Assembly (NCBI GenBank): GCA_037042915.1 | Contig: CM073201.1 | Coordinates: 2,604,001 to 2,668,000 of the forward strand | Length of the DNA stretch: 64,000 nt | Direction of reading: 5' to 3' | DNA from: Auricularia sp. M13 | Taxonomy: Eukaryota > Basidiomycota > Agaricomycetes > Auriculariales > Auriculariaceae | Made by a program: the position numbers and the translations under genes | Notes under the pieces: model-generated | What the model saw: the letters and a program-made list of their open reading frames with translations, nothing else | Told to the model about the DNA's origin: nothing | Databases searched by the model: none | In this document: in pieces, positions 1 to 64,000 of the stretch | How positions within the stretch are numbered: position 1 is the first letter of the stretch | Layout: each line of letters begins with the position of its first letter

Positions 1-930
1 AGCGCCGAGCGCCTTCGCGACGGCCATGCAGAGCAGGCCGACGGGCCCCGCGCCGAACACCGCGATGCTCTGGTTCGCCCTGAACGCGCCGATGTTCGCC
101 ACGGCGTGCACGCCGACGGAGAGCGGCTCCATCATCGCGCCGTCCTCGAGCGACAGGTTGTCCGGGAGACGGTAGGCGAGGTCCGCGGGCAGCGTGTAGT
201 AGCGCCCGAGCGTGCCATCGACGGGCGGCGTCGCGGCGAACACCATGTGCGGGCACAGCTATGCCAGATGATATTCGTGAGTCTTGTCTCCGAATGGCTT
301 GCGACAGCGCACGCACTTCGTAGCGGCCGCTCTTGCATGCATCGCAGGTGCGGCACGACGCGCCTGGTTCCAGTGCGACGCGGTCGCCGGGCTTGACGTT
401 CTTGACCTTGGAACCAACTGCGCTATGTTAGCCTTATCGGTGATCAACCAACCGGTCAAAAAAACGCATGCACCTTTGTAAACGACACCAGAGGATTCAT
501 GCCCAAGCACCTAACATAGACGACGAGCAATGAGCTGTGTTGCGCAATGCGTGGCGATAGAATCGATTCTCACCATGGGCGAGTTGACGACGAAGTCTCC
601 AATACGGCCGTGAACGAGGAAGTGCACCTGCGATACATGAGGCTGCTGTCGTCGACACGAAAACGCAACATACATCGGAGCCACAGATTCCTAAGAGCCG
701 CAAATTCGATCAGCATTTGCATAATTGCGCATAATATCGCTAACTGCCTACCCGTCTTCTTGACCTCGATAAGCGCCTCATCGGGGCCCGCTGCAAGTCA
801 CGGTCAGTCTGCGTCCACTGGCAGGCGGCAAGGAAACGGGACTGACGCTCGTGCACGGGCCGCTCCTCGAAGAACACATCTTCAATGGCGCGCAGGACGA
901 AGGATTTGTTGTCCTTGAGGTCGCTCATGA
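1..930 (-). CDS. Xylitol/sorbitol dehydrogenase (zinc MDR family), 5' part
   Basis: NAD-dependent polyol dehydrogenase of the medium-chain zinc family, oxidising xylitol or sorbitol to the ketose in the cytosol. The start codon is at 930 (MSDLKDNKSFVLRAIED). Short exons splice in frame across introns near 865-800, 765-690, 665-635, 575-515, 495-420 and 310-257. Visible motifs are GICGSD (catalytic-zinc Cys), GHESSG (His-Glu zinc ligands), the structural-zinc cluster ASCRTCDACKSG with a fourth Cys before PHM, and the Rossmann loop VFGAGPVGLL. About the first 200 of a usual 350-390 residues are present; the rest lies beyond base 1. Xylitol and sorbitol dehydrogenases cannot be told apart from this half. 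A TATA-like CTATAATC lies about 25 bases before the start on the minus strand. Confidence 0.88.
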
Positions 931-1498
931 TGCTGGAGCAAGGAGGTGCGGAGGGATTATAGGCCTGAGGAAGCACTCCGGGCTCTCCACGCCATGACAC
1001 CCCGCTATTTGAAGGGGGCTGGCTGCACTGTGCACCGGGCCGCGACCCGTCGACATTGCGCGCGGGCATAAAATGGAGCTTCGCGGTCTGCACACCGATA
1101 GGACGGGTCGCTGCCGCTCAATGCACAGGAACGCTGCCAGTACCGGCGCGCGATCGCGCGACGCTTTGCTGCCTCATATCGCTGCCCCCGAGTTCAACGA
1201 AGGCAGGACCTGCCTACCTACTATAGCGCACTTGAACCGGGACGCCGCATCGGACTCTTGCCCACCGTGACCAACCCCAGAGACTTCGCCGTCATGGCAC
1301 ATGACCGTGGCGGCTGCGGGCCGTCGAGCCGCCGCTCAGCAGCGCGATCCGCCTTCATATCTGGCGAACGGACTCCCAGGCTTGACGCCTACTTCGAGAA
1401 CTTGCAGGCTATGATTATAGTGATAAGCGCGACGATTTGCTGTAGCGAATACTATACATAAAGGGGAACGAATCCCCAAGCACTCGTAAATCCGAAAC
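931..1498. other. Intergenic: dehydrogenase promoter and ERT1 3' flank
   Basis: No supported gene. The part next to 930 must hold the dehydrogenase promoter. The part next to 1499 is the 3' flank of ERT1. Short open frames here have no homology I recognise. Confidence 0.5.
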
Positions 1499-3357
1499 CT
1501 AAGATAACAGCGGCAGCCATTGACCTGCATCGGCGTCAGCAACATCCGTCTGAAATCCGAATGCGCACGTACCGACAACGATGTTCGGCAAGTCGAAAAT
1601 ATCGCGGCGAATGCTGAAGCAGAAGGCGCAGAGGACGGGCACGCCGGTCTTGGTGAGCAGCACGCAGTGTGTGTGCACGCTCTGCAGCGTGTTCTCGAAC
1701 GCGTGCGAGGCAAACTGCTCCCAATACTCGACGGCCGACTGGTTCTCGAACAGCTGCACCAGCATCAGACCGAACAAAAACGCCACAAGGCGCGCACCTC
1801 ATAGATGAACTTGCGCTGCCCGAGCAGCTCCTCGCGCGACCAGCCCGTCAGGACGCTGAACTCGACGCCGACGACGCAGATCTCGCCCGTACGGCGCCAG
1901 ACGACGGTGGGCGTGCCGTTGAACGAGATGAGCTTCTCAAGCTCGAGCACGGAGCGCTGGAAGCACTTCTCTACGAATACCTCGTCCTCCTCCGACAGCG
2001 GCACCTGCAGCGCGATCAGCGACGGCCGCAGCATCGCTATCGCGCGAATGATGCGTAGGATGTCGTTTTTCACGTAGCTGCGTCGTCCTCAGCCCACTGT
2101 GCGCAAATTGGAGGGTAAGACGTACCGCTCTTTCAGGTGGCGCATGAGGAAGTGGAACCCCTCGCGGTAGTCGTACGGCTTCGTCACGGAGCGGTAAACG
2201 GCGCTCTGCCGCGTCCTGCTGGGCGACGCTTCGGGCTGTTTCTCAGCCTGCGCTGGCGGAGGCGGCGTCTGCGGTTTCGGCGGTGATGGCTCGGCCGACG
2301 CAGAGAACGGCGTGGCGAACGCCATCGGTGCCCCAGAGAAGCTGCCACTCCCTGGGTCTCCCGGCGTGCTGAACGACGGCGTGGATCCAACGTCCTGCGG
2401 CGTGAAGGGCATGTACGCCGCGGGCCACGCCGCCGGCTGCTGCTGCTGCTGCGGGTCCGCGCCGTCCTGTGCGCCCGAGCCTAGGATGGCGGACATGATG
2501 CTGTACTCGAGGTTGACGGCCTGCGAGTCGAAGGTGTGAGTGGTGTTGAGCACGACATTGTTGAGCGGGTCGTTGGTGTTTGATGCCAGGTCTACAGCAG
2601 CATCAACGGGCGGGTGAGACGGTCATGCGGCAAGGGGGATGGACGAGACGCTTGCATGGGTCGTGCACGTTGGAGCCCGAGCCGCTGGCCTCGGGGCCCT
2701 TGAGGTCTTTCGATTTCTTGAGGTCTGCTGTTCGGGCATGAGCGGCACATGGTGAGGGTGGCAAAGGACAGACCGAGCTCTTCCTCGTCCAATAGATATT
2801 TCGCCTTCTTGCGGATGCCCTCGACACACGAGTCGGCCATGCCACGCTTGACACATCGCTGGCATGGGCGACCTGCAAAATATACCGTCAGCTGAGCTGG
2901 CTGGCAACACAATCACAGAGCCATGAAGCACTGTGGCAGCAGTCCTAGGAATGACAGCGGGTACAAAAGTACTGACGGCCCGTCTGCCTTTCCTGATAAC
3001 TCTAGCGGATGAGCGTGAACGGTACGGCGTCTCCGCCGTATCACATTCTCTGCCCAGCCTGGGTTGCCATGGACCGAGAACAAAACGCAAGACCGTGGAC
3101 GTACTGTCGTCGCAAGTCAAATGGGCCTTTTGGCAGTGAAAACAGGCTCGGTTGGCCTTCTTTTTCTTGGCCGCGTCGCGTGTGCGCGAGCCAGAATCGC
3201 CTTCGCGCTGCCGCTTCCTACTGCGCCCGCTGCCAGAGCCGGTGCTCGCGCTTGGCGGCGGCTCGAGATCCGTGACGCCGACGCCGGTGTCGATGGGAAA
3301 TGGCTGGTGCGGTAGCATGACTGGACTGGATGCGGGGCTTGCTGGTGCGCGATCCAA
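1499..3357 (-). CDS. ERT1: ERT1/AcuK-type Zn2Cys6 activator of gluconeogenesis
   Basis: Nuclear Zn(II)2Cys6 transcription factor with a PAS domain, the fungal regulator of gluconeogenic genes. Exon 1 (from 3357) has an Arg/Lys-rich stretch and [14 protein letters not shown]; after an intron from about 3110 to 2875 the finger continues [10 protein letters not shown], completing the six cysteines. A Gln/Pro-rich linker follows at 2150-2560. The conserved block then runs [51 protein letters not shown] and [12 protein letters not shown], ending GQWLPLLS at 1499. Internal stops near 2600 and 2095 disappear if introns begin at GTCTCG (about 2650) and GTACGT (about 2125); the first donor is weak. 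It neighbours the polyol dehydrogenase, so both map to carbon metabolism, though that may be chance. Confidence 0.9.
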
Positions 3358-4511
3358 GGCAATATCAAGCTGCCTTTATTGGATGCAAGTGCTCGGTGTC
3401 GGTCGGGTCAATTGGCTGCTACGAAAGTGAGTCGGTCCGGGTTCAAGAAACGGGCTCGCAGGCGCCCGTCTCATCAAAGCAAGCGCGCGGCTCTCTCCCG
3501 AGTTTCCACGACACCTCCATGCTGCGAGCTCAGCGCCTTCTGCAAGCTCAGAGTTCAGCTGGCCGGTTCTTATCAGCTGAATAACAGCCTGGACGCACTT
3601 GCAACGCGATTCTCGTACACTGACATCCAAGATGGAGCTCGCTGCGTTTCGGCGAGTCTACAACTGCCTTCGCGTTCGGTACTCAGGCCTACCTCGAACC
3701 AGACGCCAACGTCGTCTCTCGTGCCCGTCGGTCGCGTACAGCTTTGCTTTCTTACGTTTTATCAACCTGGAGACTGTCTGGACGTGCTGAAAAACACGTA
3801 TGACTCCCCTGTTGCACTCCTCTTCGACTAAGCGAACGAAGTCCATCGGTGTGGTCTCGAAAACTACGTTATCCACTATGGTGACTATACGCTTATTGGA
3901 AAAGGCGATTGAAATATGGCGTGGGACGTAGCACGCTGTTTCCGAGCATCGCCGTTGACCGCGAGGTCCCATAGTTCTCTCGAAGGCTTCTTGCTACATT
4001 ACTGACCAAGGCTACGCGATGCCACGCCCGACATCGCTCGAATCAGAGGCTGTTCAATGTGGAACTCTCAACTCTGCGCGAGCCCCGCGCAGTTTCAAAG
4101 TGCGCGCACCACAGGAAGCGCGATGCGCCGCTTCAGTTATCTGACAGTGTGCCTCCGGGTCTTGTGTTTAGAACATCCACAGCGTGTGGATGGTACCCTG
4201 GCGCGAAAGATCCAAGTTACCCTTCCTCAAGACAAGTGGAAGGCCTCCAAATACGTCCTTCGCCAGGGCCGGCGTATTCTTGTGCAGCTTTTCAATCTCT
4301 AGCATGCGGAAAATGTCGCTACACCAACTGCTCTGTGGATGCTGTGGTCTAACCGCATGTGGTATGCGACAAAACCATGGCTCGAAGCGAAATGAGGCGT
4401 ATATGAAGCGCGGTGCGTGGCCGACCACGCGAGTGGCCTTTATAATGGAGGGCGCGTCGTCTCATCGTCCCAGACAAACATTCCAAGGTCTTCCTCGCTC
4501 TCAAGCTTTCC
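3358..4511. other. Intergenic between ERT1 and the MYND gene
   Basis: This holds the divergent upstream regions of ERT1 (minus) and the MYND gene (plus). Two minus-strand open segments, 3658-3972 and 4168-4330, have protein-like composition (for example VFETTPMDFVRLVEEE) but no recognised domain and no convincing splice partner. They may be a decayed or lineage-specific gene. A TATA box (TTTATAATGG) at 4439-4448 serves the MYND gene. Confidence 0.4.
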
Positions 4512-5289
4512 ATGACAGCATTCGGACCCTGCGCCATCTGCTCGCAGTACACCACCAACTGGTGCTCGCGATGCCAAAACCGCTTCTACTGCTCCGCGGA
4601 ACATCTCCAGGCGGTGAGTTTACTGGTCTATCCTACTGTTGATTGTGATCCTGACGACTCGGATGCTGCAGGATTGGCCTCAACACCGGTTCTCGTGCGT
4701 GGCCATTGCGGCTCCCGTCCCCGCCCTGCCGGACCCCCAGTCCAGCTACTCCCCGTACCCTCAGTCCAGCTACCCCCCGTACCCTCAGTCCAGCTCCTCC
4801 TCGTACCCTTCGTACCCATCGCAGAACGCAGCAACGCAACAGGTGTATCCCATCCCGCAGATGCCAACGCCAGCGTCCCCTACGGAGCCCATCGAGTCGT
4901 TCAAAGCTATTTACTTTCCGAAAGACGAGGAGAGCCTGCGCCTCGTCAACGTCGACTGTATGCCCGCCTCCCACCCTGACTCCGCTCCAGAGCCCGTCGT
5001 CTCGCCATTCCTTCGGACATCCGACTCCGGCGGACAAAAGCCTTTATCGTTCGTGCTCACGCAAGGCGTGTTGTCACGGCTTGTACGACCGCTTCAAGTC
5101 TGGTACTGTCCCGGATCGACCACCGAAAACCGTGCTATCCTGGATATGATGTCCAAAGCTCAGGCCCCACGTTCATGGAAAGGCGACGTCATCGTCATGA
5201 AGTATCGCGGCACCCGACGACGAGGCTACGTGCACGCGACACATGCCGATGCGTCCGACCTGATAGCATTCTTGAAGAACCAAAAGTAG
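4512..5289 (+). CDS. MYND zinc-finger protein
   Basis: Protein with an N-terminal MYND finger, a zinc-binding protein-interaction module. Exon 1 (4512-4613) and exon 2 (4672-5289) join over a 58-nt intron to give CAICSQYTTNWCSRCQNRFYC then HLQADWPQHRFSC, the full MYND Cys/His pattern within the first 50 residues. A Ser/Tyr/Pro-rich linker follows with imperfect repeats of SSYPPYPQ. The 130-residue C-terminal region is globular-looking and contains a predicted beta stretch and VMKYRGTRRRGYVH; I do not recognise it. Total about 239 aa. The TATA box is about 70 bases before the ATG. Short MYND-only proteins of this kind are common in agaricomycetes; the partner is unknown. Confidence 0.82.
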
Positions 5290-6481
5290 ATGACTCTCGA
5301 CTACCATCATCTTCCAAGTACCTCAGGCCCACCACCTTCAAATATCTGGTCTCATCTCTCTTTACTGTTCGAGTGAAGTTCCTATCTTGACAATCCATTG
5401 GTAGTTAGAATGATACCAACGCTGCCCTTGGCCTTAGAGTACTATTACGCACGTTCTCATTCAAAATTCTAATGCTTCCCCGCTTTCGCGTTCATGTTCG
5501 TTTTTGTGCAGCCTTCTGCTCAGCACGCCGGGCCGATCGCGAACAGGAGATTCAAACCCAGATTTTCGCCCTTGCATCTCTTCGCTTCACTTGCGCAATG
5601 GCTGAGTAGCCCACGAAACGCCGCGCTGTCGTAAGGCGTGCCGCGTGAGTGACAAACGTTTGGGATGGCACACGAATCTTCCCCGGTGAATGTGCCAGGA
5701 TCCCGATTTGTACGCCTTGTCCAATTTCGAATGCTCGTGCCTGCGCCTCTGGAAGCGTAATGTCGTTGCCAGCGGTATTCTCCAAGGCACAGCTCCCGCT
5801 GATATCTCCTCGTCTGCTAACTCTTGCGCTCGCCGACCAGCTTTTCTTCTTTGCCATCCCGATTCGACATTGACCTGTTATCGTGCACACTGTAATCAGT
5901 TGCTTCACGCCAACGTCCTTGGCCCTCAACCTCTCAGGCTCCTAATGCTTATTGCTTTCGAATGACCTGACTTTTTGGTGACTGGAGCGACCTAACGCAA
6001 TACTTGCAGCTATGACCGCCTGGATCCTGACTACTCCGCCTGTTTCCCATCCCGTTCCCGCGTGAACTTGTCTATCTCCTGTATAACAGCGATCCACTCT
6101 GAGTACCTGTACTGTGCCTGACGACGTAACGCGGGATCGATTTTGTTTCCGCCTCACCGTGGTTAGCTTTGCCCATACGGGCCCGAGCACTCTGGTCCTT
6201 GGAGTCCGCTCTTGTTAACCACGACGTCATGGCGTGTGCGTCTACTCATCACCGAGCTCAAAGCTCGACGCCTCTCATAGCTGCTGCAGGCGAGCATAGC
6301 GCTCGGCTCTAGGTGCTATGTCCGAACCTGTGCGCCGGACCCACACTTCGACGCTTCGTGCCTGCATTCTGCGCTTCGCCACCTTGTTACATCGTGGTCG
6401 TCGATGGGTATAAAATGGACCGTAGCGCTGCAGGCAGCGCCCATTCTGCACTCACACGCACCACAGCCGTAGACGTCCGCG
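5290..6481. other. Gene-poor spacer
   Basis: Downstream flank of the MYND gene and promoter of the next gene, with a TATA box GTATAAAATGG near 6408. A minus-strand open stretch of 125 codons (5552-5929) starts plausibly but has no domain, no TATA box that I see and no intron support, so I do not call it. Confidence 0.4.
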
Positions 6482-7579
6482 ATGTCTCAACGTCCCACAT
6501 CCCGCCCAACTCGCAGTCAACCTCATGCGCAACCAAAGGTGCGCACTTCGTGTGATATTAACGCTTAGTCCATGCTCATGCTATCTCAGCTGTCGAATAA
6601 ACCGGTTGCGGCTCGGGATGAATCGGACGAGGAGTACGCGACCGCGGACGAGGGGAGCGATTCTGAGGAGATGAGGGTCGTGATCAATTGCACCATCCCG
6701 TTGCGACTCAGGACGCGGCAGCATGCATTGGCAGCTACCGCCCCGTTGCAAAGACTGGCGCGCACAAACTCACTGCCGCCTCAGAAGCCCTCCACTATGG
6801 CATCGGTGCCGCTTCCGCCTCGGCCCCGGCCCAGTCAGCATCAGCCGGTCAATGCTCCCCACCCTGTGCAGCCCGTTCCGAATGCCTCGGTACCCCTTCT
6901 GCTCCGGAAGGTCGATCCTAGTCGGGTTACAACGTCCACCACGGTCGCTGCCATTCCATTCCCGACGCAGTCCCGGGGTCGCCAGGACTCGAACCAACTT
7001 GACACCCGTAGGCCCGGGGACAGGAACAAGCCTCTTCCGCGTTCGCCTTCTCCGGGAAAGCGCAGGCTCTCGTTTGAGTCTACGGCATCATACAGCTCAC
7101 TCGACACTCAGTCACCGGGGCTCGCGCTTGAACGGAAGCGGCACCTGATCTCCGAGTACAACAACTGCATCCAAAGTGCGAGGGAGTCAATGGAGGCGCT
7201 GGCATTGGGGCGCAAACCGCAGTACACGTTGACGGACCCGAACTTGCCGTTCTACGAGACGAAGCGCAAGATCAAACAATCCGAGGCGTTTGAGAAGGCC
7301 AGGGAGATTTTGATCGACACCAAGAAGCAGGCAAGGAAGGTCGGTGAGCGTGTGCGGAGGAACTCGCTCGACGTATACAATGGCGTCTATGATGCGAGCT
7401 GGGAGGTCAAGCTTGCCGCCCGGTCCGCAAAGAAGGAGGTCAAGAAGACTGTCGGTGGTCTCGCCCGGAAGGTCTCTCAAGAATTTCAGCGGGGGTCTAT
7501 GGAGTTGCGTAGGGTTATCAGCCGCGATAGCTTTGGTTTCTCGAAGTCGGATAGCCGGGCGACACAAAGCTGTCCCTGA
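6482..7579 (+). CDS. Basic, Ser/Pro-rich protein of unknown function
   Basis: Not recognised. I place the start at 6482 (MSQRPTSRPTRSQPHAQ) because a TATA box lies about 70 bases upstream and a 51-nt intron (6539-6589, GTGCGC..CAG) joins it in frame to the long exon 6590-7579. The protein is about 349 aa. It has an acidic patch early (DESDEEYATADEGSDSEE), a low-complexity Pro/Ser middle, then from about residue 225 a charged, probably helical C-terminal third (KRKIKQSEAFEKAREILIDT; KLAARSAKKEVKKTVGGLA). No signal peptide or membrane segment is seen. It could be an adaptor or a nuclear/cytoskeletal protein; nothing here decides. Confidence 0.65.
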
Positions 7580-9432
7580 ATGGCCTTGTTCTTTCCCATA
7601 CTCGCGATAATTATGATCATTAGCGTTGCACGCCTCTGACCTCCTTCCTCCCTACTAAGTACAACATGACTATGCACACTGTCACACGATCATCAGAAAA
7701 AGCACAATTTCATTGAATCATTCCAACAGCTCTTCCAACTGCGTCAAGTACAAGTTAGCTACGCGCTCGAGAAACACGTTAAGGAGGTCGCGAACCTCGT
7801 CGCGCAGTTCTTTCCGCTGGGCGAGGCGTTCAAGGATGGCATTCCCCAGAACGTTCAACGAGGACGCCGTGGCGTCGTTCCCGAAGGGCTCCGTCAAGGG
7901 CCTCGTTCACACCCGCGTAGGCGACGGCCCGTGGACGTACACCAAGGCCTCTGACCACCTCCTTGACGAGCATGGGCAACGCAAGACCCTTCATTGACAT
8001 CCTTGTAGAGTAGCTACGGTGACGAAGCGAGTTTTGGTTTGTCCGTGCTCTTGAGGGCGCTCTTGAGCACATCTTGCGAAATTCAAACTACTTCCACATC
8101 GCTGGAATGCCTCGTGTTGGCATGATGGACGACGAAGAGGAACATTGCGTGAGGAAGTTGTATTGATGGGAAGGGCTAATAAAGGGCAAGCAATAACGAG
8201 GTCGAGTTCAGCAAACATACAGCCGCTAGCGTAACCAGGTGTACGAGTGTGATTCCTGGTAAGAGGTCAGCAGAACGGTAGAAGGTGCCAGATGGGGTAG
8301 GGAAAGGTGATGGTGTGCTCAGTAGGAACAATTGTGGTAGAAAAATCTGAGGTCGTCATTAGGTGTTCCGGAATCCCGTGGTTCTCATCGTAGCACAGAT
8401 GTGATAGACTGTGGCGGGGGCCGAGGCAGGGCGTTGAACTCACCAGGACTCGGACAAAACGACGAAAAGTGCAAATGAGTCGGAACGAAGGAGAGAAGGT
8501 CAAAATGTTTTGAAGCTCCGCGCTGCCTCTTCAGAACACCCGTTCTGCTGTGGCCACGCTGTCCCCTTTCTGGTCGGCCTACCGCCTCGCTTCGCAATCA
8601 AGCTGTGCGCTGTAGTTTCTCAGAACGAACTGCATTTCCTACTGAGGCCTGGCCGTCGTATTGGCTGTCTATGTGGTGGCCGCTTTTGAGCCCGGGGGTA
8701 CACGCAATGTGACTTGGGACGATGTATAGTTGTGAGTGTTGCCTGTTTTGTCTTAGTCTCGCACTGTGTCAGTTGGACTGCTGCTGCGTTCCGGAGGCCT
8801 GCTCTGGACAGACCGACGCTCCAGTGTCGGGCCTGTATAATCTCGCTTTGCTAGCGCCATGGTTTCAGTGATTCTTCACCTCCTATCACGTTTGACCATT
8901 GGCGCTTTAAGCCGACTTTATTGCGACTCTCTTTGCTATCTTCATACTTACAACGGCACCTTTGGAAATCTTGGGCGCAAGGTGGTCTCGGATCGGCATT
9001 AAATTTAATAGCAAAGTAGCACTATTGGCACCTTCTGAAGCAACAAGCCATCCACACCAAGATGGAACCAGAGCGCAGGGTACTACGGAAGAAAGTACTG
9101 CAGTGCGTCGGTTCTGTTGCCAGAGGCGCCACACGAGACCTCCGCATCTAGCCCCAGAGCGTCTGCTCTGAGGAAAGATGGGAACGCATGATTGGACCTA
9201 TGCAGCTATAATTGTCATGGTAAGTGCCTTTCTCTCTGACCGCGACCAGAAACAATAACATCGGTAGAAATCGGTATAGCAAACATCTGGCCCCGCTTTC
9301 TTCTTTGGCCACTGCAAATCCCTCGTCTCCAGATTCTCCTGGTGATACGGAGGCCTACGGAGGACACGGCGTATCACAAAGTATCGTCAATCCTATAAGA
9401 CAATGGTAGGTGGACTTGCTCCAGGCTAGCCG
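7580..9432. other. Long spacer with a possible decayed coding patch
   Basis: Between 7740 and 7990 one plus-strand frame is strikingly protein-like (LEKHVKEVANLVAQFFPLGE), and another plus frame takes over after 7850. The opposite strand is open in parts as well. No start, intron or domain is convincing, so this may be a gene relic. The rest (8000-9430) shows nothing I can support. Confidence 0.3.
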
Positions 9433-10514
9433 ATGACCATGCACATCCTCACGAACCTCCTAGTTCCCCTTGTCGCCATCCTTCATGTGCACGCGATTAC
9501 TCTCACCGTGAGCAGCATCTATATGCTCACGGTCGGCAACAAGGCTCTCACCCAGCCATCGGCGAACTCAACGATCATAACCACGGCCGACATCAACACC
9601 TCAGCTTCGAATCAAATGTGGTCAATCGTTGTGAATAGGCAACACCAGGTCGTAACTGTTCAGAATGTCGGGACACTACAATTCATGGTTCCAGCTGCTA
9701 TACAAGCCACTGTTGTCGCCTCATCGCAGTCGTTTTCCTGGAATCTCGTCACGGTCTCCCAAGAAAACCTGTGAGTTACAGACTACCTTGCATGACTGGT
9801 CGATTGTAACTCTCACGTCTTCGATAGCATGTGCGTCACCATATCAGCGGGCCTTTGCATCTCTGTTGTCCCTTCCACGGGCGCACTTGTTATGGCGTTG
9901 GAAAAGTGAGCTTATTCTCGGATCACCTCGGGTTGCGTTGAAATTTACGGAGACTGTAGCCTGGACGATCCAACCCAGCAGTTAAACGCTGTTCCAATGC
10001 CACCCCCGAACGGCGGCTACATGATGCACAATGAAGCCCATAATACCATACTAGGCGCTGGCTTCCCTATCAGCCCAGTATTCCAGGACGCGTTCCCCGC
10101 GACGGACAGGCATGACATTGTGCGCATGCCGTTTGTCGCATGAGCACGAATTGACGCGTTTTGAACGATAGTGGTTTGTCGATCGCGAGGGCGCCACTGG
10201 GTCGGAAATCGGCAACTTCGACACGAGTGCTAGACTCAGCGTCAACGGTTCCAGCGTCCTCGTGGGCGCATCTCAGGTCCTGTGGACTTGGATCTTCGTT
10301 CAGGGCATCGGCTCGCTTCTGGTATCCCCCAACGCACCATCAGGAGAATTGGAAGTACTCGCTGTGGGGCCAAACCTTGCGAACGCCCAGCTGAGCCTGG
10401 CGATCAGTGCGTGAGTCTGCCCGCTTTCAGGTCCGCGGAAAGTCGGCTCATGCTCCAATCAGGGATGCGAGCTGGGTGTTTCTTCCGGTCAATCTCGAGG
10501 ATTTCGAGCCCTGA
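9433..10514 (+). CDS. Secreted beta-rich protein of unknown function
   Basis: Five exons (9433-9770, 9828-9905, 9960-10119, 10172-10410, 10463-10514) separated by introns of 52-57 nt keep one frame for 288 residues, which strongly supports a gene. The N-terminus (ILTNLLVPLVAILHVHA) is a clear signal peptide. Residues 25-115 have alternating strands and a ricin-B-like look (ASNQMWSIV; QHQVVTVQNVGTLQF), suggesting a beta-trefoil-like fold, but no QxW triplet confirms it. The second half (FVDREGATGSEIGNF; ARLSVNGSSVLVGASQ) also seems beta-rich. No catalytic motif is seen. An extracellular carbohydrate-binding role is only a guess. Confidence 0.7.
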
Positions 10515-10991
10515 ATAGGCGGCGGAGAGATCCTTCCGCCGTCCTGTGAACTCTGGTGGATCCAAAGGAATCATCATGAAAGTCTAAGAAATGAAGTGTA
10601 CGAATATATCATCGTCAGCGGGCCGTCCTCTCAAAACTATAGTATTGCGGAGATGAACCTCATTGTCCAGCATCGAACAGTGAGGGCGAGGGTTGGCGCC
10701 TTCCCAGGCAGCCACAACAAACTATCTCAACTTGTAGCAGTCAAAGTCACGGCTTCAACTGTGGGGTTCAGATACAGATTTCCACCTGGCGTTCATGCAG
10801 CTCGTTTTGGACACATATTATCATCTCTATGGTTCACTCAGAGGACAATCAGTACCCTTTGCAGAATAACTTATTTCTACTTGTGGCTAGCAGCGAAAGC
10901 ACGATTTCATTCCAAGTGATCTTAATGGATACATGAAGGCAGACAGCAAGAGATCGATAATACAAAAGGAACTGGGTAGTTCGACGCAAAA
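10515..10991. other. Convergent 3' flanks
   Basis: Converging ends of the secreted-protein gene (plus) and the Hsp20 gene (minus). A 107-codon plus-strand frame at 10596-10919 shows no domain and no promoter signal. Confidence 0.4.
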
Positions 10992-11525
10992 TTAGTTGAT
11001 GGCGATGCGCTTCGCCTGCTGCTCTGCTGTCGTCTTCGGCCAGGTGACGGTCAAGACGCCCTCATTGAGCGAAGCCGAGATATCCTCAGCCTTAACGCCC
11101 GTGGGGAGCGGCACCGCCCGGGAGAACTTGCCAGAGCGGCGCTCGCGCACGAGGTAGCCGTCCTTGTTCTCCTCGGAAGAGGTCTCGACCTGGCCCGAGA
11201 CAGTGAGACGGCCGTTGTGCACGTCGATGGTGATGTCGTCCTTCTTCAGGCCGGGCAGCTCGAACGTCGCGGTCACAAGGTTATTTTCCTTGTTCTCGTG
11301 CACGTCCATCCTGTGGCAGGTGTTAGCATGAAGTCACTTTGCGCAGCTAACGAGACAAGGAACATACCTTGGCCTGAAGCCACGGGAAACTTGCGACTGG
11401 TCATCGCTGCTGCCGCCCTGGATGCGCGGGCGGTTGCTAGCACCAGTAGGGAGGAAGCCATTGAAGGCCTCGTCGAAGACGCGGTCGACGTCGTCGAAGG
11501 GGAACGAAGTCCAGAAGAGAGACAT
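10992..11525 (-). CDS. Small heat-shock protein (Hsp20/alpha-crystallin)
   Basis: ATP-independent chaperone that holds unfolding proteins in the cytosol. Exon 1 is 11525-11368 (MSLFWTSFPFDDVDRVFDEA), the intron is 11367-11311, and exon 2 is 11310-10992, giving 158 aa. The alpha-crystallin domain occupies residues 54-158: NNLVTATFELPGLKKDDITI, NGRLTVSGQVE, and the hallmark GVLTVTWPK near the end, which matches the family G-V-L-T-V motif. The short N-terminal arm is typical of the 16-18 kDa class. Its promoter carries heat-shock elements and a TATA box. A decayed partial copy lies at 29.6-30.1 kb. Confidence 0.93.
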
Positions 11526-11611
11526 GTCGTTCGAGTGTTTGAGTAGAAGTTGTGAGTCGCTAGGCGAATGCGTTTGTCAAGTTCTTGCTGAGGTACTACC
11601 ATCTATACAGT

Positions 11612-11740
11612 GCGGGTTTATATAGAGTCCAGGGCGGGTATTCCAGAAGTATCGCGGGACGCGTGTGGGACGCTCTGGAAAATTCCGCGGCTTCGGTGCC
11701 ACCTTCGCGCTTGGTGTCGTTCATTCGCGAATATTCCTTC
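11612..11740 (-). promoter_or_regulatory. Hsp20 promoter: TATA box and heat-shock elements
   Basis: A TATA box (CTATATAAACCC on the minus strand) lies near 11613-11624. Upstream are alternating TTC/GAA units with two-base spacing: TTCCAGAA at 11641-11648, GAAAATTC at 11678-11685, and TTC-GC-GAA-TA-TTC at 11724-11736 with a further TTC at 11738. These fit the heat-shock factor consensus, so heat induction is likely. Confidence 0.8.
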
Positions 11741-11745
11741 AAAAT

Positions 11746-12200
11746 ATCAGTATTTGGTCAGCTGACCGCAGCTCGTAAAGCTTGGAATCCATGGCTCAGC
11801 AACACCAGAAAAATCTGCAAATCACGATAGGTATGCGAGTGAAGGGAATCCGAGGCACGAGCACCATGCAATGTTCGCATAAGCGCCAACCAGCGAGACC
11901 AGTTCATTCAGATTTCCGAAACCCAGGTGGAGACAACGTGAGCAACCAGGCTAACAAAGCTATGAGAGCAATGTTCGCTGTCGGATAGAAAAAAAAAAAA
12001 GCGGAAGTTGCAGTCCCACGAGTTTAAGCCATTATGCAGGTAGCCGTAGTCGTAAAACCAGTCGCGAAAGGTACGGGGCGTAGGGCGATACTCAGAACAG
12101 CGCGGAAATTATAATGGTCATGATGAACAGTCGGTGCAAAGCAAGAGCGGCGCGCGGAGTTCCAGACCGCGACCTCGGCGGCCTTTGCTCAAAATTTACG
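11746..12200. other. Divergent upstream region
   Basis: Upstream sequence between Hsp20 and the F-box/JmjC gene. It contains an A-run of about 12 near 11988 and a TATA-like ATTATAATGG at 12108-12117 for the JmjC gene. The part near 11940-11975 is recognisable, inverted, at about 29.62 kb. Confidence 0.5.
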
Positions 12201-14160
12201 ATGGTCAGTGCACTGGCGCGTCCCCAGTCTCCCAGCACCGTCACGACGCGCCCCGCCAAACGCGCGCGCTTTGACCCCTCACTGCCAGACCCCAAACCTG
12301 CTCCCCAGCGTGAGCGGGGCTCTCCACCACCATTTGCGTCCTCTCATCGGCCGCACCCACTCCAGCTCAAGCCCTCAGGCAATGCTCTCATAAATCCTGC
12401 TCGAGCACGCAAAGCGCGCGTTGACGGTCTTGGGACGCTTGCTGTATTGCCGGACGAGCTGATTCTGGACCTTCTCTCGCTGCTGTCGCCACGCACCGTC
12501 TTCCGCCTGCAGGCCGTGTCTCGGGCTTTGTTTGCTTTCAGCCGCCACCAGGCATCTTGGAAAATATATTTCCTGTTCGAGTCGGATGGGAAGCTTCAGC
12601 GCTGGGATGGAGACTGGCGGCGGACGTTTTGGGCGGCTTTCTGTGCGCCAGAACACGTGGTGAAAGCCCTCTATGCTGACAACGACGATGAGGGCGAAGA
12701 GCTTGACCTCATCATGCCGACCGACGGTATAACCGTACCAGACCTCTGTTCGGACGTCCTCTACCAGCCGCAGCTCTGCTCAGCCCCGCTAGCGCATCAC
12801 TTCGAGCACCCCAGCGCCCTGCATAACCTGCGACGCGTGGACGCTCGCACGCTGTCGGCGGAAGATTTCGCGCGCGATTACGCTGAGACGTCGACGCCGG
12901 TCATCCTGACGTCCCTCATCGACCACTGGTCCTGCACACACCCACAATCCGCTCATTCCTGGGACCCCAACTCGCTTGCGCGCCGCTTTGCGGACACTTC
13001 CTTCCGCGCAGAGGCCGCAAGCGTGCCCATGCGCGTGTACGCGCGATACTGCGCCAGCATTGAGCGTGGCGCGGGCGCCGTAGACGAAAGCCCGCTGTAT
13101 CTGTTCGACGCCGAGTTCGTGCGGCGTACGGGCGGCGCGATGGGCGAGGAGTTCGAGGTACCGTCAGTATTTGGCGAGGACCTCTTTCGTGTTATGGGTA
13201 TGCAGCGACCGGACCATCGTTGGCTAGTGCGTTGTGTCCATCCCATTTGATCTGCATATTGCTGACGATTTTCTTGTAGATTGTCGGGCCCTCTCGCGCC
13301 GGCTCGACGTGGCACAAAGACCCCAACTCGACATCGGCGTGGAATGCTGTCATCACGGGCGCCAAAGGCTGGGTGCTGTTCCCGCCGGACGTGCCGCCGC
13401 CTGGAGTGTTCGTCTCCGAAGGTTTGCACGAAATCTCCCGGTCGCATTTCTTTCTTGCTGACGCCGAGCAGACGAAGCGGAAGTCACAGCGCCGCTCTCA
13501 CTGGCCGAGTGGTTCAACAACTACTACGCGCACGCATTGGCGACATACGGCCCCACGGCGCGCGACCCTGCGACGCGGGGGAAGATGATTCAAGGCGTGT
13601 GCCGGGCGGGCGAGGTCATGTACATGTGCGTTCATCTAAGTTGCATCGCCTTTCTTCGTCCGACTGAGGCATCGTCACAGCCCAGCAGGCTGGTGGCACA
13701 TCGTCGTCAACCTCGAGTCCTGCGTCGCTGTGACGCAGAACTTTGTCTCTGAAACAGAGGTACGTTCCTGCCGCTTTCCTTTCCTACTTCCGCTCAATCC
13801 TAGTGACAGCTCCCCGCAGTGCTGCGCTTCATGCGCGATCGTCCAGAGCAAGTGTCGGGCTTCAAGCTCGACGCGGCCCAGGAGGAGGCGGATGACGATG
13901 ACGCGGACGCCAAGTGCGACGTATACCCGCGTTTCTGCGCCGCGCTCTCGCGCGACGTACCTGCTATCTATGAACGTGCACAGCTTGCAATAGCGGAGGA
14001 CAGAACGTGTCACACGAACGGCAATGGGAAGGACAAAGCCGCCGGCGGTTGGTGGGCAAGCGTTAATTCCCAAGACGGCTCGCAGTCAGCTGGGTTTTCT
14101 TTCTCATTTGGACTCGGGGCGGGAGGGGAGGATATCGAACTGGACGACGTGCCCTGGTAA
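12201..14160 (+). CDS. F-box and JmjC-domain protein
   Basis: Probable Fe(II)/2-oxoglutarate oxygenase of the JMJD6-like type joined to an F-box. Exons 12201-13226, 13280-13421, 13472-13625, 13681-13759 and 13810-14160 give 583 aa in one frame. The F-box is at about residues 80-120 (VLPDELILDLLSLLSPRTVF). The JmjC core shows the metal pair HKD in STWHKDPNSTSAWNAVITGA, followed by KGWVLFPP, and the distal His in AGWWHIVVNLES. I prefer the ATG at 12201 because it lies about 90 bases after the TATA box; an in-frame ATG at 12114 overlaps that box. Substrate (histone, RNA or other protein) cannot be told. A truncated copy lies at 32.6-33.3 kb. Confidence 0.88.
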
Positions 14161-14246
14161 CGCGTGGTGGATGAACGGCCGTATTCACGGAGCATATATA
14201 TTTTTTCATCGCCGTTCGGGCAAAATTTGTTGAATTCACATTGTGA

Positions 14247-16644
14247 CTAAATCCAGTGACGGGCAGCAAGTTCCTGCAAATCCTCGACGTAGGCCTTCGG
14301 GTTGTCCAGCGCGGCGAAATGGCCACCGAATGGATGCTCTGTCCGATTGCGAATTTCAGCGTTGCGTCTAGTGCGAGGCTCGTCGTGCGCACCTTTATAC
14401 TGGACCAGCCTCCCCATTTGCTGGATGATGGAGCGCGGAGCAGCACTGCGTGAAGGTATCAGCACACGAAAAATGAGCGACTTGGTGCCCATACCCAATT
14501 TCATACGGCTGTAGAGGTAAATCAATGAGCGGACGAAACAGCGACAGCGCAGAACAACGCACATAGCTGCCATACCCAATAGCCGTACCAGCCGCCGCAA
14601 CCCAGCGCTCGGGGTGCATCGTCATGTCCGCGCTGACGTGGTGCGACATGTTGTAGATCAGGACGGACGTGTGGAAGGAGTGCGTCAGGAAGTACAACGC
14701 GACGGTGTCGACGAGGTCGTGCGTGTCGAGCACCGAGGGGTCGCTCCAGATGTAGAACTTCTCGCCGATGTACGCCAGGAGACCGAGCGGGCTGTCGTTC
14801 AGCGCGTATCCGATAGTCAGCGGCTTCGTGGACTGTAGCTCCGAGTAACCGCGCCCGGCGAGTCGGTGGGCCGCCATGCGCTCAATGCCGCGCTGCTCGG
14901 CGGGCGTGTAGAGGAAGCTGTTGAGGGTGTTGGAGGCGTAGTTGGTCAGGGAGGTATAGCCTGGGATGTACTTGAAGAAGGAGGGTACGAGCGCTTGAAG
15001 GGTCGATAGAATCTTCGAACTAGTCGGCATGGCGAAGAACACTGAGGATTTATGAGATAATCGCCGGCACAGAGGGAATACTTATATCGAAGTGCTTACT
15101 GTTCAGATGAGCAATAGCGATGTGTGGAGCAATGGTCGGCGACGCGAGCATCGAGCGAGCGATGAATGAGCCCTGGAAGGCGTCTGGTAACAATAGTGCT
15201 CTCAGACTACGACGCCAGAGACGCACCCAATCTCCTCCCTGGATAGCATACTTGTCGTATCCCAGGACCTCAGTCATCAGGCGGTGGTACAGTTTGCCGA
15301 CCTCCACAAAGCTCAGACCATCACGGTGCGGGTAGGTGGAGTAAGCATAGCCGGGGATGGACGGGACAACGACATGGAATCTGCAAAATGGATGAGGTGC
15401 CACCCTTAAACGACGTCCAGGAAGTATGACAGCTCGCTCGCAACGGCTCGTGCGGAACTTGGGCAGCGAATAATTACTGTGATAGGGCGTTGCAATTCTC
15501 GACTCCCAGCACTAGTACTCCACCAGTGCATATTGCGATATTCCGTCTTAATGAGCTCGCAACGCCTCGCAGCAGAGCTTGCTGTACGACCACAGCCAGT
15601 CTGTGGTTGGCTTCGCAACGTCCGCCGCAGCACCCAGGCGCGATATTATGGATGAATAATGATCCTGGACTGGACGTCGCGAAGCGCGGGAGGAAGCACC
15701 CGGTTGTCGTGGGCCGTCGCGAGTTGGCGGGCTCGCAAGGCCGCTGCTCCAATGAGTCGCTCCGCCGCTCCGTTGCATGTCGTCGCGGGCACTGTGGAGT
15801 CTCCTGATACAGAGCAACACAGTGATCGCACCTCGCAACCTCTCAGCGAAATGTTGCAACGACGAGCATGCGGGCAAGGACCATGATGACACTCGCAGAA
15901 TCGTTCGCAACACTGCAACCCGAGCTTTTCGAAGTAGAAAGCACCGGAAACCATGCATGTATGCCTGATTCGCCGCACTATGAGACGGGAAGTGGCGGGG
16001 AGAACGTTTGAGAGAGAGCATTTCAGGACTCGCTGGTGCGAGAGCGCGTCACGTGTGGGCATTGCGACTCAGCTGAACCGCGTTGCAACTTGCAAGCCGT
16101 TGCGAGCACTCTGATACCTGAAAAAAACTGCCACGTACGCTGGAGTTGCCGGATTAACCGGGTTGGTCAGAGGTTCAATGACCTTGTGGAAGTCGAGGAA
16201 CGAGCCTGCCAGCGAGTTATAGCCCGGTCTAAGGCTCTGACCGTTTACGAACCAGGCCAGCCATGGAAGAGAACCAGAGGAATCGCATTGGGATGTTCGC
16301 TCCGCGCGTGTACGAAGTGCAGATCCACGTCTTCGTCGTCGAAGCGAGCCATATAGTTCGGCCAGCGGTTGAGCTTGCGCTCGAACTCGTCAGCCGCGAA
16401 TTCGCGCAGCCATTGCTCTTTGACCTGAATGGCGAATGTTTTAGGGCTAGAAGCAACGTTTGAAACAGGGTGTGCTGACCGCCTTGAGCCAGGGCAAGTT
16501 CACGCCTGCTGTCCAGGTAGAGCTCGCTTCTGGGAACGGCGGTTCATCTGGCAGCGCGCTGCTCTCCACGAGCAGCATCATGCGCTCGACATCCTGCTTT
16601 GCGAACGAAATTTGGAACGGGCGCGGCGGTCCTGGAGGCGACAT
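14247..16644 (-). CDS. Epoxide hydrolase 1 (EHN-type alpha/beta hydrolase)
   Basis: Microsomal-type epoxide hydrolase, which opens epoxides to diols through an Asp-ester intermediate. The start is at 16644 (MSPPGPPRPFQISF) and the EHN domain follows. The oxyanion motif is HGWPGS, spanning an intron near 16260-16210. The nucleophile is the Asp of QGGDWGS, also at an exon join (about 15235). The C-terminal catalytic His lies in HPFGGHFAALDNPKA. Most introns are 45-60 nt, but the one at 16117-15381 is 737 nt and looks like an inserted element. The end is RHWI at 14247. It is the twin of the gene at 30319-32510; exon 1 differs at 3 of 55 residues. It is tail-to-tail with the JmjC gene. Confidence 0.9.
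15424..16117 (-). mobile_element. Introner-like TIR element forming the long epoxide hydrolase intron (copy 1)
   Basis: The 737-nt intron is over ten times longer than its neighbours. At its sense 5' end, right at the donor, is GTATCAG followed by GCTCGCAACGGCTTGC. Near the other end is GCCGTTGCGAGC followed by GTCATAC, an inverted counterpart. TCGCAAC or its complement occurs six times (15438, 15557, 15613, 15833, 15905, 16099). No coding frame is present. This is best read as a MITE-like or introner-like DNA element; no target-site duplication has been resolved. Confidence 0.6.
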
Positions 16645-17145
16645 GGTTACTGTCAGCAATGTCTGCAACAAACGTGGATGGCATTCTCGGCGGGTACGCC
16701 TGACCGTGACAGCGGACTCTTCGCGAACACGGAGTTAGCACACGGTTTGGAACTCCGATCCAAGAAGTTTTGTTCCGAGGGGCTAGAGCTTCAAGAAGTG
16801 AGCCCCTTTCGCTGCGACTTGCTGTCTGCTGAAGGAACTTCAATACAACTGTCTCTTTCTGGTTTCTTTGTCGCCATTCTGCGCGTGTATGACGGGGGGA
16901 CATTGGACAGTGCGCCCATCCGATGACGTCTGCTGTCCTCCGGTATGGCGGCACTCGGGCGATAGCCATCGCAGTCACGCGAACAAGCACTGAAGAGCGT
17001 ATCGGGCCATGACGCAGGTCATGGCCTACGTCACTCCTTTCACGACAGTCCCCTATAAAAGCGAGCTCGCCGGGTATGTCGTTCAGCATCTCACTCACCC
17101 AACAACACTCTTCTCACTCTCACCACCCTCTCCTCTCATAACAAC
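16645..17145. promoter_or_regulatory. Divergent promoter, epoxide hydrolase 1 / HSP9-12 gene
   Basis: About 500 bases shared by two genes read outward. On the HSP9/12 side there is a TATA box CTATAAAAG at 17053-17061, and AGGGG/CCCCT pentamers (stress-response-element type) near 16778, 16803 and 17050. A pyrimidine-rich leader precedes the ATG. STRE function is known for yeast HSP12; here it is inferred from the motif only. Confidence 0.55.
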
Positions 17146-17525
17146 ATGTCCGATCTCGGTCGCCAGAGCCTCACCGACAAGGTCGCCGCCGCTGTGAAGG
17201 TGAGACCCGCCGTGGCTCAGCTCCGCGTATCCCAGTGTACTCATGCTTGTCCCAGCCCGACTCCGAGAAGACGACCACCGAGCACCTCGGCGACAAGCTG
17301 TCTGGAAAGGTCAGTTCCTCCTGGATCACCGCATCCCGATTGCATCTGACCCCGACCTCACAGACGGACAACGCCGCGGGCACATTCCAGCCGCAGGGCG
17401 AGAAGAGCACCACCCAGAAGATCGGAGATACCTTCTCGGGCGGCCACGACGCCACGACGAACAACAACTCGTCCGTCGTCGACAAGGCCAAGTCCGCGCT
17501 CGGCCTCGGCGACAAGCAGTACTGA
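17146..17525 (+). CDS. HSP9/HSP12-family stress protein
   Basis: Small hydrophilic protein of the fungal HSP9/HSP12 family, which associates with membranes and accumulates in stress and stationary phase. Exons 17146-17199, 17256-17309 and 17364-17525 join in phase 0 to give 89 aa. The start MSDLGRQSLTDKVAAAVKPD is the family signature, and KSALGLGDKQY ends the protein. It has no Cys and is rich in Gly, Lys, Asp and Thr, as expected for a disordered protein that folds on lipid. The TATA box is about 90 bases upstream, with STRE-like pentamers beyond it. Confidence 0.88.
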
Positions 17526-17724
17526 TTTATACACGCACACGCCTTGGAACCTGTACTTCTATCTGTCTAAATGCGCAATGTAAATTTACAGGGTTGCTTC
17601 GCTGAACACGTTGCTGTGGCATCTTACCGTTTCCGCTGCTTGACCTTGGCAAGGGATTTGATTGAGTCGACTCCCGAAAGCATTAAGTTCCGTTCCTTCG
17701 TCGCCTAGTTCGTGCGCCCGAGTC

Positions 17725-20190
17725 TCAGAGCTTCGGGACCTGCACAAGTACAGTCTTCGAGGGATCCAAGTCCACAATCTCACAGTCCAACCGGTGACCG
17801 CCACCAATCTGTGTTTCCACGCAGGCGAAGTCAATGGTCTGTCCGGCTATGGTCAGGATCATCGTATGACAAGAACATTGCTTTGCGTACATTCTCCAAA
17901 GCAATCAAGGGATGGTCTGCATGCAGCACGTCAACCGGCCGCAACCGCAAAGCAAACACACACTCACGCCAAATCCCCGCGCCATAAACAACGCCCTGAG
18001 CGGTGGTAGCTACGAAAGCCCTGAGCGTGGCAACGTCGGGCTTGTCGTCCACGCCATTGAGCGCGACCACGACCAGGTACGCTCTAGCCGGCTGTCCCGC
18101 AAGGGCGTCCTCGCCGAGTCCGCCACCAGTGCCCATGGGGACGAACGCCTGGTTCGTGCAGGGGTGGCGCTCCAGCAGGCGCACGGCGAACGCGCGCCCG
18201 GGCACCGCGCCGGGCGTCGTGCCCGAGCGGTACACCGACAGCGCTGTCTTGGCGTTAGCGTCGGCGGGGTAGCTCGAGACCACCGGCGCGAGCGCGTGGA
18301 ACTTGGTCGCCGTGCCCTGGTTCGCGGGAGACGTCTTGACGCCCTTCGGCACGGCGTGGATGTCGGCCCACGCCTGCACGACGTGGCCGAACGGCGCGAA
18401 GGCCTCGGGCGTCAGCCACAGCGCTGAGATCGTTCGAGTCGCCTGCGAGCCATTGGTGACTGGCTCTGCGGCCGGCGTCTCAGGCCCGGGGACCGCTTCC
18501 TGCTCAGAAGTCGTTCGCTGAGGAACAGATTGTGGGTCGAGGCGTCCAAACAGCCTGAGTCGCTTCACACCGCCGTCCGGGAAGATGGTCAGTCGTGCGT
18601 GGCTATATTTCCGTCCGGCGACATTCTCGAGATGCAGGAGGTGGCGACGATGTGGACCCAGCTTTGTCCGCGGCAGCACGAGGGTCCATTCTTCGTCTGG
18701 GCCGGGGACAACCTGCCGCAATGCGATCAGATCGTGTTCCTAGCAGAAGAACAAACAAACAAAAAAAACTGACCTTGTCGCTGAGAATGCAGTGCAGCTC
18801 ACAACTCTCGGGGAAGTTGCCCTTGAAGTGGGCCGTGTCGACCTCCACATGCTAACCGCGCGGTCGCAATTGTCGAGTGTTGTTAATTATCGATTGTCAG
18901 ATGTCAGTGATTAGCATGGGAACCTCGTTTGGGAATGGGATGCGCCACCCACTTCCAGATAGCCCGGATGGCCGCTGAGCGGGGCGTCAGCATAGTGTGG
19001 CGCTGCGGGCCATGATGTGCAGGGGAGAGCGTACAGTTTGACGATCACCGAGTCCTGGTGGCCGGGCGTGCGGCTGCGCTTTGTCTCCCACCCGTCGCCC
19101 ATGTCTTTCCCTGTAACGCGATCGGACATGCGTCAGCTATGCCGTGCCATGCAGGCACACCAAGGGAGCGCTTGCCTCGACCGGGGAGCAGCAGATTCGC
19201 GCCGACGCCAAAGTGCTGGTCGGATGTGAACACGACGCGCGCGCCGGAGAAGACGGAGGCGAGGTCCATCAGTTCCGTCGGCGAGTCGAAGATCGTCTTC
19301 ACCAGGCCGTACACGCGGAACCGAGCCTGCGACCGTTCCCTCGTTGAGACGTTCAGGGGGAGATGAGAGCGATGGGAAGACGCACGATGCCGCCGTCTGG
19401 ATACATGTTCAGTTTGACGTAGTTGAAGGACTCGGAAGTCGGGGGGATCTTAAAGAGGTGCCGACTGTGAGGGCCCAGGGGGACGCGTGGCAAGATGGTT
19501 GTCCACTAGGGAGAATGTGAGGGAGATTCATCAGTAGAAGGAACGGCGTACGCGAGCATCGCTCGGCTGCGGCGGCTCGGCGTCCGCGGAGGAGAGGGCC
19601 TCGACAGACACCTCGGGCGCCTCGTTCCCGTTGAACCACGACGTGTCGACGTCGAATCCTTCAACTGTTTCAGAGAATAGGCGTGAGGATAATGTATGTT
19701 TGACAAGGTACACAGCGTGCGTACTGAAACCCGGCGCGCCTAGCTTGATGATACACCTGTCGAGCATCCGTCGGCCGTCAGTCACGACTCCGCGCGTTCT
19801 GGACCGTGCCTCTCTCACCAGTCAAAGGTCGGGTTGTGTCGACGCGACTCCCAGCCGCTGAAGAGGGCCCCCTTGGGACCGAACTGACCCTTGAGACTCG
19901 GTGCGGGCTGATATGGCGCAGACGCGTGTGGATCATTAGGATGAACGAAGGCTTGACTCTTGGAGACGCACCTCGACTTTGATGAGGTTGTCTGCCTCCG
20001 CAAAGAACTCGTCGGACACGGAAATGATGCGGCCGCCCAAGGCGACGCTGGACAGCTCTGTAGCCACGACGATACGAATGAAGCCGGTGTCATTGTGTCA
20101 GCCCCTGAGCAATAATCCTGGCGCACCCGTGAGCGTGGAAAGCTCTGCCTTGAAGTCGTCGAGCTTGAGCGCGGTGTATGGGACGGACAT
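17725..20190 (-). CDS. Fused allantoicase - ureidoglycolate lyase
   Basis: One gene for two successive purine-breakdown steps: allantoate to ureidoglycolate plus urea (allantoicase), then ureidoglycolate to glyoxylate plus urea (lyase). The start is [16 protein letters not shown] at 20190. Allantoicase repeat 1 shows [27 protein letters not shown] and WFNGNEAPE. Repeat 2 shows [28 protein letters not shown] and [14 protein letters not shown]. The frame runs uninterrupted from [10 protein letters not shown] through a 50-residue linker into the lyase ([45 protein letters not shown]). A final intron (about 52 nt near 17880-17830) leads to [14 protein letters not shown] and the stop at 17725. A GATAAG site at 20203 could bind a nitrogen GATA factor. 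Confidence 0.88.
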
Positions 20191-20702
20191 GGGAGCTGGA
20201 CGATAAGGAGCAGACACGTGTACTGGACGCGGCGAGTATCGTCAAGCGAGCGAAGATCACCGACCGCTTCGACGAGCGCACCGTGACGACCTCTCCGTGT
20301 CGGTGGACGGGCCGGGCGATCCGGACCCTTTAAAGATGCATCCGAGAATTAGATCCGTCAGGACGAGAATCACATGCGCGCGGCCGTCATATGATGCGCT
20401 ACTGCCAACACGGTAGCCACCGCGTCCTTGCGCTCAGACACCCGCAGCCCAACGCACGCCACACAGCACGCCGACGCCCGAGAACGGACCCCGGGACCCT
20501 TCAGCGCGTGCTGCCACCGAGCAGACGCATACACGCGAGCCAGACGGCGCCCACGACGCCCAACCATTGTACCACCACCGCCAACCGCATCTTGCAACCA
20601 TCTCTGCATCACACTCTGTATCATCCCAGCCCATACCGCAGCCAGCACCCACACCCACCGCATACTTGACTTATTCGCCGACTCGCCTTGCAACCCAGCA
20701 TC
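20191..20702. other. Divergent upstream region
   Basis: Between the allantoicase fusion (minus) and the alpha/beta hydrolase (plus). It has a CTTTAAAG TATA-like site near 20327 and a long CA/CCA-rich stretch at 20420-20690 that keeps several meaningless frames open. No gene is supported. Confidence 0.45.
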
Positions 20703-23700
20703 ATGATTGACCACATCATAGGCAAGCCCAGCCCGTCCTACAAGCGCACCCAGGTATGCTGCTCGTCGTGCAAGGCGATGCCCAGCCTTATAACGCTCGC
20801 AGGTGTTCCTCGTAATGCTCTTCTGGGTCTGGCGCATCGTGAACGGGGACCCTCGAGGCCCACGGATTCTGTGGCTGAGAAGCCTCAATCGGGCACTGTG
20901 TACGTATTGTTTGGCCGCTCCTCCCGACGCTGCGCTGGGCGCTTATTCCGTGGCCAGCTCGTTTCACGCCCTGGCAAATCGTGGCCAGCACCCTCACCGT
21001 ACTTTATGCGTTGCGTAATGCGGACAATATCATCGGCCTGGGCTGTGCGTATCGTTACAGGGCCTTGTCTTTGCTTGACGCTCACTCCCCGCCCAGCGCC
21101 AGAGCCGCTGGCACGTTTGGTGAGTCGCATCGCAGCGCTCATACCCCTTTTCGAGCAGCCGCTCAATCAGCACGCAGTATTCTCGAGCATATTATCGTGC
21201 GACATGGATAGTGACAGGCCTCGACGCCGGGTTTGCCACAGCGATGACCGTCAAGCCGAAATGGCTGCGCGACATTTGCTCCGTCATTTTCTCCATATAC
21301 TACATCATATACGCTAATGAGGCCGACGAGAAGGTGCGAGGGTCCTGCTACACACAGTGCTGAAGAGACTAACGCACCTCATCCACAGTTGCGTAAATTC
21401 CGCGCGGTCTGTACCGTTGAGATGCTTCGTGTCACCTGGGAAAAAACCTCTAATCCTTATGTGGGCGCAGAGTTCGATCAGTCAGCCCGTGGGATGATGC
21501 TGACCGACCCACTATCCAGATACGGGCATTCACATACTTTGACCGTCCGCGGGTCCGCCATGTCCGACAGCTGCTTTTGCCTAGGCCGCCGACCTCGAAT
21601 TATAGGCGTCCCATCGCCGCCTGGCTATTTTTCGCCAAACCGGAAAAGGAACTCGCAGGCGAGACCGACCTTATCCTCGACATACCCGGGGGCGGGTTCA
21701 TCGCGATGTCTCCTGCGAATCATGAGGAGAGACTTCGCCGGTGGGCGATCAGCACGGGCAAGCCTGTCCTGTCGATCGACTATAGCAAGGCGCCTGAATG
21801 TGCGTATTTTGGCCGACTGAGTCTCCGGGACTGAAGATTTGGGGGAACGCCCCGGTGATAACAGATCCGTTCCCATTCGCACTGGACGAGTGCTTCGACG
21901 CGTACCGGGTCATCGCAGAGTCGTACGGACGCCTGATAGGCATGTCCGGAAAGCGCTTGAACATCATCGTGACCGGCGATTCTGCGTGAGTCTTCGTCAC
22001 ACCCACCTGTTTATCCAAGACCGTTGCCGTTCTGACCCTTACGACAGCGGTGCGAATCTGTGTGTGACGACCATGTTCAAGATACTGGAGTCGCCGACGC
22101 CGATTCTGCATCCCGTGGCGATCGTGCTCGCGTATGCGTGCTTGGATTTCAACTTCACGTCGTGGATGACACCGGCGAACATGCGCGTGCTGCGCCACGA
22201 GCAGTCCTCGGGATATATCGCGGGCCTGGCCGAGCAGAAGGATCACTATGCCCATCGGAGCCCGCTGTCCGTCGTCAAGGACGTTGGTGACAGGCGCCTG
22301 CGGAAGAAGAAGAGCTGGGCGCAGAGTCTCAGCTTGCCACAGGCGTTGCCGTTTGGCACGCGCTCGGCGCAGACGACGCCGACGGAGAGGAGCATGCCCA
22401 AGATGGGCCGCGCGAAGACTGTCGCTGTAATGGGGAAGGGCTCCTCACCGGCGGCCGAAGACGAAGAGGGCAATGCGGCAGACGAGGAACCCGAAGAGGA
22501 GGGCGACGATATATTCCCCGAGGGACCCGAGAATCGTCCGATTTCGGCATACGTGCTGTGGGATGCTGAGATGCTCGACAAGCAGCAGGCCGAGCTGGCG
22601 GAGGAGCGGAGCAAGAGCGATAGCGCGCGGAAGGCGACGACCAAGTCCCCGATTGGGACACGGCTTGCGATGACCAGCCGCACAGGATACTTCCAAGACC
22701 GCATTATTGCGCCTAGCATGGTGAGGACCTGGTTTTCTCGCGCGAGTGCGCCCTTGCGGCTGCCGGGTGGCTGAGGGACCTGACGGGCGCCTTGCAGATG
22801 CGAGCGATGGCGATTTTGTACGTGGGCCCGAAGCACAATCCTGACTTTGGGACGGATTACTACCTGTCGCCGATACTGGCGTCGAACGCGCTGCTCGCGC
22901 GGTTCCCGCGGCTGCTGATGACGTGCGGCGAGAAGGACCCGTTCGTGGACGACACGGTCATCTTTGCGGGACGCATCCGCGAGGCGAAGCGGGCGCGCAA
23001 GCAGGAGCTGCTCCGGGGCAAGACGGGCGCGGCGCTGAGGATGAGCGCGGCGCCGAGCGCGGCGGACGAGCGGCTGATGCACGAGAGCGAGGAGGACTGG
23101 GTGCAGATGGAGATCATGGAGGGCTGGAGCCACGGCTACCTGCAGATGACGGCGCTGCTGCCCGAGGCGCACGCGACGATCGAGCACATCGCGCGGTGGA
23201 TCGACAGCTCGTTCGCCGCTGCGAATGCGGCGCCGCCGCCGCCTGCGCAGACGCGGCGGCGGCCGAGCCACACGACGCACCACCGCGCGACGCCGGACCT
23301 GGGCGCGAGCGGCGGCGGGCTCGGCGTGACGAGCTCGGAGACGGAGACGGAGCACGACGAGGTGCTGACGTTCGTGCCCAAGAAGCGCCGGAGCCCGCCG
23401 CCGTCGTTCGCCGGGGCGCGCCGGGCGTCGTCGTCGTCGACGGCGGTGACGGTGTCCCCTCCGCCCACGACGGCGGGCGCTGCGAAGAGCTCTGCGTCGC
23501 CGTCGAGCGACGAGACGCTGGGCCCGCTCACTCCGCCGGCTGGCGAGGTTGCCCCCGGCCAATCGCCGGCGGCCGGGCGGGCGGCGACTGCGACTGCTCC
23601 GGTGACGGCGACCAAGACCGGGCTGCTGAGCGAGGGCGTGCTTCTGCGGCGGCGGATGGACGATGTGGTGCTGGGGCTCGGGCAGGTCGACGGCGAGTAG
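20703..23700 (+). CDS. HSL-family alpha/beta hydrolase, membrane-anchored
   Basis: Esterase/lipase-like hydrolase of the hormone-sensitive-lipase (fold-3) group. Exon 1 (20703-20753, MIDHIIGKPSPSYKRTQ) joins VFLVMLFWVWRIV, a probable membrane anchor, and a second hydrophobic stretch (SVIFSIYYIIYANEADEK) follows. The usual HGGG oxyanion loop is GGGF in LDIPGGGFIAM. The nucleophile is the Ser of GDSAGANL, split by an intron near 21986-22050. The Asp lies in CGEKDPFVDD and the His in GWSHGYLQM. A long disordered insert (22290-22660) separates the Ser from the Asp, and a Ser/Pro-rich tail ends at 23700. This GGGF-bearing, insert-containing form recurs in basidiomycetes. The substrate is unknown. 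Confidence 0.82.
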
Positions 23701-23925
23701 CGTGGGATTATTCGGCCGGTGTCACGCACCGCTGACGGCAGCCGGCGAGGTCTCGTCGCGGGCTGTGCACGTGTTGGGGAAAGCTGTGTATGTCACGCTA
23801 AATGTTCCAGGACTGAGTAACATTTTAGTTTACTTTTTGTTGTTATTTCCGAGTGTTGAACGGGTCGGGCTTTATAACCTCTCTCTCCCTCCCGCCCCGG
23901 CGCGCGTCTTCCAGTCCCTGTTATT

Positions 23926-24946
23926 ATGATGTCCGACCAGCGCACAGAGTCGCCCGCGCCGTCGTACGCGATGGCGAGCCCGTACCAGACCCCGTATCTC
24001 TACGCCCAGCAGGCCATGCCGCCGTTCGCAATGCACCACCCGCCACCGCTGCACCATCCGATGCCGCCGCACCTCCAGCCCTACGGGAGCCAGCCGCCGG
24101 CGCTGCCGCTGCTGCACAACCCCGGCGGGCCCCAGCCGCAACCGCAGTACTCGACGAGCTCGGCGCTGTACGAGGCGGCGACGCAGAGCGACCCCCGGAT
24201 GGGCACGGCGGCCGCCGAGGCCTACGCCGCCCGCGGCGTCACGCGTCTGCCGCCCATCCTGCAGGTCGAGAAGCAGCACGTGACGACGAGCGCGACCCAG
24301 GCGGCCAGCGCGAGCCGCAGACGGAACGACGCGCAATTCAAGTGTCCTGTCCCGGGCTGCGGTCGGTTAATTCAGTTGCCCGCGCGCAATGACGCTGACT
24401 TGGTCATTCCTGGTCTCCTGCAGGCAGCACCTTTACTCGACGCTTCAACCTGCGCGGCAAGTGTCTTTTTATTTTTATTTTTATTTTCATTTTCTTTGTA
24501 AAAGTTGCTGATGCCCGGCGCAGGCCATCTGCGGTCTCACACGGAAGAGCGCCCGTTCGTGTGCGAGTGGCCCGGCTGCGGCAAGGGCTTTGCGCGCCAG
24601 CACGACTGCAAGCGGCACCAGGCGCTGCACAACTCCAAGAACGGGTCGCACGCGTGCCAGGGCTGCGGCAAGACGTTCTCGCGCATGGACGCCCTCAACC
24701 GACACTGTGAGCCGCACTTCCGTTCCTGATTCAGCGCCCCTTGGTCAGCCGCGGCCTAACATGTCAGCAGTGCGCTCCGACGGCGGCGCCGAGTGCCGCG
24801 AGACCATCGCGCAGCAGACGACCCCGACGGCCGCGGGCGGGGAGCCGGTCGCGTCGGGCTCGGGCGGCGCCCCGCCGCCGCAGGGCTCGAGACGCTCGGC
24901 CGACTCGACGCCCGACGCCAGCTCGCGCTCGCACTCGGTGAGCTGA
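23926..24946 (+). CDS. C2H2 zinc-finger transcription factor
   Basis: Probable DNA-binding regulator. The N-terminal 130 residues are Pro/His/Gln/Tyr-rich, resembling an activation region. Three fingers follow: FKCPVPGC then [37 protein letters not shown]; and [19 protein letters not shown]. The linker between fingers 1 and 2 is HTEERP. Finger 1 is split by two introns. The second (24457-24523) needs a GC..AG pair (GCAAGT donor) to keep frame. The third intron ends at ..CAGCAG near 24770, giving NRHLRSDGG, a context common in fungal fingers of this type. The tail is Ala/Ser/Gly-rich. A TATA box (TTTATAAC) lies about 55 bases before the ATG. Confidence 0.83.
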
Positions 24947-25367
24947 GCGCGCCGTCGCCCAGCCGTGTAGCCTTGCCCCGTCCCTAACCTACGCTACCCC
25001 CGCAACAATTGAATGTACTCCGCGCGCGCAGCGCGCGTCGCCCGCCTCATCCCCGCTGTATTCTCTCCGCTGAAGCTGAAACCCCGAGCCCCGTTCTTTT
25101 ATTGTGCTTATTTTTTCCGGCGCCCGTTGCTCTAATGCCCTCGTTGCCTGCACGGCCAGTACGTAGTAATAATACGCGTTTTCGTTGTTCGTTGTTCCGC
25201 TTCGGGTCGGTGGCCGTGCTCTGATCGCTGCCGGGGTCCGCGTCAGCAGCTTCGGAGGCGGATTCGCACCCTGCCACCGTGACCGTCCTGGCAATCACGC
25301 GCGGCGACTCCGGCAATTGCTTTGTCGTTGCCCAGCCCGTTGCTCGCGCTCCTTGCGACGAACCACG
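24947..25367. other. Spacer before PEX5
   Basis: 3' flank of the zinc-finger gene and 5' region of PEX5. Minus-strand open frames through this interval are antisense shadows of PEX5 and its leader. Confidence 0.5.
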
Positions 25368-28196
25368 ATGTCCCTGCAGGCCCTCGTTAACGGCGCCGAC
25401 TGCGGCCCGTCCACAGCACTCCAGGGTCTCAGCAAGCAGTTTGAGCGCGACCGCGGCGCCCAGAACGTGCGCCCGCCTGCTGCGCTTGGCTGGCTGTTGC
25501 TTATGCACATTTACATTTAGGACCTGTTCACGCGTCCTGGTTCCTCGCGAGAGGCATGTCATGCTGCTGGGATAATCCGATTTCGTGCTCATTGTCGTAG
25601 GCTTTCCGCTCGCCGCAAGCACCCATCTCGCCGGAACACGCGCAGGCTGCTGCTCAGTTCTTTGCTCGCGGAGCACCTCCAGCGCAAGCGGTACGTTGAA
25701 GAGAATAATTGGTTTGCTCACGCAGCAGTCTGAATACCACAGCCAGCATCGTTGCAGCCTTTTACGCACGAACAGCAGCACCAACTCAACCAAGCCTATG
25801 GCCGCAACGGTATCGCACCAAGCGTAGCAGCTAGCCGCCCGTTCGACGTGCACGCCCTTCGCGAGGCTCTCCCGGTTCCGGTCCAGCAGCAGCAGCACCA
25901 ACGTCCAGCAGCTGTCGCCGATTGGGCCGCAGACTTCCTCTCTGTCCCGGGTCCGAGCTTGAACGCGTCTGGCCCGGCGAGTGGCACGCTCCGGACGCTC
26001 CAGCCGCAGACGTTCTCGGGAGTTTCAGTTCCAGGTCAGGCTTGAACGCACACCGTAACCTTCCGCCACTGAACGCAAATCGCAGCGGCCCCGCAGCGGG
26101 CGTACGCCGCAACACCGCCGTTTCAGCAGCTGCACCACCCACAGCGGCCGGTCGCGCTCGCTCCCCCGCCGCAGCTCGCTGGAAAAGGCAAGGCTAGGGC
26201 CGTCGACCATGACGGGCTGTGTACGTCCGCGGTGCACTGGGCATCCCGCCTACCGTCTGTCTATTCTTGGCTTTGGTGCTGACAGCGCTCGTCCGTCCAG
26301 GGGAGCGCGAATTCACGGCGATTCAGCACGAGCAGCCGGCGAGCAATATTGTTGACGCGGACGAGCTCTCGCGCACGGCCGGCGTGCTGCTCGACGCCGT
26401 CCGGATGGACACGAGCGACAAGTTTGCGCAGTCCGAGTTCCTCGGGTTCATGCGCCAGCTGCGCGACCGCGAGCTCGTCGTCGACGGTGACAAGGTCGTC
26501 GAGCGCGCCCTGAGCAGTCAGGTAAGCACCGTGCAGATCGTCTTATCTCAGCACACAGCCCGGATTGCTCACGCAATTGCGCCGCCGTCATCTACCGTAG
26601 CCCGGAGCTGAGTCAGCTGAGGCAAGCCGCGTACGCGTCGATCGTGCCCAGCGTTTCGAGAGTTGCTCATTTCTTTTTTGGGGCAGTCGCAGACTGAGAC
26701 TCAGCGGGCCCCGATTCTCAGGCCGGGCGTGACGCCCATCCCGCAGTCCGCCGGGCTCGGGATTGGGATTGGGGTCACACTCGAGAATAGACCAGGGATG
26801 GCTTCAGAGATAACTCGTGATCATCAGGCGGTGCCCGAGGAGTCCGCGCTCGACCGCGAACTCGCGCAGGACAACGCGGACTTCACGCGCTACTGGGCAG
26901 ACGCGCGCGCCGAGATGCTCGCGGCCCCGCCGGCGCAGCGCGGCAGCGGCTGGGTCGACCCGGTGAGCGGGCAGTGGGACGCGCTGCAGCGCGAGTGGGA
27001 CGCGTTCGAGGCGACCGCCGCGGGGGTGCGCCCCGTGAGCCCCGGCTACGTCTTCCAGCACGACAACCCGTACCTCCGCGGCGAGGGCTTCGCGCACCGC
27101 CACCATGCGATGCACGGCGCCAGCCCGCGGGAGCACCAGGCGGCGGCGTATGCGGTGCGTTGCTGTGTTCGATGCGTTCCGCGCCGGCGCGCTCACTGAG
27201 CTTGTGTGCTGCTTAGAGCGTGCTGGAGCACGAGGCGGCGGTGCAGCGCGCGCCGGGCGACGCGCGCGCGTGGTACGAGCTCGGCGTGCGGCAGCAGGAG
27301 AGCGACCGCGAGCCGGAGGCCATGCGCGCGCTGCGGCGCGCCGTCGAGCTCGAGCCGGGCCTGCTGCCCGCGTGGATGGCGCTCGCGGTGAGCTACAGCA
27401 ACGAGGCGCGGCGCGCGGACGCGCTCGGTGCGCTGCAGCGGTGGGTCCAAGGGAGGACAGGGCGCACGATCGCCGCGAACGTCGGCGAGCTTGTGGACGC
27501 GCTGCTCGAGCTCGTCCGGGAGACCGCGGACGCGGAGGAGGTGGACGCCGACGTGCAGATCGCGCTTGCCGTGCTGTTCCATACCACCGAGGTGCGCAGT
27601 ATGCGGCTTATGCTGAGGAATATTGATCTTTATCTGGGACCGTAATTAGCAATACTCCAAGGCGCTCGACTGTTTCCGCGCAGCGCTGGCGGCGCGCCCT
27701 CATGATGCGTTGCTGTATAACCGCGTGGGCGCGACGCTCGCCAACAGCGGGCGGTCGGACGAGGCGCTCGCGTACTACCGCCACGCGCTCGAGCTCTCGC
27801 CCGCGTACGTCCGCGCCGAGTTCAACACAGGCATCGCGCTCGTCAATATGGGGGTAAGCCATACATTCTTTCGTGGTTGCTTATAAAGAAAAAACTAATC
27901 GCATATTGGTAGCGGCTGGAAGACGGCGCGCGACATCTCATGGCCGCGCTCGCGTTGCAGGAGACCGAGACGGAGACCTCCGCGCCGCCGCCGAGCTCGA
28001 CTTCGAGCGGGCCGATGTGGGACCTGCTCCGGTCGTGCCTCATCCGCATGAACCGGATGGACCTCGTCACGTTCTGCGACTCGCGGAACCTTGCTGGTGC
28101 GTTCTGTCCTCTTCCGTGTGAATCGGGCTGACGACTGAAATGTTCATTACAGGTATCCAAGCTGAATTTGGCGCTGGGGATCCCATGAGCGCGTAG
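25368..28196 (+). CDS. PEX5: PEX5, peroxisomal PTS1 import receptor
   Basis: Cycling receptor that binds C-terminal SKL-type signals and carries matrix enzymes to the peroxisome. The N-terminus [18 protein letters not shown] contains the conserved Cys (residue 12) that is ubiquitinated for export. The disordered half has WxxxF docking motifs (WAADF, WEREF). The TPR half starts near 27220: [52 protein letters not shown] and [15 protein letters not shown]. The C-terminal helices end [14 protein letters not shown] at 28196. It has about ten exons. The intron at 25554-25600 appears to use a GC donor (GCATGT). An intron at 27649-27653 precedes [13 protein letters not shown]. The exact joins at 26530-26800 are not fully resolved. 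Confidence 0.9.
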
Positions 28197-28466
28197 ATCA
28201 TCTTGTCCGAACGAGGCGGTGTCGCTGTGTGCGTGTGTGCATCCGTAATATCGTTTGTGTATATTGTTACTGTAGAATGAAAACACCATGTCACAGTATG
28301 CCAGTCGCCGAGTTGTACCATAATAATGTGGGCTTGTCATCGCATTGCTCGGAGGAATTGCATAAGAGGAATTATGCAGCCTTGCAGGGGCCTGTCTCGT
28401 CCTCGGAGCGGCGTTCTGCGTTCCGACTCTGAGTCTTCTGTCCTTCTACCTCGAACCGCGCTGAAA

Positions 28467-29406
28467 ATGCCGCGAGCCCGAGGCCTGCTACACTCGCTAA
28501 GACTGAAATTGGGTCGGCAAGACGCTCTTCGTGAACTTGGCTGGATGCGGGCGCACGCACAAAAATCTGGAGACACGGGTGGTAGGACACTGAGAGCCCT
28601 CCTACGGCGGCGCGTCGATGGCGAGCCCCTCCAATACATTCTGGGTACTGGCGCCTCGCAGCTATGCTCTACAGTGTCTTATTGAACGATTCTGTTGGGT
28701 CTTGTCACTGTCAGGCACGCAGCCGTTTGGCGCGCTCGACCTGCTCGTGCGCGCGCCCGTGCTCATTCCGCGCCCCGAAACGGAGCACTGGACGCTACGG
28801 CTCGCGGATATCCTGCGGACGCGCCTGGAACATGACACTCGGGTGCTCAATGTACTGGATATTTGCACGGGGACAGGCTGCATCCCGCTCCTCCTGGCGT
28901 CTGTCCTCCGAGAAGCTGGCAACCTTCACGCCTCCCCGCCCCGTACGCGCGCGCTAGGCATAGACATCAACCCGCATGCTGTGGACCTTGCCGGAGAAAA
29001 TGCGCGCCGCTGCGGGCTTTCCGAACTGGTCTCCTTTGCGGCGGGCGATCTTTTTGATGAAAGCTTTGCGAAGAGCATCCCGGAGCGCGTCGACGTACTC
29101 ACGGCGAACCCGCCCTACATCCCGCCACGCCAATACACCGCTCTCCCGCGCAGCGTGCTCGCATTCGAGGACAAGGCGGCGCTGCTCGCCGCTGACGACG
29201 ACGGCCTCTGTTTCTACCCGCGCATCGCATCCCTGCTACCCCGGCTAGTGAATCCTGGTGGTGTCGCGGCAGTCGAGGTCGGGAAGGGGCAGGCTGACGC
29301 CGTGCGCGAGATTTTTATGTCCCAGTCTGACGGTGTCGTGAACAGGACGGAGGTGTGGCACGATCCCTGGGACATTCCGAGGACTGTTGTTGCGTTTCTC
29401 CATTGA
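28467..29406 (+). CDS. MTQ1: HemK/PrmC-type glutamine N5-methyltransferase
   Basis: S-adenosylmethionine-dependent enzyme that methylates the Gln of the GGQ loop in a release factor; the MTQ1 branch acts in mitochondria. Exon 1 (28467-28644) has an Arg/Leu-rich start that could serve as a mitochondrial presequence and ends in PLQYILG. A 70-nt intron leads to exon 2 (28715-29406), which continues TQPFGALDLLV, the strongly conserved HemK block. Motif I is LDICTGTGCIPLL, an acidic loop is GIDINPHAVD, and the catalytic NPPY is in LTANPPYIPPRQY. Length is 289 aa, usual for the family. It lies 270 bases after PEX5 on the same strand with no sign of co-transcription. Confidence 0.88.
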
Positions 29407-29614
29407 ACCGACTTCGCAATTCAAACGTTTGGATGCTGCATTTTGCTTTACTTATTCCGCAAATAGTAGGCCCTTCAGTTTAACGTCCTGTCCTCTTACT
29501 CCAACCCCGAACGATTGGCCTGCTGCTCGCTGTCCTGAGCATTGACGCGCCCACGCCAACGGCTGACGGTATGGTGCTCAAACTCATCTAGCGGCATTCC
29601 ATGTTTTTATGTTT
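29407..29614. other. Short spacer at the edge of the duplicated block
   Basis: AT-richer sequence after MTQ1. No gene. The duplicated block begins at about 29.61-29.63 kb, where similarity to the upstream side of Hsp20 (near 11.97 kb) starts. Confidence 0.5.
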
Positions 29615-29639
29615 TTCGTTGCCTAACGAACATTGCTCG

Positions 29640-30137
29640 ACACCGGCTTTGCTAACCTCGTTACAGGCATAAGTACTTTTGGAATGCCCGGTCCCGAACA
29701 CTGTATAAACCCGGCCCTTGTGCTTGGTAGTACCTCAACAAGAACTCGATAAACACATTCGCTAAGCAACTCACAGCTTCTACTCGAACGACACGTCTCA
29801 CTTCTGGTCATCATTCCCCTTCAACGACGTCGACCGCGCCTTGGACGAGACCTTCAGTGGCTTCCTCCGTACTGGCAACAGCAACCGCCCACGTATCCCG
29901 GGCAGCAGAGATGACTAGCCCCAGGCTTCCCGAAGATTCAGGCCGAGGTATGCTCCTTCTCTCGTTGGCTGCGCGAAGGGATCTCACATGCTAACACAGG
30001 CTAACACATGGACGTGCACGATAACAAGGAAAACAACCTTGTGACCGCGACGTTCGAACTGCCCGTGCTGAAGAAGGACGACATCACCACCGGTGTGCAC
30101 AACGGCCGCCTCACCGTCTTCGGGCAGGTCGAGATCT
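29640..30137 (+). pseudogene. Hsp20 fragment (promoter, exon 1, part of exon 2)
   Basis: Copy of the Hsp20 5' region. The TATA box survives (CTGTATAAACCC at about 29701-29712). The start codon is changed (GACACGTCTCAC against GACATGTCTCTC). The exon 1 frame has further changes, and the intron acceptor region is rearranged with a duplicated CTAACACA. Similarity ends after the segment encoding GRLTVFGQVE, at about 30137, where it joins sequence matching the region upstream of epoxide hydrolase 1. The alpha-crystallin C-terminal half is missing. The heat-shock elements are largely lost. This is a dead fragment. Confidence 0.85.
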
Positions 30138-30318
30138 GTTCAACCTGCCTGATCGGAGTTCTATGCGTGTGCTAACTCCGTGTTTGCGAATCCGCAGTCA
30201 GGCCTTCGCAATGATCAGGATTTGTAAACCGCCCGTCCCAGCCGCCATGTTGACGAGCCCCGAGCGAAATAAGTAGGACCGCCATCTGTGTTTGTTGAAG
30301 ACATTGCTGACGGTAACC

Positions 30319-32510
30319 ATGTCGCCTCCAGGACCGCCGCGCCCGTTCCAAGTTTCATTCGCAAAGCAGGATGTCGAACGCATGATGCTGCTCGTCGAGA
30401 CCACCGCGCTGCCAGATGAACCGCCATTCCCAGAAGCGAGTTCTACATGGACAGCAGGCGTGAACTTGCCCTGGCTCAAGGCGGTCAGTGCACCCTGTTC
30501 TCACCGTTACTTGAAGCCTTAGAACATTCGCCATTCAGGTCAAGGAGCAGTGGCTGCGCGAATTCGCGGCAGACGAGTTCGAGCGCAAGCTCAACCGCTG
30601 GCCGAACTACATGGCCCGCTTCGACGACGAAGACGTGGATCTGCACTTCGTGCATGTCCGAAGCGAGCATCCCAATGCAATTCCTCTGGCTCTCTTCCAT
30701 GGCTGGCCTGGTTCGTAAGCTGTTTGAGACGTGGAACTTGGCTATATTACGCTGGCAGGCTCCTTCCACGACTTCCACAAAGTCATCGAACCTCTCACCA
30801 ATCCGGCCAATCCGGAATCTCCAGCGTACGTGGCTGTATTCTCGAGGAGGTATCACGGTGCTTGCAGCGATTCGCAACGTGCCACGATAGCTCGCACCGC
30901 TCTCTCGCAGCGAGTCTCGCAATGCTCCATCAGCTTCCATCCATCACATCTTGTGCCATTGGGCCGCCACTCATACACTCGTGCATGGTTTTCGGTGCTT
31001 ACACTTCGAAAAGGCTGCGGTATTGCGAACGATGCGTCGACGGTCGTCACAGTACCTGCCAACAGGATTGTCGCGACGTCTTACTGCCATTCCGAGTTTG
31101 CTGTGATGCTCCCTCCTATCAGGAGGTCTCAGCGGGCTCGCAACGACATGCAACCGGAGCAACGCGCCTGCTAGGGCCGTGTGAGCCCACGAGTCGCAGA
31201 ACTCGCCACGGCTCACGACGACCTTGCAGTCGCAATGTGCCCTTTTGGAGCGTTGTCGTTCGAGAATCGCATTCGCAACACTCTGTCACTCGCCGCCCAA
31301 GCTCCGCGCAAGCCGTTGCGAGCGAGCCGTGATGCTTCCTGAAAGGTTTCTAAGGACGGGACCTCATCCATTTGCAGATTCCACGTCGTTATCCCGTCCA
31401 TCCCGGGCTTTGCTTTCTCGACCTACCCGCACCGTGCTGGTCTGAGCTTTGTGGGGATCGGTAAACTGTACCACCGCCTGATGACCGAGGTCCTGGGCTA
31501 CGACAAGTATGCTGTCCAGGGAGGAGATTGGGTGCGTCTCTGGAGGGGTAGTTCGAGAGCACTATTGTAATCAAAGGCTTTCAGGGCTCTGACATCGCGC
31601 GTTCGATGCTCGCATCGCCGACCATTGCTCCGCACATTGCAATCGCTCATCTGAACCGTGATTACTTAGACATATTTTCATCGTGCCCGCCCTTATCTCA
31701 CAATATGACAGTGTTCTTCGCCTTGCCGACTAGTGAGAAGATTCTATCGACCCTGCAAGCGCTCGTACCCTCCTTCTTCAAGTACATCCCAGGCTACACC
31801 TCCCTGACCAACTACGCCTCCAATACCCTGAACAGCTTCCTCTACACGCCCGCCGAGCAGCGCGGCATTGAGCGCATGGCGGCCCACCGACTCGCCGGGC
31901 GCGGCTACTCGGAGCTACAGTCCACAAAGCCGCTCACGATCGGCTACGCGCTGAACGACAGCCCGCTCGGTCTCCTGGCGTACATCGGCGAGAAGTTCTA
32001 CATCTGGAGCGACCCCTCGGTGCTCGACACGCACGACCTCGTCGACACCGTCGCGCTGTACTTCCTGACGCACACCTTCCACACGTCCGTCTTGATATAC
32101 AACATGTCGCGCAACATCAGCGCGGACCTGACGCTGCACCCCGAGCGCTGGGTTGCGGCAGCTGGTACGGCTATCGGGTTTGGCAGCTATGTGCGTTGTT
32201 TTTCGTTGTCACTGTTGTGAACTCGTCTGCTCATGAGTTATCTGAGCAGCCGTATGAATTAGGGTGCGGCGCCAGATGACTCGTTTTCGGTGTCCTAAAT
32301 TTTTCACGCAGTGCGGCGCCGCGCTCCGTCATCCAGCAAATGGGTAGGCTGGTCCAATACAAAGGTGCGCACGACGGGTCTCTCAGTAGACGCAACGCTC
32401 AAATTTGCAACCGCACAGAGCATCCATTCGGCGGCCATTTCGCCGCGCTGGACAACCCAAAGGCATACGTCGCGGACTTGCAGGAACTTGCTGCCCGCCA
32501 TTGGATTTAG
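30319..32510 (+). CDS. Epoxide hydrolase 2 (duplicate)
   Basis: Twin of the gene at 14.2-16.6 kb. Exons 30319-30483, 30539-30710, 30759-30849, 31378-31531, 31585-31657, 31712-32190, 32250-32263 and 32312-32510 sum to 1347 nt (448 aa) without a stop, so the gene looks functional. Key residues are kept: HGWPGS, QGGDWGS and HPFGGHFAALDN. Differences from copy 1 are scattered. The long intron (30850-31377, 528 nt) holds the same TIR element as copy 1 but shorter. Its upstream sequence is only about 180 bases of the original before the Hsp20 fragment begins, so its promoter may be novel. Confidence 0.87.
30850..31334 (+). mobile_element. Introner-like TIR element in the long epoxide hydrolase intron (copy 2)
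   Basis: Starts at the splice donor with GTATCACGG. Near its other end it carries GCAAGCCGTTGCGAGC, which is the exact inverse of GCTCGCAACGGCTTGC at the 5' end of copy 1, followed by CCGTGATGC, the inverse of its own start. It is about 200 bases shorter than copy 1. Being shared, the insertion is older than the gene duplication. Confidence 0.6.
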
Positions 32511-32589
32511 TCAGAATGCGAAGCTCCGAAATTGACGCAACAAGCATAAAATATAGATCTCCTCTGTGACCAGGACCACGGCACGCCGT

Positions 32590-33330
32590 CCAGTTCGATA
32601 TCCCCTCCTTACGCCCCAGGCCCACATGGCTCTGTCCTTCCCATTGCGTTCGTGTGCGACGTTATGTCCCCCGCCATTACAAGCCGTACGCGCTCGTATA
32701 TAGCAGGCACCTCGCGCGAGAGCGCGGCGCAGAACCGTGGGTACACATCGCGCCTGGCGTCTACGTCGTCATTGTCCGCCCGCGTCGAGCTTGAAGCCCG
32801 ACACCTGCTCTGGACGGTCGCGCATGAAGCGCAGCACGGCCGGGACCTGCCATCTGAGCCGAAGCAGGAAAGGCACAGCGACGCAGGACTCGAGGTTGAC
32901 GACGATGTGCCAGGCCTCTACAGGGAAGGAAGTGTCCGCAAAGCGGCGCGCGAGCGAGCTGAGGTCCCAGGAATGCGCAGACTGTGCATGTGTACAGGAC
33001 CAATAGTCGATGAGCGACGTCAGGATGACCGGCGTCGACGTCTCTGCATAATTGCGCGAGAATCTTCTGCCGACAGCGTGCGGGCGTTCACGCGTTCACG
33101 CGTCGCAGACTAGGCAGTGGGGTGCTCGAAGTGCTGAGCCAGCGGGGCTGAGCAGAGATGCGGCTGGTAGAGGACGTCCGAATAGAGATCTGGCACGGTT
33201 ATATCGTCGGCCGGCATGACAAAGTCAAGCTCTTCGCCCTCATCGTCGTTGTCGGCATAGAGGCCTTTCACCACGTGTTCTGGCGCACAGAAAGCCGCCC
33301 AGAACGTCCGCCGCCAGTCTCCATCCCCAA
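32590..33330 (-). pseudogene. F-box/JmjC gene fragment
   Basis: Inverted partial copy of the 12.2-14.2 kb gene. It begins inside exon 1 at the segment DGDWRRTFWAAFCAPEH, so the F-box and start are absent, and runs to SLARRFADTS. It then jumps to the exon encoding WHIVVNLESCVAV, skipping the part with the iron-binding HKD, and continues through VLRFMRDRPEQVSGFKLD to ELDGVPW with frame changes. It lacks the promoter, start codon and catalytic core. Confidence 0.85.
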
Positions 33331-36106
33331 GACTCTCAGTCACTTGGGATTTATCTCAAGTGTTCCTAGAACACGTTGAGATTTATCTCCAGGTGTTCTA
33401 GGACACGGACATATGGTATGTGTCTGTGTCAAGGTGCGGCATGAAAGGAGGTATCAGAGAGCAGCACTCATCGTGCAGTCAAGATATATCAAGATTTATC
33501 TCATCAGAGCTGTACCGCAACGCAGTGCAACCCGAGACCGGCGGCAAGAGACCGGCGCTTACCATCATCAGATCGATATACCGAGTTCGCCACCGGCGCT
33601 TATCCAGCTCGGGTGCGGAGTTCCGTTTTCTCTCGCCTTCAAGTTGTCAGCGCTGCGCTCGCCGAACTCGTTAGAGCTGCCGCTCATTGCGCCCCGGACA
33701 CCAACGGCCATGTACTCATGTCCAGCGTCAAGCCCACGCTGACGTCCAGCCAATGTCAATCCCGCCGTCCAGGCAGGCAGCGATGCACCAGCACACCGGC
33801 CAGCCAGCAGTAGCCTCGGCTGAGCATTCCCCTCGATGACCCAGGCCGACGACAGCATGCTCATGGGTGGTGCCAGCTCGAGCGCGTGACTCGTGAGTGC
33901 GTTTCGTTCGGGCCGTAACCCGCGTATCGCCAGTTGACATTGCCCGCCGGCCCTGGCGAGTCACGCGACGACTCTGCGCCCTTGTGCACGTCGTAGCACA
34001 GGCGCGACAGCGCCTGTACTTCCCGCGTGTTGTGCAAGCAGCGTGGCACCAGCTCGTGCGGGCCGCTCGAGTCACTGGCTGGTGCGGCAAGCTTCCCGTC
34101 GCTCTCATTTTCTCGTCGCCGTCCCCACTCTCGACATCGACGTCGTCTGTCGAGCCCGCATCTCGCGTGACTTTAACGGCAACCGCTCGCTTTCCGTGCC
34201 GACCAGGACGCCTCTATGCTCGTTTCCTGACGCGGCGAGCACGCCAATTCAGCTCTCCGAGTAGATCATCGAGCTTATCATTTGTAACCTGCAGATTTAG
34301 TCCTTGCTGTGCAGACAATTCCTCGAGAGCAGCCTCTCCAGCTCGATCCTCCACTCTTCGAGTATATTAACTCACAGGTACGTCTTCGAATCCTCGATGT
34401 GCGACATCCTGGAGACGAACTCACGATACCACCGAGCTTCATGATCGACCCTTGCTGTGCACACCTCGTGGAGGACGTCAAGCCTGCTCGCCGCGTTGAA
34501 GATTGCACGAGATGCTCACGAACTCCTCTCGGAGAACTCGACGAGCTCTCCGTGCGACCGCCTGCCGTGGCGGCGGCTTGTACTGCTACGCGTGCGGCCG
34601 AAAGATTGGACTCTTGGGCCGCGGAATACAAATAAGGTAGGTATGCTGTATGTAGCGCGCTGACCGAATAAATGTATTTTACCCAACGTCCGCGAGTGTT
34701 GAGCTCATGAGAATGGGTCTGAGGCGGGCGAACTGAAGCAACGCACGAAGCACAACAACATCCTCGGCAAGTTCAAGCTCTCCAGTTCTTGGCAATATGC
34801 TTACTTTCATGCAAGACCTGCGTTTGATTGCATCAAGTGGTCGGCGATCTGCTGAGGCTGAGAAGTACGAAACACGGTGGAATGTGCACTTGGCTTTATT
34901 ATAAGGAAACGGGACGATTTTCTGAAGGCATTGCGGGCCTCGAGTCGCGCACCGACAACGTCCTCAATTGGTTCGCAGCAGCGCATCCGACTCGCTGGAG
35001 GCGCAGCGTGCTGGCCAGAAGCGTCCGGTCGCGACTCATCTCTCGCCATCGAACCAGTCAATTATCCGTGATACAGGATGTCTGAGCGTGCTCATGTGAA
35101 TGCGCTCCTTCTGATTCTCAAGACGTTTCAGTGGAAATGCGCTGCGAACTTGAAAACTTCGACTAAACGGTAGAGCAAACAAGGGTAAGTATGCCAAGAG
35201 CCTCTTCTATTACATTGCTAGCCTGGAGACTGATTCATTTGTCACCAGTCTGCCTACTCTCAACAATACAAGATCTACTCTATTGTTTGCCGCCGAGCTT
35301 GATGCGAAGAGCGGGAATCAGCGGGGGATTCGGCCGACTTCATTCTCCGCACGTCTCTTGCCCTCTCACCTTTCCGATATCCCGACGACACTGTGGTGCG
35401 GCCTCCATTTGGAGGTTTCCCTTTTCTCCTCTTACCCGTCGGTGACGCCTCATTTGGGGCGGCGCCATCGCGCTCCGCCATGTCATTGTCGCTCCCTATG
35501 GGCCCGCGTGCTCTATCTATCGCCGTACTCGTCAATTGCGCACATCACCGCACTATTGGTACGGCAGAAGCTGTAGACCTTTTTCCCACCGCAGGTCAGC
35601 AGTGCAGCAGTCTGGGCGATACGCAGTCCACGCGACATGCCGCCCACTGGGCGCTTGCGCAATTCGCGTCCCTTCTCATAAAAAGTGTGCGTGCCGTTCT
35701 TAAAGCGCTGCCAGCACTTGCTGATTTCCATTTCTCGCTTTTGCCACATTTCGCTTCTGCATATTTGCATTGACGGCATATATCTCGTTCGCGGATGACT
35801 GAACTCGTGGAACATGTTGGGATTTATCCCGATACCCTGCGGACGTGATTTATCCCATCTGGTTTGCACCATCTTGATCTGCATTTATCCCGATTTATCC
35901 CAATCCAATCTTCATCTTGCCTTCGCACAATCTGCAACACCTTTATCCCAACTTATCCCGTTTGCCTGTGCATGCCCTACTGACATACGGTACGCATTAT
36001 CTCATTCGGATTTATCTCAATTTGCTATATGCTACAAGGGAAGCCTCCGCTGCGCTACGGTAGTACATCAAGGCGTCGCGTGTATTGAAAAGAAACCCGT
36101 AATGAT
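33331..36106. other. Gene-poor stretch with ATTTATCCC/ATTTATCTC motif clusters
   Basis: No gene is firmly supported. ATTTATC[CT]C recurs at about 33351, 33383 and 33494 and then about eight times (some as CTTATCCC or CATTATCTC) between 35821 and 36018. At 33359-33407 GTGTTCCTAGAACAC and GTGTTCTAGGACAC form an inverted pair at the edge of the duplication. A plus-strand frame at 34309-34635 (108 codons) and minus frames at 35870-35275 (one with QKREMEISKCWQRFKNGTH, faintly HMG-box-like) are possible relics only. Confidence 0.35.
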
Positions 36107-37852
36107 CTACTGCACTTCTGGTGACTTGTCCTTTGGCAAGGACGCCTTCAAAGCCCTCAACTCCGAGTGAACGTCGCGAAGCTCGTCCTTGCTCTGTTTC
36201 TTGAGTTCTCGTAGTGATTTGCGGAACTCGGATTTGAGAGCTCTGATATCCTCGCGGATAGTCAGCATGGCCGCGCGCGTGTCCATCGGGATGCTGAGCT
36301 TCTGCGCGCGCTTGGACTTAGAGGCAGTGGTGCCGCGGACGGACTTCTTGGCCTTCGCAGTCGACCGACGACCGCGCACGGAAGGAGACTGCGAGGCGAA
36401 TACAATGCGTCAGAGCGTGGGATAGTGATCGAATAACTGACCTCTGAGGCTTCGTCTTCGGACTCCTGTTCGTCCATGTCGTCGTCCTCGTCGCTCTGGT
36501 CGGCGCGCTTGCCCTTGCGCGTCGTCAAACGCGGCGGCTGCCTCGTCGTCTGCACGCCGTCGTCCACGTCGTCGTCCACGTCATCGTTCACGTATTCGTG
36601 CTTGGCGCGCTTGCTCTTGCGCCTCGTCGTAGAACGGGGCGGCGACCTCTTCTTCGCCTTGCTCGAGGCACGCGTGCGCGGCGGCGTGGACTGTGGGCTA
36701 AAGCATCAATCCCACATCGAACTAAGAAACCGAAGTCCACGTACCTTTTTTTCAGGCAGATACTCGCTATCGTCGTCGTTTGCAAGCTCGTCCTGCTCGT
36801 CACCGTCCATGGTAGCATCCTCGTCCACCGCGGCAGCCTTCATCGAGGCCCATGCACCACCCCGCTGGTTGTCGGGTACGTCGTCCGCTTCTGCGTCGTC
36901 CTGGTCGTCGTCCGCGCCTTCGTCGTCGTCGTCGTCGTCATCGTCGTCGTCGGTACCGGCATCCGATCCAAAACAAATGCGCGTGTTACCCTGCATCCAA
37001 CACGCCAGGCAATGAGTCTGCCGCTCCCAACCGAGGCAACCGCGCGGCACGACCTTGTCGCAGGGATGGCAAGTGATGGGGCTGGGAAGCGCGTAGCATA
37101 GCTTCCCGTCGTAGTGCGAGAGACCGTTGCAATGAAACCCGTCCGGTACCTTCCGGAAGCATGAGGGCAGCTCTGTGCGCTTGTGATCAAAGGCAGTGTT
37201 GAGCGCGGAGGCGAGGCAAAGCGAGAGGTTCCAAAAGGGCGAGTCCTTGTTCAAAGGGCGAGTAGACAATCCAACGGAGATGAGGCTGCGAGTCTGCTCG
37301 CCCCAATGCCAGAGAGATCGTTTTTATATCGTCGTCGTCCACGCGAGCGAAGCCAGCGTTGAGCAATTCATAGGACAGAAAGCTGCGCATCATGGTATCG
37401 TAAAGTTTGGCGTCGTCCTCGGAGAGATGGGCGGGCGGCTGGTATGATGGCGGCAGTACTGCCAGAGCAGCAAGCACATTACAGCATATATAGCCGTCCT
37501 GGTCAATGTCAAGGTCCGGCTGACAACAAAAAAAAGTGAGAAGCGAGAAAAAGCAGAAATGCAATAATCTCACGTCCAGATTGACAGGAAACTGATGTTG
37601 ACGGCCGTGTTTAGGCCGACGGCCGACAGACGAGAGACAATCGCGATTCCTCTCCAGCAGTGCCACTTCGTCGAGAGCGTCGCAGCAAATGAAGTGCCGG
37701 GGCAGGAACTTGGAGAAACGGAAAATGAGGTTTGTATCGAACTGGTAGGCAATGACGGCCTCCCGTGCAGTCGTGGGCGTGGGCTTCGGTTTCCTGCCCC
37801 TCTTCTTCTTCGGCGGTGCGAGGTCAGGCGCTGGTGAGGTCGCTTTGGCCAT
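36107..37852 (-). CDS. AT-hook / acidic nuclear-type protein of unknown function
   Basis: A spliced gene without a recognised name. It starts at 37852 with an AT-hook-like KKKRGRKPK at residues 15-23. Exons join over introns at about 37573-37520, at 37342-37294 (needed to keep frame into TRPLNKDSPFWNLSLC), near 36745-36690 and near 36440-36390. A Cys-rich segment (CFRKVPDGFHCNGL; CHPCDKVVPRGC; HCLACWMQGN) could bind zinc. An Asp run of about ten (encoded by a GTC microsatellite near 36920-36955) and other acidic tracts follow, then basic KRAKH-type clusters, and finally a charged helical tail (REDIRALKSEFRKSLRELKK). It is likely nuclear and DNA-associated; that is inference from composition. 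Confidence 0.7.
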
Positions 37853-38199
37853 GGGGGAAAAGACGTCAAAGCAGAAAGCAGACTCTGTAAGTATTTAAGA
37901 TATGCCGTCAATTCAGTCGCACCAGCGGCACCGAGAAGGCTCGCTGGTGGATCTGCGCACGCGTGAAATCCCGCAAGGGTGGAATGTATTGCTTGCATAG
38001 GTGGCTGTGCAGCTCATGAAGGTTGGCCTTGGGCAGAATGTTCTGTTCAGAGGCTTTGCGAAACACAATGTTATCTGAGGCAAATGGCAAAAGGATTTGG
38101 ATTCCTGATACCAAGTCTTCATATCCTGAATGATTACTTCACATAAAAGCACGGGTCCGATATGTATATTCAGCCACCAAGCCACTGCGGAGGAGCTGC

Positions 38200-38316
38200 C
38201 CACCAGCTCGACACACCAGCCCAAGACGGCTGTCCGGAAGTACTCCTCGTCGCACAACGGGCAGCCTAGGAGGATCTGCGCCGTGTCGACGACTGACAGC
38301 CGCGGTTCAGCTTGCG
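38200..38316 (-). pseudogene. Farnesyl diphosphate synthase exon shard
   Basis: About 40 codons match the N-terminal part of farnesyl diphosphate synthase: KLNRG, then SVVDTAQILLG, DEEYF and TAVLGWCVEL. A one-base frame change separates KLNRG from SVVDT. After VEL the similarity stops, before the first Asp-rich motif (DDMMD) that the enzyme needs. No other part of the gene is nearby. It is a gene fragment, of the kind that Helitrons and similar elements are known to capture. Confidence 0.65.
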
Positions 38317-38595
38317 TCGTCCACCGCCGCACCGGAGGCGTGGCCCAGACTGGCTGCCGAACACGCTGGGCATCTCGGCCGCCCGCGCATCGTTGCCGGC
38401 AAGCCCGCGCCCGAGGTCGCCACCGTCGTGAATCGGCTACGCGTCGAGGATTCCGCGCGCCTTCTGCTAATTCTGCGCGATTGCTGCCAGGGGATCCTGT
38501 CTACCGCGCGCATTCAGAGGAGGCAGCGACGCCGCCGCGGGCGTGCATCATCGACATGTCGTTTCGAATGTTGCACATTGCAGGGATGCGCATCG

Positions 38596-39913
38596 TCATG
38601 GTGCGCGGAAGCCCTTGTGCGTGAAGCCGAGGTGGAGGGACGTGTAGTTGGCCTGCGCAGCGCTGGGTCCTAACATGTCGCTGAGCAGGACGCGAGCCTC
38701 GACGTGGTGTGCGCTGGAGCAAGTCCCCATCCGCCGCTCGAGCAGGCGAACCCAAAGCACCAGGAACACGCGGTAGTCGAAGGAGGAGCAGGTTGAGGAG
38801 CCCGCGTCGGTTGCGGCCTCCAAACCTGCTCTACCGCCGTTGTTCTCGCTCGGCGTCACACTCGTTCGCAGCCGGCACCGACTCCAAGCTCCGCGGTTGC
38901 TGCTGCAACGACGACCGCATGAGCTCTGGCCGCGCGCTCTTCCGCCGCCTGCGCGGCTGTTGCGCGCAGATGCCGCGCCGCCCTTGCGATTGCGCCCGCC
39001 ATGGTGTAGCCAGGGCGACGGAAGGGATTGGCGCCAGCGCCCGGTGGCCATAGGGCCGCTTGCCCGTGTGCAGCACGCCGTCGTACCAGTTCGCCATCGC
39101 GGTTGCGACTATGGCAGATGTCAGCACGAGTATGTAGTACGGACAAATGTCACGCACATAGTCTGTGCGCTCGTCCTCTGCAACATTCTGCGCATATCGT
39201 CTCCGATTCCGATTACTACGTCCAGAATCAGCATATTCTTGCGCCTGGATTCGACCTGTCACGCACCCCTGGCTCCAGCTGACAGGATTACCCTGCCTGC
39301 GCCGCGCGACCTCATGCGCCTCCTCCCGCGCTGCACGCCGCATACGCAGCTGAGGATGGTAGCGCAGCATGATGGCCCAGAGCTGTCCCGCGAGTTAGCC
39401 CAACAGTCAGTACGGTGGATTGGGATGGAGATACAGCGCACCTGACGGCGTCCATCTGGGCGCTGGGCTCGACGCCTTTGGGACGTTCAGTGTCAGCGTC
39501 TGGGATCTCGGAGAGGGAGGCGGCAGGCACACTTTAACTCGCGGCGCAAGGCTGTCTCTACCCCGTTGTCTGACCGTGTAGGACGTGGCGTATCCGGCGG
39601 GCGACGCGGTCATCAGTTGTGTATCTGCGCGTGCTTGCGTCAACATACAGACAGCGAGAAGAGCGCGCTCACTTACGAGAGAAGGATACCAACAGCGGCG
39701 GCCATGGCTAGGAGGACGAGGCCGAGCAAAGGCCCGTCATCGTCGAAGATGAGACTAAGTAGTACGCGGGGGGGCGACCATTGCATCGACAGTCGACTGC
39801 TCGGCGGTAGACTGGACGACAAAGGGAGCGCTACAGCCCGCAAGCAGCAGCAAGCAGCATGTGTTATCGTCCGCCACTGACAGCAAGTGCACGTTGACGG
39901 GCTCGAGCGTCAT
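38596..39913 (-). CDS. Possible membrane protein, structure unresolved
   Basis: A candidate gene only. It starts at an ATG at 39913 (MTLEPVNVHLLSVADDN) about 90 bases after an AT-rich TATA tract (39996-40010). Downstream minus-strand segments are protein-like in changing frames: GPLLGLVLLAMAAAVGILLS, LWAIMLRYHPQLRMRRAARE, CPYYILVLTSAIVATAMANW and FDYRVFLVLWVRLLERRMG. At least two are hydrophobic enough to cross a membrane. A GTAAGT donor follows ILLS. I could not build a complete spliced frame, so it may be decayed. Confidence 0.28.
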
Positions 39914-40066
39914 GGCGAGAGGAAGGAACGGCGGGTTATAGCCGGTGCAATTTGCATCCGTGCACCAATAACATCGACAACCTGAATTCTGCGCATGGAA
40001 ATATATATATGGATAAAAGGCGTACAGGATACAGGAGAGATCTGAGCTACATAAGCCCGACACGTA

Positions 40067-41410
40067 TCAGAAGCTACAGGAATAGATGCGCTGGGGAGCG
40101 GGATACACTGGAGCAGGCAAAGGATTGATAACAGCGTCCTTCGGCGTGGCCAGGCGCGGAGGTTCAGGCAAATTGGTCGGCGTACTTGGTGAATACCCAG
40201 GTGAGGTGGGGGAATAGTAAGGAGACGTGGGTGAGTGCGCAGAGGTACGACGAGGGGGCATGGGAGAATACTGAGGAGACGCAAACGAATAGCAATGGGA
40301 CGGAGAGGGAGAATAGACCGTCGGGGTATATGAAGAAGCCGATGTGGCTCCTTGGGCCAGCATGCGACCATCCAATTGGAGCTCGAATGCGGCCTCCAGC
40401 TCCTCTCGCAGCCTGAGAAGTTCGCGAGCATTCACTTGCGATCGCGGAGTCCCGGTCCTCGTGGAGACTGCGGCGGACTGGGGCGTCCCCGCGAGTACGG
40501 TCGTGGCGTGCGTAGTCGTGCTTTCTGTTGCGACTGCAGCAGACTGCGGTGTCCCTGCCAGTACCGCCGCGGGCTGTGGTGTCTCGACGGCATGAGCTGC
40601 TGCTTGCTCCGGGTCGGTTACTACAGAACGCATCCTGCAATCTATGTCAGTACGCAGAATAAGGCGAGAAAGGACACATGTACCATTGACAAAGGACGCC
40701 ACTTTCGACCAAAGCAGTGGACACGCGGGTAAGGCAGCGCGCGTTGCAGGGAATGCGATCCCCATCGAAACAGACGTCGTGGACATCTGCAATGAGCATG
40801 CCGTCGTCGACACCTTTCAGCACGGCGGACACGTTGGCCACCTTGTAATCTTCGAGACGCTGGAATTCGCTGATGTGACCTTCCTCGCTGTTAAGCAGGC
40901 AGCTGGCAAAAAGACGTCAGGTTTGACACATTGAACCGAAGTAAGATTTACCGGACGGTGACTGGCGGTAGACACTGTTGTCCGCCCCCAAGTATGACAC
41001 CGAAGACACCATAGGAAGGCAGAGTGACAGTGCCCTTGAAGCTGATAACTGGCGGTGGACGAGTAAAGCCGTCGGCGTCGACAGAGGCATCAGAGACAAA
41101 GACGTTCTGCGTCTTTACGAAGAACGTATTGCGTGTGAAATCCGCAGGACCAAGCACCTGAGCACGCGTGCCGTGAGGGTGGATAGTGACCAGGCGGGAT
41201 CGCGAAAGGGGACGGCAAGCACAACCGAAACTTGCGTGTCTAAATCGGCGGCAGTGAGTAAAAATTTGCACAATGTGAATTGAATGCCCACGAACAATAG
41301 AGCTCGATAGTGGAGAAATACGCGATGGCCCAAGTATCTCCCGGTCGCGTTGGTGGTGTGACGGTCGGCGATTTCAGGTCGAGGAATGCGTCGAGAAAAA
41401 GATGGGGCAT
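40067..41410 (-). CDS. Array family member A: two-beta-domain protein with Pol II CTD-like tail
   Basis: Exons 41410-41292, 41239-40952, 40902-40684 and 40634-40067 sum to 1194 nt (397 aa) in frame. Domain 1 has the family motif PHGTRAQVLG. The phase-2 intron 40951-40903 falls just before the conserved Cys (VRC). Domain 2 has YKVANVSAVLKG and IADVHDVCFDG. The tail contains near repeats of LAGTPQSAAV and then heptad-like YYSPTSPGYSPSTP and YSPSPSHCYSFASPQYSP, which resemble the RNA polymerase II large-subunit tail. The domains look OB-fold-like, but no homologue is certain. A TATA-like TTATAC lies about 45 bases before the ATG. TGACGTCA sites lie at 41653 and 41729. It looks intact. Confidence 0.72.
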
Positions 41411-41959
41411 GGTGAGCGATACGCACGGTCCAACCTTGGGTCTGCAAGACTGTTATACAGGTTGAAGATGTCAGATTGAAGTTTACATCCGATGTTCCAA
41501 ACCACCAGCCCACGACGACTCTCGCCGTAACGTCACAAACCGTAAGCCCATGAACACGATGCGGAGATGCGTAACAGCCTGGCTTGCAATCGAGAGTGTC
41601 GGGATATAATGGCAAGTGATCATCGATACCGGTCGCCACTGGCGAGCGCTGATGACGTCATCACGTCATAGATATTCCCACGTCAGGAAAAAGTATCCCG
41701 ACGTCAGGCACGAATACAAACTCATGATTGACGTCATCGCAGTCACACCGACGCAAGACCACTCGTTGAGCCATTCCGACTGGAAAGTGCGCCATGAGCG
41801 CGCAGCATGTGTTCAGGCTATCGCACATGGTTGGACATCGAGCGCGTGACCGTGAACGAGCAGGACGCGTTTCACAGCCTAGCATGATCCAACGAAGATC
41901 AGACCACGGGTTTCCCGCTGCATAGGCTTAGAGTGCGCGGAGGGGCGGCAGTAGTCGGT
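41411..41959. promoter_or_regulatory. Upstream region of member A
   Basis: Holds two exact TGACGTCA palindromes (41653-41660, 41729-41736) plus related ACGTCA half sites at about 41663 and 41695. They lie 240-330 bases before the start codon of member A. No gene is supported in the interval. Confidence 0.55.
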
Positions 41960-42935
41960 CTACACCAGCGGTATAAGCGCGCTGACGTGTCTGCCGGTGT
42001 TGTCGAGCACCTGGCGGGTTTGCATACTGCAAAAAATGTTAAGCATGGCTGTAACACCGTCAACGCAGCCAGAGCAACTCACCAACGAACTTCGCCCCCT
42101 GGTGGGCTACCGGTCCACGGGTGCCGATGGCCTGTGCCGTTTGCGGCGTGCTGGGCAGCAGAGAGTAGAGTAGGAGAAGACCGAGCGCCGACGGCCGATT
42201 GCACGCGCGGCTCTACGCGCACCAGTTCTCATGCTTCTAAAAATGGAAACAGGACAAAAAAAAATCTTCTCCTTCCCTAGCATGGGAAGGTGTCTGCTGT
42301 CTCGAAACACACGTGTCGCGATCGATAATAACGGTACAATTGCTGGGAAATTATCGAACAATGAATTACAGCTTCACCTCTGATTTCTCTCCATTCGCCT
42401 AACATCGAACACGAGCGAGCTGCGAGCCCATCTCATCGGTATCGCGGTCAAATCCACCTCATCGCCTGTCTTCAAGCCCAGCTTCGAACAACATGTCTCC
42501 CTGGAGGCTCTAAACGTTATCAATCGGTTTCACAGTACGAACTGCACCAGCGCACGAAATAATCGATCTATGCCGTCGACCAAGTAAGGATGAACGCGTA
42601 ACTACAGCATATCTCCACAGACTCTTGGTATCCGCCGCATATCCGATCATTTTGCCGCGGGCGGTGAACCACAGAAAACCGCGCTGTCGGGGACCATGCC
42701 ACACGCGTAAAATCTGGCAGGAGATTACGACTACGCGTCTGTCTTGGTCGATGTGCGCTGGACCCAGTACGAAAGCTATTCCACCTTCTTCGGCAGTCAA
42801 ATCTCGCCGCGGTGCGTAGACCTCGCACGTGATCCCGTATGGAGACCGCGTTTCGCACCGCGAGTGATAACGAGCGCAGCCGCCGATGAGAGTCAAATTC
42901 ATAAGCTCAAGAACGCCATAGACATATAGAGGCAT
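41960..42935 (-). CDS. Array family member J
   Basis: Starts at 42935 (MPLYVYGVLELM), resembling the N-terminus of member I (MSLAFNGVLALM). Domain 1 is TAEEGGIAFVLG with QDRRVVVISCQI. Domain 2, read in another frame after a presumed intron near 42570-42530, is LGLKTGDEVDLTA and SSLVFDVRRMER. A Ser/Ala-rich tail spliced over GTGAGT..TTTGCAG (near 42090-42030) ends TRQVLDNTGRHVSALIPLV at 41960. Two splice joins are not resolved, so the model is approximate. A TGACGTCA palindrome lies 118 bases before the ATG (43053). Confidence 0.45.
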
Positions 42936-43115
42936 TTGGGGCGAGATAGGAGGGAATTGTATGAGAGATCGTATGAGAGAAGGGCGTATCACTTTCTGAT
43001 CATATGTACTCCGTGGTGAGTTGCTTGTGAGGCGGCAGCAAGCCCGCAACAATGACGTCACGCGCCAGAGAGCACGTGATAGATTAGCGTGCCGTCATCA
43101 TCTCGTTACTCAGGT

Positions 43116-44173
43116 CTACATCGCAATGTAAGGAAGCGGTCGATTATCATGACGTAGTAGAAAACATTGGGATACTGCAGCGTGTTTTGTGTGAACGGCC
43201 ACGGGTCGGGCGTCATCGCTCGGTATTAGCGGCGGCGGCGACGAATGCGGGTTTGGAGGACGCAATCGACGACTCGCTCGCAGTCGTCTTCCTGGAAGCA
43301 ATGAATCAGTGTCTTGAGCGGTCTTCAGCAGTAACCAACCTGCGGCTGAATCATGACATTTGCCAACCTGAATCATCACGTCAGTAAGTGCACGATTTCC
43401 TGGAATATCACAGTACCATCGGCATGCAGCAGCGGACACGTTCTGTAGCGGACCCAGACGAGTCAAGCTTACAGCGGTGCAAGGTGGACCTTCGGCAAAA
43501 TCGACGTCGTGTACCATGACTTCGAGCCGGTCCGCGAAACTGGTAAGAACACCGGAGACCACAACGCGCGTGCCCTCTGCCACGTCGCCGAGTCCGGTCA
43601 AATGCTCAGTCGTCCTGTCGAATGTGCATCTGATGCATGGTATAAGCCTATAGCGCGAGGTACTCGGTAGGAAGATACCAACCGAATGATCACGGGCTCG
43701 CTGTGCGGTTCGCGCTCGCGCCCGAGGATTATATCCACAACGCTGGTCGTGGCGGACTCGCGAGCCAGATCTTCAGAAGCAATCCAACCCGGGAACATGA
43801 GAATGGGACCTGGCTCGTCCGAATCGGCAGGCTGCTCAGGCTCCGGTGTGTCGTGGCAATCGACAACGAAAATCGAGGAGCAATTCACGAAAAAAGTTTT
43901 GCAAACAATTTCGAGCCGGCCAATGACCTGAGCGCGAGTCCCGCGGGGATGTAACACGGTTGTGGAAGGTTCATAGACACGCTGCGCGACGCAGACGGTG
44001 AGATTGGATCCTGCCGTGGATCAGCTGGGGAATCGAAGTCCAACGACAAAACATGTACCACTACGTTCGACGGTAGCAACGTATGCGTATAGATAAGGAT
44101 CCCCAGACGCCCTGGGCTGTAGGACCCGGGGACAGGTGAGAGTGAGAACAGAGTCAAAAGTTGTCATCTGCAT
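43116..44173 (-). CDS. Array family member B
   Basis: Starts at 44173 (MQMTTFDSVLTL). A phase-1 intron of 54 nt leads to SNLTVCVAQRVYEPS and the domain 1 motif PRGTRAQVIG with KTFFVNCSSIFVVD. The conserved phase-2 intron (about 43690-43640) precedes RCTFDR. Domain 2 reads EGTRVVVSGVLTSFADR, then VMVHDVDFAEGPPCTA. The C-terminal exon join after AAACRW is not certain; a Ser/Pro-rich end follows. No stop interrupts the two domains. It is closest in motif wording to members A and D. Confidence 0.62.
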
Positions 44174-44518
44174 GGGGAGCAGGAGGGGTTGCAGCAGTTG
44201 TAACCACGCAGGCGGGCCCTTTATTCGATTTCCGTGCAAAATTTCCAGTATACACGCAGGAAGATTACTTTGCGTCAACGATCCTACTACGTCATTCACA
44301 TACGCCGTGCTTTCCACGCGTCCTAGATTCACATGAGTGGCGGGAATGCAAAAGACGGCTTTGCATTAGATCACAGATCGAGAACAGATACAGACGACTC
44401 GTTAGAATACAGCAGAGTCATTGGGATTTCGAACTGCTCAGAGCGCGGGCGGGCAAGGGTTCAATGAGAGCATAACACGGGGGGGACGCTGTGTCAAGAG
44501 ATCCGTCTTCACCCACAG

Positions 44519-45427
44519 TCAAAGAACGCAGACAGGGACTGATGTTGACTGCCCGCTGAGAATGTGAAGGTCTAAAGGCATGCTCTGTAAATATGCATCG
44601 CACCTGAAACACAGCACACTCACTCTGTAGCATTTGCGGGGCCGGTCACGCTGGGGGAAAGTGTGAGTGCTGGGATCAGCGTCGATGGCTAGAACTGCGC
44701 ACGAGCAAGTGAGCAGAGCCAATATCTTGCGCAGTAGCGAGCGCGGAGGAGAGATTTCGTTGGGGACTCGCACATCCAGTACTTCCACCATGAAATATTC
44801 ATTGCAGAAAGAGTGCAGCGTGCCGGAAATAACGACTTTGCTGCCGGCGTTCCCGGGCTCCGCGCTCTCATCGCTTCCACGACGATGGCACCTGAGAAAA
44901 TGGCGATGAGATTCCACGGTAAGCCGATCTCGCTGACAACGAACCGGATAAAGACCGGCGCATGAAGCCATTGTGCGCGGCGCTCGACCATAATGTCGTC
45001 GACCACGAGTGTAGGCTGCGCGACTGCGAGTTCCGCGGAACGCACCACCCCTCCGAGCAGAAGTATGGCCCACAGCCAGCTCCCGACGGCCTGATCTTCG
45101 AGTAGCTGCGGCGTGGCGGGATGTATGGTGGCATTGACGACTATAACAGTTTTCCCGACGACTTTTGACGCGCCTAGAACGCGGGCTCGTATTCCGTGCG
45201 GGAGGGGTCGGTCGGCAGTGGAGTTGGACAGCGACGAGATGAGCGCGGGTAGCTTGCGTCCTATAATATATGGTGTCAGCGGCCTCCCGTTGCGAGCCGT
45301 TGATGCGTACCATCGACAGATACCACGGAGAAATATACCACAATACGTGGGGAATGGATCCCGCCGCGGGCAACACGATAGGCCGGTACAGGAAGAGTGA
45401 ATCGTCGAGAAACGGGAAGGAAGTCAT
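44519..45427 (-). CDS. Array family member C
   Basis: TATA box (TTATATAG near 45458-45465) and ATG at 45427 (MTSFPFLDDSLFLYRP). A 58-nt phase-0 intron leads to domain 1: PHGIRARVLG, KTVIVVNATIH. The phase-2 intron (53 nt, near 44940-44890) precedes RCHRRGSDE. Domain 2 is AGSKVVISGTLHSFCNEYF and MVEVLDVRV. A last small exon ends SVPVCVL at 44519. The tail is shorter than in members A or E. One frame runs throughout with these joins, so the gene looks intact. Confidence 0.62.
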   Translation of the reverse strand: MTSFPFLDDSLFLYRPIVLPAAGSIPHVLWYISPWYLSMVRINGSQREAADTIYYRTQATRAHLVAVQLHCRPTPPARNTSPRSRRVKSRRENCYSRQCHHTSRHAAATRRSGRRELAVGHTSARRGGAFRGTRSRAAYTRGRRHYGRAPRTMASCAGLYPVRCQRDRLTVESHRHFLRCHRRGSDESAEPGNAGSKVVISGTLHSFCNEYFMVEVLDVRVPNEISPPRSLLRKILALLTCSCAVLAIDADPSTHTFPQRDRPRKCYRVSVLCFRCDAYLQSMPLDLHILSGQSTSVPVCVL

Positions 45428-46114
45428 GGTGGACTCTCGCTCGCATGCAGGCATTGCTTATATAGAGTTGAGGCGAGCTAAACAGCCAGCCTATGATAAA
45501 CCTTGCTGGATTCCGCTCTCACCGGCAGGACACAGAGCAGGGTGCTGTCAGAGAGGAATTTTCAAGCAAGAAAAACGATGCGCGAGTCGGAAGCGTTCTC
45601 ACCATAATGAATCTCGCGTGCGGCTCTATAGGGGGCGATACAACAACGATGACGTAAGGTCCATATTTGGCAAATCTCTGTTAGGATCGCCATTGTCATG
45701 AAGTCATGAAGGCCCTGTTAATCATTGCCAAACCGTGCGCTGCGGCTCAGCAGGACGGACTCGCGTATTCATGTGGGAATTATTAGGCACCGCTTTACTT
45801 CTGGTAATAGCTCGTGTGCACCAAGCGATGAAGGATCATGATTCTGCTCAGGACAAAAAGCGAGCGGAAGAGGCGATACACATGCTCTACAGCGCTGAGT
45901 TACAATGCTATGTACACGAATGCGGACGTGGAGAAGAAGTGAGAGACGGAATGAGGACGGAGCGAGTCTCAATCCCAGGACGGAAAACTGTCCGATGGGG
46001 CGGACGAGATTTCGCAATAAGTCAACGGAAAATTGCGGCGAATAATGGGAGACGGCGACGGCGACGAAGTCCTGGAAAATGTCAATATGTGCGCAATGGT
46101 CCTCATCGGCATGC
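45428..46114. other. Spacer between array members C and D
   Basis: No gene supported. It includes the promoter of member C and a TGACGTAA near-palindrome at about 45649. The plus-strand frame at 45735-46196 is antisense to nothing recognisable and has no promoter. Confidence 0.4.
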
Positions 46115-47012
46115 TCACCGAAGCTTCTTCATATCGCGCATGGTTTCGTTCATGGCACTCTTTAACCTGAGCGAGGTGCCCATTCAGAACTGGTGATGTA
46201 CGTAAAGCAAAGAGAAAACTCACCAACAGCACGCATCGCTGGCGAGCTCCTTGCCGCACTCGCGCGCGAAACTCTCCGCCGTGCAGGGCATCTCCAAGTA
46301 ATCGAAACTCCCGTCGTGGACGTCAAGCGTATATCGGCCGTCGACGAAACCAGTTAGAACGCCAGACACCGCGATGTCGGCATTCTCCTGGTAGTAGAAG
46401 TTCTTCAGGTGCGGCTTCGTAAGGTCGAAGTCGCATCTGGACGATGATGAGCAGGTGCATGCACAATGAACAACACGGCGTACCTGAAAATAAGGCTGCC
46501 TCTAACCTCGATGTCGAGGACCTCCCGAGTGGGCGACGAGATAGAGGCGTCGAGGACGCGCGACGGTTTGATGCCCAGAAAGACGAGAAATGTAGGTGGC
46601 CGGTCTGCAGGCGGGTGTGTGGTCGTCGTACCCGTGTCCCCTGCGTCAACGGCGACTACAGACGACGCTGTGACGAAGAGGCCGTTGTTGGAACCCTCGA
46701 AAGACCCGAAGACGCGAATGCGCGAGCCCGCGGGGTATGGCTGCAGCGTTGGCGTATCCACGACGGGCCGCGCGACGACAACCTTCACGTTCACATCTGA
46801 GACCGCAATCAGCGCGAACCGTGAAGAACAGAAAAAAAACCGGTACCGTTGAGCTCGAGGTTGCAAGAATAAGTGTGGAAGCAGCGATGCACCAAGCCCG
46901 GAGAGCGAACGACCGTACTGGTCTTGACGTTCAGCAGAGCCTCGAAAGTTGGGGCAAACTGCCTGGTGGCAGTCCAAGAGCGAGAGTGGGAGAGGGACTC
47001 GTTGGTGGCCAT
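46115..47012 (-). CDS. Array family member D
   Basis: Starts at 47012 (MATNESLSHSRSWTATRQF). A phase-1 intron joins to DVNVKVVVARPVVDT and the domain 1 motif PAGSRIRVFG with GLFVTASSVVAVD. The phase-2 intron near 46485-46440 precedes RCDFDLTKP. Domain 2 reads ENADIAVSGVLTGFVDGR, then TLDVHDGSFDYLEMPCTA, almost the same wording as member B. A final 60-nt intron gives a short end, WLKSAMNETMRDMKKLR, stopping at 46115. The model is complete and in frame. Confidence 0.62.
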
Positions 47013-47550
47013 CGTGCTGCTGATCCCAAAGAGAAAACGGGCGTCCTTTTAGGCAGCATAGGTTCTGGGTGCGAAGTTGTCAGTTAAGTTTCTTTTGCGT
47101 CATGTCCGTCCTGCAGGCTCAGCTCGCGTCACTGCTCATACGACGTTGCAAGTCGTCTGCGCAAGCGAGGCTGCGGTCATCGTTCGTCGACGGACAGCAA
47201 CTTGATAGTCGTCGGAGGTCCGTCTGCGACGCGCCTGCACGAAACGCGCCGCAATAAGTACTACTGCGCAATATCTTATGATGTACCTCCAAGGCATGAC
47301 GCCACTTTCGTTGGACGGATATGCGCGAATGTGACGTGTGCAATACTGTACGGCATGCACTGGGCACCGGCTACCAGTGAATCTCCGGCTTCCAGCAGCC
47401 GGAGCGGTGCCCCCCGTGCAAATGCGTCGCGCAAGCCGTACAGGCACACCAGCGTGTCGTTCGTACACGCTACACATAAATTGCACGCATTGTGATATCA
47501 GCTCATGCATTATCACACGGCAAATAAATACTACGACTCGTGTTACATAT
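47013..47550. other. Spacer between array members D and K
   Basis: Upstream region of member D. A 160-codon minus-strand frame crosses most of it but has no start context, domain or intron signals that I trust. Confidence 0.35.
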
Positions 47551-48012
47551 CTATACAAAGCGAAGTAAAACATCCACCAAAGCCTGAGTGCTGATTTCCC
47601 AGGTGTGGAAAAAATCATAGTGGCCCTGCAGATCGGGCATCTTGCTCTCTCTCAGCTCCTCATAGTTTGCTTGGGCCACCTGATCAATGATGACCTTGCA
47701 CTGCAGCAAAACATCTCGAACATCAGTGACGTCATCTTTGGCTTGCTTTACCCATGCTCGAGGATCAGGCACTGTGGCAAAGCCAGCGTCGTCATAACGA
47801 ACTGGAGGAAGCCAGCTGCCGACTTAACGGGTTCTTCAGAGTCACATACAACTGGATTTGTTGCAGTAAGTACGCGGTGTGATTCCACGCTAAGGAGAGC
47901 GCACCGCGAGCCTATTGCGAGGTACGTCAGGCGCAGGCAAATCGGAGAATTCGCGCAAAGTCTCGTGAATCTCAGCAGGCATCCACTCTACGGCACGGTC
48001 ATACTGCGCCAT
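47551..48012 (-). CDS. Small array gene K
   Basis: Two-exon small protein. TATA (CATATAAAG, about 48080) and ATG at 48012 (MAQYDRAVEWMPAEIHETLR). An intron of about 75 nt (near 47920-47850) leads to a helical C-terminal exon: WVKQAKDDVTDVRDVLLQCK, then GHYDFFHTWEISTQALVDVL. The last part resembles gene L (HWDFLTTWSLSAQMFVSL), so K and L are probably distant paralogues. There is no known domain. An exact TGACGTCA at 47727 lies inside its coding sequence; upstream, near 48105-48130, there are TGACGC and TTACGTCA variants. Confidence 0.5.
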
Positions 48013-48304
48013 AGCAAACGATGCTGTAAACGGTGGTACGATGTCTACCCTACCCGCGCGAAGACCCGTACTGCACGGACTTTATATGTTGAGTTCAGAT
48101 GATGACGCAAGCAGGATGACGCGTTACGTCATCAGATAGGAACTGCTCATTCCGCCCACTCGTCATAAGAGATACATGACGTTTTGTCTGATTCGCGAGG
48201 AAGCACGTGCTCGTGGGAACCACGAGCAAAAGCCGAGATCACAATTTGGCTATGTACTGTATTGAAAAGGGATTGAAGTATTTACAAACGAGGTCGTTAT
48301 TCTA

Positions 48305-48957
48305 TCACGGCGAACGAGACGAAACACTGTCATCCAGCGGCAATGGAGGATGGTGCCAAAAACAGGCGCGCACGAGGGATACAAACATTTGAGCACTAAG
48401 TGACCATGTGGTCAGGAAGTCCCAATGTACCTCTAGGTTTATATTGTTGTTACATGTGTTGTGTAGAACAGATTTATTCACTCTCAGGATTTCCTTGATG
48501 TCTGACGCACACAGTCGCAAGGCGCGGTGGAAGTCTGCGTGATCCGGATAGGACGACGCGGCCAACTTGATCCAGAGATTAACACTGGGCACGGAGACGA
48601 AGCCCTCCTTGTCGCAGGACACGTTGGGTAAACCCCGCTTGGCAAAAGGGCTCTTCTTGGCGTGAAGTATAGCTTTTAGGACGTCAACGGCACACCAAGT
48701 GACTCCATGCTCAAAACCCTCACCACCAATTTATCCTCGGGGACATAGTCATAGTTCTGATTGATGAAGCTAGACGGTTGTCTCTTCGATAGCGGTTTGT
48801 CGTCGTCGCTGAAGAACTCATATCGACTGCCGTCTGTGGCATTGCACTCCGACGGCTCGTAGTCTGTCTCGTCCTCAGGACCATCATTGTTGTCCTCCAC
48901 CGCCTCTATGTCCAGCAGCGAGGACACCACGGCGTTAACAGCTTTACGACGACCCAT
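48305..48957 (-). CDS. Small array gene L
   Basis: TATA (CTATATAAG near 48988) and ATG at 48957 (MGRRKAVNAVVSSLLDIEAV), followed by an acidic stretch and YEFFSDDDKPLSKRQPSS. The reading frame changes near 48730, between EDKLV and EGFEHGVTWCAVDVLKAI; an intron is not obvious there, so the copy may be damaged. The rest is SPFAKRGLPNVS, DIKEILRVNKSVLHNTCN and VHWDFLTTWSLSAQMFVSL. It resembles K at the C-terminus. A TGACGTCA palindrome (49092) lies 135 bases before the ATG. Confidence 0.42.
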
Positions 48958-49149
48958 TGAGATTGAGAGCACACGGATTTCAAGACACGACTTATATAGG
49001 TTCAGAACGACGGGATTTTGCGAGAACATAATGACGCGCGTATATCGAAACTTCGAGACTGAAAGATTACACCATCGGAGGAGAAGGGAAATGACGTCAC
49101 CGGGCGACGAAGAGGTACAGCATGAAAGAACGGTGAGAAAATGTGACAC

Positions 49150-49792
49150 ACGGCTCGTACGAGCCCTCGGCTTAGGCAGCTTAAGCACCATAGAGCCTAC
49201 AGGCATGTCAATATATTGCATATGGAAGTGATGATGACAACAAAGACGTACGTTGCAGGATTGAGGTCATCATACTGCTGTATGACTTCGCCGTTCATGC
49301 TGTCCCAACGCAAGAAGTCGAGACCGAGGTGCGAGGCGTCATCGCTCGTGCTATGCAAGTCATCAGAACACAGTGTCGGAATGCGCGCCCGGATCACGCA
49401 CGCAGCCATGATTTCCTCGATGGAAAATATGGAGGCCGCAGTTGAAGGAGCCTGCTGTGGCCTACTGTTGTGGTCAGCTAGGGAAAGGAAAAAAACAATG
49501 TACAGACGGGGCAACGGGCTCCTGTTCAGTCTGCATGGGAGCCCCGAGTTGAGTCTCGTCAGCCGCAGTTCTACAACCACAATAATGATGAGTAACGAAC
49601 GCGCGTGCGTCAAGGAGCTGTGGTACGTACGATTCCAAATTGCGCCCATCAGACACCGCGTCCACAACATCCATGGCCTCGCCTTGGTCGGCAGGAGAAG
49701 CAGAGGTCATAGACAGGTACGGGTAGGCCGTGGCATCCGTCGTAGACGTGGCGGGGAACGATGGACTGGGCGATTCGTAAATGGCGGCCATG
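49150..49792 (-). CDS. Small array gene M, or last exons of member E
   Basis: ATG at 49792 (MAAIYESPSPSFPATSTTD). Spliced over an intron of about 50 nt (near 49500-49455) it continues QAPSTAASIFSIEEIMAACV, DASHLGLDFLRW and IQQYDDLNPAT, followed by another GTACGT..TAG intron. The frame is open upstream of the ATG into the 3' end of member E, so it could equally be a C-terminal extension of E. The exact 3' end is uncertain. No domain is recognised. Confidence 0.35.
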
Positions 49793-51307
49793 TCACGCGG
49801 AATTACACCTCCGTTCGCGAGCACACGGGGCTTCCAAGACCGACGTTGTGGAGAGCTGCATGGTTCGCAGCCATGCCTTGCAAGCGGCCTTGCGCAGGGG
49901 AGGGCACAGCTGACGCGGCGCGTGTAACAACGGGTGAATTACCCGGCGACGCAGAGACTGCGACGCTGCTGCTGGAGACCGAGCCTGTATCGGCGCAACG
50001 TGACCTTCTGCAGCGACAGGGGCGATGGCCTGAACTGGAGACGTAAACCGGGGAGGCACAGCATTATGTGCGTGGGCTTGCGTGGGCGACGCAAGTGCAG
50101 ATTGAGCGCGCGATGATATGGGCGAAGTGGCAGTGGACGTAACGACGGACAGTCCCCGCGCCGCACCACGCGTTTTGGTAAGCGTCGGTGTCGTTAGCCC
50201 AGACTGGTCGCCTGCGACGGAGGGCGAGTTGACCTGCACGGGTGACGACGCCGGAGAGGCTGGAGTGGACGTGCCGCCCGATAGACCCACAGACTGCGCA
50301 CGCATGATACCGGGCTGCTCGGCCGCGGACATGAAGATTGACGAAGACTTGACATCGGCCAGCGCGACGCCTGCTGCGACCCGCAAATGTGGACCGGCGT
50401 TGTCGATGGCGAGTTGCTCTGCTGCTTCTGGAGACTGGGGGGTAGAGTCGGCGGCGGACGCGTCGTCCGACACTCTAGCACGCTTGGAAGGCTTCGCGAC
50501 GTTCGGAGAGGAATTATCGCTTGGACCATGTCAGTACGGAATACATAATATTCGTAACAGCAGCAAGCACGTACGGATTCAACGCCATCGAAATTCCGAC
50601 AAATTCGGTGAGCTGATCGACGACTGAACACCCAGTGAAGATAGGCGCGACACCGATTATACGGGCGGGATATGGGAACGGCGCGAGCGTAGTGGCGCGG
50701 ACCTTGATCATGTCGTTCGAAGCCGGCGAATGTGCCAACAACTCGAACTTTGTGGCGTGGATATAGCGTGGGCAACTTGAGAATGACGCCACGAGCACTG
50801 TAGAATGTGCATCTATAGACAGTGAGGATGAACTATCGAATGTGTTGAAATGAGAAAAGGACGAACCTGATTTTGACCGTAGCGGGGCCGGTAACCTCGA
50901 CGTCGAACGAAAATAAGCAGTTGTCCAACGATAATTCGACTTCGGGTTGGCCCACAATGAAACCTTCAAAGAACAGCTGAGGGATGAACTGCGCGGGCTG
51001 TGGGTTGACCGCGGGGCGGATGCGCCCGAACGTCCAGGTAAACCGTCAGACCGGCGAAAAGGAAGATACCCCGAAGATCGACGACCGAGCCATCGGGCAA
51101 TGGAGGATCGTGCGAATGATACCAGACGGTCAGGCCGATTTCGGAACCTAGAGCACATTAAGAGAGCAAACGACGACGACGACAACCGCGCAGACCTTGT
51201 ATTTTCCCGCGACTCTCGTATGTGTATGTAGCCTTGCCTTCAACCTGGCGCTCGTTTCGGACGCTAGTATCGCGTAGCATAAAGTGCACTTCACTGGTGA
51301 CCAACAT
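49793..51307 (-). CDS. Array family member E, long Ser/Pro/Ala tail
   Basis: TATA (CATATAAAG near 51358) and ATG at 51307 (MLVTSEVHFMLRDTSVRNER). A phase-1 intron joins GSEIGLTVWYHSHDP to the domain 1 motif PDGSVVDLRG and LTVYLDVRA. A change of frame near 51010 would need an unusually short 34-nt intron. The phase-2 intron precedes RCTFYSARG. Domain 2 begins PRHKVRVVGTFAGF, and a one-base frame change near 50730 leads to MIKVRATTLAP. A 200-residue tail contains the basic NLS-like KPSKRAR and many SP/TP pairs. With one or two frame breaks it may be dead. Confidence 0.48.
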
Positions 51308-52309
51308 GATGGGATGACGCGGAGAGGATGAAAGAACAGACAACGCCGGAGGTCAGCTTTATATGTGCGCAACCCTAAGCTTACTTGACGCTCGGGTTGC
51401 GACTACGTTGGGGGCGCAAGAAGACAGTGTGACGCGCAATGGCGGGCCACATGCGCTGCCCGTTCAGTTCTCATGATTGTAGAGAGAGAGAGCGAGCAGC
51501 ATCGGCGGACATTAAATGAGGCTCCTCACGTTATCAATTTCTTGCAAAGCGAGAGTAATAAAGCAGAAAAACTGGTCGTAAATTTCGAACTGGTCGTTAC
51601 ACTACTAATACACATATTTACAGCAAGACGGCGTATAGTACTATATGACAGTAATGTCCATTATCGGTGGTATCTAATGCGCCCGCACCGACGCCGACGA
51701 GAGCCTGAGTATTACCTTGGGGAGTTTCTTCCCGCCCTTGGAAAGTCGAGCAGTCCGCCCCGCGCGTCCGTGCGCTGTGCGGCATCGCGAACATCTTGCA
51801 CCGACGGCAAGTCTTCGGCGCTCGCAGTACCAGCAACATCCATGCGCGCTGGCGACTCGCTGTCGACAGCCAAAGACTGCAGGCTGGGGTCGACGCGGAG
51901 GTCGCAAACGCTGCAGTTGCGCAACTTCAGCAAGGCGGACGCCATAGCTCTGCACTGAAGTTTAGCGAGCGCGCATTAGGCCACAACACCGACGTACCGC
52001 TCTCGCCCGGTCTCCTCGACGTGGACCTCTGACCCTGTGCCTTCATTAAGGACGCAGATGCGCTTCGCGATACCGTGATCGCGGACGTGATCCATCTCGA
52101 ATGAGTGCTCGGGCGCAACGGAGGGCGCGACGGCAACGGCAGGGGTGTGACGGCGACGACTGTAGAAGGCGTGGCCGCGACGGCGACAGGTTCTGACTCG
52201 CCGTCGACGGAGTCCGCTGCGACACTGACGGAGTCGAACGCGGTACTGAACGAGCGGCCATCGGCGATGCGCGCTTCGTCGGTGCTGAAGGGGCATAAGC
52301 TGGGGCAAC
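51308..52309. other. Region between array members E and F
   Basis: Includes the promoter of member E. Minus-strand protein-like pieces at 51975-51712 (for example LQSLAVDSESPARMDVAG) may be the tail exon of member F or a separate remnant. The plus-strand frames are shadows. Confidence 0.35.
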
Positions 52310-53344
52310 TTATCCGAAACAGACGACGACGTACTCGATGAGGTGGTCCTCAGCCAGAACGCTGCCAAGGTGACCATCTCTGCGCGGTGACTCAGTAACA
52401 ACGGTCACGAAATGGCAAGCACTACTTACCGTGAAACAATGTCAACGCCGGGCCTGGCGTGATCGACACGGGCAGCTCGAGCGCGAGGATCGGGAGACGA
52501 GGGAGAACGGTGTGTGATGCGCGTCGGAGCGGCGTGACGAGACAGCACGCTGCGGAGGGGTGCGGCGCGGGCTCGAGAATGGAGGCGAACGTAGCATATC
52601 CGTCGCGGAAGTCGGCGCGCTCGAAAGGATTGCGCGCATCGGTAATGAAATAGGCTGGAGTCGAACCCTGATAGTTGAACTGGATGGTATGGACGTCGAC
52701 GATAGGCGTATCTGACGCCGACCATCCACATATGACGCCGGAGACGATGACCGCGGTACCGAGGGAATAGTGGGCTTGAAATTGAATGCGCTTCGTATCG
52801 CGGTTGATGCAAGATCTGAGACCGGATTAGGCGGCAGGGAGCGAAGCACGGCAGACAAAACTCACGAGATAACCAATGGTACAACGGGCCACACGTCATG
52901 GCGTACGACGGTGACATCGAGCATGAAGCAGTCCGCGTTTAGAGGATGTTGCACGGTGCCGATGAGATGAAGCCCGTGTAGGTGCAGCAGCGGCAGAAGC
53001 AAGTTCCCTTTGGGCAATAGACCGGGCATGGGCTCGGCGCAGACGGGGGTAAGGCGAGTGGCGACGATGAGGAGAGTGGTCTTGTGGAAGTTGCCGTTGC
53101 CAGTGACACGAACGAGAGTCCCGCCGGGCAGCTTACGCTTGCGCGTCATGTGTGCGATGCAGACAGGCATTTCAGATCCTATGGCTGCGGTTAATCGCAG
53201 AGAAAGGCAAACGATTGTTATCGCAGCGCACCTTGAATCTGAACGGTGGCCTGATAAACATTGTACCCTTTCAGACCGAGCGTCAGGAGGAGCGTACTCG
53301 GCCTCCCAGAGATACGTGGTGAGCACAGTGACAAAGGACGGCAT
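52310..53344 (-). CDS. Array family member F
   Basis: TATA (CATATAAAATG near 53391-53401) and ATG at 53344 (MPSFVTVLTTYLWEAEYAP). The first exon is open into domain 1, PGGTLVRVTG with KTTLLIVATRLTPVC and MLDVTVVRHDVW; a short intron may be removed between 53270 and 53180. The phase-2 intron (49 nt, near 52865-52815) precedes SSCINRDTK. Domain 2 is LGTAVIVSGVICGW and PIVDVHTIQFNYQG. A long Ala/Pro/Leu-rich region follows. The last exon after GTAAGT (near 52435) has two possible acceptors; the end at 52310 (VVVCFG) is one choice. Confidence 0.58.
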
Positions 53345-53902
53345 GTCGGCGATTGGACAGTGGGAAAACGCAGCACCAGAAGCCGCCGCATTTTATATGG
53401 CGAGCTCGTGAACGCGGGCGACGTCAGCGCCGTTTGAGTGCCATCTCGATGAGCGCATTGAGCTTAAATGACCGACTATGTCACAAAATAGCTATGAGCA
53501 AGCTGTATGACGACATATGACATGGAAACATACCATGCATGGTCCGGACATTATGTTCGACGCATACTGACCCAACGCGAGCACACTGACGTGGGGACAC
53601 TGAAACGCCCACCAGCGTCATATGGCCAACGATGAGCCAAGGACACGAACAGCACAGCCTGGGACGTCGTAGACTGGCTCCTCGGTGTCCGTGGGAGGCG
53701 GGGGGGGAATGCAAGACATGCCCGTAGTTGCGCCGGAGCGACGGTTGTACGCAATGGACGCGAGAGGAGACAGCCGGGAATGGCCGAATTTGGTGTCCGC
53801 TCGCCCGTCATTTCCAGGCAAAGATACGAGTTTGAACAAAAAACCAATTGAATTAAAGCGGGTCATGTCGTATATACATACAGATGAAGAGATAATATTG
53901 TA
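53345..53902. other. Spacer between array member F and the Helitron gene
   Basis: 3' flank of RepHel and promoter of member F, with a CGACGTCA near-match at about 53424. The Helitron 3' terminus (a CTRR end with a preceding hairpin) should lie here or further left, but I could not identify it by eye. Confidence 0.4.
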
Positions 53903-56900
53903 TCATATCAGAATTTCGGTATACGTTACGTTATCGACTGATTCTTGGCCTGCGGGCAACCGTACCACGGCATGTTCTCGACGTCTCACTCGAGAGAGAG
54001 CGGTATACAGCTGTCCGTGAGAAAAGACAGGACGCCTGAGATCGATAGCAACAACATCCAAAGTCAAGCCTTGGCAGCTGTTGAATGTAGTCGCGTAAGC
54101 TGGCGCGAGCGGAAACTGTCGCCTTTGCAATGTCCGCCTGGTCTCCGGCAAAAAAGTCTCAAAGGTAATGCGTGGTATCAAGATATCCTCGTCGTCTATA
54201 CGGACGCCGGTGACAGTGTCCCGCAGTATGCGAACAGTAATCAGACGCGTACCAACGTCGACCACGACGACGCGAACGTTCTTGACGAGCCCACGTGAGA
54301 TGGAGAAGTTTCGTAATAGCCTGAACACTGCATTTGTTTTGATCACCGTAGAGTGAGATGGCAAGCCAGGCAAGTAGGCACGCGCTGCATAGTCTAACGT
54401 TGCTGCAGCTCGTTCAGGCATTCCGGCCTCGTCCTCCTCCTTGATTTTGTCAGCCGCAAGATACGTGCGTGCGGTGCCCCTCACTCGTGATAGAATCTGA
54501 GAGTTGTAGTGATCAATTTGCTTATTCGTAGGGCATAGGATTGATCGCTTCAAGCAGGCCGCTGGGTCGTCGATCACATGCTGAGGGTATGCAAACTCGA
54601 TTAGCTCGTCATCGGTATGCACCTTCCGAAGCATGTTCATTTCAACCTGAGGGCCTGCACCGTCACCAATGCTGTCCACCCAGGCTGCGTATTCCCCATC
54701 CTCGGCGTTCCGGATCGGCGCTGTCAATTGGCGAATCCGCAAGCTTTCCCACAAAGGAGAGCATCGAATTGAAGCATCCACTACCTGAGCGGGTTCCGCG
54801 GCGTACAACGGGACAGGTCTGCCTGAAATCGCCGGCAAGTATGACAATTTTACCACCGAAAGGCAAGTCGTTGCCACACACGCGCCGGCAGGTTTCCTCA
54901 CGCAGCTGAGGGTCGCCCTATTCGCCATGGGCGATTCATCCCAAATAAGAACACTGAAATCGCGAATGAGATCCGCGCGCGAATCTCCTGGTTCTATTGG
55001 TGACCGAAGGAGCTCGCTATACTCGTTAACAGGGATCTACCGTTACAAATGAGCCATGTTTGAACTACTGTATAATGAATTTACGCACCTTAAAGCAAGA
55101 GTGGGTCGTGCGCCCACCCTCGTACAGTAGCGCAGCGAAAGCCGAAGTAGCAGTGGGAAGGACGATTTCTTCACGGGACCTAACGAAGTCGCAGATGGCG
55201 TTGATGAGAAAGGTCTTGCCTCGACCCGCCTTTCCATCGATGAAAAGTAGTAGCGGCCGCTTGTTCACCACGGCGTCCATGACTTCATTGAATATAAGTG
55301 CCTGTTCTGGAGTAAATCTCGCCAGCGCCGGCGAAACTGCGGCGGAACTTCTCCAAATGGGCGCCCATCGCTCCCGCTCGTATTCTGCTTCTCCTTCGAA
55401 CGACTGAGGCAATGGAAGATTGAAGTCACCAAGGCTGCGCCCGAATTCGTCCAGCATGCGTGAGATTTCAGCCAGAGCGCGCGAATAGGCATTTGTCTGC
55501 GATCCGCCATTCTCGAAGTAGAAGTCCATACTCATCTCATCACGGAACAGCTCCCAGAGCTTCAAGGGAAAGTCGACTTCCTCCGCGTCGTGGATAATCA
55601 GGTGCACAAAAAGCAGTCTGATTTGCCGGGGGGTGCGAAGACACTGGACAGCCTCCTCAAGAGCAAACTGAGCCTCATGTTTGTCCGCAAAGAGACCCAT
55701 TGACTGCGCAGCTTCCTGGTATGAGGCATGCACAACACCGTCGATAGTACGTGCGTCCAAAAATGAGCGCGCTGGACGATTCAAGAGTATAGCTCGTAGA
55801 TAAAATAGCTCGCCCTGGGATGGCTTCACGGAAGCTAGTCGAACGAAATGCCGATGGCCCTCAGACCGCTTCAGCACGAGGCGCGTCATTTCGCCGTCGG
55901 GAACGTCTTGCTCTTTATAGTAACCTGGGGTGTCTGCCATAGCGTCGTCCCATGGCACATGGCGAAACCTGGCATAAAAGTCGGTGTACGTGACATCGGC
56001 GAATGTACATTCAGCGCCATTCCACATGTAAAGACCGTGAGGGCGGTGAAAATAGCGATCGAGGGTCGAAAAGTTGCTGGTAGGCCCATTCGCACGTCGA
56101 TACTGACGATGCTTGCGCGATTGCGGCAGGTGGATGACGAGCCCAGTGACACCGGGTGATTTGCTGGCAACGCGGAACCCAAGGAGACGCCATGCCGCTT
56201 CTCCAGCAGATAGGTAGCGCGCTCGCCAATAATCCTCTATCTCATCGATAAGCTCTGAACCATCGACACGGAGACGCGTGGGTACGATCAACGCCTGCGG
56301 CATCTTCAATGATGTATCCCAGGCACCAAAGAAGACGAAGGCTTACCTTTTCGTATGTACTTGAATAGGTATTGAAAGATGTGCGACGAGTTGGCGACCT
56401 TGAAGTTGATATGGCAGTCGAGGGCTCGCAGAAGGGGCAAACAGTGCGGAACGACATTGCTATCTTCCGCTTGACGTCGCCTGTACTGTGGGCGTCCGTC
56501 GAAGGACAGCGAGGTGGTGTCACGAATCGGTTTGGGATATCCGAAGCGGCAGACTGTGTCAGCCTCCGTGCCGTGGGCATCAAACACGCGCTGCCGCTGA
56601 CAGTATTTCGGTATGGTGACTTTGCTGGGGTCATCGCGCTGCACGGGATGTTTGTGCGTCATGAAACGCTGAACTAATGCAGCGTCAGCTGCACTTTTGG
56701 GCATCTCCGCAGAGACCACCGCATCAATGTCCGAGGCAGTAATGCAATCCCGTTCATATTTGATTAGGATATGACAGTGAGGGAGTCCTCGCTTCTGAAA
56801 CTCAACGGCAGACAGTCGATAAACCTGCGCGCGATTAGGCACGCCAAACTAAGCACGACAAAGCGCAAGCTTACTATACCACCAGCGTGCGGAAACATAG

Positions 56901-58248
56901 TCTTCAAAGTCTTCATCAAGACGCCCAGCTTCTGCTTGAACACGCGGGCGATCACGAGCGGAACATCTTGCCAGCCCTGGCCTGGCCGCAGCTTCTGGCG
57001 CACTTCTGGCCAGTCCGGATTGCAGGTCATTGTGACAAAGAATGTCGGTACGCCGCAGTTGGCAGCGATGGTGAGCGCGTCCGCGATCTGGTCCGAACAC
57101 CAAGCGTTGGAACCGAGGAATGAAGACGGAAGAAAAACGTTTTCAGAGTCCGTCGGGGCTTCCAATCCCATCAATGCCGCGTCTTCGCGGTGCGCTGCAG
57201 CTTGGCTAAAACGAATGTACGCGAGTCGCGACTCAATATTGCGCGTGAACATATCAACGACGTATTCATTGGTCAGTCTTCCAAAAATGGAAAACCTCTC
57301 TTCGCGTAACAAACGTGCACGGCAATGCCAGATCTGGCTCGTCATCACGTCCTGACCGTCGTCCGCGGCGGCAAGCCTGTTGTCTGCAGCTGAGGCCCTT
57401 CCCCAACCCAAAGTCCCATGAGGGAAGAACAGCGGATACACGAGTGGCTCCCAGAAGCGGTTCACCGCCGAAATATAATGCACATTGGACGACGTCTCGT
57501 CGATGGAATCCACAAAGCCCGGCGCTGGACGACGTTTCTTTGAGATTATTACTGACCTCAGCTACTCGCCTCAGTAAGGCCGAAACGCATGTGCCAAAAT
57601 GTACCTACTTTCGCATCGGATTCTACCGTATTGTCGAAACACATAATGCCAGCTATCTCGTTCGCCAGCGTCCCGAATGAGCAAGTGGACGTTGGGGAGA
57701 TCGCTCTCTGGACTTTGTCGGAAGACATTGATGAGTCGTACGTATGGGTTGACGCGCAGCAGCGCAGCGGAGAGTGCCTCAGTCCAGGTAGCTGGAAGCT
57801 TGCTGAACCAATTCGCAGACGCGTGTGGCTCTTGTCCTCTCATGAATCCATCATATAGCAGCCAGCGAACTGCTGAATTCTGGAACGTAGGCCTAACGCG
57901 ATGGAAAATCTTGCCCTCCACAGCAAAATGTGCAGGACCCGGACCAATTTCTGGGAACTGATGTGAGGACTCCAACTGAGCAAACGTGTACACGAGGTTT
58001 AGAAGTCTAGAGAGAGAGGAAACGCGAGGATCGGAAAGGAAAGCGCTGAATTCTTCAGGGAGCGGTGGCAAAGACGCAACATCATGCAGTTTCTCTCCCC
58101 GCGGTCCACAGCAAAAGCCGGAGGCTTCACCGGTGAGTAGCTCTATCCCACAATGATTACACAGATGCGGCATGTTAGAGTTCTTGTTGATGCCCCACCA
58201 CAGCGTGTTCTTCTTCAGTCGAGCGACTTTCCAGGTCTGGGAATCCAT
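53903..58248 (-). CDS. Helitron RepHel (rolling-circle transposase-helicase)
   Basis: HUH endonuclease fused to a PIF1-like helicase. It starts MDSQTWKVARLKKNTLWWG at 58248 with a Cys/His pair region (CNHCGIELL). Introns near 57627-57570, 56873-56822 (GTAAGC donor) and 56345-56300 are placed by frame. The Helitron N-terminal block shows EPLVYPLFFPHGTLGWG and TFFVTMTCNPDWPE. The Rep motif is EFQKRGLPHCHIL, with Cys where Ala is common, and the Tyr motif is FQYLFKYIRKG. The helicase has GKAGRGKT (Walker A), LIWDESP (Walker B), GDFRQTCPV and the C-terminal YTALSRVR. Two one- or two-base frame changes between 54.9 and 54.78 kb mean that this copy probably does not make full-length protein. Confidence 0.9.
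53903..58248 (-). mobile_element. Helitron, coding core; ends unresolved
   Basis: The coding core marks a Helitron whose 5' TC end should lie to the right of 58.25 kb and 3' CTRR end to the left of 53.9 kb. Neighbouring minus-strand genes could be cargo if the element is large. No terminal hairpin was identified with confidence. Confidence 0.6.
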
Positions 58249-58518
58249 CGGTACGCACAATGCTTACAATCACTCATTCCCGCGTACTTATAGGTAGAAT
58301 CCATGGGCCGATGTGCCATGGCGTCATATGCTGGGCACCATGCGTCATGTCGTATACATACAGCAATTGGGCACCATAATGAGAACGAACGACATCAGGC
58401 ACATAACGTGTCTGATGAGGAAGCCAAGCATGACGCAATTTTCACGCATTCTGGACCGATCTCGTCGCGACGCGGTATATCTGAACAAATAGGAGTTGTG
58501 CTACATTGAGAAAACACG

Positions 58519-58544
58519 TCACGTGATGTAATCGCATCACGTGA
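58519..58544. promoter_or_regulatory. Paired TCACGTGA palindromes upstream of RepHel
   Basis: TCACGTGA occurs at 58519-58526 and again at 58537-58544, with a 10-base spacer that is itself nearly palindromic (TGTAATCGCA). The unit lies 270 bases before the RepHel start and at the 3' side of member I. It could be an E-box-type factor site or a structural element; both readings are inference. Confidence 0.5.
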
Positions 58545-58634
58545 AGCCTAGAGCATGACATAATTTCTACTGTTCCCCGAACACAACTAAGGCACGAAAA
58601 TTTGAGCAAATGACGGCATGCTAGGATTGGGACC

Positions 58635-59284
58635 CTAGTGAGGCAGGCAGTGAATCAACTCGAGCGCTACAGCCGCCACGTGCAGCACGCGCACAACGAT
58701 GCACGACTCATTGTAGTTCCATCCTATACACCGTCCACATATGAATAGAGGTCTGGCGTAGCGCAAGCTCAATAGAGTTCTATTCGGCATGTTGTCTGCG
58801 ACACAGCTGCAGCGTGTCACTGAATATTGGCTAGATGGAGGGGTATCGCTTACAACACGTTGAATTGGCCTGCAATATCGACTGTCACACCATTGATTCC
58901 ATTGGGGCCCCCATACCAAGGACAAACCCGCCCGACTACGAGACCGATTCCAGTTATCAATGGTTGGTACAGAAGACGGCTACGGAGAGTGTACGGCTCA
59001 GCGAGCTCAACGTGCAACGCGCGAATAGTCGCCAAACCACGGAAAGACACTGTAATACGACCTATGATTTGGACATTCTGACCTTCGGTGAACGTGAATT
59101 CACAGTTCTCAGTGGCCTCGTCCCGTATCCACACCAATACCGCCTCTATCGGTATGCATAGTAATTCGCCCTCGATGAAAGTATCATAAGTTTCCTCGAT
59201 TACCACTCGGCTTTCCCATGGCATCTGTATAGACCGACACCGCGGGCGCATAAGAGCAAGGACTCCATTGAAGGCGAGCGACAT
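58635..59284 (-). CDS. Array family member I
   Basis: ATG at 59284 (MSLAFNGVLALM). Domain 1 has the motif TEGQNVQIIG, then ATIRALHVELAEP and GINGVTVDIAGQFNV. A phase-2 intron with a strong GTAAGC donor (47 nt, near 58855-58809) leads to FCVADNMPNRTLLS, keeping the Cys. Domain 2 is ARPLFICGRCIGWNYNES and IVVRVLHVAAVALEL. The protein ends at LPH (58635) with no low-complexity tail, the shortest of the family. A TGACGTCA palindrome lies 110 bases before the ATG (59394). Confidence 0.6.
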
Positions 59285-59646
59285 AGTGCCGCAGCAATCT
59301 CATCGCCTCAAGTCTTTATACCGATGGCACTATCACGTCACCACAGCGCTCCCCCATTTGCAGAAAAAAAAATGGCATTACACGGACACAACCTGACGTC
59401 ACATTCATACTACCGATACAGACACTGATAACGAAGCCTACACTACATTCGAGCAACGCGTTCGAGTCATGAAAAGTCCGCTGCATCTGACACCTACACG
59501 ACGCTATGCGACGTCAATTGGTTAGAAGACCAGCATGTGCAGAGCAACTGTGAAGACGTACACGATCTTCGGCAGCTGGGCGTTCAAAGGTGTCTGCTGA
59601 GCATGCCTTCCCGTTTGCATGGAAGGCCGAGCGCGGCGAGCGCGGC

Positions 59647-60690
59647 CTATGGCGAGCTCCTCTCTGGCTGATTGCGCACCGTCAGCTGGCTGCCACCTGA
59701 ACAAATATTAGGCGAGATAACACGGAATGCAACGAAACTCGCACCCTTCAACGAGTGAATCAGCACCGGGGATGCAAGACTCGTCGACGACATGAGGTCT
59801 GCATCAAAGTCAGCCGAGGTGTAAGAAAGGGTGCGGCTGCTGGCGTACCTGGTCACCGACGTCGAAGCATCGGGGACGCGCGACCCCACGCGTTTCGGAA
59901 GAACCGTTGTGTCATCGAAAACGGCGTGGTCGTCCACAATGTCGCGGTCAGCGAACGGGCTACGCAGGGCAACGAGTGGCAGGACTGGCACCGGCCCGTC
60001 GTAGCTAACGCGGACTTGGTGCACATCGACTGCCAGCTTGCCGTCGACCCAGCCCATGAGAACGCCGACAATGTCCAGGGGCAAGCCAACGGCCATGCTG
60101 CCCAGAGACCGGAAGCGCCGCTCATCGCGATTGAAGAAGCAGCTGCGAGGCACTGCATTCAGCGCGAGCACAGTAAGCGCTCAGCGATGTCCAACTCACC
60201 GGATGACGGTGGTCTGCACGGGCCAAGTGTCGTTGCAGTCAACAGCGATGTCAACGGAACGAACGCCAGGCTTGGCGATGTCGAGCTTGCCCAGAGCTGA
60301 TACTCTGCCAACAAAGAATAGAGTCGGCTCGAACTCGGCGTCCACAGAGCGGCGAGTAGTTGGTGTCGTCGCGACATAAAGACCCGTGGTGGTCGATGCT
60401 GTCACGAGCAACGCTTTGCCGACGACGCTCAAGGTACCGTAGACCTCGGCAACCGCACCGTGCGGAAGAGGGTCGCGGTTGTGCTCATCGACCGGCTGGG
60501 CAATTGAGAAAGCGAAACGCGAGCCTGCAACCCCGCCAGCGTTATGCGGAGCATGCTAGATGCTAACAGACTCACGTTCGATGTTGACACTCGAAAGATA
60601 GGTGTGGTATGCGTCGTTGGTGCCAGGCTCGGGACCGTGGTAAGTCGGGTTGAAGACGTTGAAGTACGCGTTGCAGAGAATGCCCGGCAT
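59647..60690 (-). CDS. Array family member G
   Basis: TATA (GTATAAAACG near 60746-60755) and ATG at 60690 (MPGILCNAYFNVFNPTYHG). A phase-1 intron leads to RSRFAFSIAQPVDE and the domain 1 motif PHGAVAEVYG, KALLVTASTTTG. The phase-2 intron precedes RCFFNRDERRF. Domain 2 reads LPLDIVGVLMGWVDGK, then LAVDVHQVRVSYDG. The tail is Ser/Thr/Asp-rich. After GTACGC near 59840 an optional intron changes the C-terminus, so the stop at 59647 is one of two choices. The domains are uninterrupted. Confidence 0.64.
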
Positions 60691-61330
60691 GATGCGACAG
60701 CTACCGAGGTGCGACAGACGCCGCCCGGCGGACCATCTATGTCCGTTTTATACCCAGCCAAAGTCATGCCATCATAGAGAACACGGGCACACCATGATAA
60801 GCTGGCAGCGGCGCATGACGCTGGACTTGACGAAAAATGTCCTTCGGTCAAAATTGGATGACGTTTATGTAATCAGCAAATTACGTCCGACGTAAGCGAC
60901 CGTAACTCCGAAGTGACAGTATGACGTGGGACACCGCGCACACAGACATGGCGGAATTATATTTCAGTTAAACTCAAAGCTGGATCTCATCACTGGGTTG
61001 CATCCGACGCAAAACATGACGTCAGCGAATTGCCGTCATGGGCACTGTCCCTAGGTTGCCGCGGCGGGGTGGATGCTGAGGGAAGTCGACTTTGGCGTCG
61101 GTGCCAACGGAGTTGATGACGACGCACGCGTCGAAGATCTGCGGCTTCGGAAGAGGTTCACACGGCTTGCGAACATGGGAATGTGCCAGGAAAAAGCGAT
61201 AATTCACAAAGTATCATAATGCCAATCAAGTGGTGATATTACAATAATGCTACACGCGCGAAAGATACTTGTAGATACAGAGATACAGAGACACTCGAAA
61301 ACCAGTTGAAGTCGGTGCGTCGGTGGACCA
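60691..61330. promoter_or_regulatory. Upstream region of member G
   Basis: Contains TGACGTCA at 61017-61024 and ACGTAA/TTACGT variants near 60860-60895. A minus frame at 61022-61207 (ending PRRGNLGTVPMTAIR) is protein-like but has no family match. No gene is called. Confidence 0.45.
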
Positions 61331-61889
61331 TCACCATGAAACGATCGTACGCATCTCGTTGTCGACTTTGTCGAGAAAGCCATTCAACTTCCCAATCCAT
61401 TTCTCGAAATGAGCGCGACGCTTGCGCGCAGACCGCTCGCCCGCTTCGAGCATGCCAGCTCCAAGTGAACGTCGAACTCCAGCGCGTCGAGCTGGAGACG
61501 AAGGCGATGTAAACGGCGAAAGACTATGTTTCGATAGGGAACGTCGCGAAGGGCGCGTTTCATCCACTTGGCGGGATATCGAGGATGCCTGATGCTACGC
61601 CAGTCGACGAGCGGCAACCCTCGAACGCCTCAGCCGAGCGCGCCATGTAATAGCACTGCGCGCTACCGTGAGTTACGCGCCACACTGAAGAAGCAGATGA
61701 AGACGCACATGCATTGCGCGCTGGGGGAACACGTCGGCTGGAGGCAGGCTATCGCGACGAACGATACTCGCCGCCCGCGATAGAATAGGCAGGGACAATC
61801 TGCATCATGTGAGTGCGATGAGCGGGCTGGAGAACACCTTCACTCACCACGGAAGCGAGGGGCCATGGCGGGATGTTGCGGTGCGGCAT
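61331..61889 (-). CDS. Small array gene N
   Basis: TATA-like CTTTAAATG near 61903 and ATG at 61889 (MPHRNIPPWPLASV). GTGAGT..TGCAG (61847-61800) joins to IVPAYSIAGGEY, and a second donor follows. The last exon reads SSPARRAGVRRSLGAGML and RAHFEKWIGKLNGFLDKVDN, ending RTIVSW at 61331. The middle exon is not resolved. No domain is known. A TGACGTCA palindrome lies 72 bases before the ATG (61961). Confidence 0.4.
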
Positions 61890-62044
61890 GCAGAAAGTCA
61901 GCATTTAAAGAGATCTACATCCGGACATCCAAGAAAGTGCAAACACAGCCACCCTGTTCATGACGTCACAAACAGGCAAAGAGGCACGGTTATGTCATTA
62001 CACTAACATCAACGCGTAGAGCGACGCGCGACGCAGAAAACACA

Positions 62045-62333
62045 TCAAGGCGTTCTGAACACTGTAGTAGGCAGGATACAAAAACAGGGCACCGAATCTT
62101 CCATTGCGGACGTTATCAAGCGGCCAATAACTTCCGCGTCTGCGTTTGTCGCGATTTTGATACGAGCGACGGTCTCCTAATGGAATATAAGGACATGTCC
62201 TATTCACACAGATGACTTGATGTGATAAACTCACATCGCCTACGCAGACGCTTAGAAGAAGCATATCTGCATTGCGTTCACAAATCACACAGCCATGCTG
62301 GCTCAAGAGAGCCTTCATCGCGAGAGCGTCCAT
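62045..62333 (-). CDS. Small array gene O
   Basis: Compact two-exon gene. ATG at 62333 (MDALAMKALLSQHGCVICER) runs to LLLSVCVGD. A GTGAGT donor and TTAG acceptor remove about 63 nt, and exon 2 continues ETVARIKIATNADAEVIGRL and SAMEDSVPCFCILPTTVFRT to the stop at 62045. The protein is about 76 aa and soluble-looking, with a CxxC early on (CVIC). No homologue is recognised. A TGACGTCA palindrome lies 140 bases before the ATG (62473). Confidence 0.5.
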
Positions 62334-62796
62334 GACAATCTGGCGAACACGGATGTTCGTGAATGGGGAATTCTGGCTCGCAGATCCGCCTTAAATAACC
62401 GCCGCCTTTTATCGTGACATTCGGGTCTAGATCTAGAATGTACCAGAACATACTCGGGACACAAAGCGGCGATGACGTCATGATCATTCACGTCAGAAAC
62501 ATATTAATTATATTAATTATAGGGCATAGACCAAGCCAACGTCTGGGAATTAGGATAGCATACATGTTTTTGAGAGTTTTCGTCTTTCTCGACACAAAGT
62601 GATAGTGGATGAAAACACAAAAAAAAAAGAAACACACGGACTCGGGAACGCGAAAGCAGGGTCCACATTCATAATCTACTCTTCGGGCGTTGCCGTTCTC
62701 ATCATGACGCGCCGTCGCAACAGCTCCGCGTATGGTACGGCGACCAGCTGCCGCCCTCTTAGACTTCGTAGCCTCCTCCGGATTACTAAGTGGAAA
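62334..62796. other. Spacer upstream of gene O
   Basis: AT-rich around 62500-62520 (TTAATTATATTAATTA). TGACGTCA at 62473-62480. No coding frame is supported. Confidence 0.45.
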
Positions 62797-63733
62797 TCAG
62801 AAATACGGCATGAACGCTGTTAACATGCCACAGACGTACACTGGAGCGGCCGGACTGGCCGCATCTTCCTCCACTGTCTCCTCCGGAACAGAAGCGTTCG
62901 CAAACGGGTTGATTTCGCGGCTAGAACTGAAGCGGAATTGAATTACAGCGCATACAGCGCGCACAGAAACAGTTTTTGACTCACGATGGCGCGTTGGCGG
63001 ATGCTGGAGTCATAGGGAAGCGACGGCGTTTGGCGGGAGGGCCTCCAGCTTCAACCCGTGCGGCGGAGACGGAGGCCGGCCTGGAACCGACATTAAGCTG
63101 GACGTGCTCAACATCGACCATGATATGTCCTTCCGGCTCATAAACCCCAAACGCAGTACCGACGACAAAGACACCGGTTCCAGACGGTGGACGAGGCGTC
63201 TTCTTCCAACGTGGCTTATTACCGTCGAAACGACAACTGCAGCAGGGAAGTCAACCGACGTTTACACGATCAAGATGCGGACTCACTACACGCGCGACGA
63301 TCGCGATTGATCGCGCACGTAATCGGAAGCTTGCAACTGATAACCAACAGAGATACCATCGTCCATAATTTCCGCGCTAGCAGCCATGTGACCGAGTACG
63401 ATCAGGGTGGGGAAGGCGCTGCGGAATGTGGTCCTCATAGGTGGAAGAATCGGCATCACCGGGAAAGGGGATGATGTGGATGGCATCTAGTTGAACACCG
63501 CCCTTGGGAGGCGCGTAAACCTTCGCGAGAATGTCGACGATTGTACCGTCAGGTAGCAGCGCATCATTGTTCGGAGCCCAGTGCCTTATTTCTGCCGTTA
63601 AGTCGAGTCCGCACGTCTGGATAACAGTGTCGTAAAAGACGTGGTGAGTCGTCTTATGGGTAGACGCGTTCTCCGAAGCAATGCGCCGGCCACCTGACAC
63701 TGCGAGATAGCCAGCCAACAGGAAGGAAGTCAT
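62797..63733 (-). CDS. Array family member H
   Basis: TATA (CTATAAAATG near 63790-63799) and ATG at 63733 (MTSFLLAGYLAVSGGRR). Domain 1 has the motif PDGTIVDILA with VQLDAIHIIPFPGD. The frame then shifts by one base near 63440 before FPTLIVLGHMAASAEI, the one defect seen. The phase-2 intron (50 nt, near 63282-63233) precedes CRFDGNKPRWKK. Domain 2 is SGTGVFVVGTAFGV and HIMVDVEHVQLNVG. A 58-nt intron leads to the tail SSSREINPFANASVPEE, ending at 62797 (LTAFMPYF). Otherwise complete. Confidence 0.57.
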
Positions 63734-64000
63734 TGCACGCTGGTGTATGTGGGTAGAGCCCGTACAGACGGAGGAGGTCCACAAAGTCTCATTTTATAGG
63801 GCGAGTTCAGCGAAGAGGAGCGTGTGCAGACAGCCGTGACGCAGTAGAGCAGACGACATAAGCCACAACGCAGCGAATATGACGGGCCATGCAGAAAAAT
63901 GCATGACATTGTGCAGATGACATAAGCGAAGGAATGGAATCACGTGCCCTAATACGTGTGACGTAGGACGCGTTTGGCCAAAGACACGTCACATGACGCC
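63734..64000. other. Promoter of member H and window edge
   Basis: Contains the TATA box of member H and, near 63955, TGACGTAG, a one-base variant of the recurrent palindrome. The window ends without another gene start. Confidence 0.4.

What the first reader, a model, noticed from the sequence alone, without database searches (positions are those of the whole stretch)
40067..63733. A 24-kb one-strand array of a divergent two-domain gene family wrapped around a Helitron
Ten minus-strand genes share one plan. Domain 1 motifs line up: PHGTRAQVLG, PRGTRAQVIG, PHGIRARVLG, PAGSRIRVFG, PDGSVVDLRG, PGGTLVRVTG, PHGAVAEVYG, PDGTIVDILA and TEGQNVQIIG. Domain 2 motifs line up too: EGTRVVVSGVLTSF, AGSKVVISGTLHSF, ENADIAVSGVLTGF, LGTAVIVSGVICGW and SGTGVFVVGTAFGV. 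In nine of them a phase-2 intron sits just before a conserved Cys. Between the motifs the proteins have diverged almost beyond recognition, as in fast-evolving or conflict-driven families. The strand pattern and motifs are seen; the OB-fold and ssDNA-binding reading, and a link to the Helitron RepHel gene at 53.9-58.2 kb, are inference.
Basis: partly seen in the sequence, partly recalled or inferred. Interest (0 to 1): 0.92.

Follow-up and report, generated by a model that had tools for sequence, protein, structure and literature searches.

The report
Fungal array of RPA-like double-OB genes
A 24-kb stretch of what looks like a fungal genome carries nine duplicated but very different genes for a small protein whose first half is predicted to have the fold of DNA-replication (RPA/SSB) proteins; what the family does is not yet known.

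Summary
The array is real. Nine minus-strand genes (A-I, 40.07-63.73 kb) are paralogues of one two-domain protein. Leave-one-out profiles score eight at 27.7-126.4 bits (best of 500 shuffles each at most 13.2); G is marginal by profile but shares plan and intron. All nine have a 47-57 nt phase-2 intron at the conserved Cys; seven share a phase-1 intron. A tenth candidate (42.4-42.9 kb) is not supported. AlphaFold models of domain 1 from two members, moderate in confidence, have five strands, and Foldseek ranks OB-fold proteins (RPA, SSB, PriB, LysRS) first. Domain 2 is split by an intron and could not be folded. Five members need changes of reading frame; B, D, G, H are open. RepHel is real, but no Helitron 3-prime end was found. 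New: TGACGTCA occurs nine times in the array block and never in the 40 kb beside it, though close upstream of only three of nine members. Best reading: a lineage-specific birth-and-death family of RPA/SSB-like double-OB proteins; ssDNA binding is plausible but untested.

The parts
40067..41410 (-). Member A: exons 41410-41296, 41239-40952 (a frame change just before the domain-1 motif), 40902-40684, 40634-40067; phase-1 and phase-2 introns; Pro/Ser/Thr tail with RNA-polymerase-II-CTD-like YSPTSP repeats
42374..42935 (-). Candidate X: ORF 42935-42510 with a possible exon 3; membership not supported by profile
43213..44173 (-). Member B: exons 44173-44065, 44010-43683, 43629-43420 and a short tail placed by eye; open through both domains; weak OB-fold Pfam hit in domain 2
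44642..45427 (-). Member C: exons 45427-45311 (a frame change within), 45260-44945, 44891-44642
46224..47012 (-). Member D: exons 47012-46847, 46796-46484, 46436-46224; open through both domains; a tail continues downstream (by eye)
50585..51307 (-). Member E: exons 51307-51196, 51147-50867, 50812-50585 (two frame changes); Ser/Pro/Thr-rich stretch downstream
52430..53344 (-). Member F: exons 53344-53232 (a frame change within), 53178-52866, 52815-52430
53903..58260 (-). RepHel (Helitron Rep-helicase) gene in several reading frames: probable introns and at least two close frame changes near 54.9 kb (by eye); no Helitron 3-prime end found
58638..59284 (-). Member G: exons 59284-58854, 58806-58638; phase-2 intron, no phase-1 intron; open; domain 1 folded by AlphaFold
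59849..60690 (-). Member H: exons 60690-60576, 60524-60200, 60142-59849; open through both domains; GTGAGT..CAG introns of 51 and 57 nt
62999..63733 (-). Member I: exons 63733-63290 (a frame change within), 63236-62999; no phase-1 intron; domain 1 folded by AlphaFold
41653..62480 (.). Nine copies of the palindrome TGACGTCA at 41653, 41729, 43053, 47727, 49092, 59394, 61017, 61961, 62473; none in 1-40000

Best explanation
A lineage-specific tandem family of small proteins with two consecutive OB folds of the RPA/SSB type and variable low-complexity tails, in a nuclear genome that is probably a basidiomycete's. The genes arose by repeated local duplication followed by strong divergence and partial decay (birth and death). 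Each copy has its own promoter; frequent TATA boxes and an excess of a CRE-like palindrome in the block hint at common induction. The most likely molecular role is binding single-stranded nucleic acid, or docking onto another OB protein such as an RPA subunit, in the nucleus. The Helitron most likely inserted between F and G and is not functionally coupled. Shown: paralogy, intron plan, one-strand layout, motif excess in the block. Predicted: OB fold of domain 1. Inferred: OB fold of domain 2, ligand, cell compartment, induction, host group.
For: Leave-one-out profiles against shuffles. Two intron positions shared in phase. G and I group in the tree (UFBoot 85) and both lack intron 1. AlphaFold: five strands in gI domain 1 (pLDDT 69.7, pTM 0.51) and gG domain 1 (64.4, 0.45). 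Foldseek: for gI a chain of an RPA complex entry first (E 0.025), then SSB and RPA32; for gG an archaeal RPA OB domain first (E 0.0033); in the viral library 14 of the 50 listed hits are named ssDNA-binding proteins. The only PDB sequence hit up to E 10 of the whole-family profile is 4gnx_A (E 0.32), recalled to be Ustilago maydis RPA14. Weak tRNA_anti-codon (OB) hit of gB in domain 2. TATA box about 35-65 nt upstream of the ATG in seven of nine members, no chance control run; TGACGTCA nine to none between block and flank, top of all 256 palindromic octamers.
Against: No sequence match to an OB family is significant alone (E 0.32, 0.18, 0.047), and unrelated Pfam models score as well. Domain-only profiles gave only chance-like PDB hits; domains 1 and 2 do not match each other (hhalign probability 1.3%). 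AlphaFold confidence is moderate on nine mostly partial rows; the weakest of five models had mean pLDDT 50.1 (gI) and 45.4 (gG). No Foldseek hit reached E 0.001. Domain 2 is unfolded. Five of nine members carry frame changes. The full TGACGTCA palindrome lies within 400 nt upstream of only three of nine members (A, G, H). Nothing tests nucleic-acid binding. No fungal genomes could be searched for relatives.
Confidence: 0.6

Rival explanations
1. The proteins are OB-fold but not nucleic-acid binders: acidic OB pairs used for protein-protein contacts, in the way recalled for RPA14/RPA32 or Stn1/Ten1, for example as RPA decoys or assembly partners.
For: Seven of nine two-domain regions have a negative net charge (-2 to -12; C +2, F +1); the one whole-family PDB hit is a chain recalled to be RPA14; RPA14/32 entries and Stn1-Ten1 are among the Foldseek hits.
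Against: Acidic pI is also common among true ssDNA-binding proteins (recalled); an invariant Tyr in the second predicted strand region of domain 1 in 9 of 9 would suit base stacking, but its facing was not checked.
Confidence: 0.25
2. The OB genes and the RepHel gene form one composite unit, a giant Helitron-like element with RPA-like cargo, analogous to plant Helitrons that carry RPA genes.
For: Same strand, RepHel embedded in the array, five TGACG/CGTCA cores within 400 nt upstream of RepHel, lower GC than the flank (0.544 against 0.589). Plant and some animal Helitrons carry RPA homologues (PMC4683698, passages).
Against: No 3-prime hairpin plus CTRR end was found within 600 nt of RepHel; the 5-prime end was not searched. 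Identity of about 20% between paralogues shows an old family, not recent cargo. PMC5148889 reports no RPA-like genes in Fusarium Helitrons (passage), PMC4289320 no RPA domain in the RepHel ORF of its P. ostreatus Helitrons (passage). TGACG cores are short and frequent (111 in array block, 127 in rest).
Confidence: 0.08
3. The array is mostly pseudogenes: a decaying relic with few working members.
For: A, C, E (twice), F and I need frame changes; RepHel has at least two as well, by eye.
Against: B, D, G and H are open; the modelled pieces of A-I hold no stops and all modelled splice sites are GT..AG (pieces were chosen with this in view), which suits recent damage or assembly indels. An allantoicase-ureidoglycolate lyase stretch of about 1.5 kb coding shows no frame break, too little to settle the error rate.
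Confidence: 0.2

Closest known systems
Replication protein A subunits (RPA14/RPA32/RPA70 OB domains) and archaeal RPA
   Same: Predicted five-strand OB barrel in domain 1; first Foldseek hits; the only whole-family PDB sequence hit (E 0.32) is a chain recalled to be Ustilago maydis RPA14
   Different: No significant sequence match; nine tandem, highly divergent copies; two domains plus variable low-complexity tails; no RPA domain order tested
Plant Helitron RPA genes (PHRPA; Mothra family, PMC4683698, passages)
   Same: RPA-like OB gene(s) near a RepHel gene
   Different: Here many divergent paralogues outside any demonstrated Helitron boundary; no sequence link to PHRPA tested
HELPO1 captured genes of Pleurotus ostreatus (PMC4289320, passages)
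   Same: Genes of unknown function beside a fungal RepHel, which there has introns
   Different: cap genes lie inside delimited Helitrons, one to four per element, downstream of RepHel; here nine paralogues on both sides and no ends found
Bacterial SSB / PriB and mitochondrial Rim1
   Same: OB fold among the listed Foldseek hits
   Different: Single-OB oligomeric proteins (recalled); no sequence hit

Membership tests
One paralogous gene family (this array) | Members found by a profile built from the others | tested here: met
   8 of 9 far above 500 shuffles each; G marginal; X fails
One paralogous gene family (this array) | Shared intron positions and phases | tested here: met
   phase-2 intron 9 of 9; phase-1 intron 7 of 9; joins partly chosen to fit
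OB-fold proteins | Domain 1: five-strand barrel matching OB structures | tested here: met
   2 of 9 members folded; moderate confidence, best E 0.0033, none below 0.001
OB-fold proteins | Domain 2: five-strand barrel | tested here: inconclusive
RPA / ssDNA-binding protein family | Significant sequence homology to RPA | tested here: not met
   best E 0.32; no RPA model among Pfam hits for the five members scanned or the nine domain-2 sequences
RPA / ssDNA-binding protein family | Binds ssDNA | not testable with these tools
   needs biochemistry
Helitron transposon (RepHel gene) | Rep (Helitron_like_N) plus PIF1 helicase | tested here: met
Helitron transposon carrying the OB genes as cargo | Termini (5-prime TC, 3-prime hairpin and CTRR) enclosing the genes | tested here: inconclusive
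   no 3-prime end within 600 nt of RepHel; wider search and 5-prime end not done

The most novel reading that the evidence does not exclude
A co-induced arsenal of rapidly diversifying RPA-like double-OB proteins that a fungus keeps against (or that rides with) rolling-circle mobile DNA: each copy would coat or sequester single-stranded intermediates, or bind host RPA, and the CRE-like and TATA elements of the block would switch it on under stress.
Probability: 0.1. Interest if true: 0.88.

Novelty: new variant of a known kind. Interest (0 to 1): 0.52.

Why it matters
[quoted passage not shown] A tandem block of nine diverged RPA/SSB-like double-OB proteins would be an unusual expansion. It would offer a ready set of natural variants for asking what drives OB-fold diversification: mobile elements, ssDNA viruses, telomeres or stress. 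No Pfam model matched the members scanned at its cut-off, so such arrays may be missed elsewhere.

Tried and rejected
No whole genome is held for the window, so host and genome-wide copy number stay unknown. No tRNA and no Rfam match at gathering score. Conserved-patch search of viral contigs was impossible for A1; gB alone and one RepHel piece found no relatives there. DNA repeats: only short, imperfect ones and no tandem repeats. Internal duplication of domain 1 into domain 2: not supported. Subtelomeric position: no TTAGGG-type repeats in the window. Physical against sequence distance: weak, not significant (rho 0.26, 337 of 5000 permutations as high). Alignments with exon-1 fragments or whole gG misplaced strands and were not used for folding; A5 was not used either. 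Literature: eight searches ran. Three returned nothing; in the others I saw listings (10 of 13 papers: 12 of 90) and none of the listed titles or abstract starts described this family; only three papers were opened, by passages. Subscription journals are mostly outside that library.

The nine-row counts leave out X. The frame changes rest on reading frames chosen by homology, and their exact size was not determined. Exon ends were chosen partly because they keep the shared plan, so the intron table is not fully independent of the alignment. The starts of the small interleaved genes were picked by eye. In one search the tail of gA was joined in the wrong phase; its frame was read instead.
Full report
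What was checked. Three-frame reading of the minus strand from 40 to 64 kb outside RepHel gave gene models with short GT..AG introns. Nine genes, A to I, share one plan: a short N-terminal part (a separate exon in seven), a first domain with a P-x-G-type motif, a linker, a second domain with a conserved Cys and a second G-x-x-V-x-V-x-G-type motif, then, by eye, a tail of variable length in several.

Homology against chance. Profiles built without each member scored the left-out one at 70.8 (A), 126.1 (B), 73.2 (C), 93.6 (D), 34.5 (E), 63.1 (F), 126.4 (H) and 27.7 bits (I); the best of 500 shuffles was at most 13.2 for each of these eight. G scored 5.8 bits with its ORF (1 of 500 shuffles as high) and 5.6 with the spliced model (0 of 1000), so G stands on profile, motif and intron together. 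Over all ten rows, X included, the median pairwise identity is about 20%, from 14% to 34%. In six-frame translations of 1-40 kb the lowest E-value is 2.2.

Introns. A phase-2 intron stands at the conserved Cys in nine of nine members: A 49, B 53, C 53, D 47, E 54, F 50, G 47, H 57, I 53 nt. In eight the acceptor AG lies one base before the Cys codon; in F the Cys is one codon further. A second intron, phase 1, is shared by A, B, C, D, E, F and H (48-56 nt) and absent from G and I. In the tree G and I are sisters (UFBoot 85), which fits one loss. By eye A, B and D also share a third join at a Trp codon. Caveat: exon ends were partly chosen to keep the plan.

Damage. A, C, F and I each need one change of reading frame and E two; B, D, G and H are open. 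RepHel, by eye, also changes frame at least twice near 54.9 kb. A conserved host gene, an allantoicase-ureidoglycolate lyase fusion at 19.9-17.8 kb, shows no break over about 1.5 kb of coding sequence in a model with eight introns. That is too short to tell pseudogenes from assembly indels. The modelled pieces of A-I hold no stops and keep their splice sites, which suggests that the damage is young or technical; but the pieces were chosen with this in view.

Fold. The two models are not independent, since each query is the only other full-length row of the other. Both show five strands in OB order: gI pLDDT 69.7, pTM 0.51, the five models ranging down to 50.1; gG 64.4 and 0.45, down to 45.4. 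Foldseek against the PDB put a chain of an RPA complex entry first for gI (8c5z_A, E 0.025), followed by SSB, RPA32, Rim1, PriB and HIN chains (50 of 834 matches listed), and an archaeal RPA OB domain first for gG (2k5v, E 0.0033), followed by LysRS and SSB chains (50 of 800 listed). Among the listed rows, those I recognise are OB-fold proteins; that label is recalled. None reached E 0.001. In the viral library 14 of the 50 listed hits of gG are named ssDNA-binding proteins; most others are uncharacterised or unnamed. By sequence the only PDB hit up to E 10 of the whole-family profile was 4gnx_A (E 0.32), recalled to be Ustilago maydis RPA14. The domain-2 profile hit only a capsid protein (E 0.42) and the domain-1 profile only a ribosomal protein (E 1.6). 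Pfam gave gB a weak tRNA_anti-codon hit in domain 2 (E 0.18). Of nine domain-2 sequences one, not named by the call and presumably gB, hit it at E 0.047; DUF3333 (0.051) and Kelch_2 (0.059) scored alike, so this is weak. Domain 2 is split by its intron in every member and could not be folded; its pattern (two strand-like stretches, one ending in Cys, a helix-like stretch, two more) suits an OB. Domains 1 and 2 do not align by profile.

Regulation. A TATA box lies about 35-65 nt before the ATG in A, C, E, F, G, H and I, not in B or D; no chance control was run. The palindrome TGACGTCA occurs nine times in 40-64 kb and not in 1-40 kb; it was noticed first and tested afterwards, but among all 256 palindromic octamers no other comes near (next best 5 against 6). 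Its 7-mer half-sites number 25 in the array block (18 of them from the nine palindromes) against 5.2 +- 2.7, maximum 13, in 100 first-order Markov sequences, and 8 against 7.9 in the rest. Eight of the nine lie 91-327 nt upstream of a minus-strand start: A (two), G, H, the unsupported X, and three small genes whose starts I picked by eye; the ninth (47727) lies inside a small ORF. So only three of nine members have the full palindrome within 400 nt upstream; B, C, D, E, F and I have only shorter half-sites or TGACG cores, and cores are common (111 in the block, 127 in the rest). The site is that of CREB/ATF bZIP factors (recalled); shared induction is a hint to be tested, not shown.

The Helitron. 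The RepHel domains are clear and the gene probably has introns, as reported for P. ostreatus RepHel (PMC4289320, passage). No hairpin followed by CTRR was found within 600 nt after it; the 5-prime end was not searched. PMC4683698 (passages) describes RPA genes in plant Helitrons and cites RPA homologues in zebrafish and sea anemone Helitrons and Drosophila Helentrons. PMC5148889 (passage) found no RPA-like gene in Fusarium Helitrons; PMC4289320 (passages) found no RPA domain in the RepHel ORF. The array block is slightly less GC-rich than the flank (0.544 against 0.589). The simplest reading is an insertion between F and G.

Host. GC 57%, short introns, a Helitron and the fused purine-degradation gene suggest a basidiomycete; this is inference, as no genome is held.

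Mechanism and verdict. The best-supported account is a lineage-specific birth-and-death family of double-OB, RPA/SSB-like proteins. ssDNA binding or docking to RPA is inferred from fold alone. The composite-transposon and defence readings are possible but rest on position. The eight paper searches that ran showed no description of such a family in their listings.

Noticed in passing
47554-47823 and 48308-48730 (minus): Two small interleaved ORFs are homologous to each other (31% over 87 aa, E 1.5e-9 against the six-frame window), a second mini-family inside the array; no significant Pfam family.
   Followed up: partly
41653-62480: TGACGTCA palindrome nine times in 40-64 kb and none in 1-40 kb; eight of nine lie 91-327 nt upstream of a minus-strand start, of which only A, G and H are supported family members.
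   Followed up: yes
40067-40634 (minus): Tail of member A carries YSPTSP repeats like the RNA polymerase II CTD; Pfam RNA_pol_Rpb1_R E 0.001, just below its cut-off.
   Followed up: partly
17834-19900 (minus): Allantoicase fused to ureidoglycolate lyase, modelled with 8 short introns; no frame break seen.
   Followed up: yes
54800-55100 (minus): RepHel gene has a probable intron and, by eye, two close frame changes in the PIF1 region.
   Followed up: partly
58520-58543: Perfect 9-bp inverted repeat CACGTGATG..CATCACGTG between member G and RepHel, seen by eye; role unknown.
   Followed up: no
4446-4976, 12084-13247, 22717-23697, 27217-27642, 28594-29403 (plus): Host-like genes: MYND finger, F-box, alpha/beta hydrolase, TPR, methyltransferase; MYND, hydrolase and TPR are below the Pfam cut-off.
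   Followed up: no
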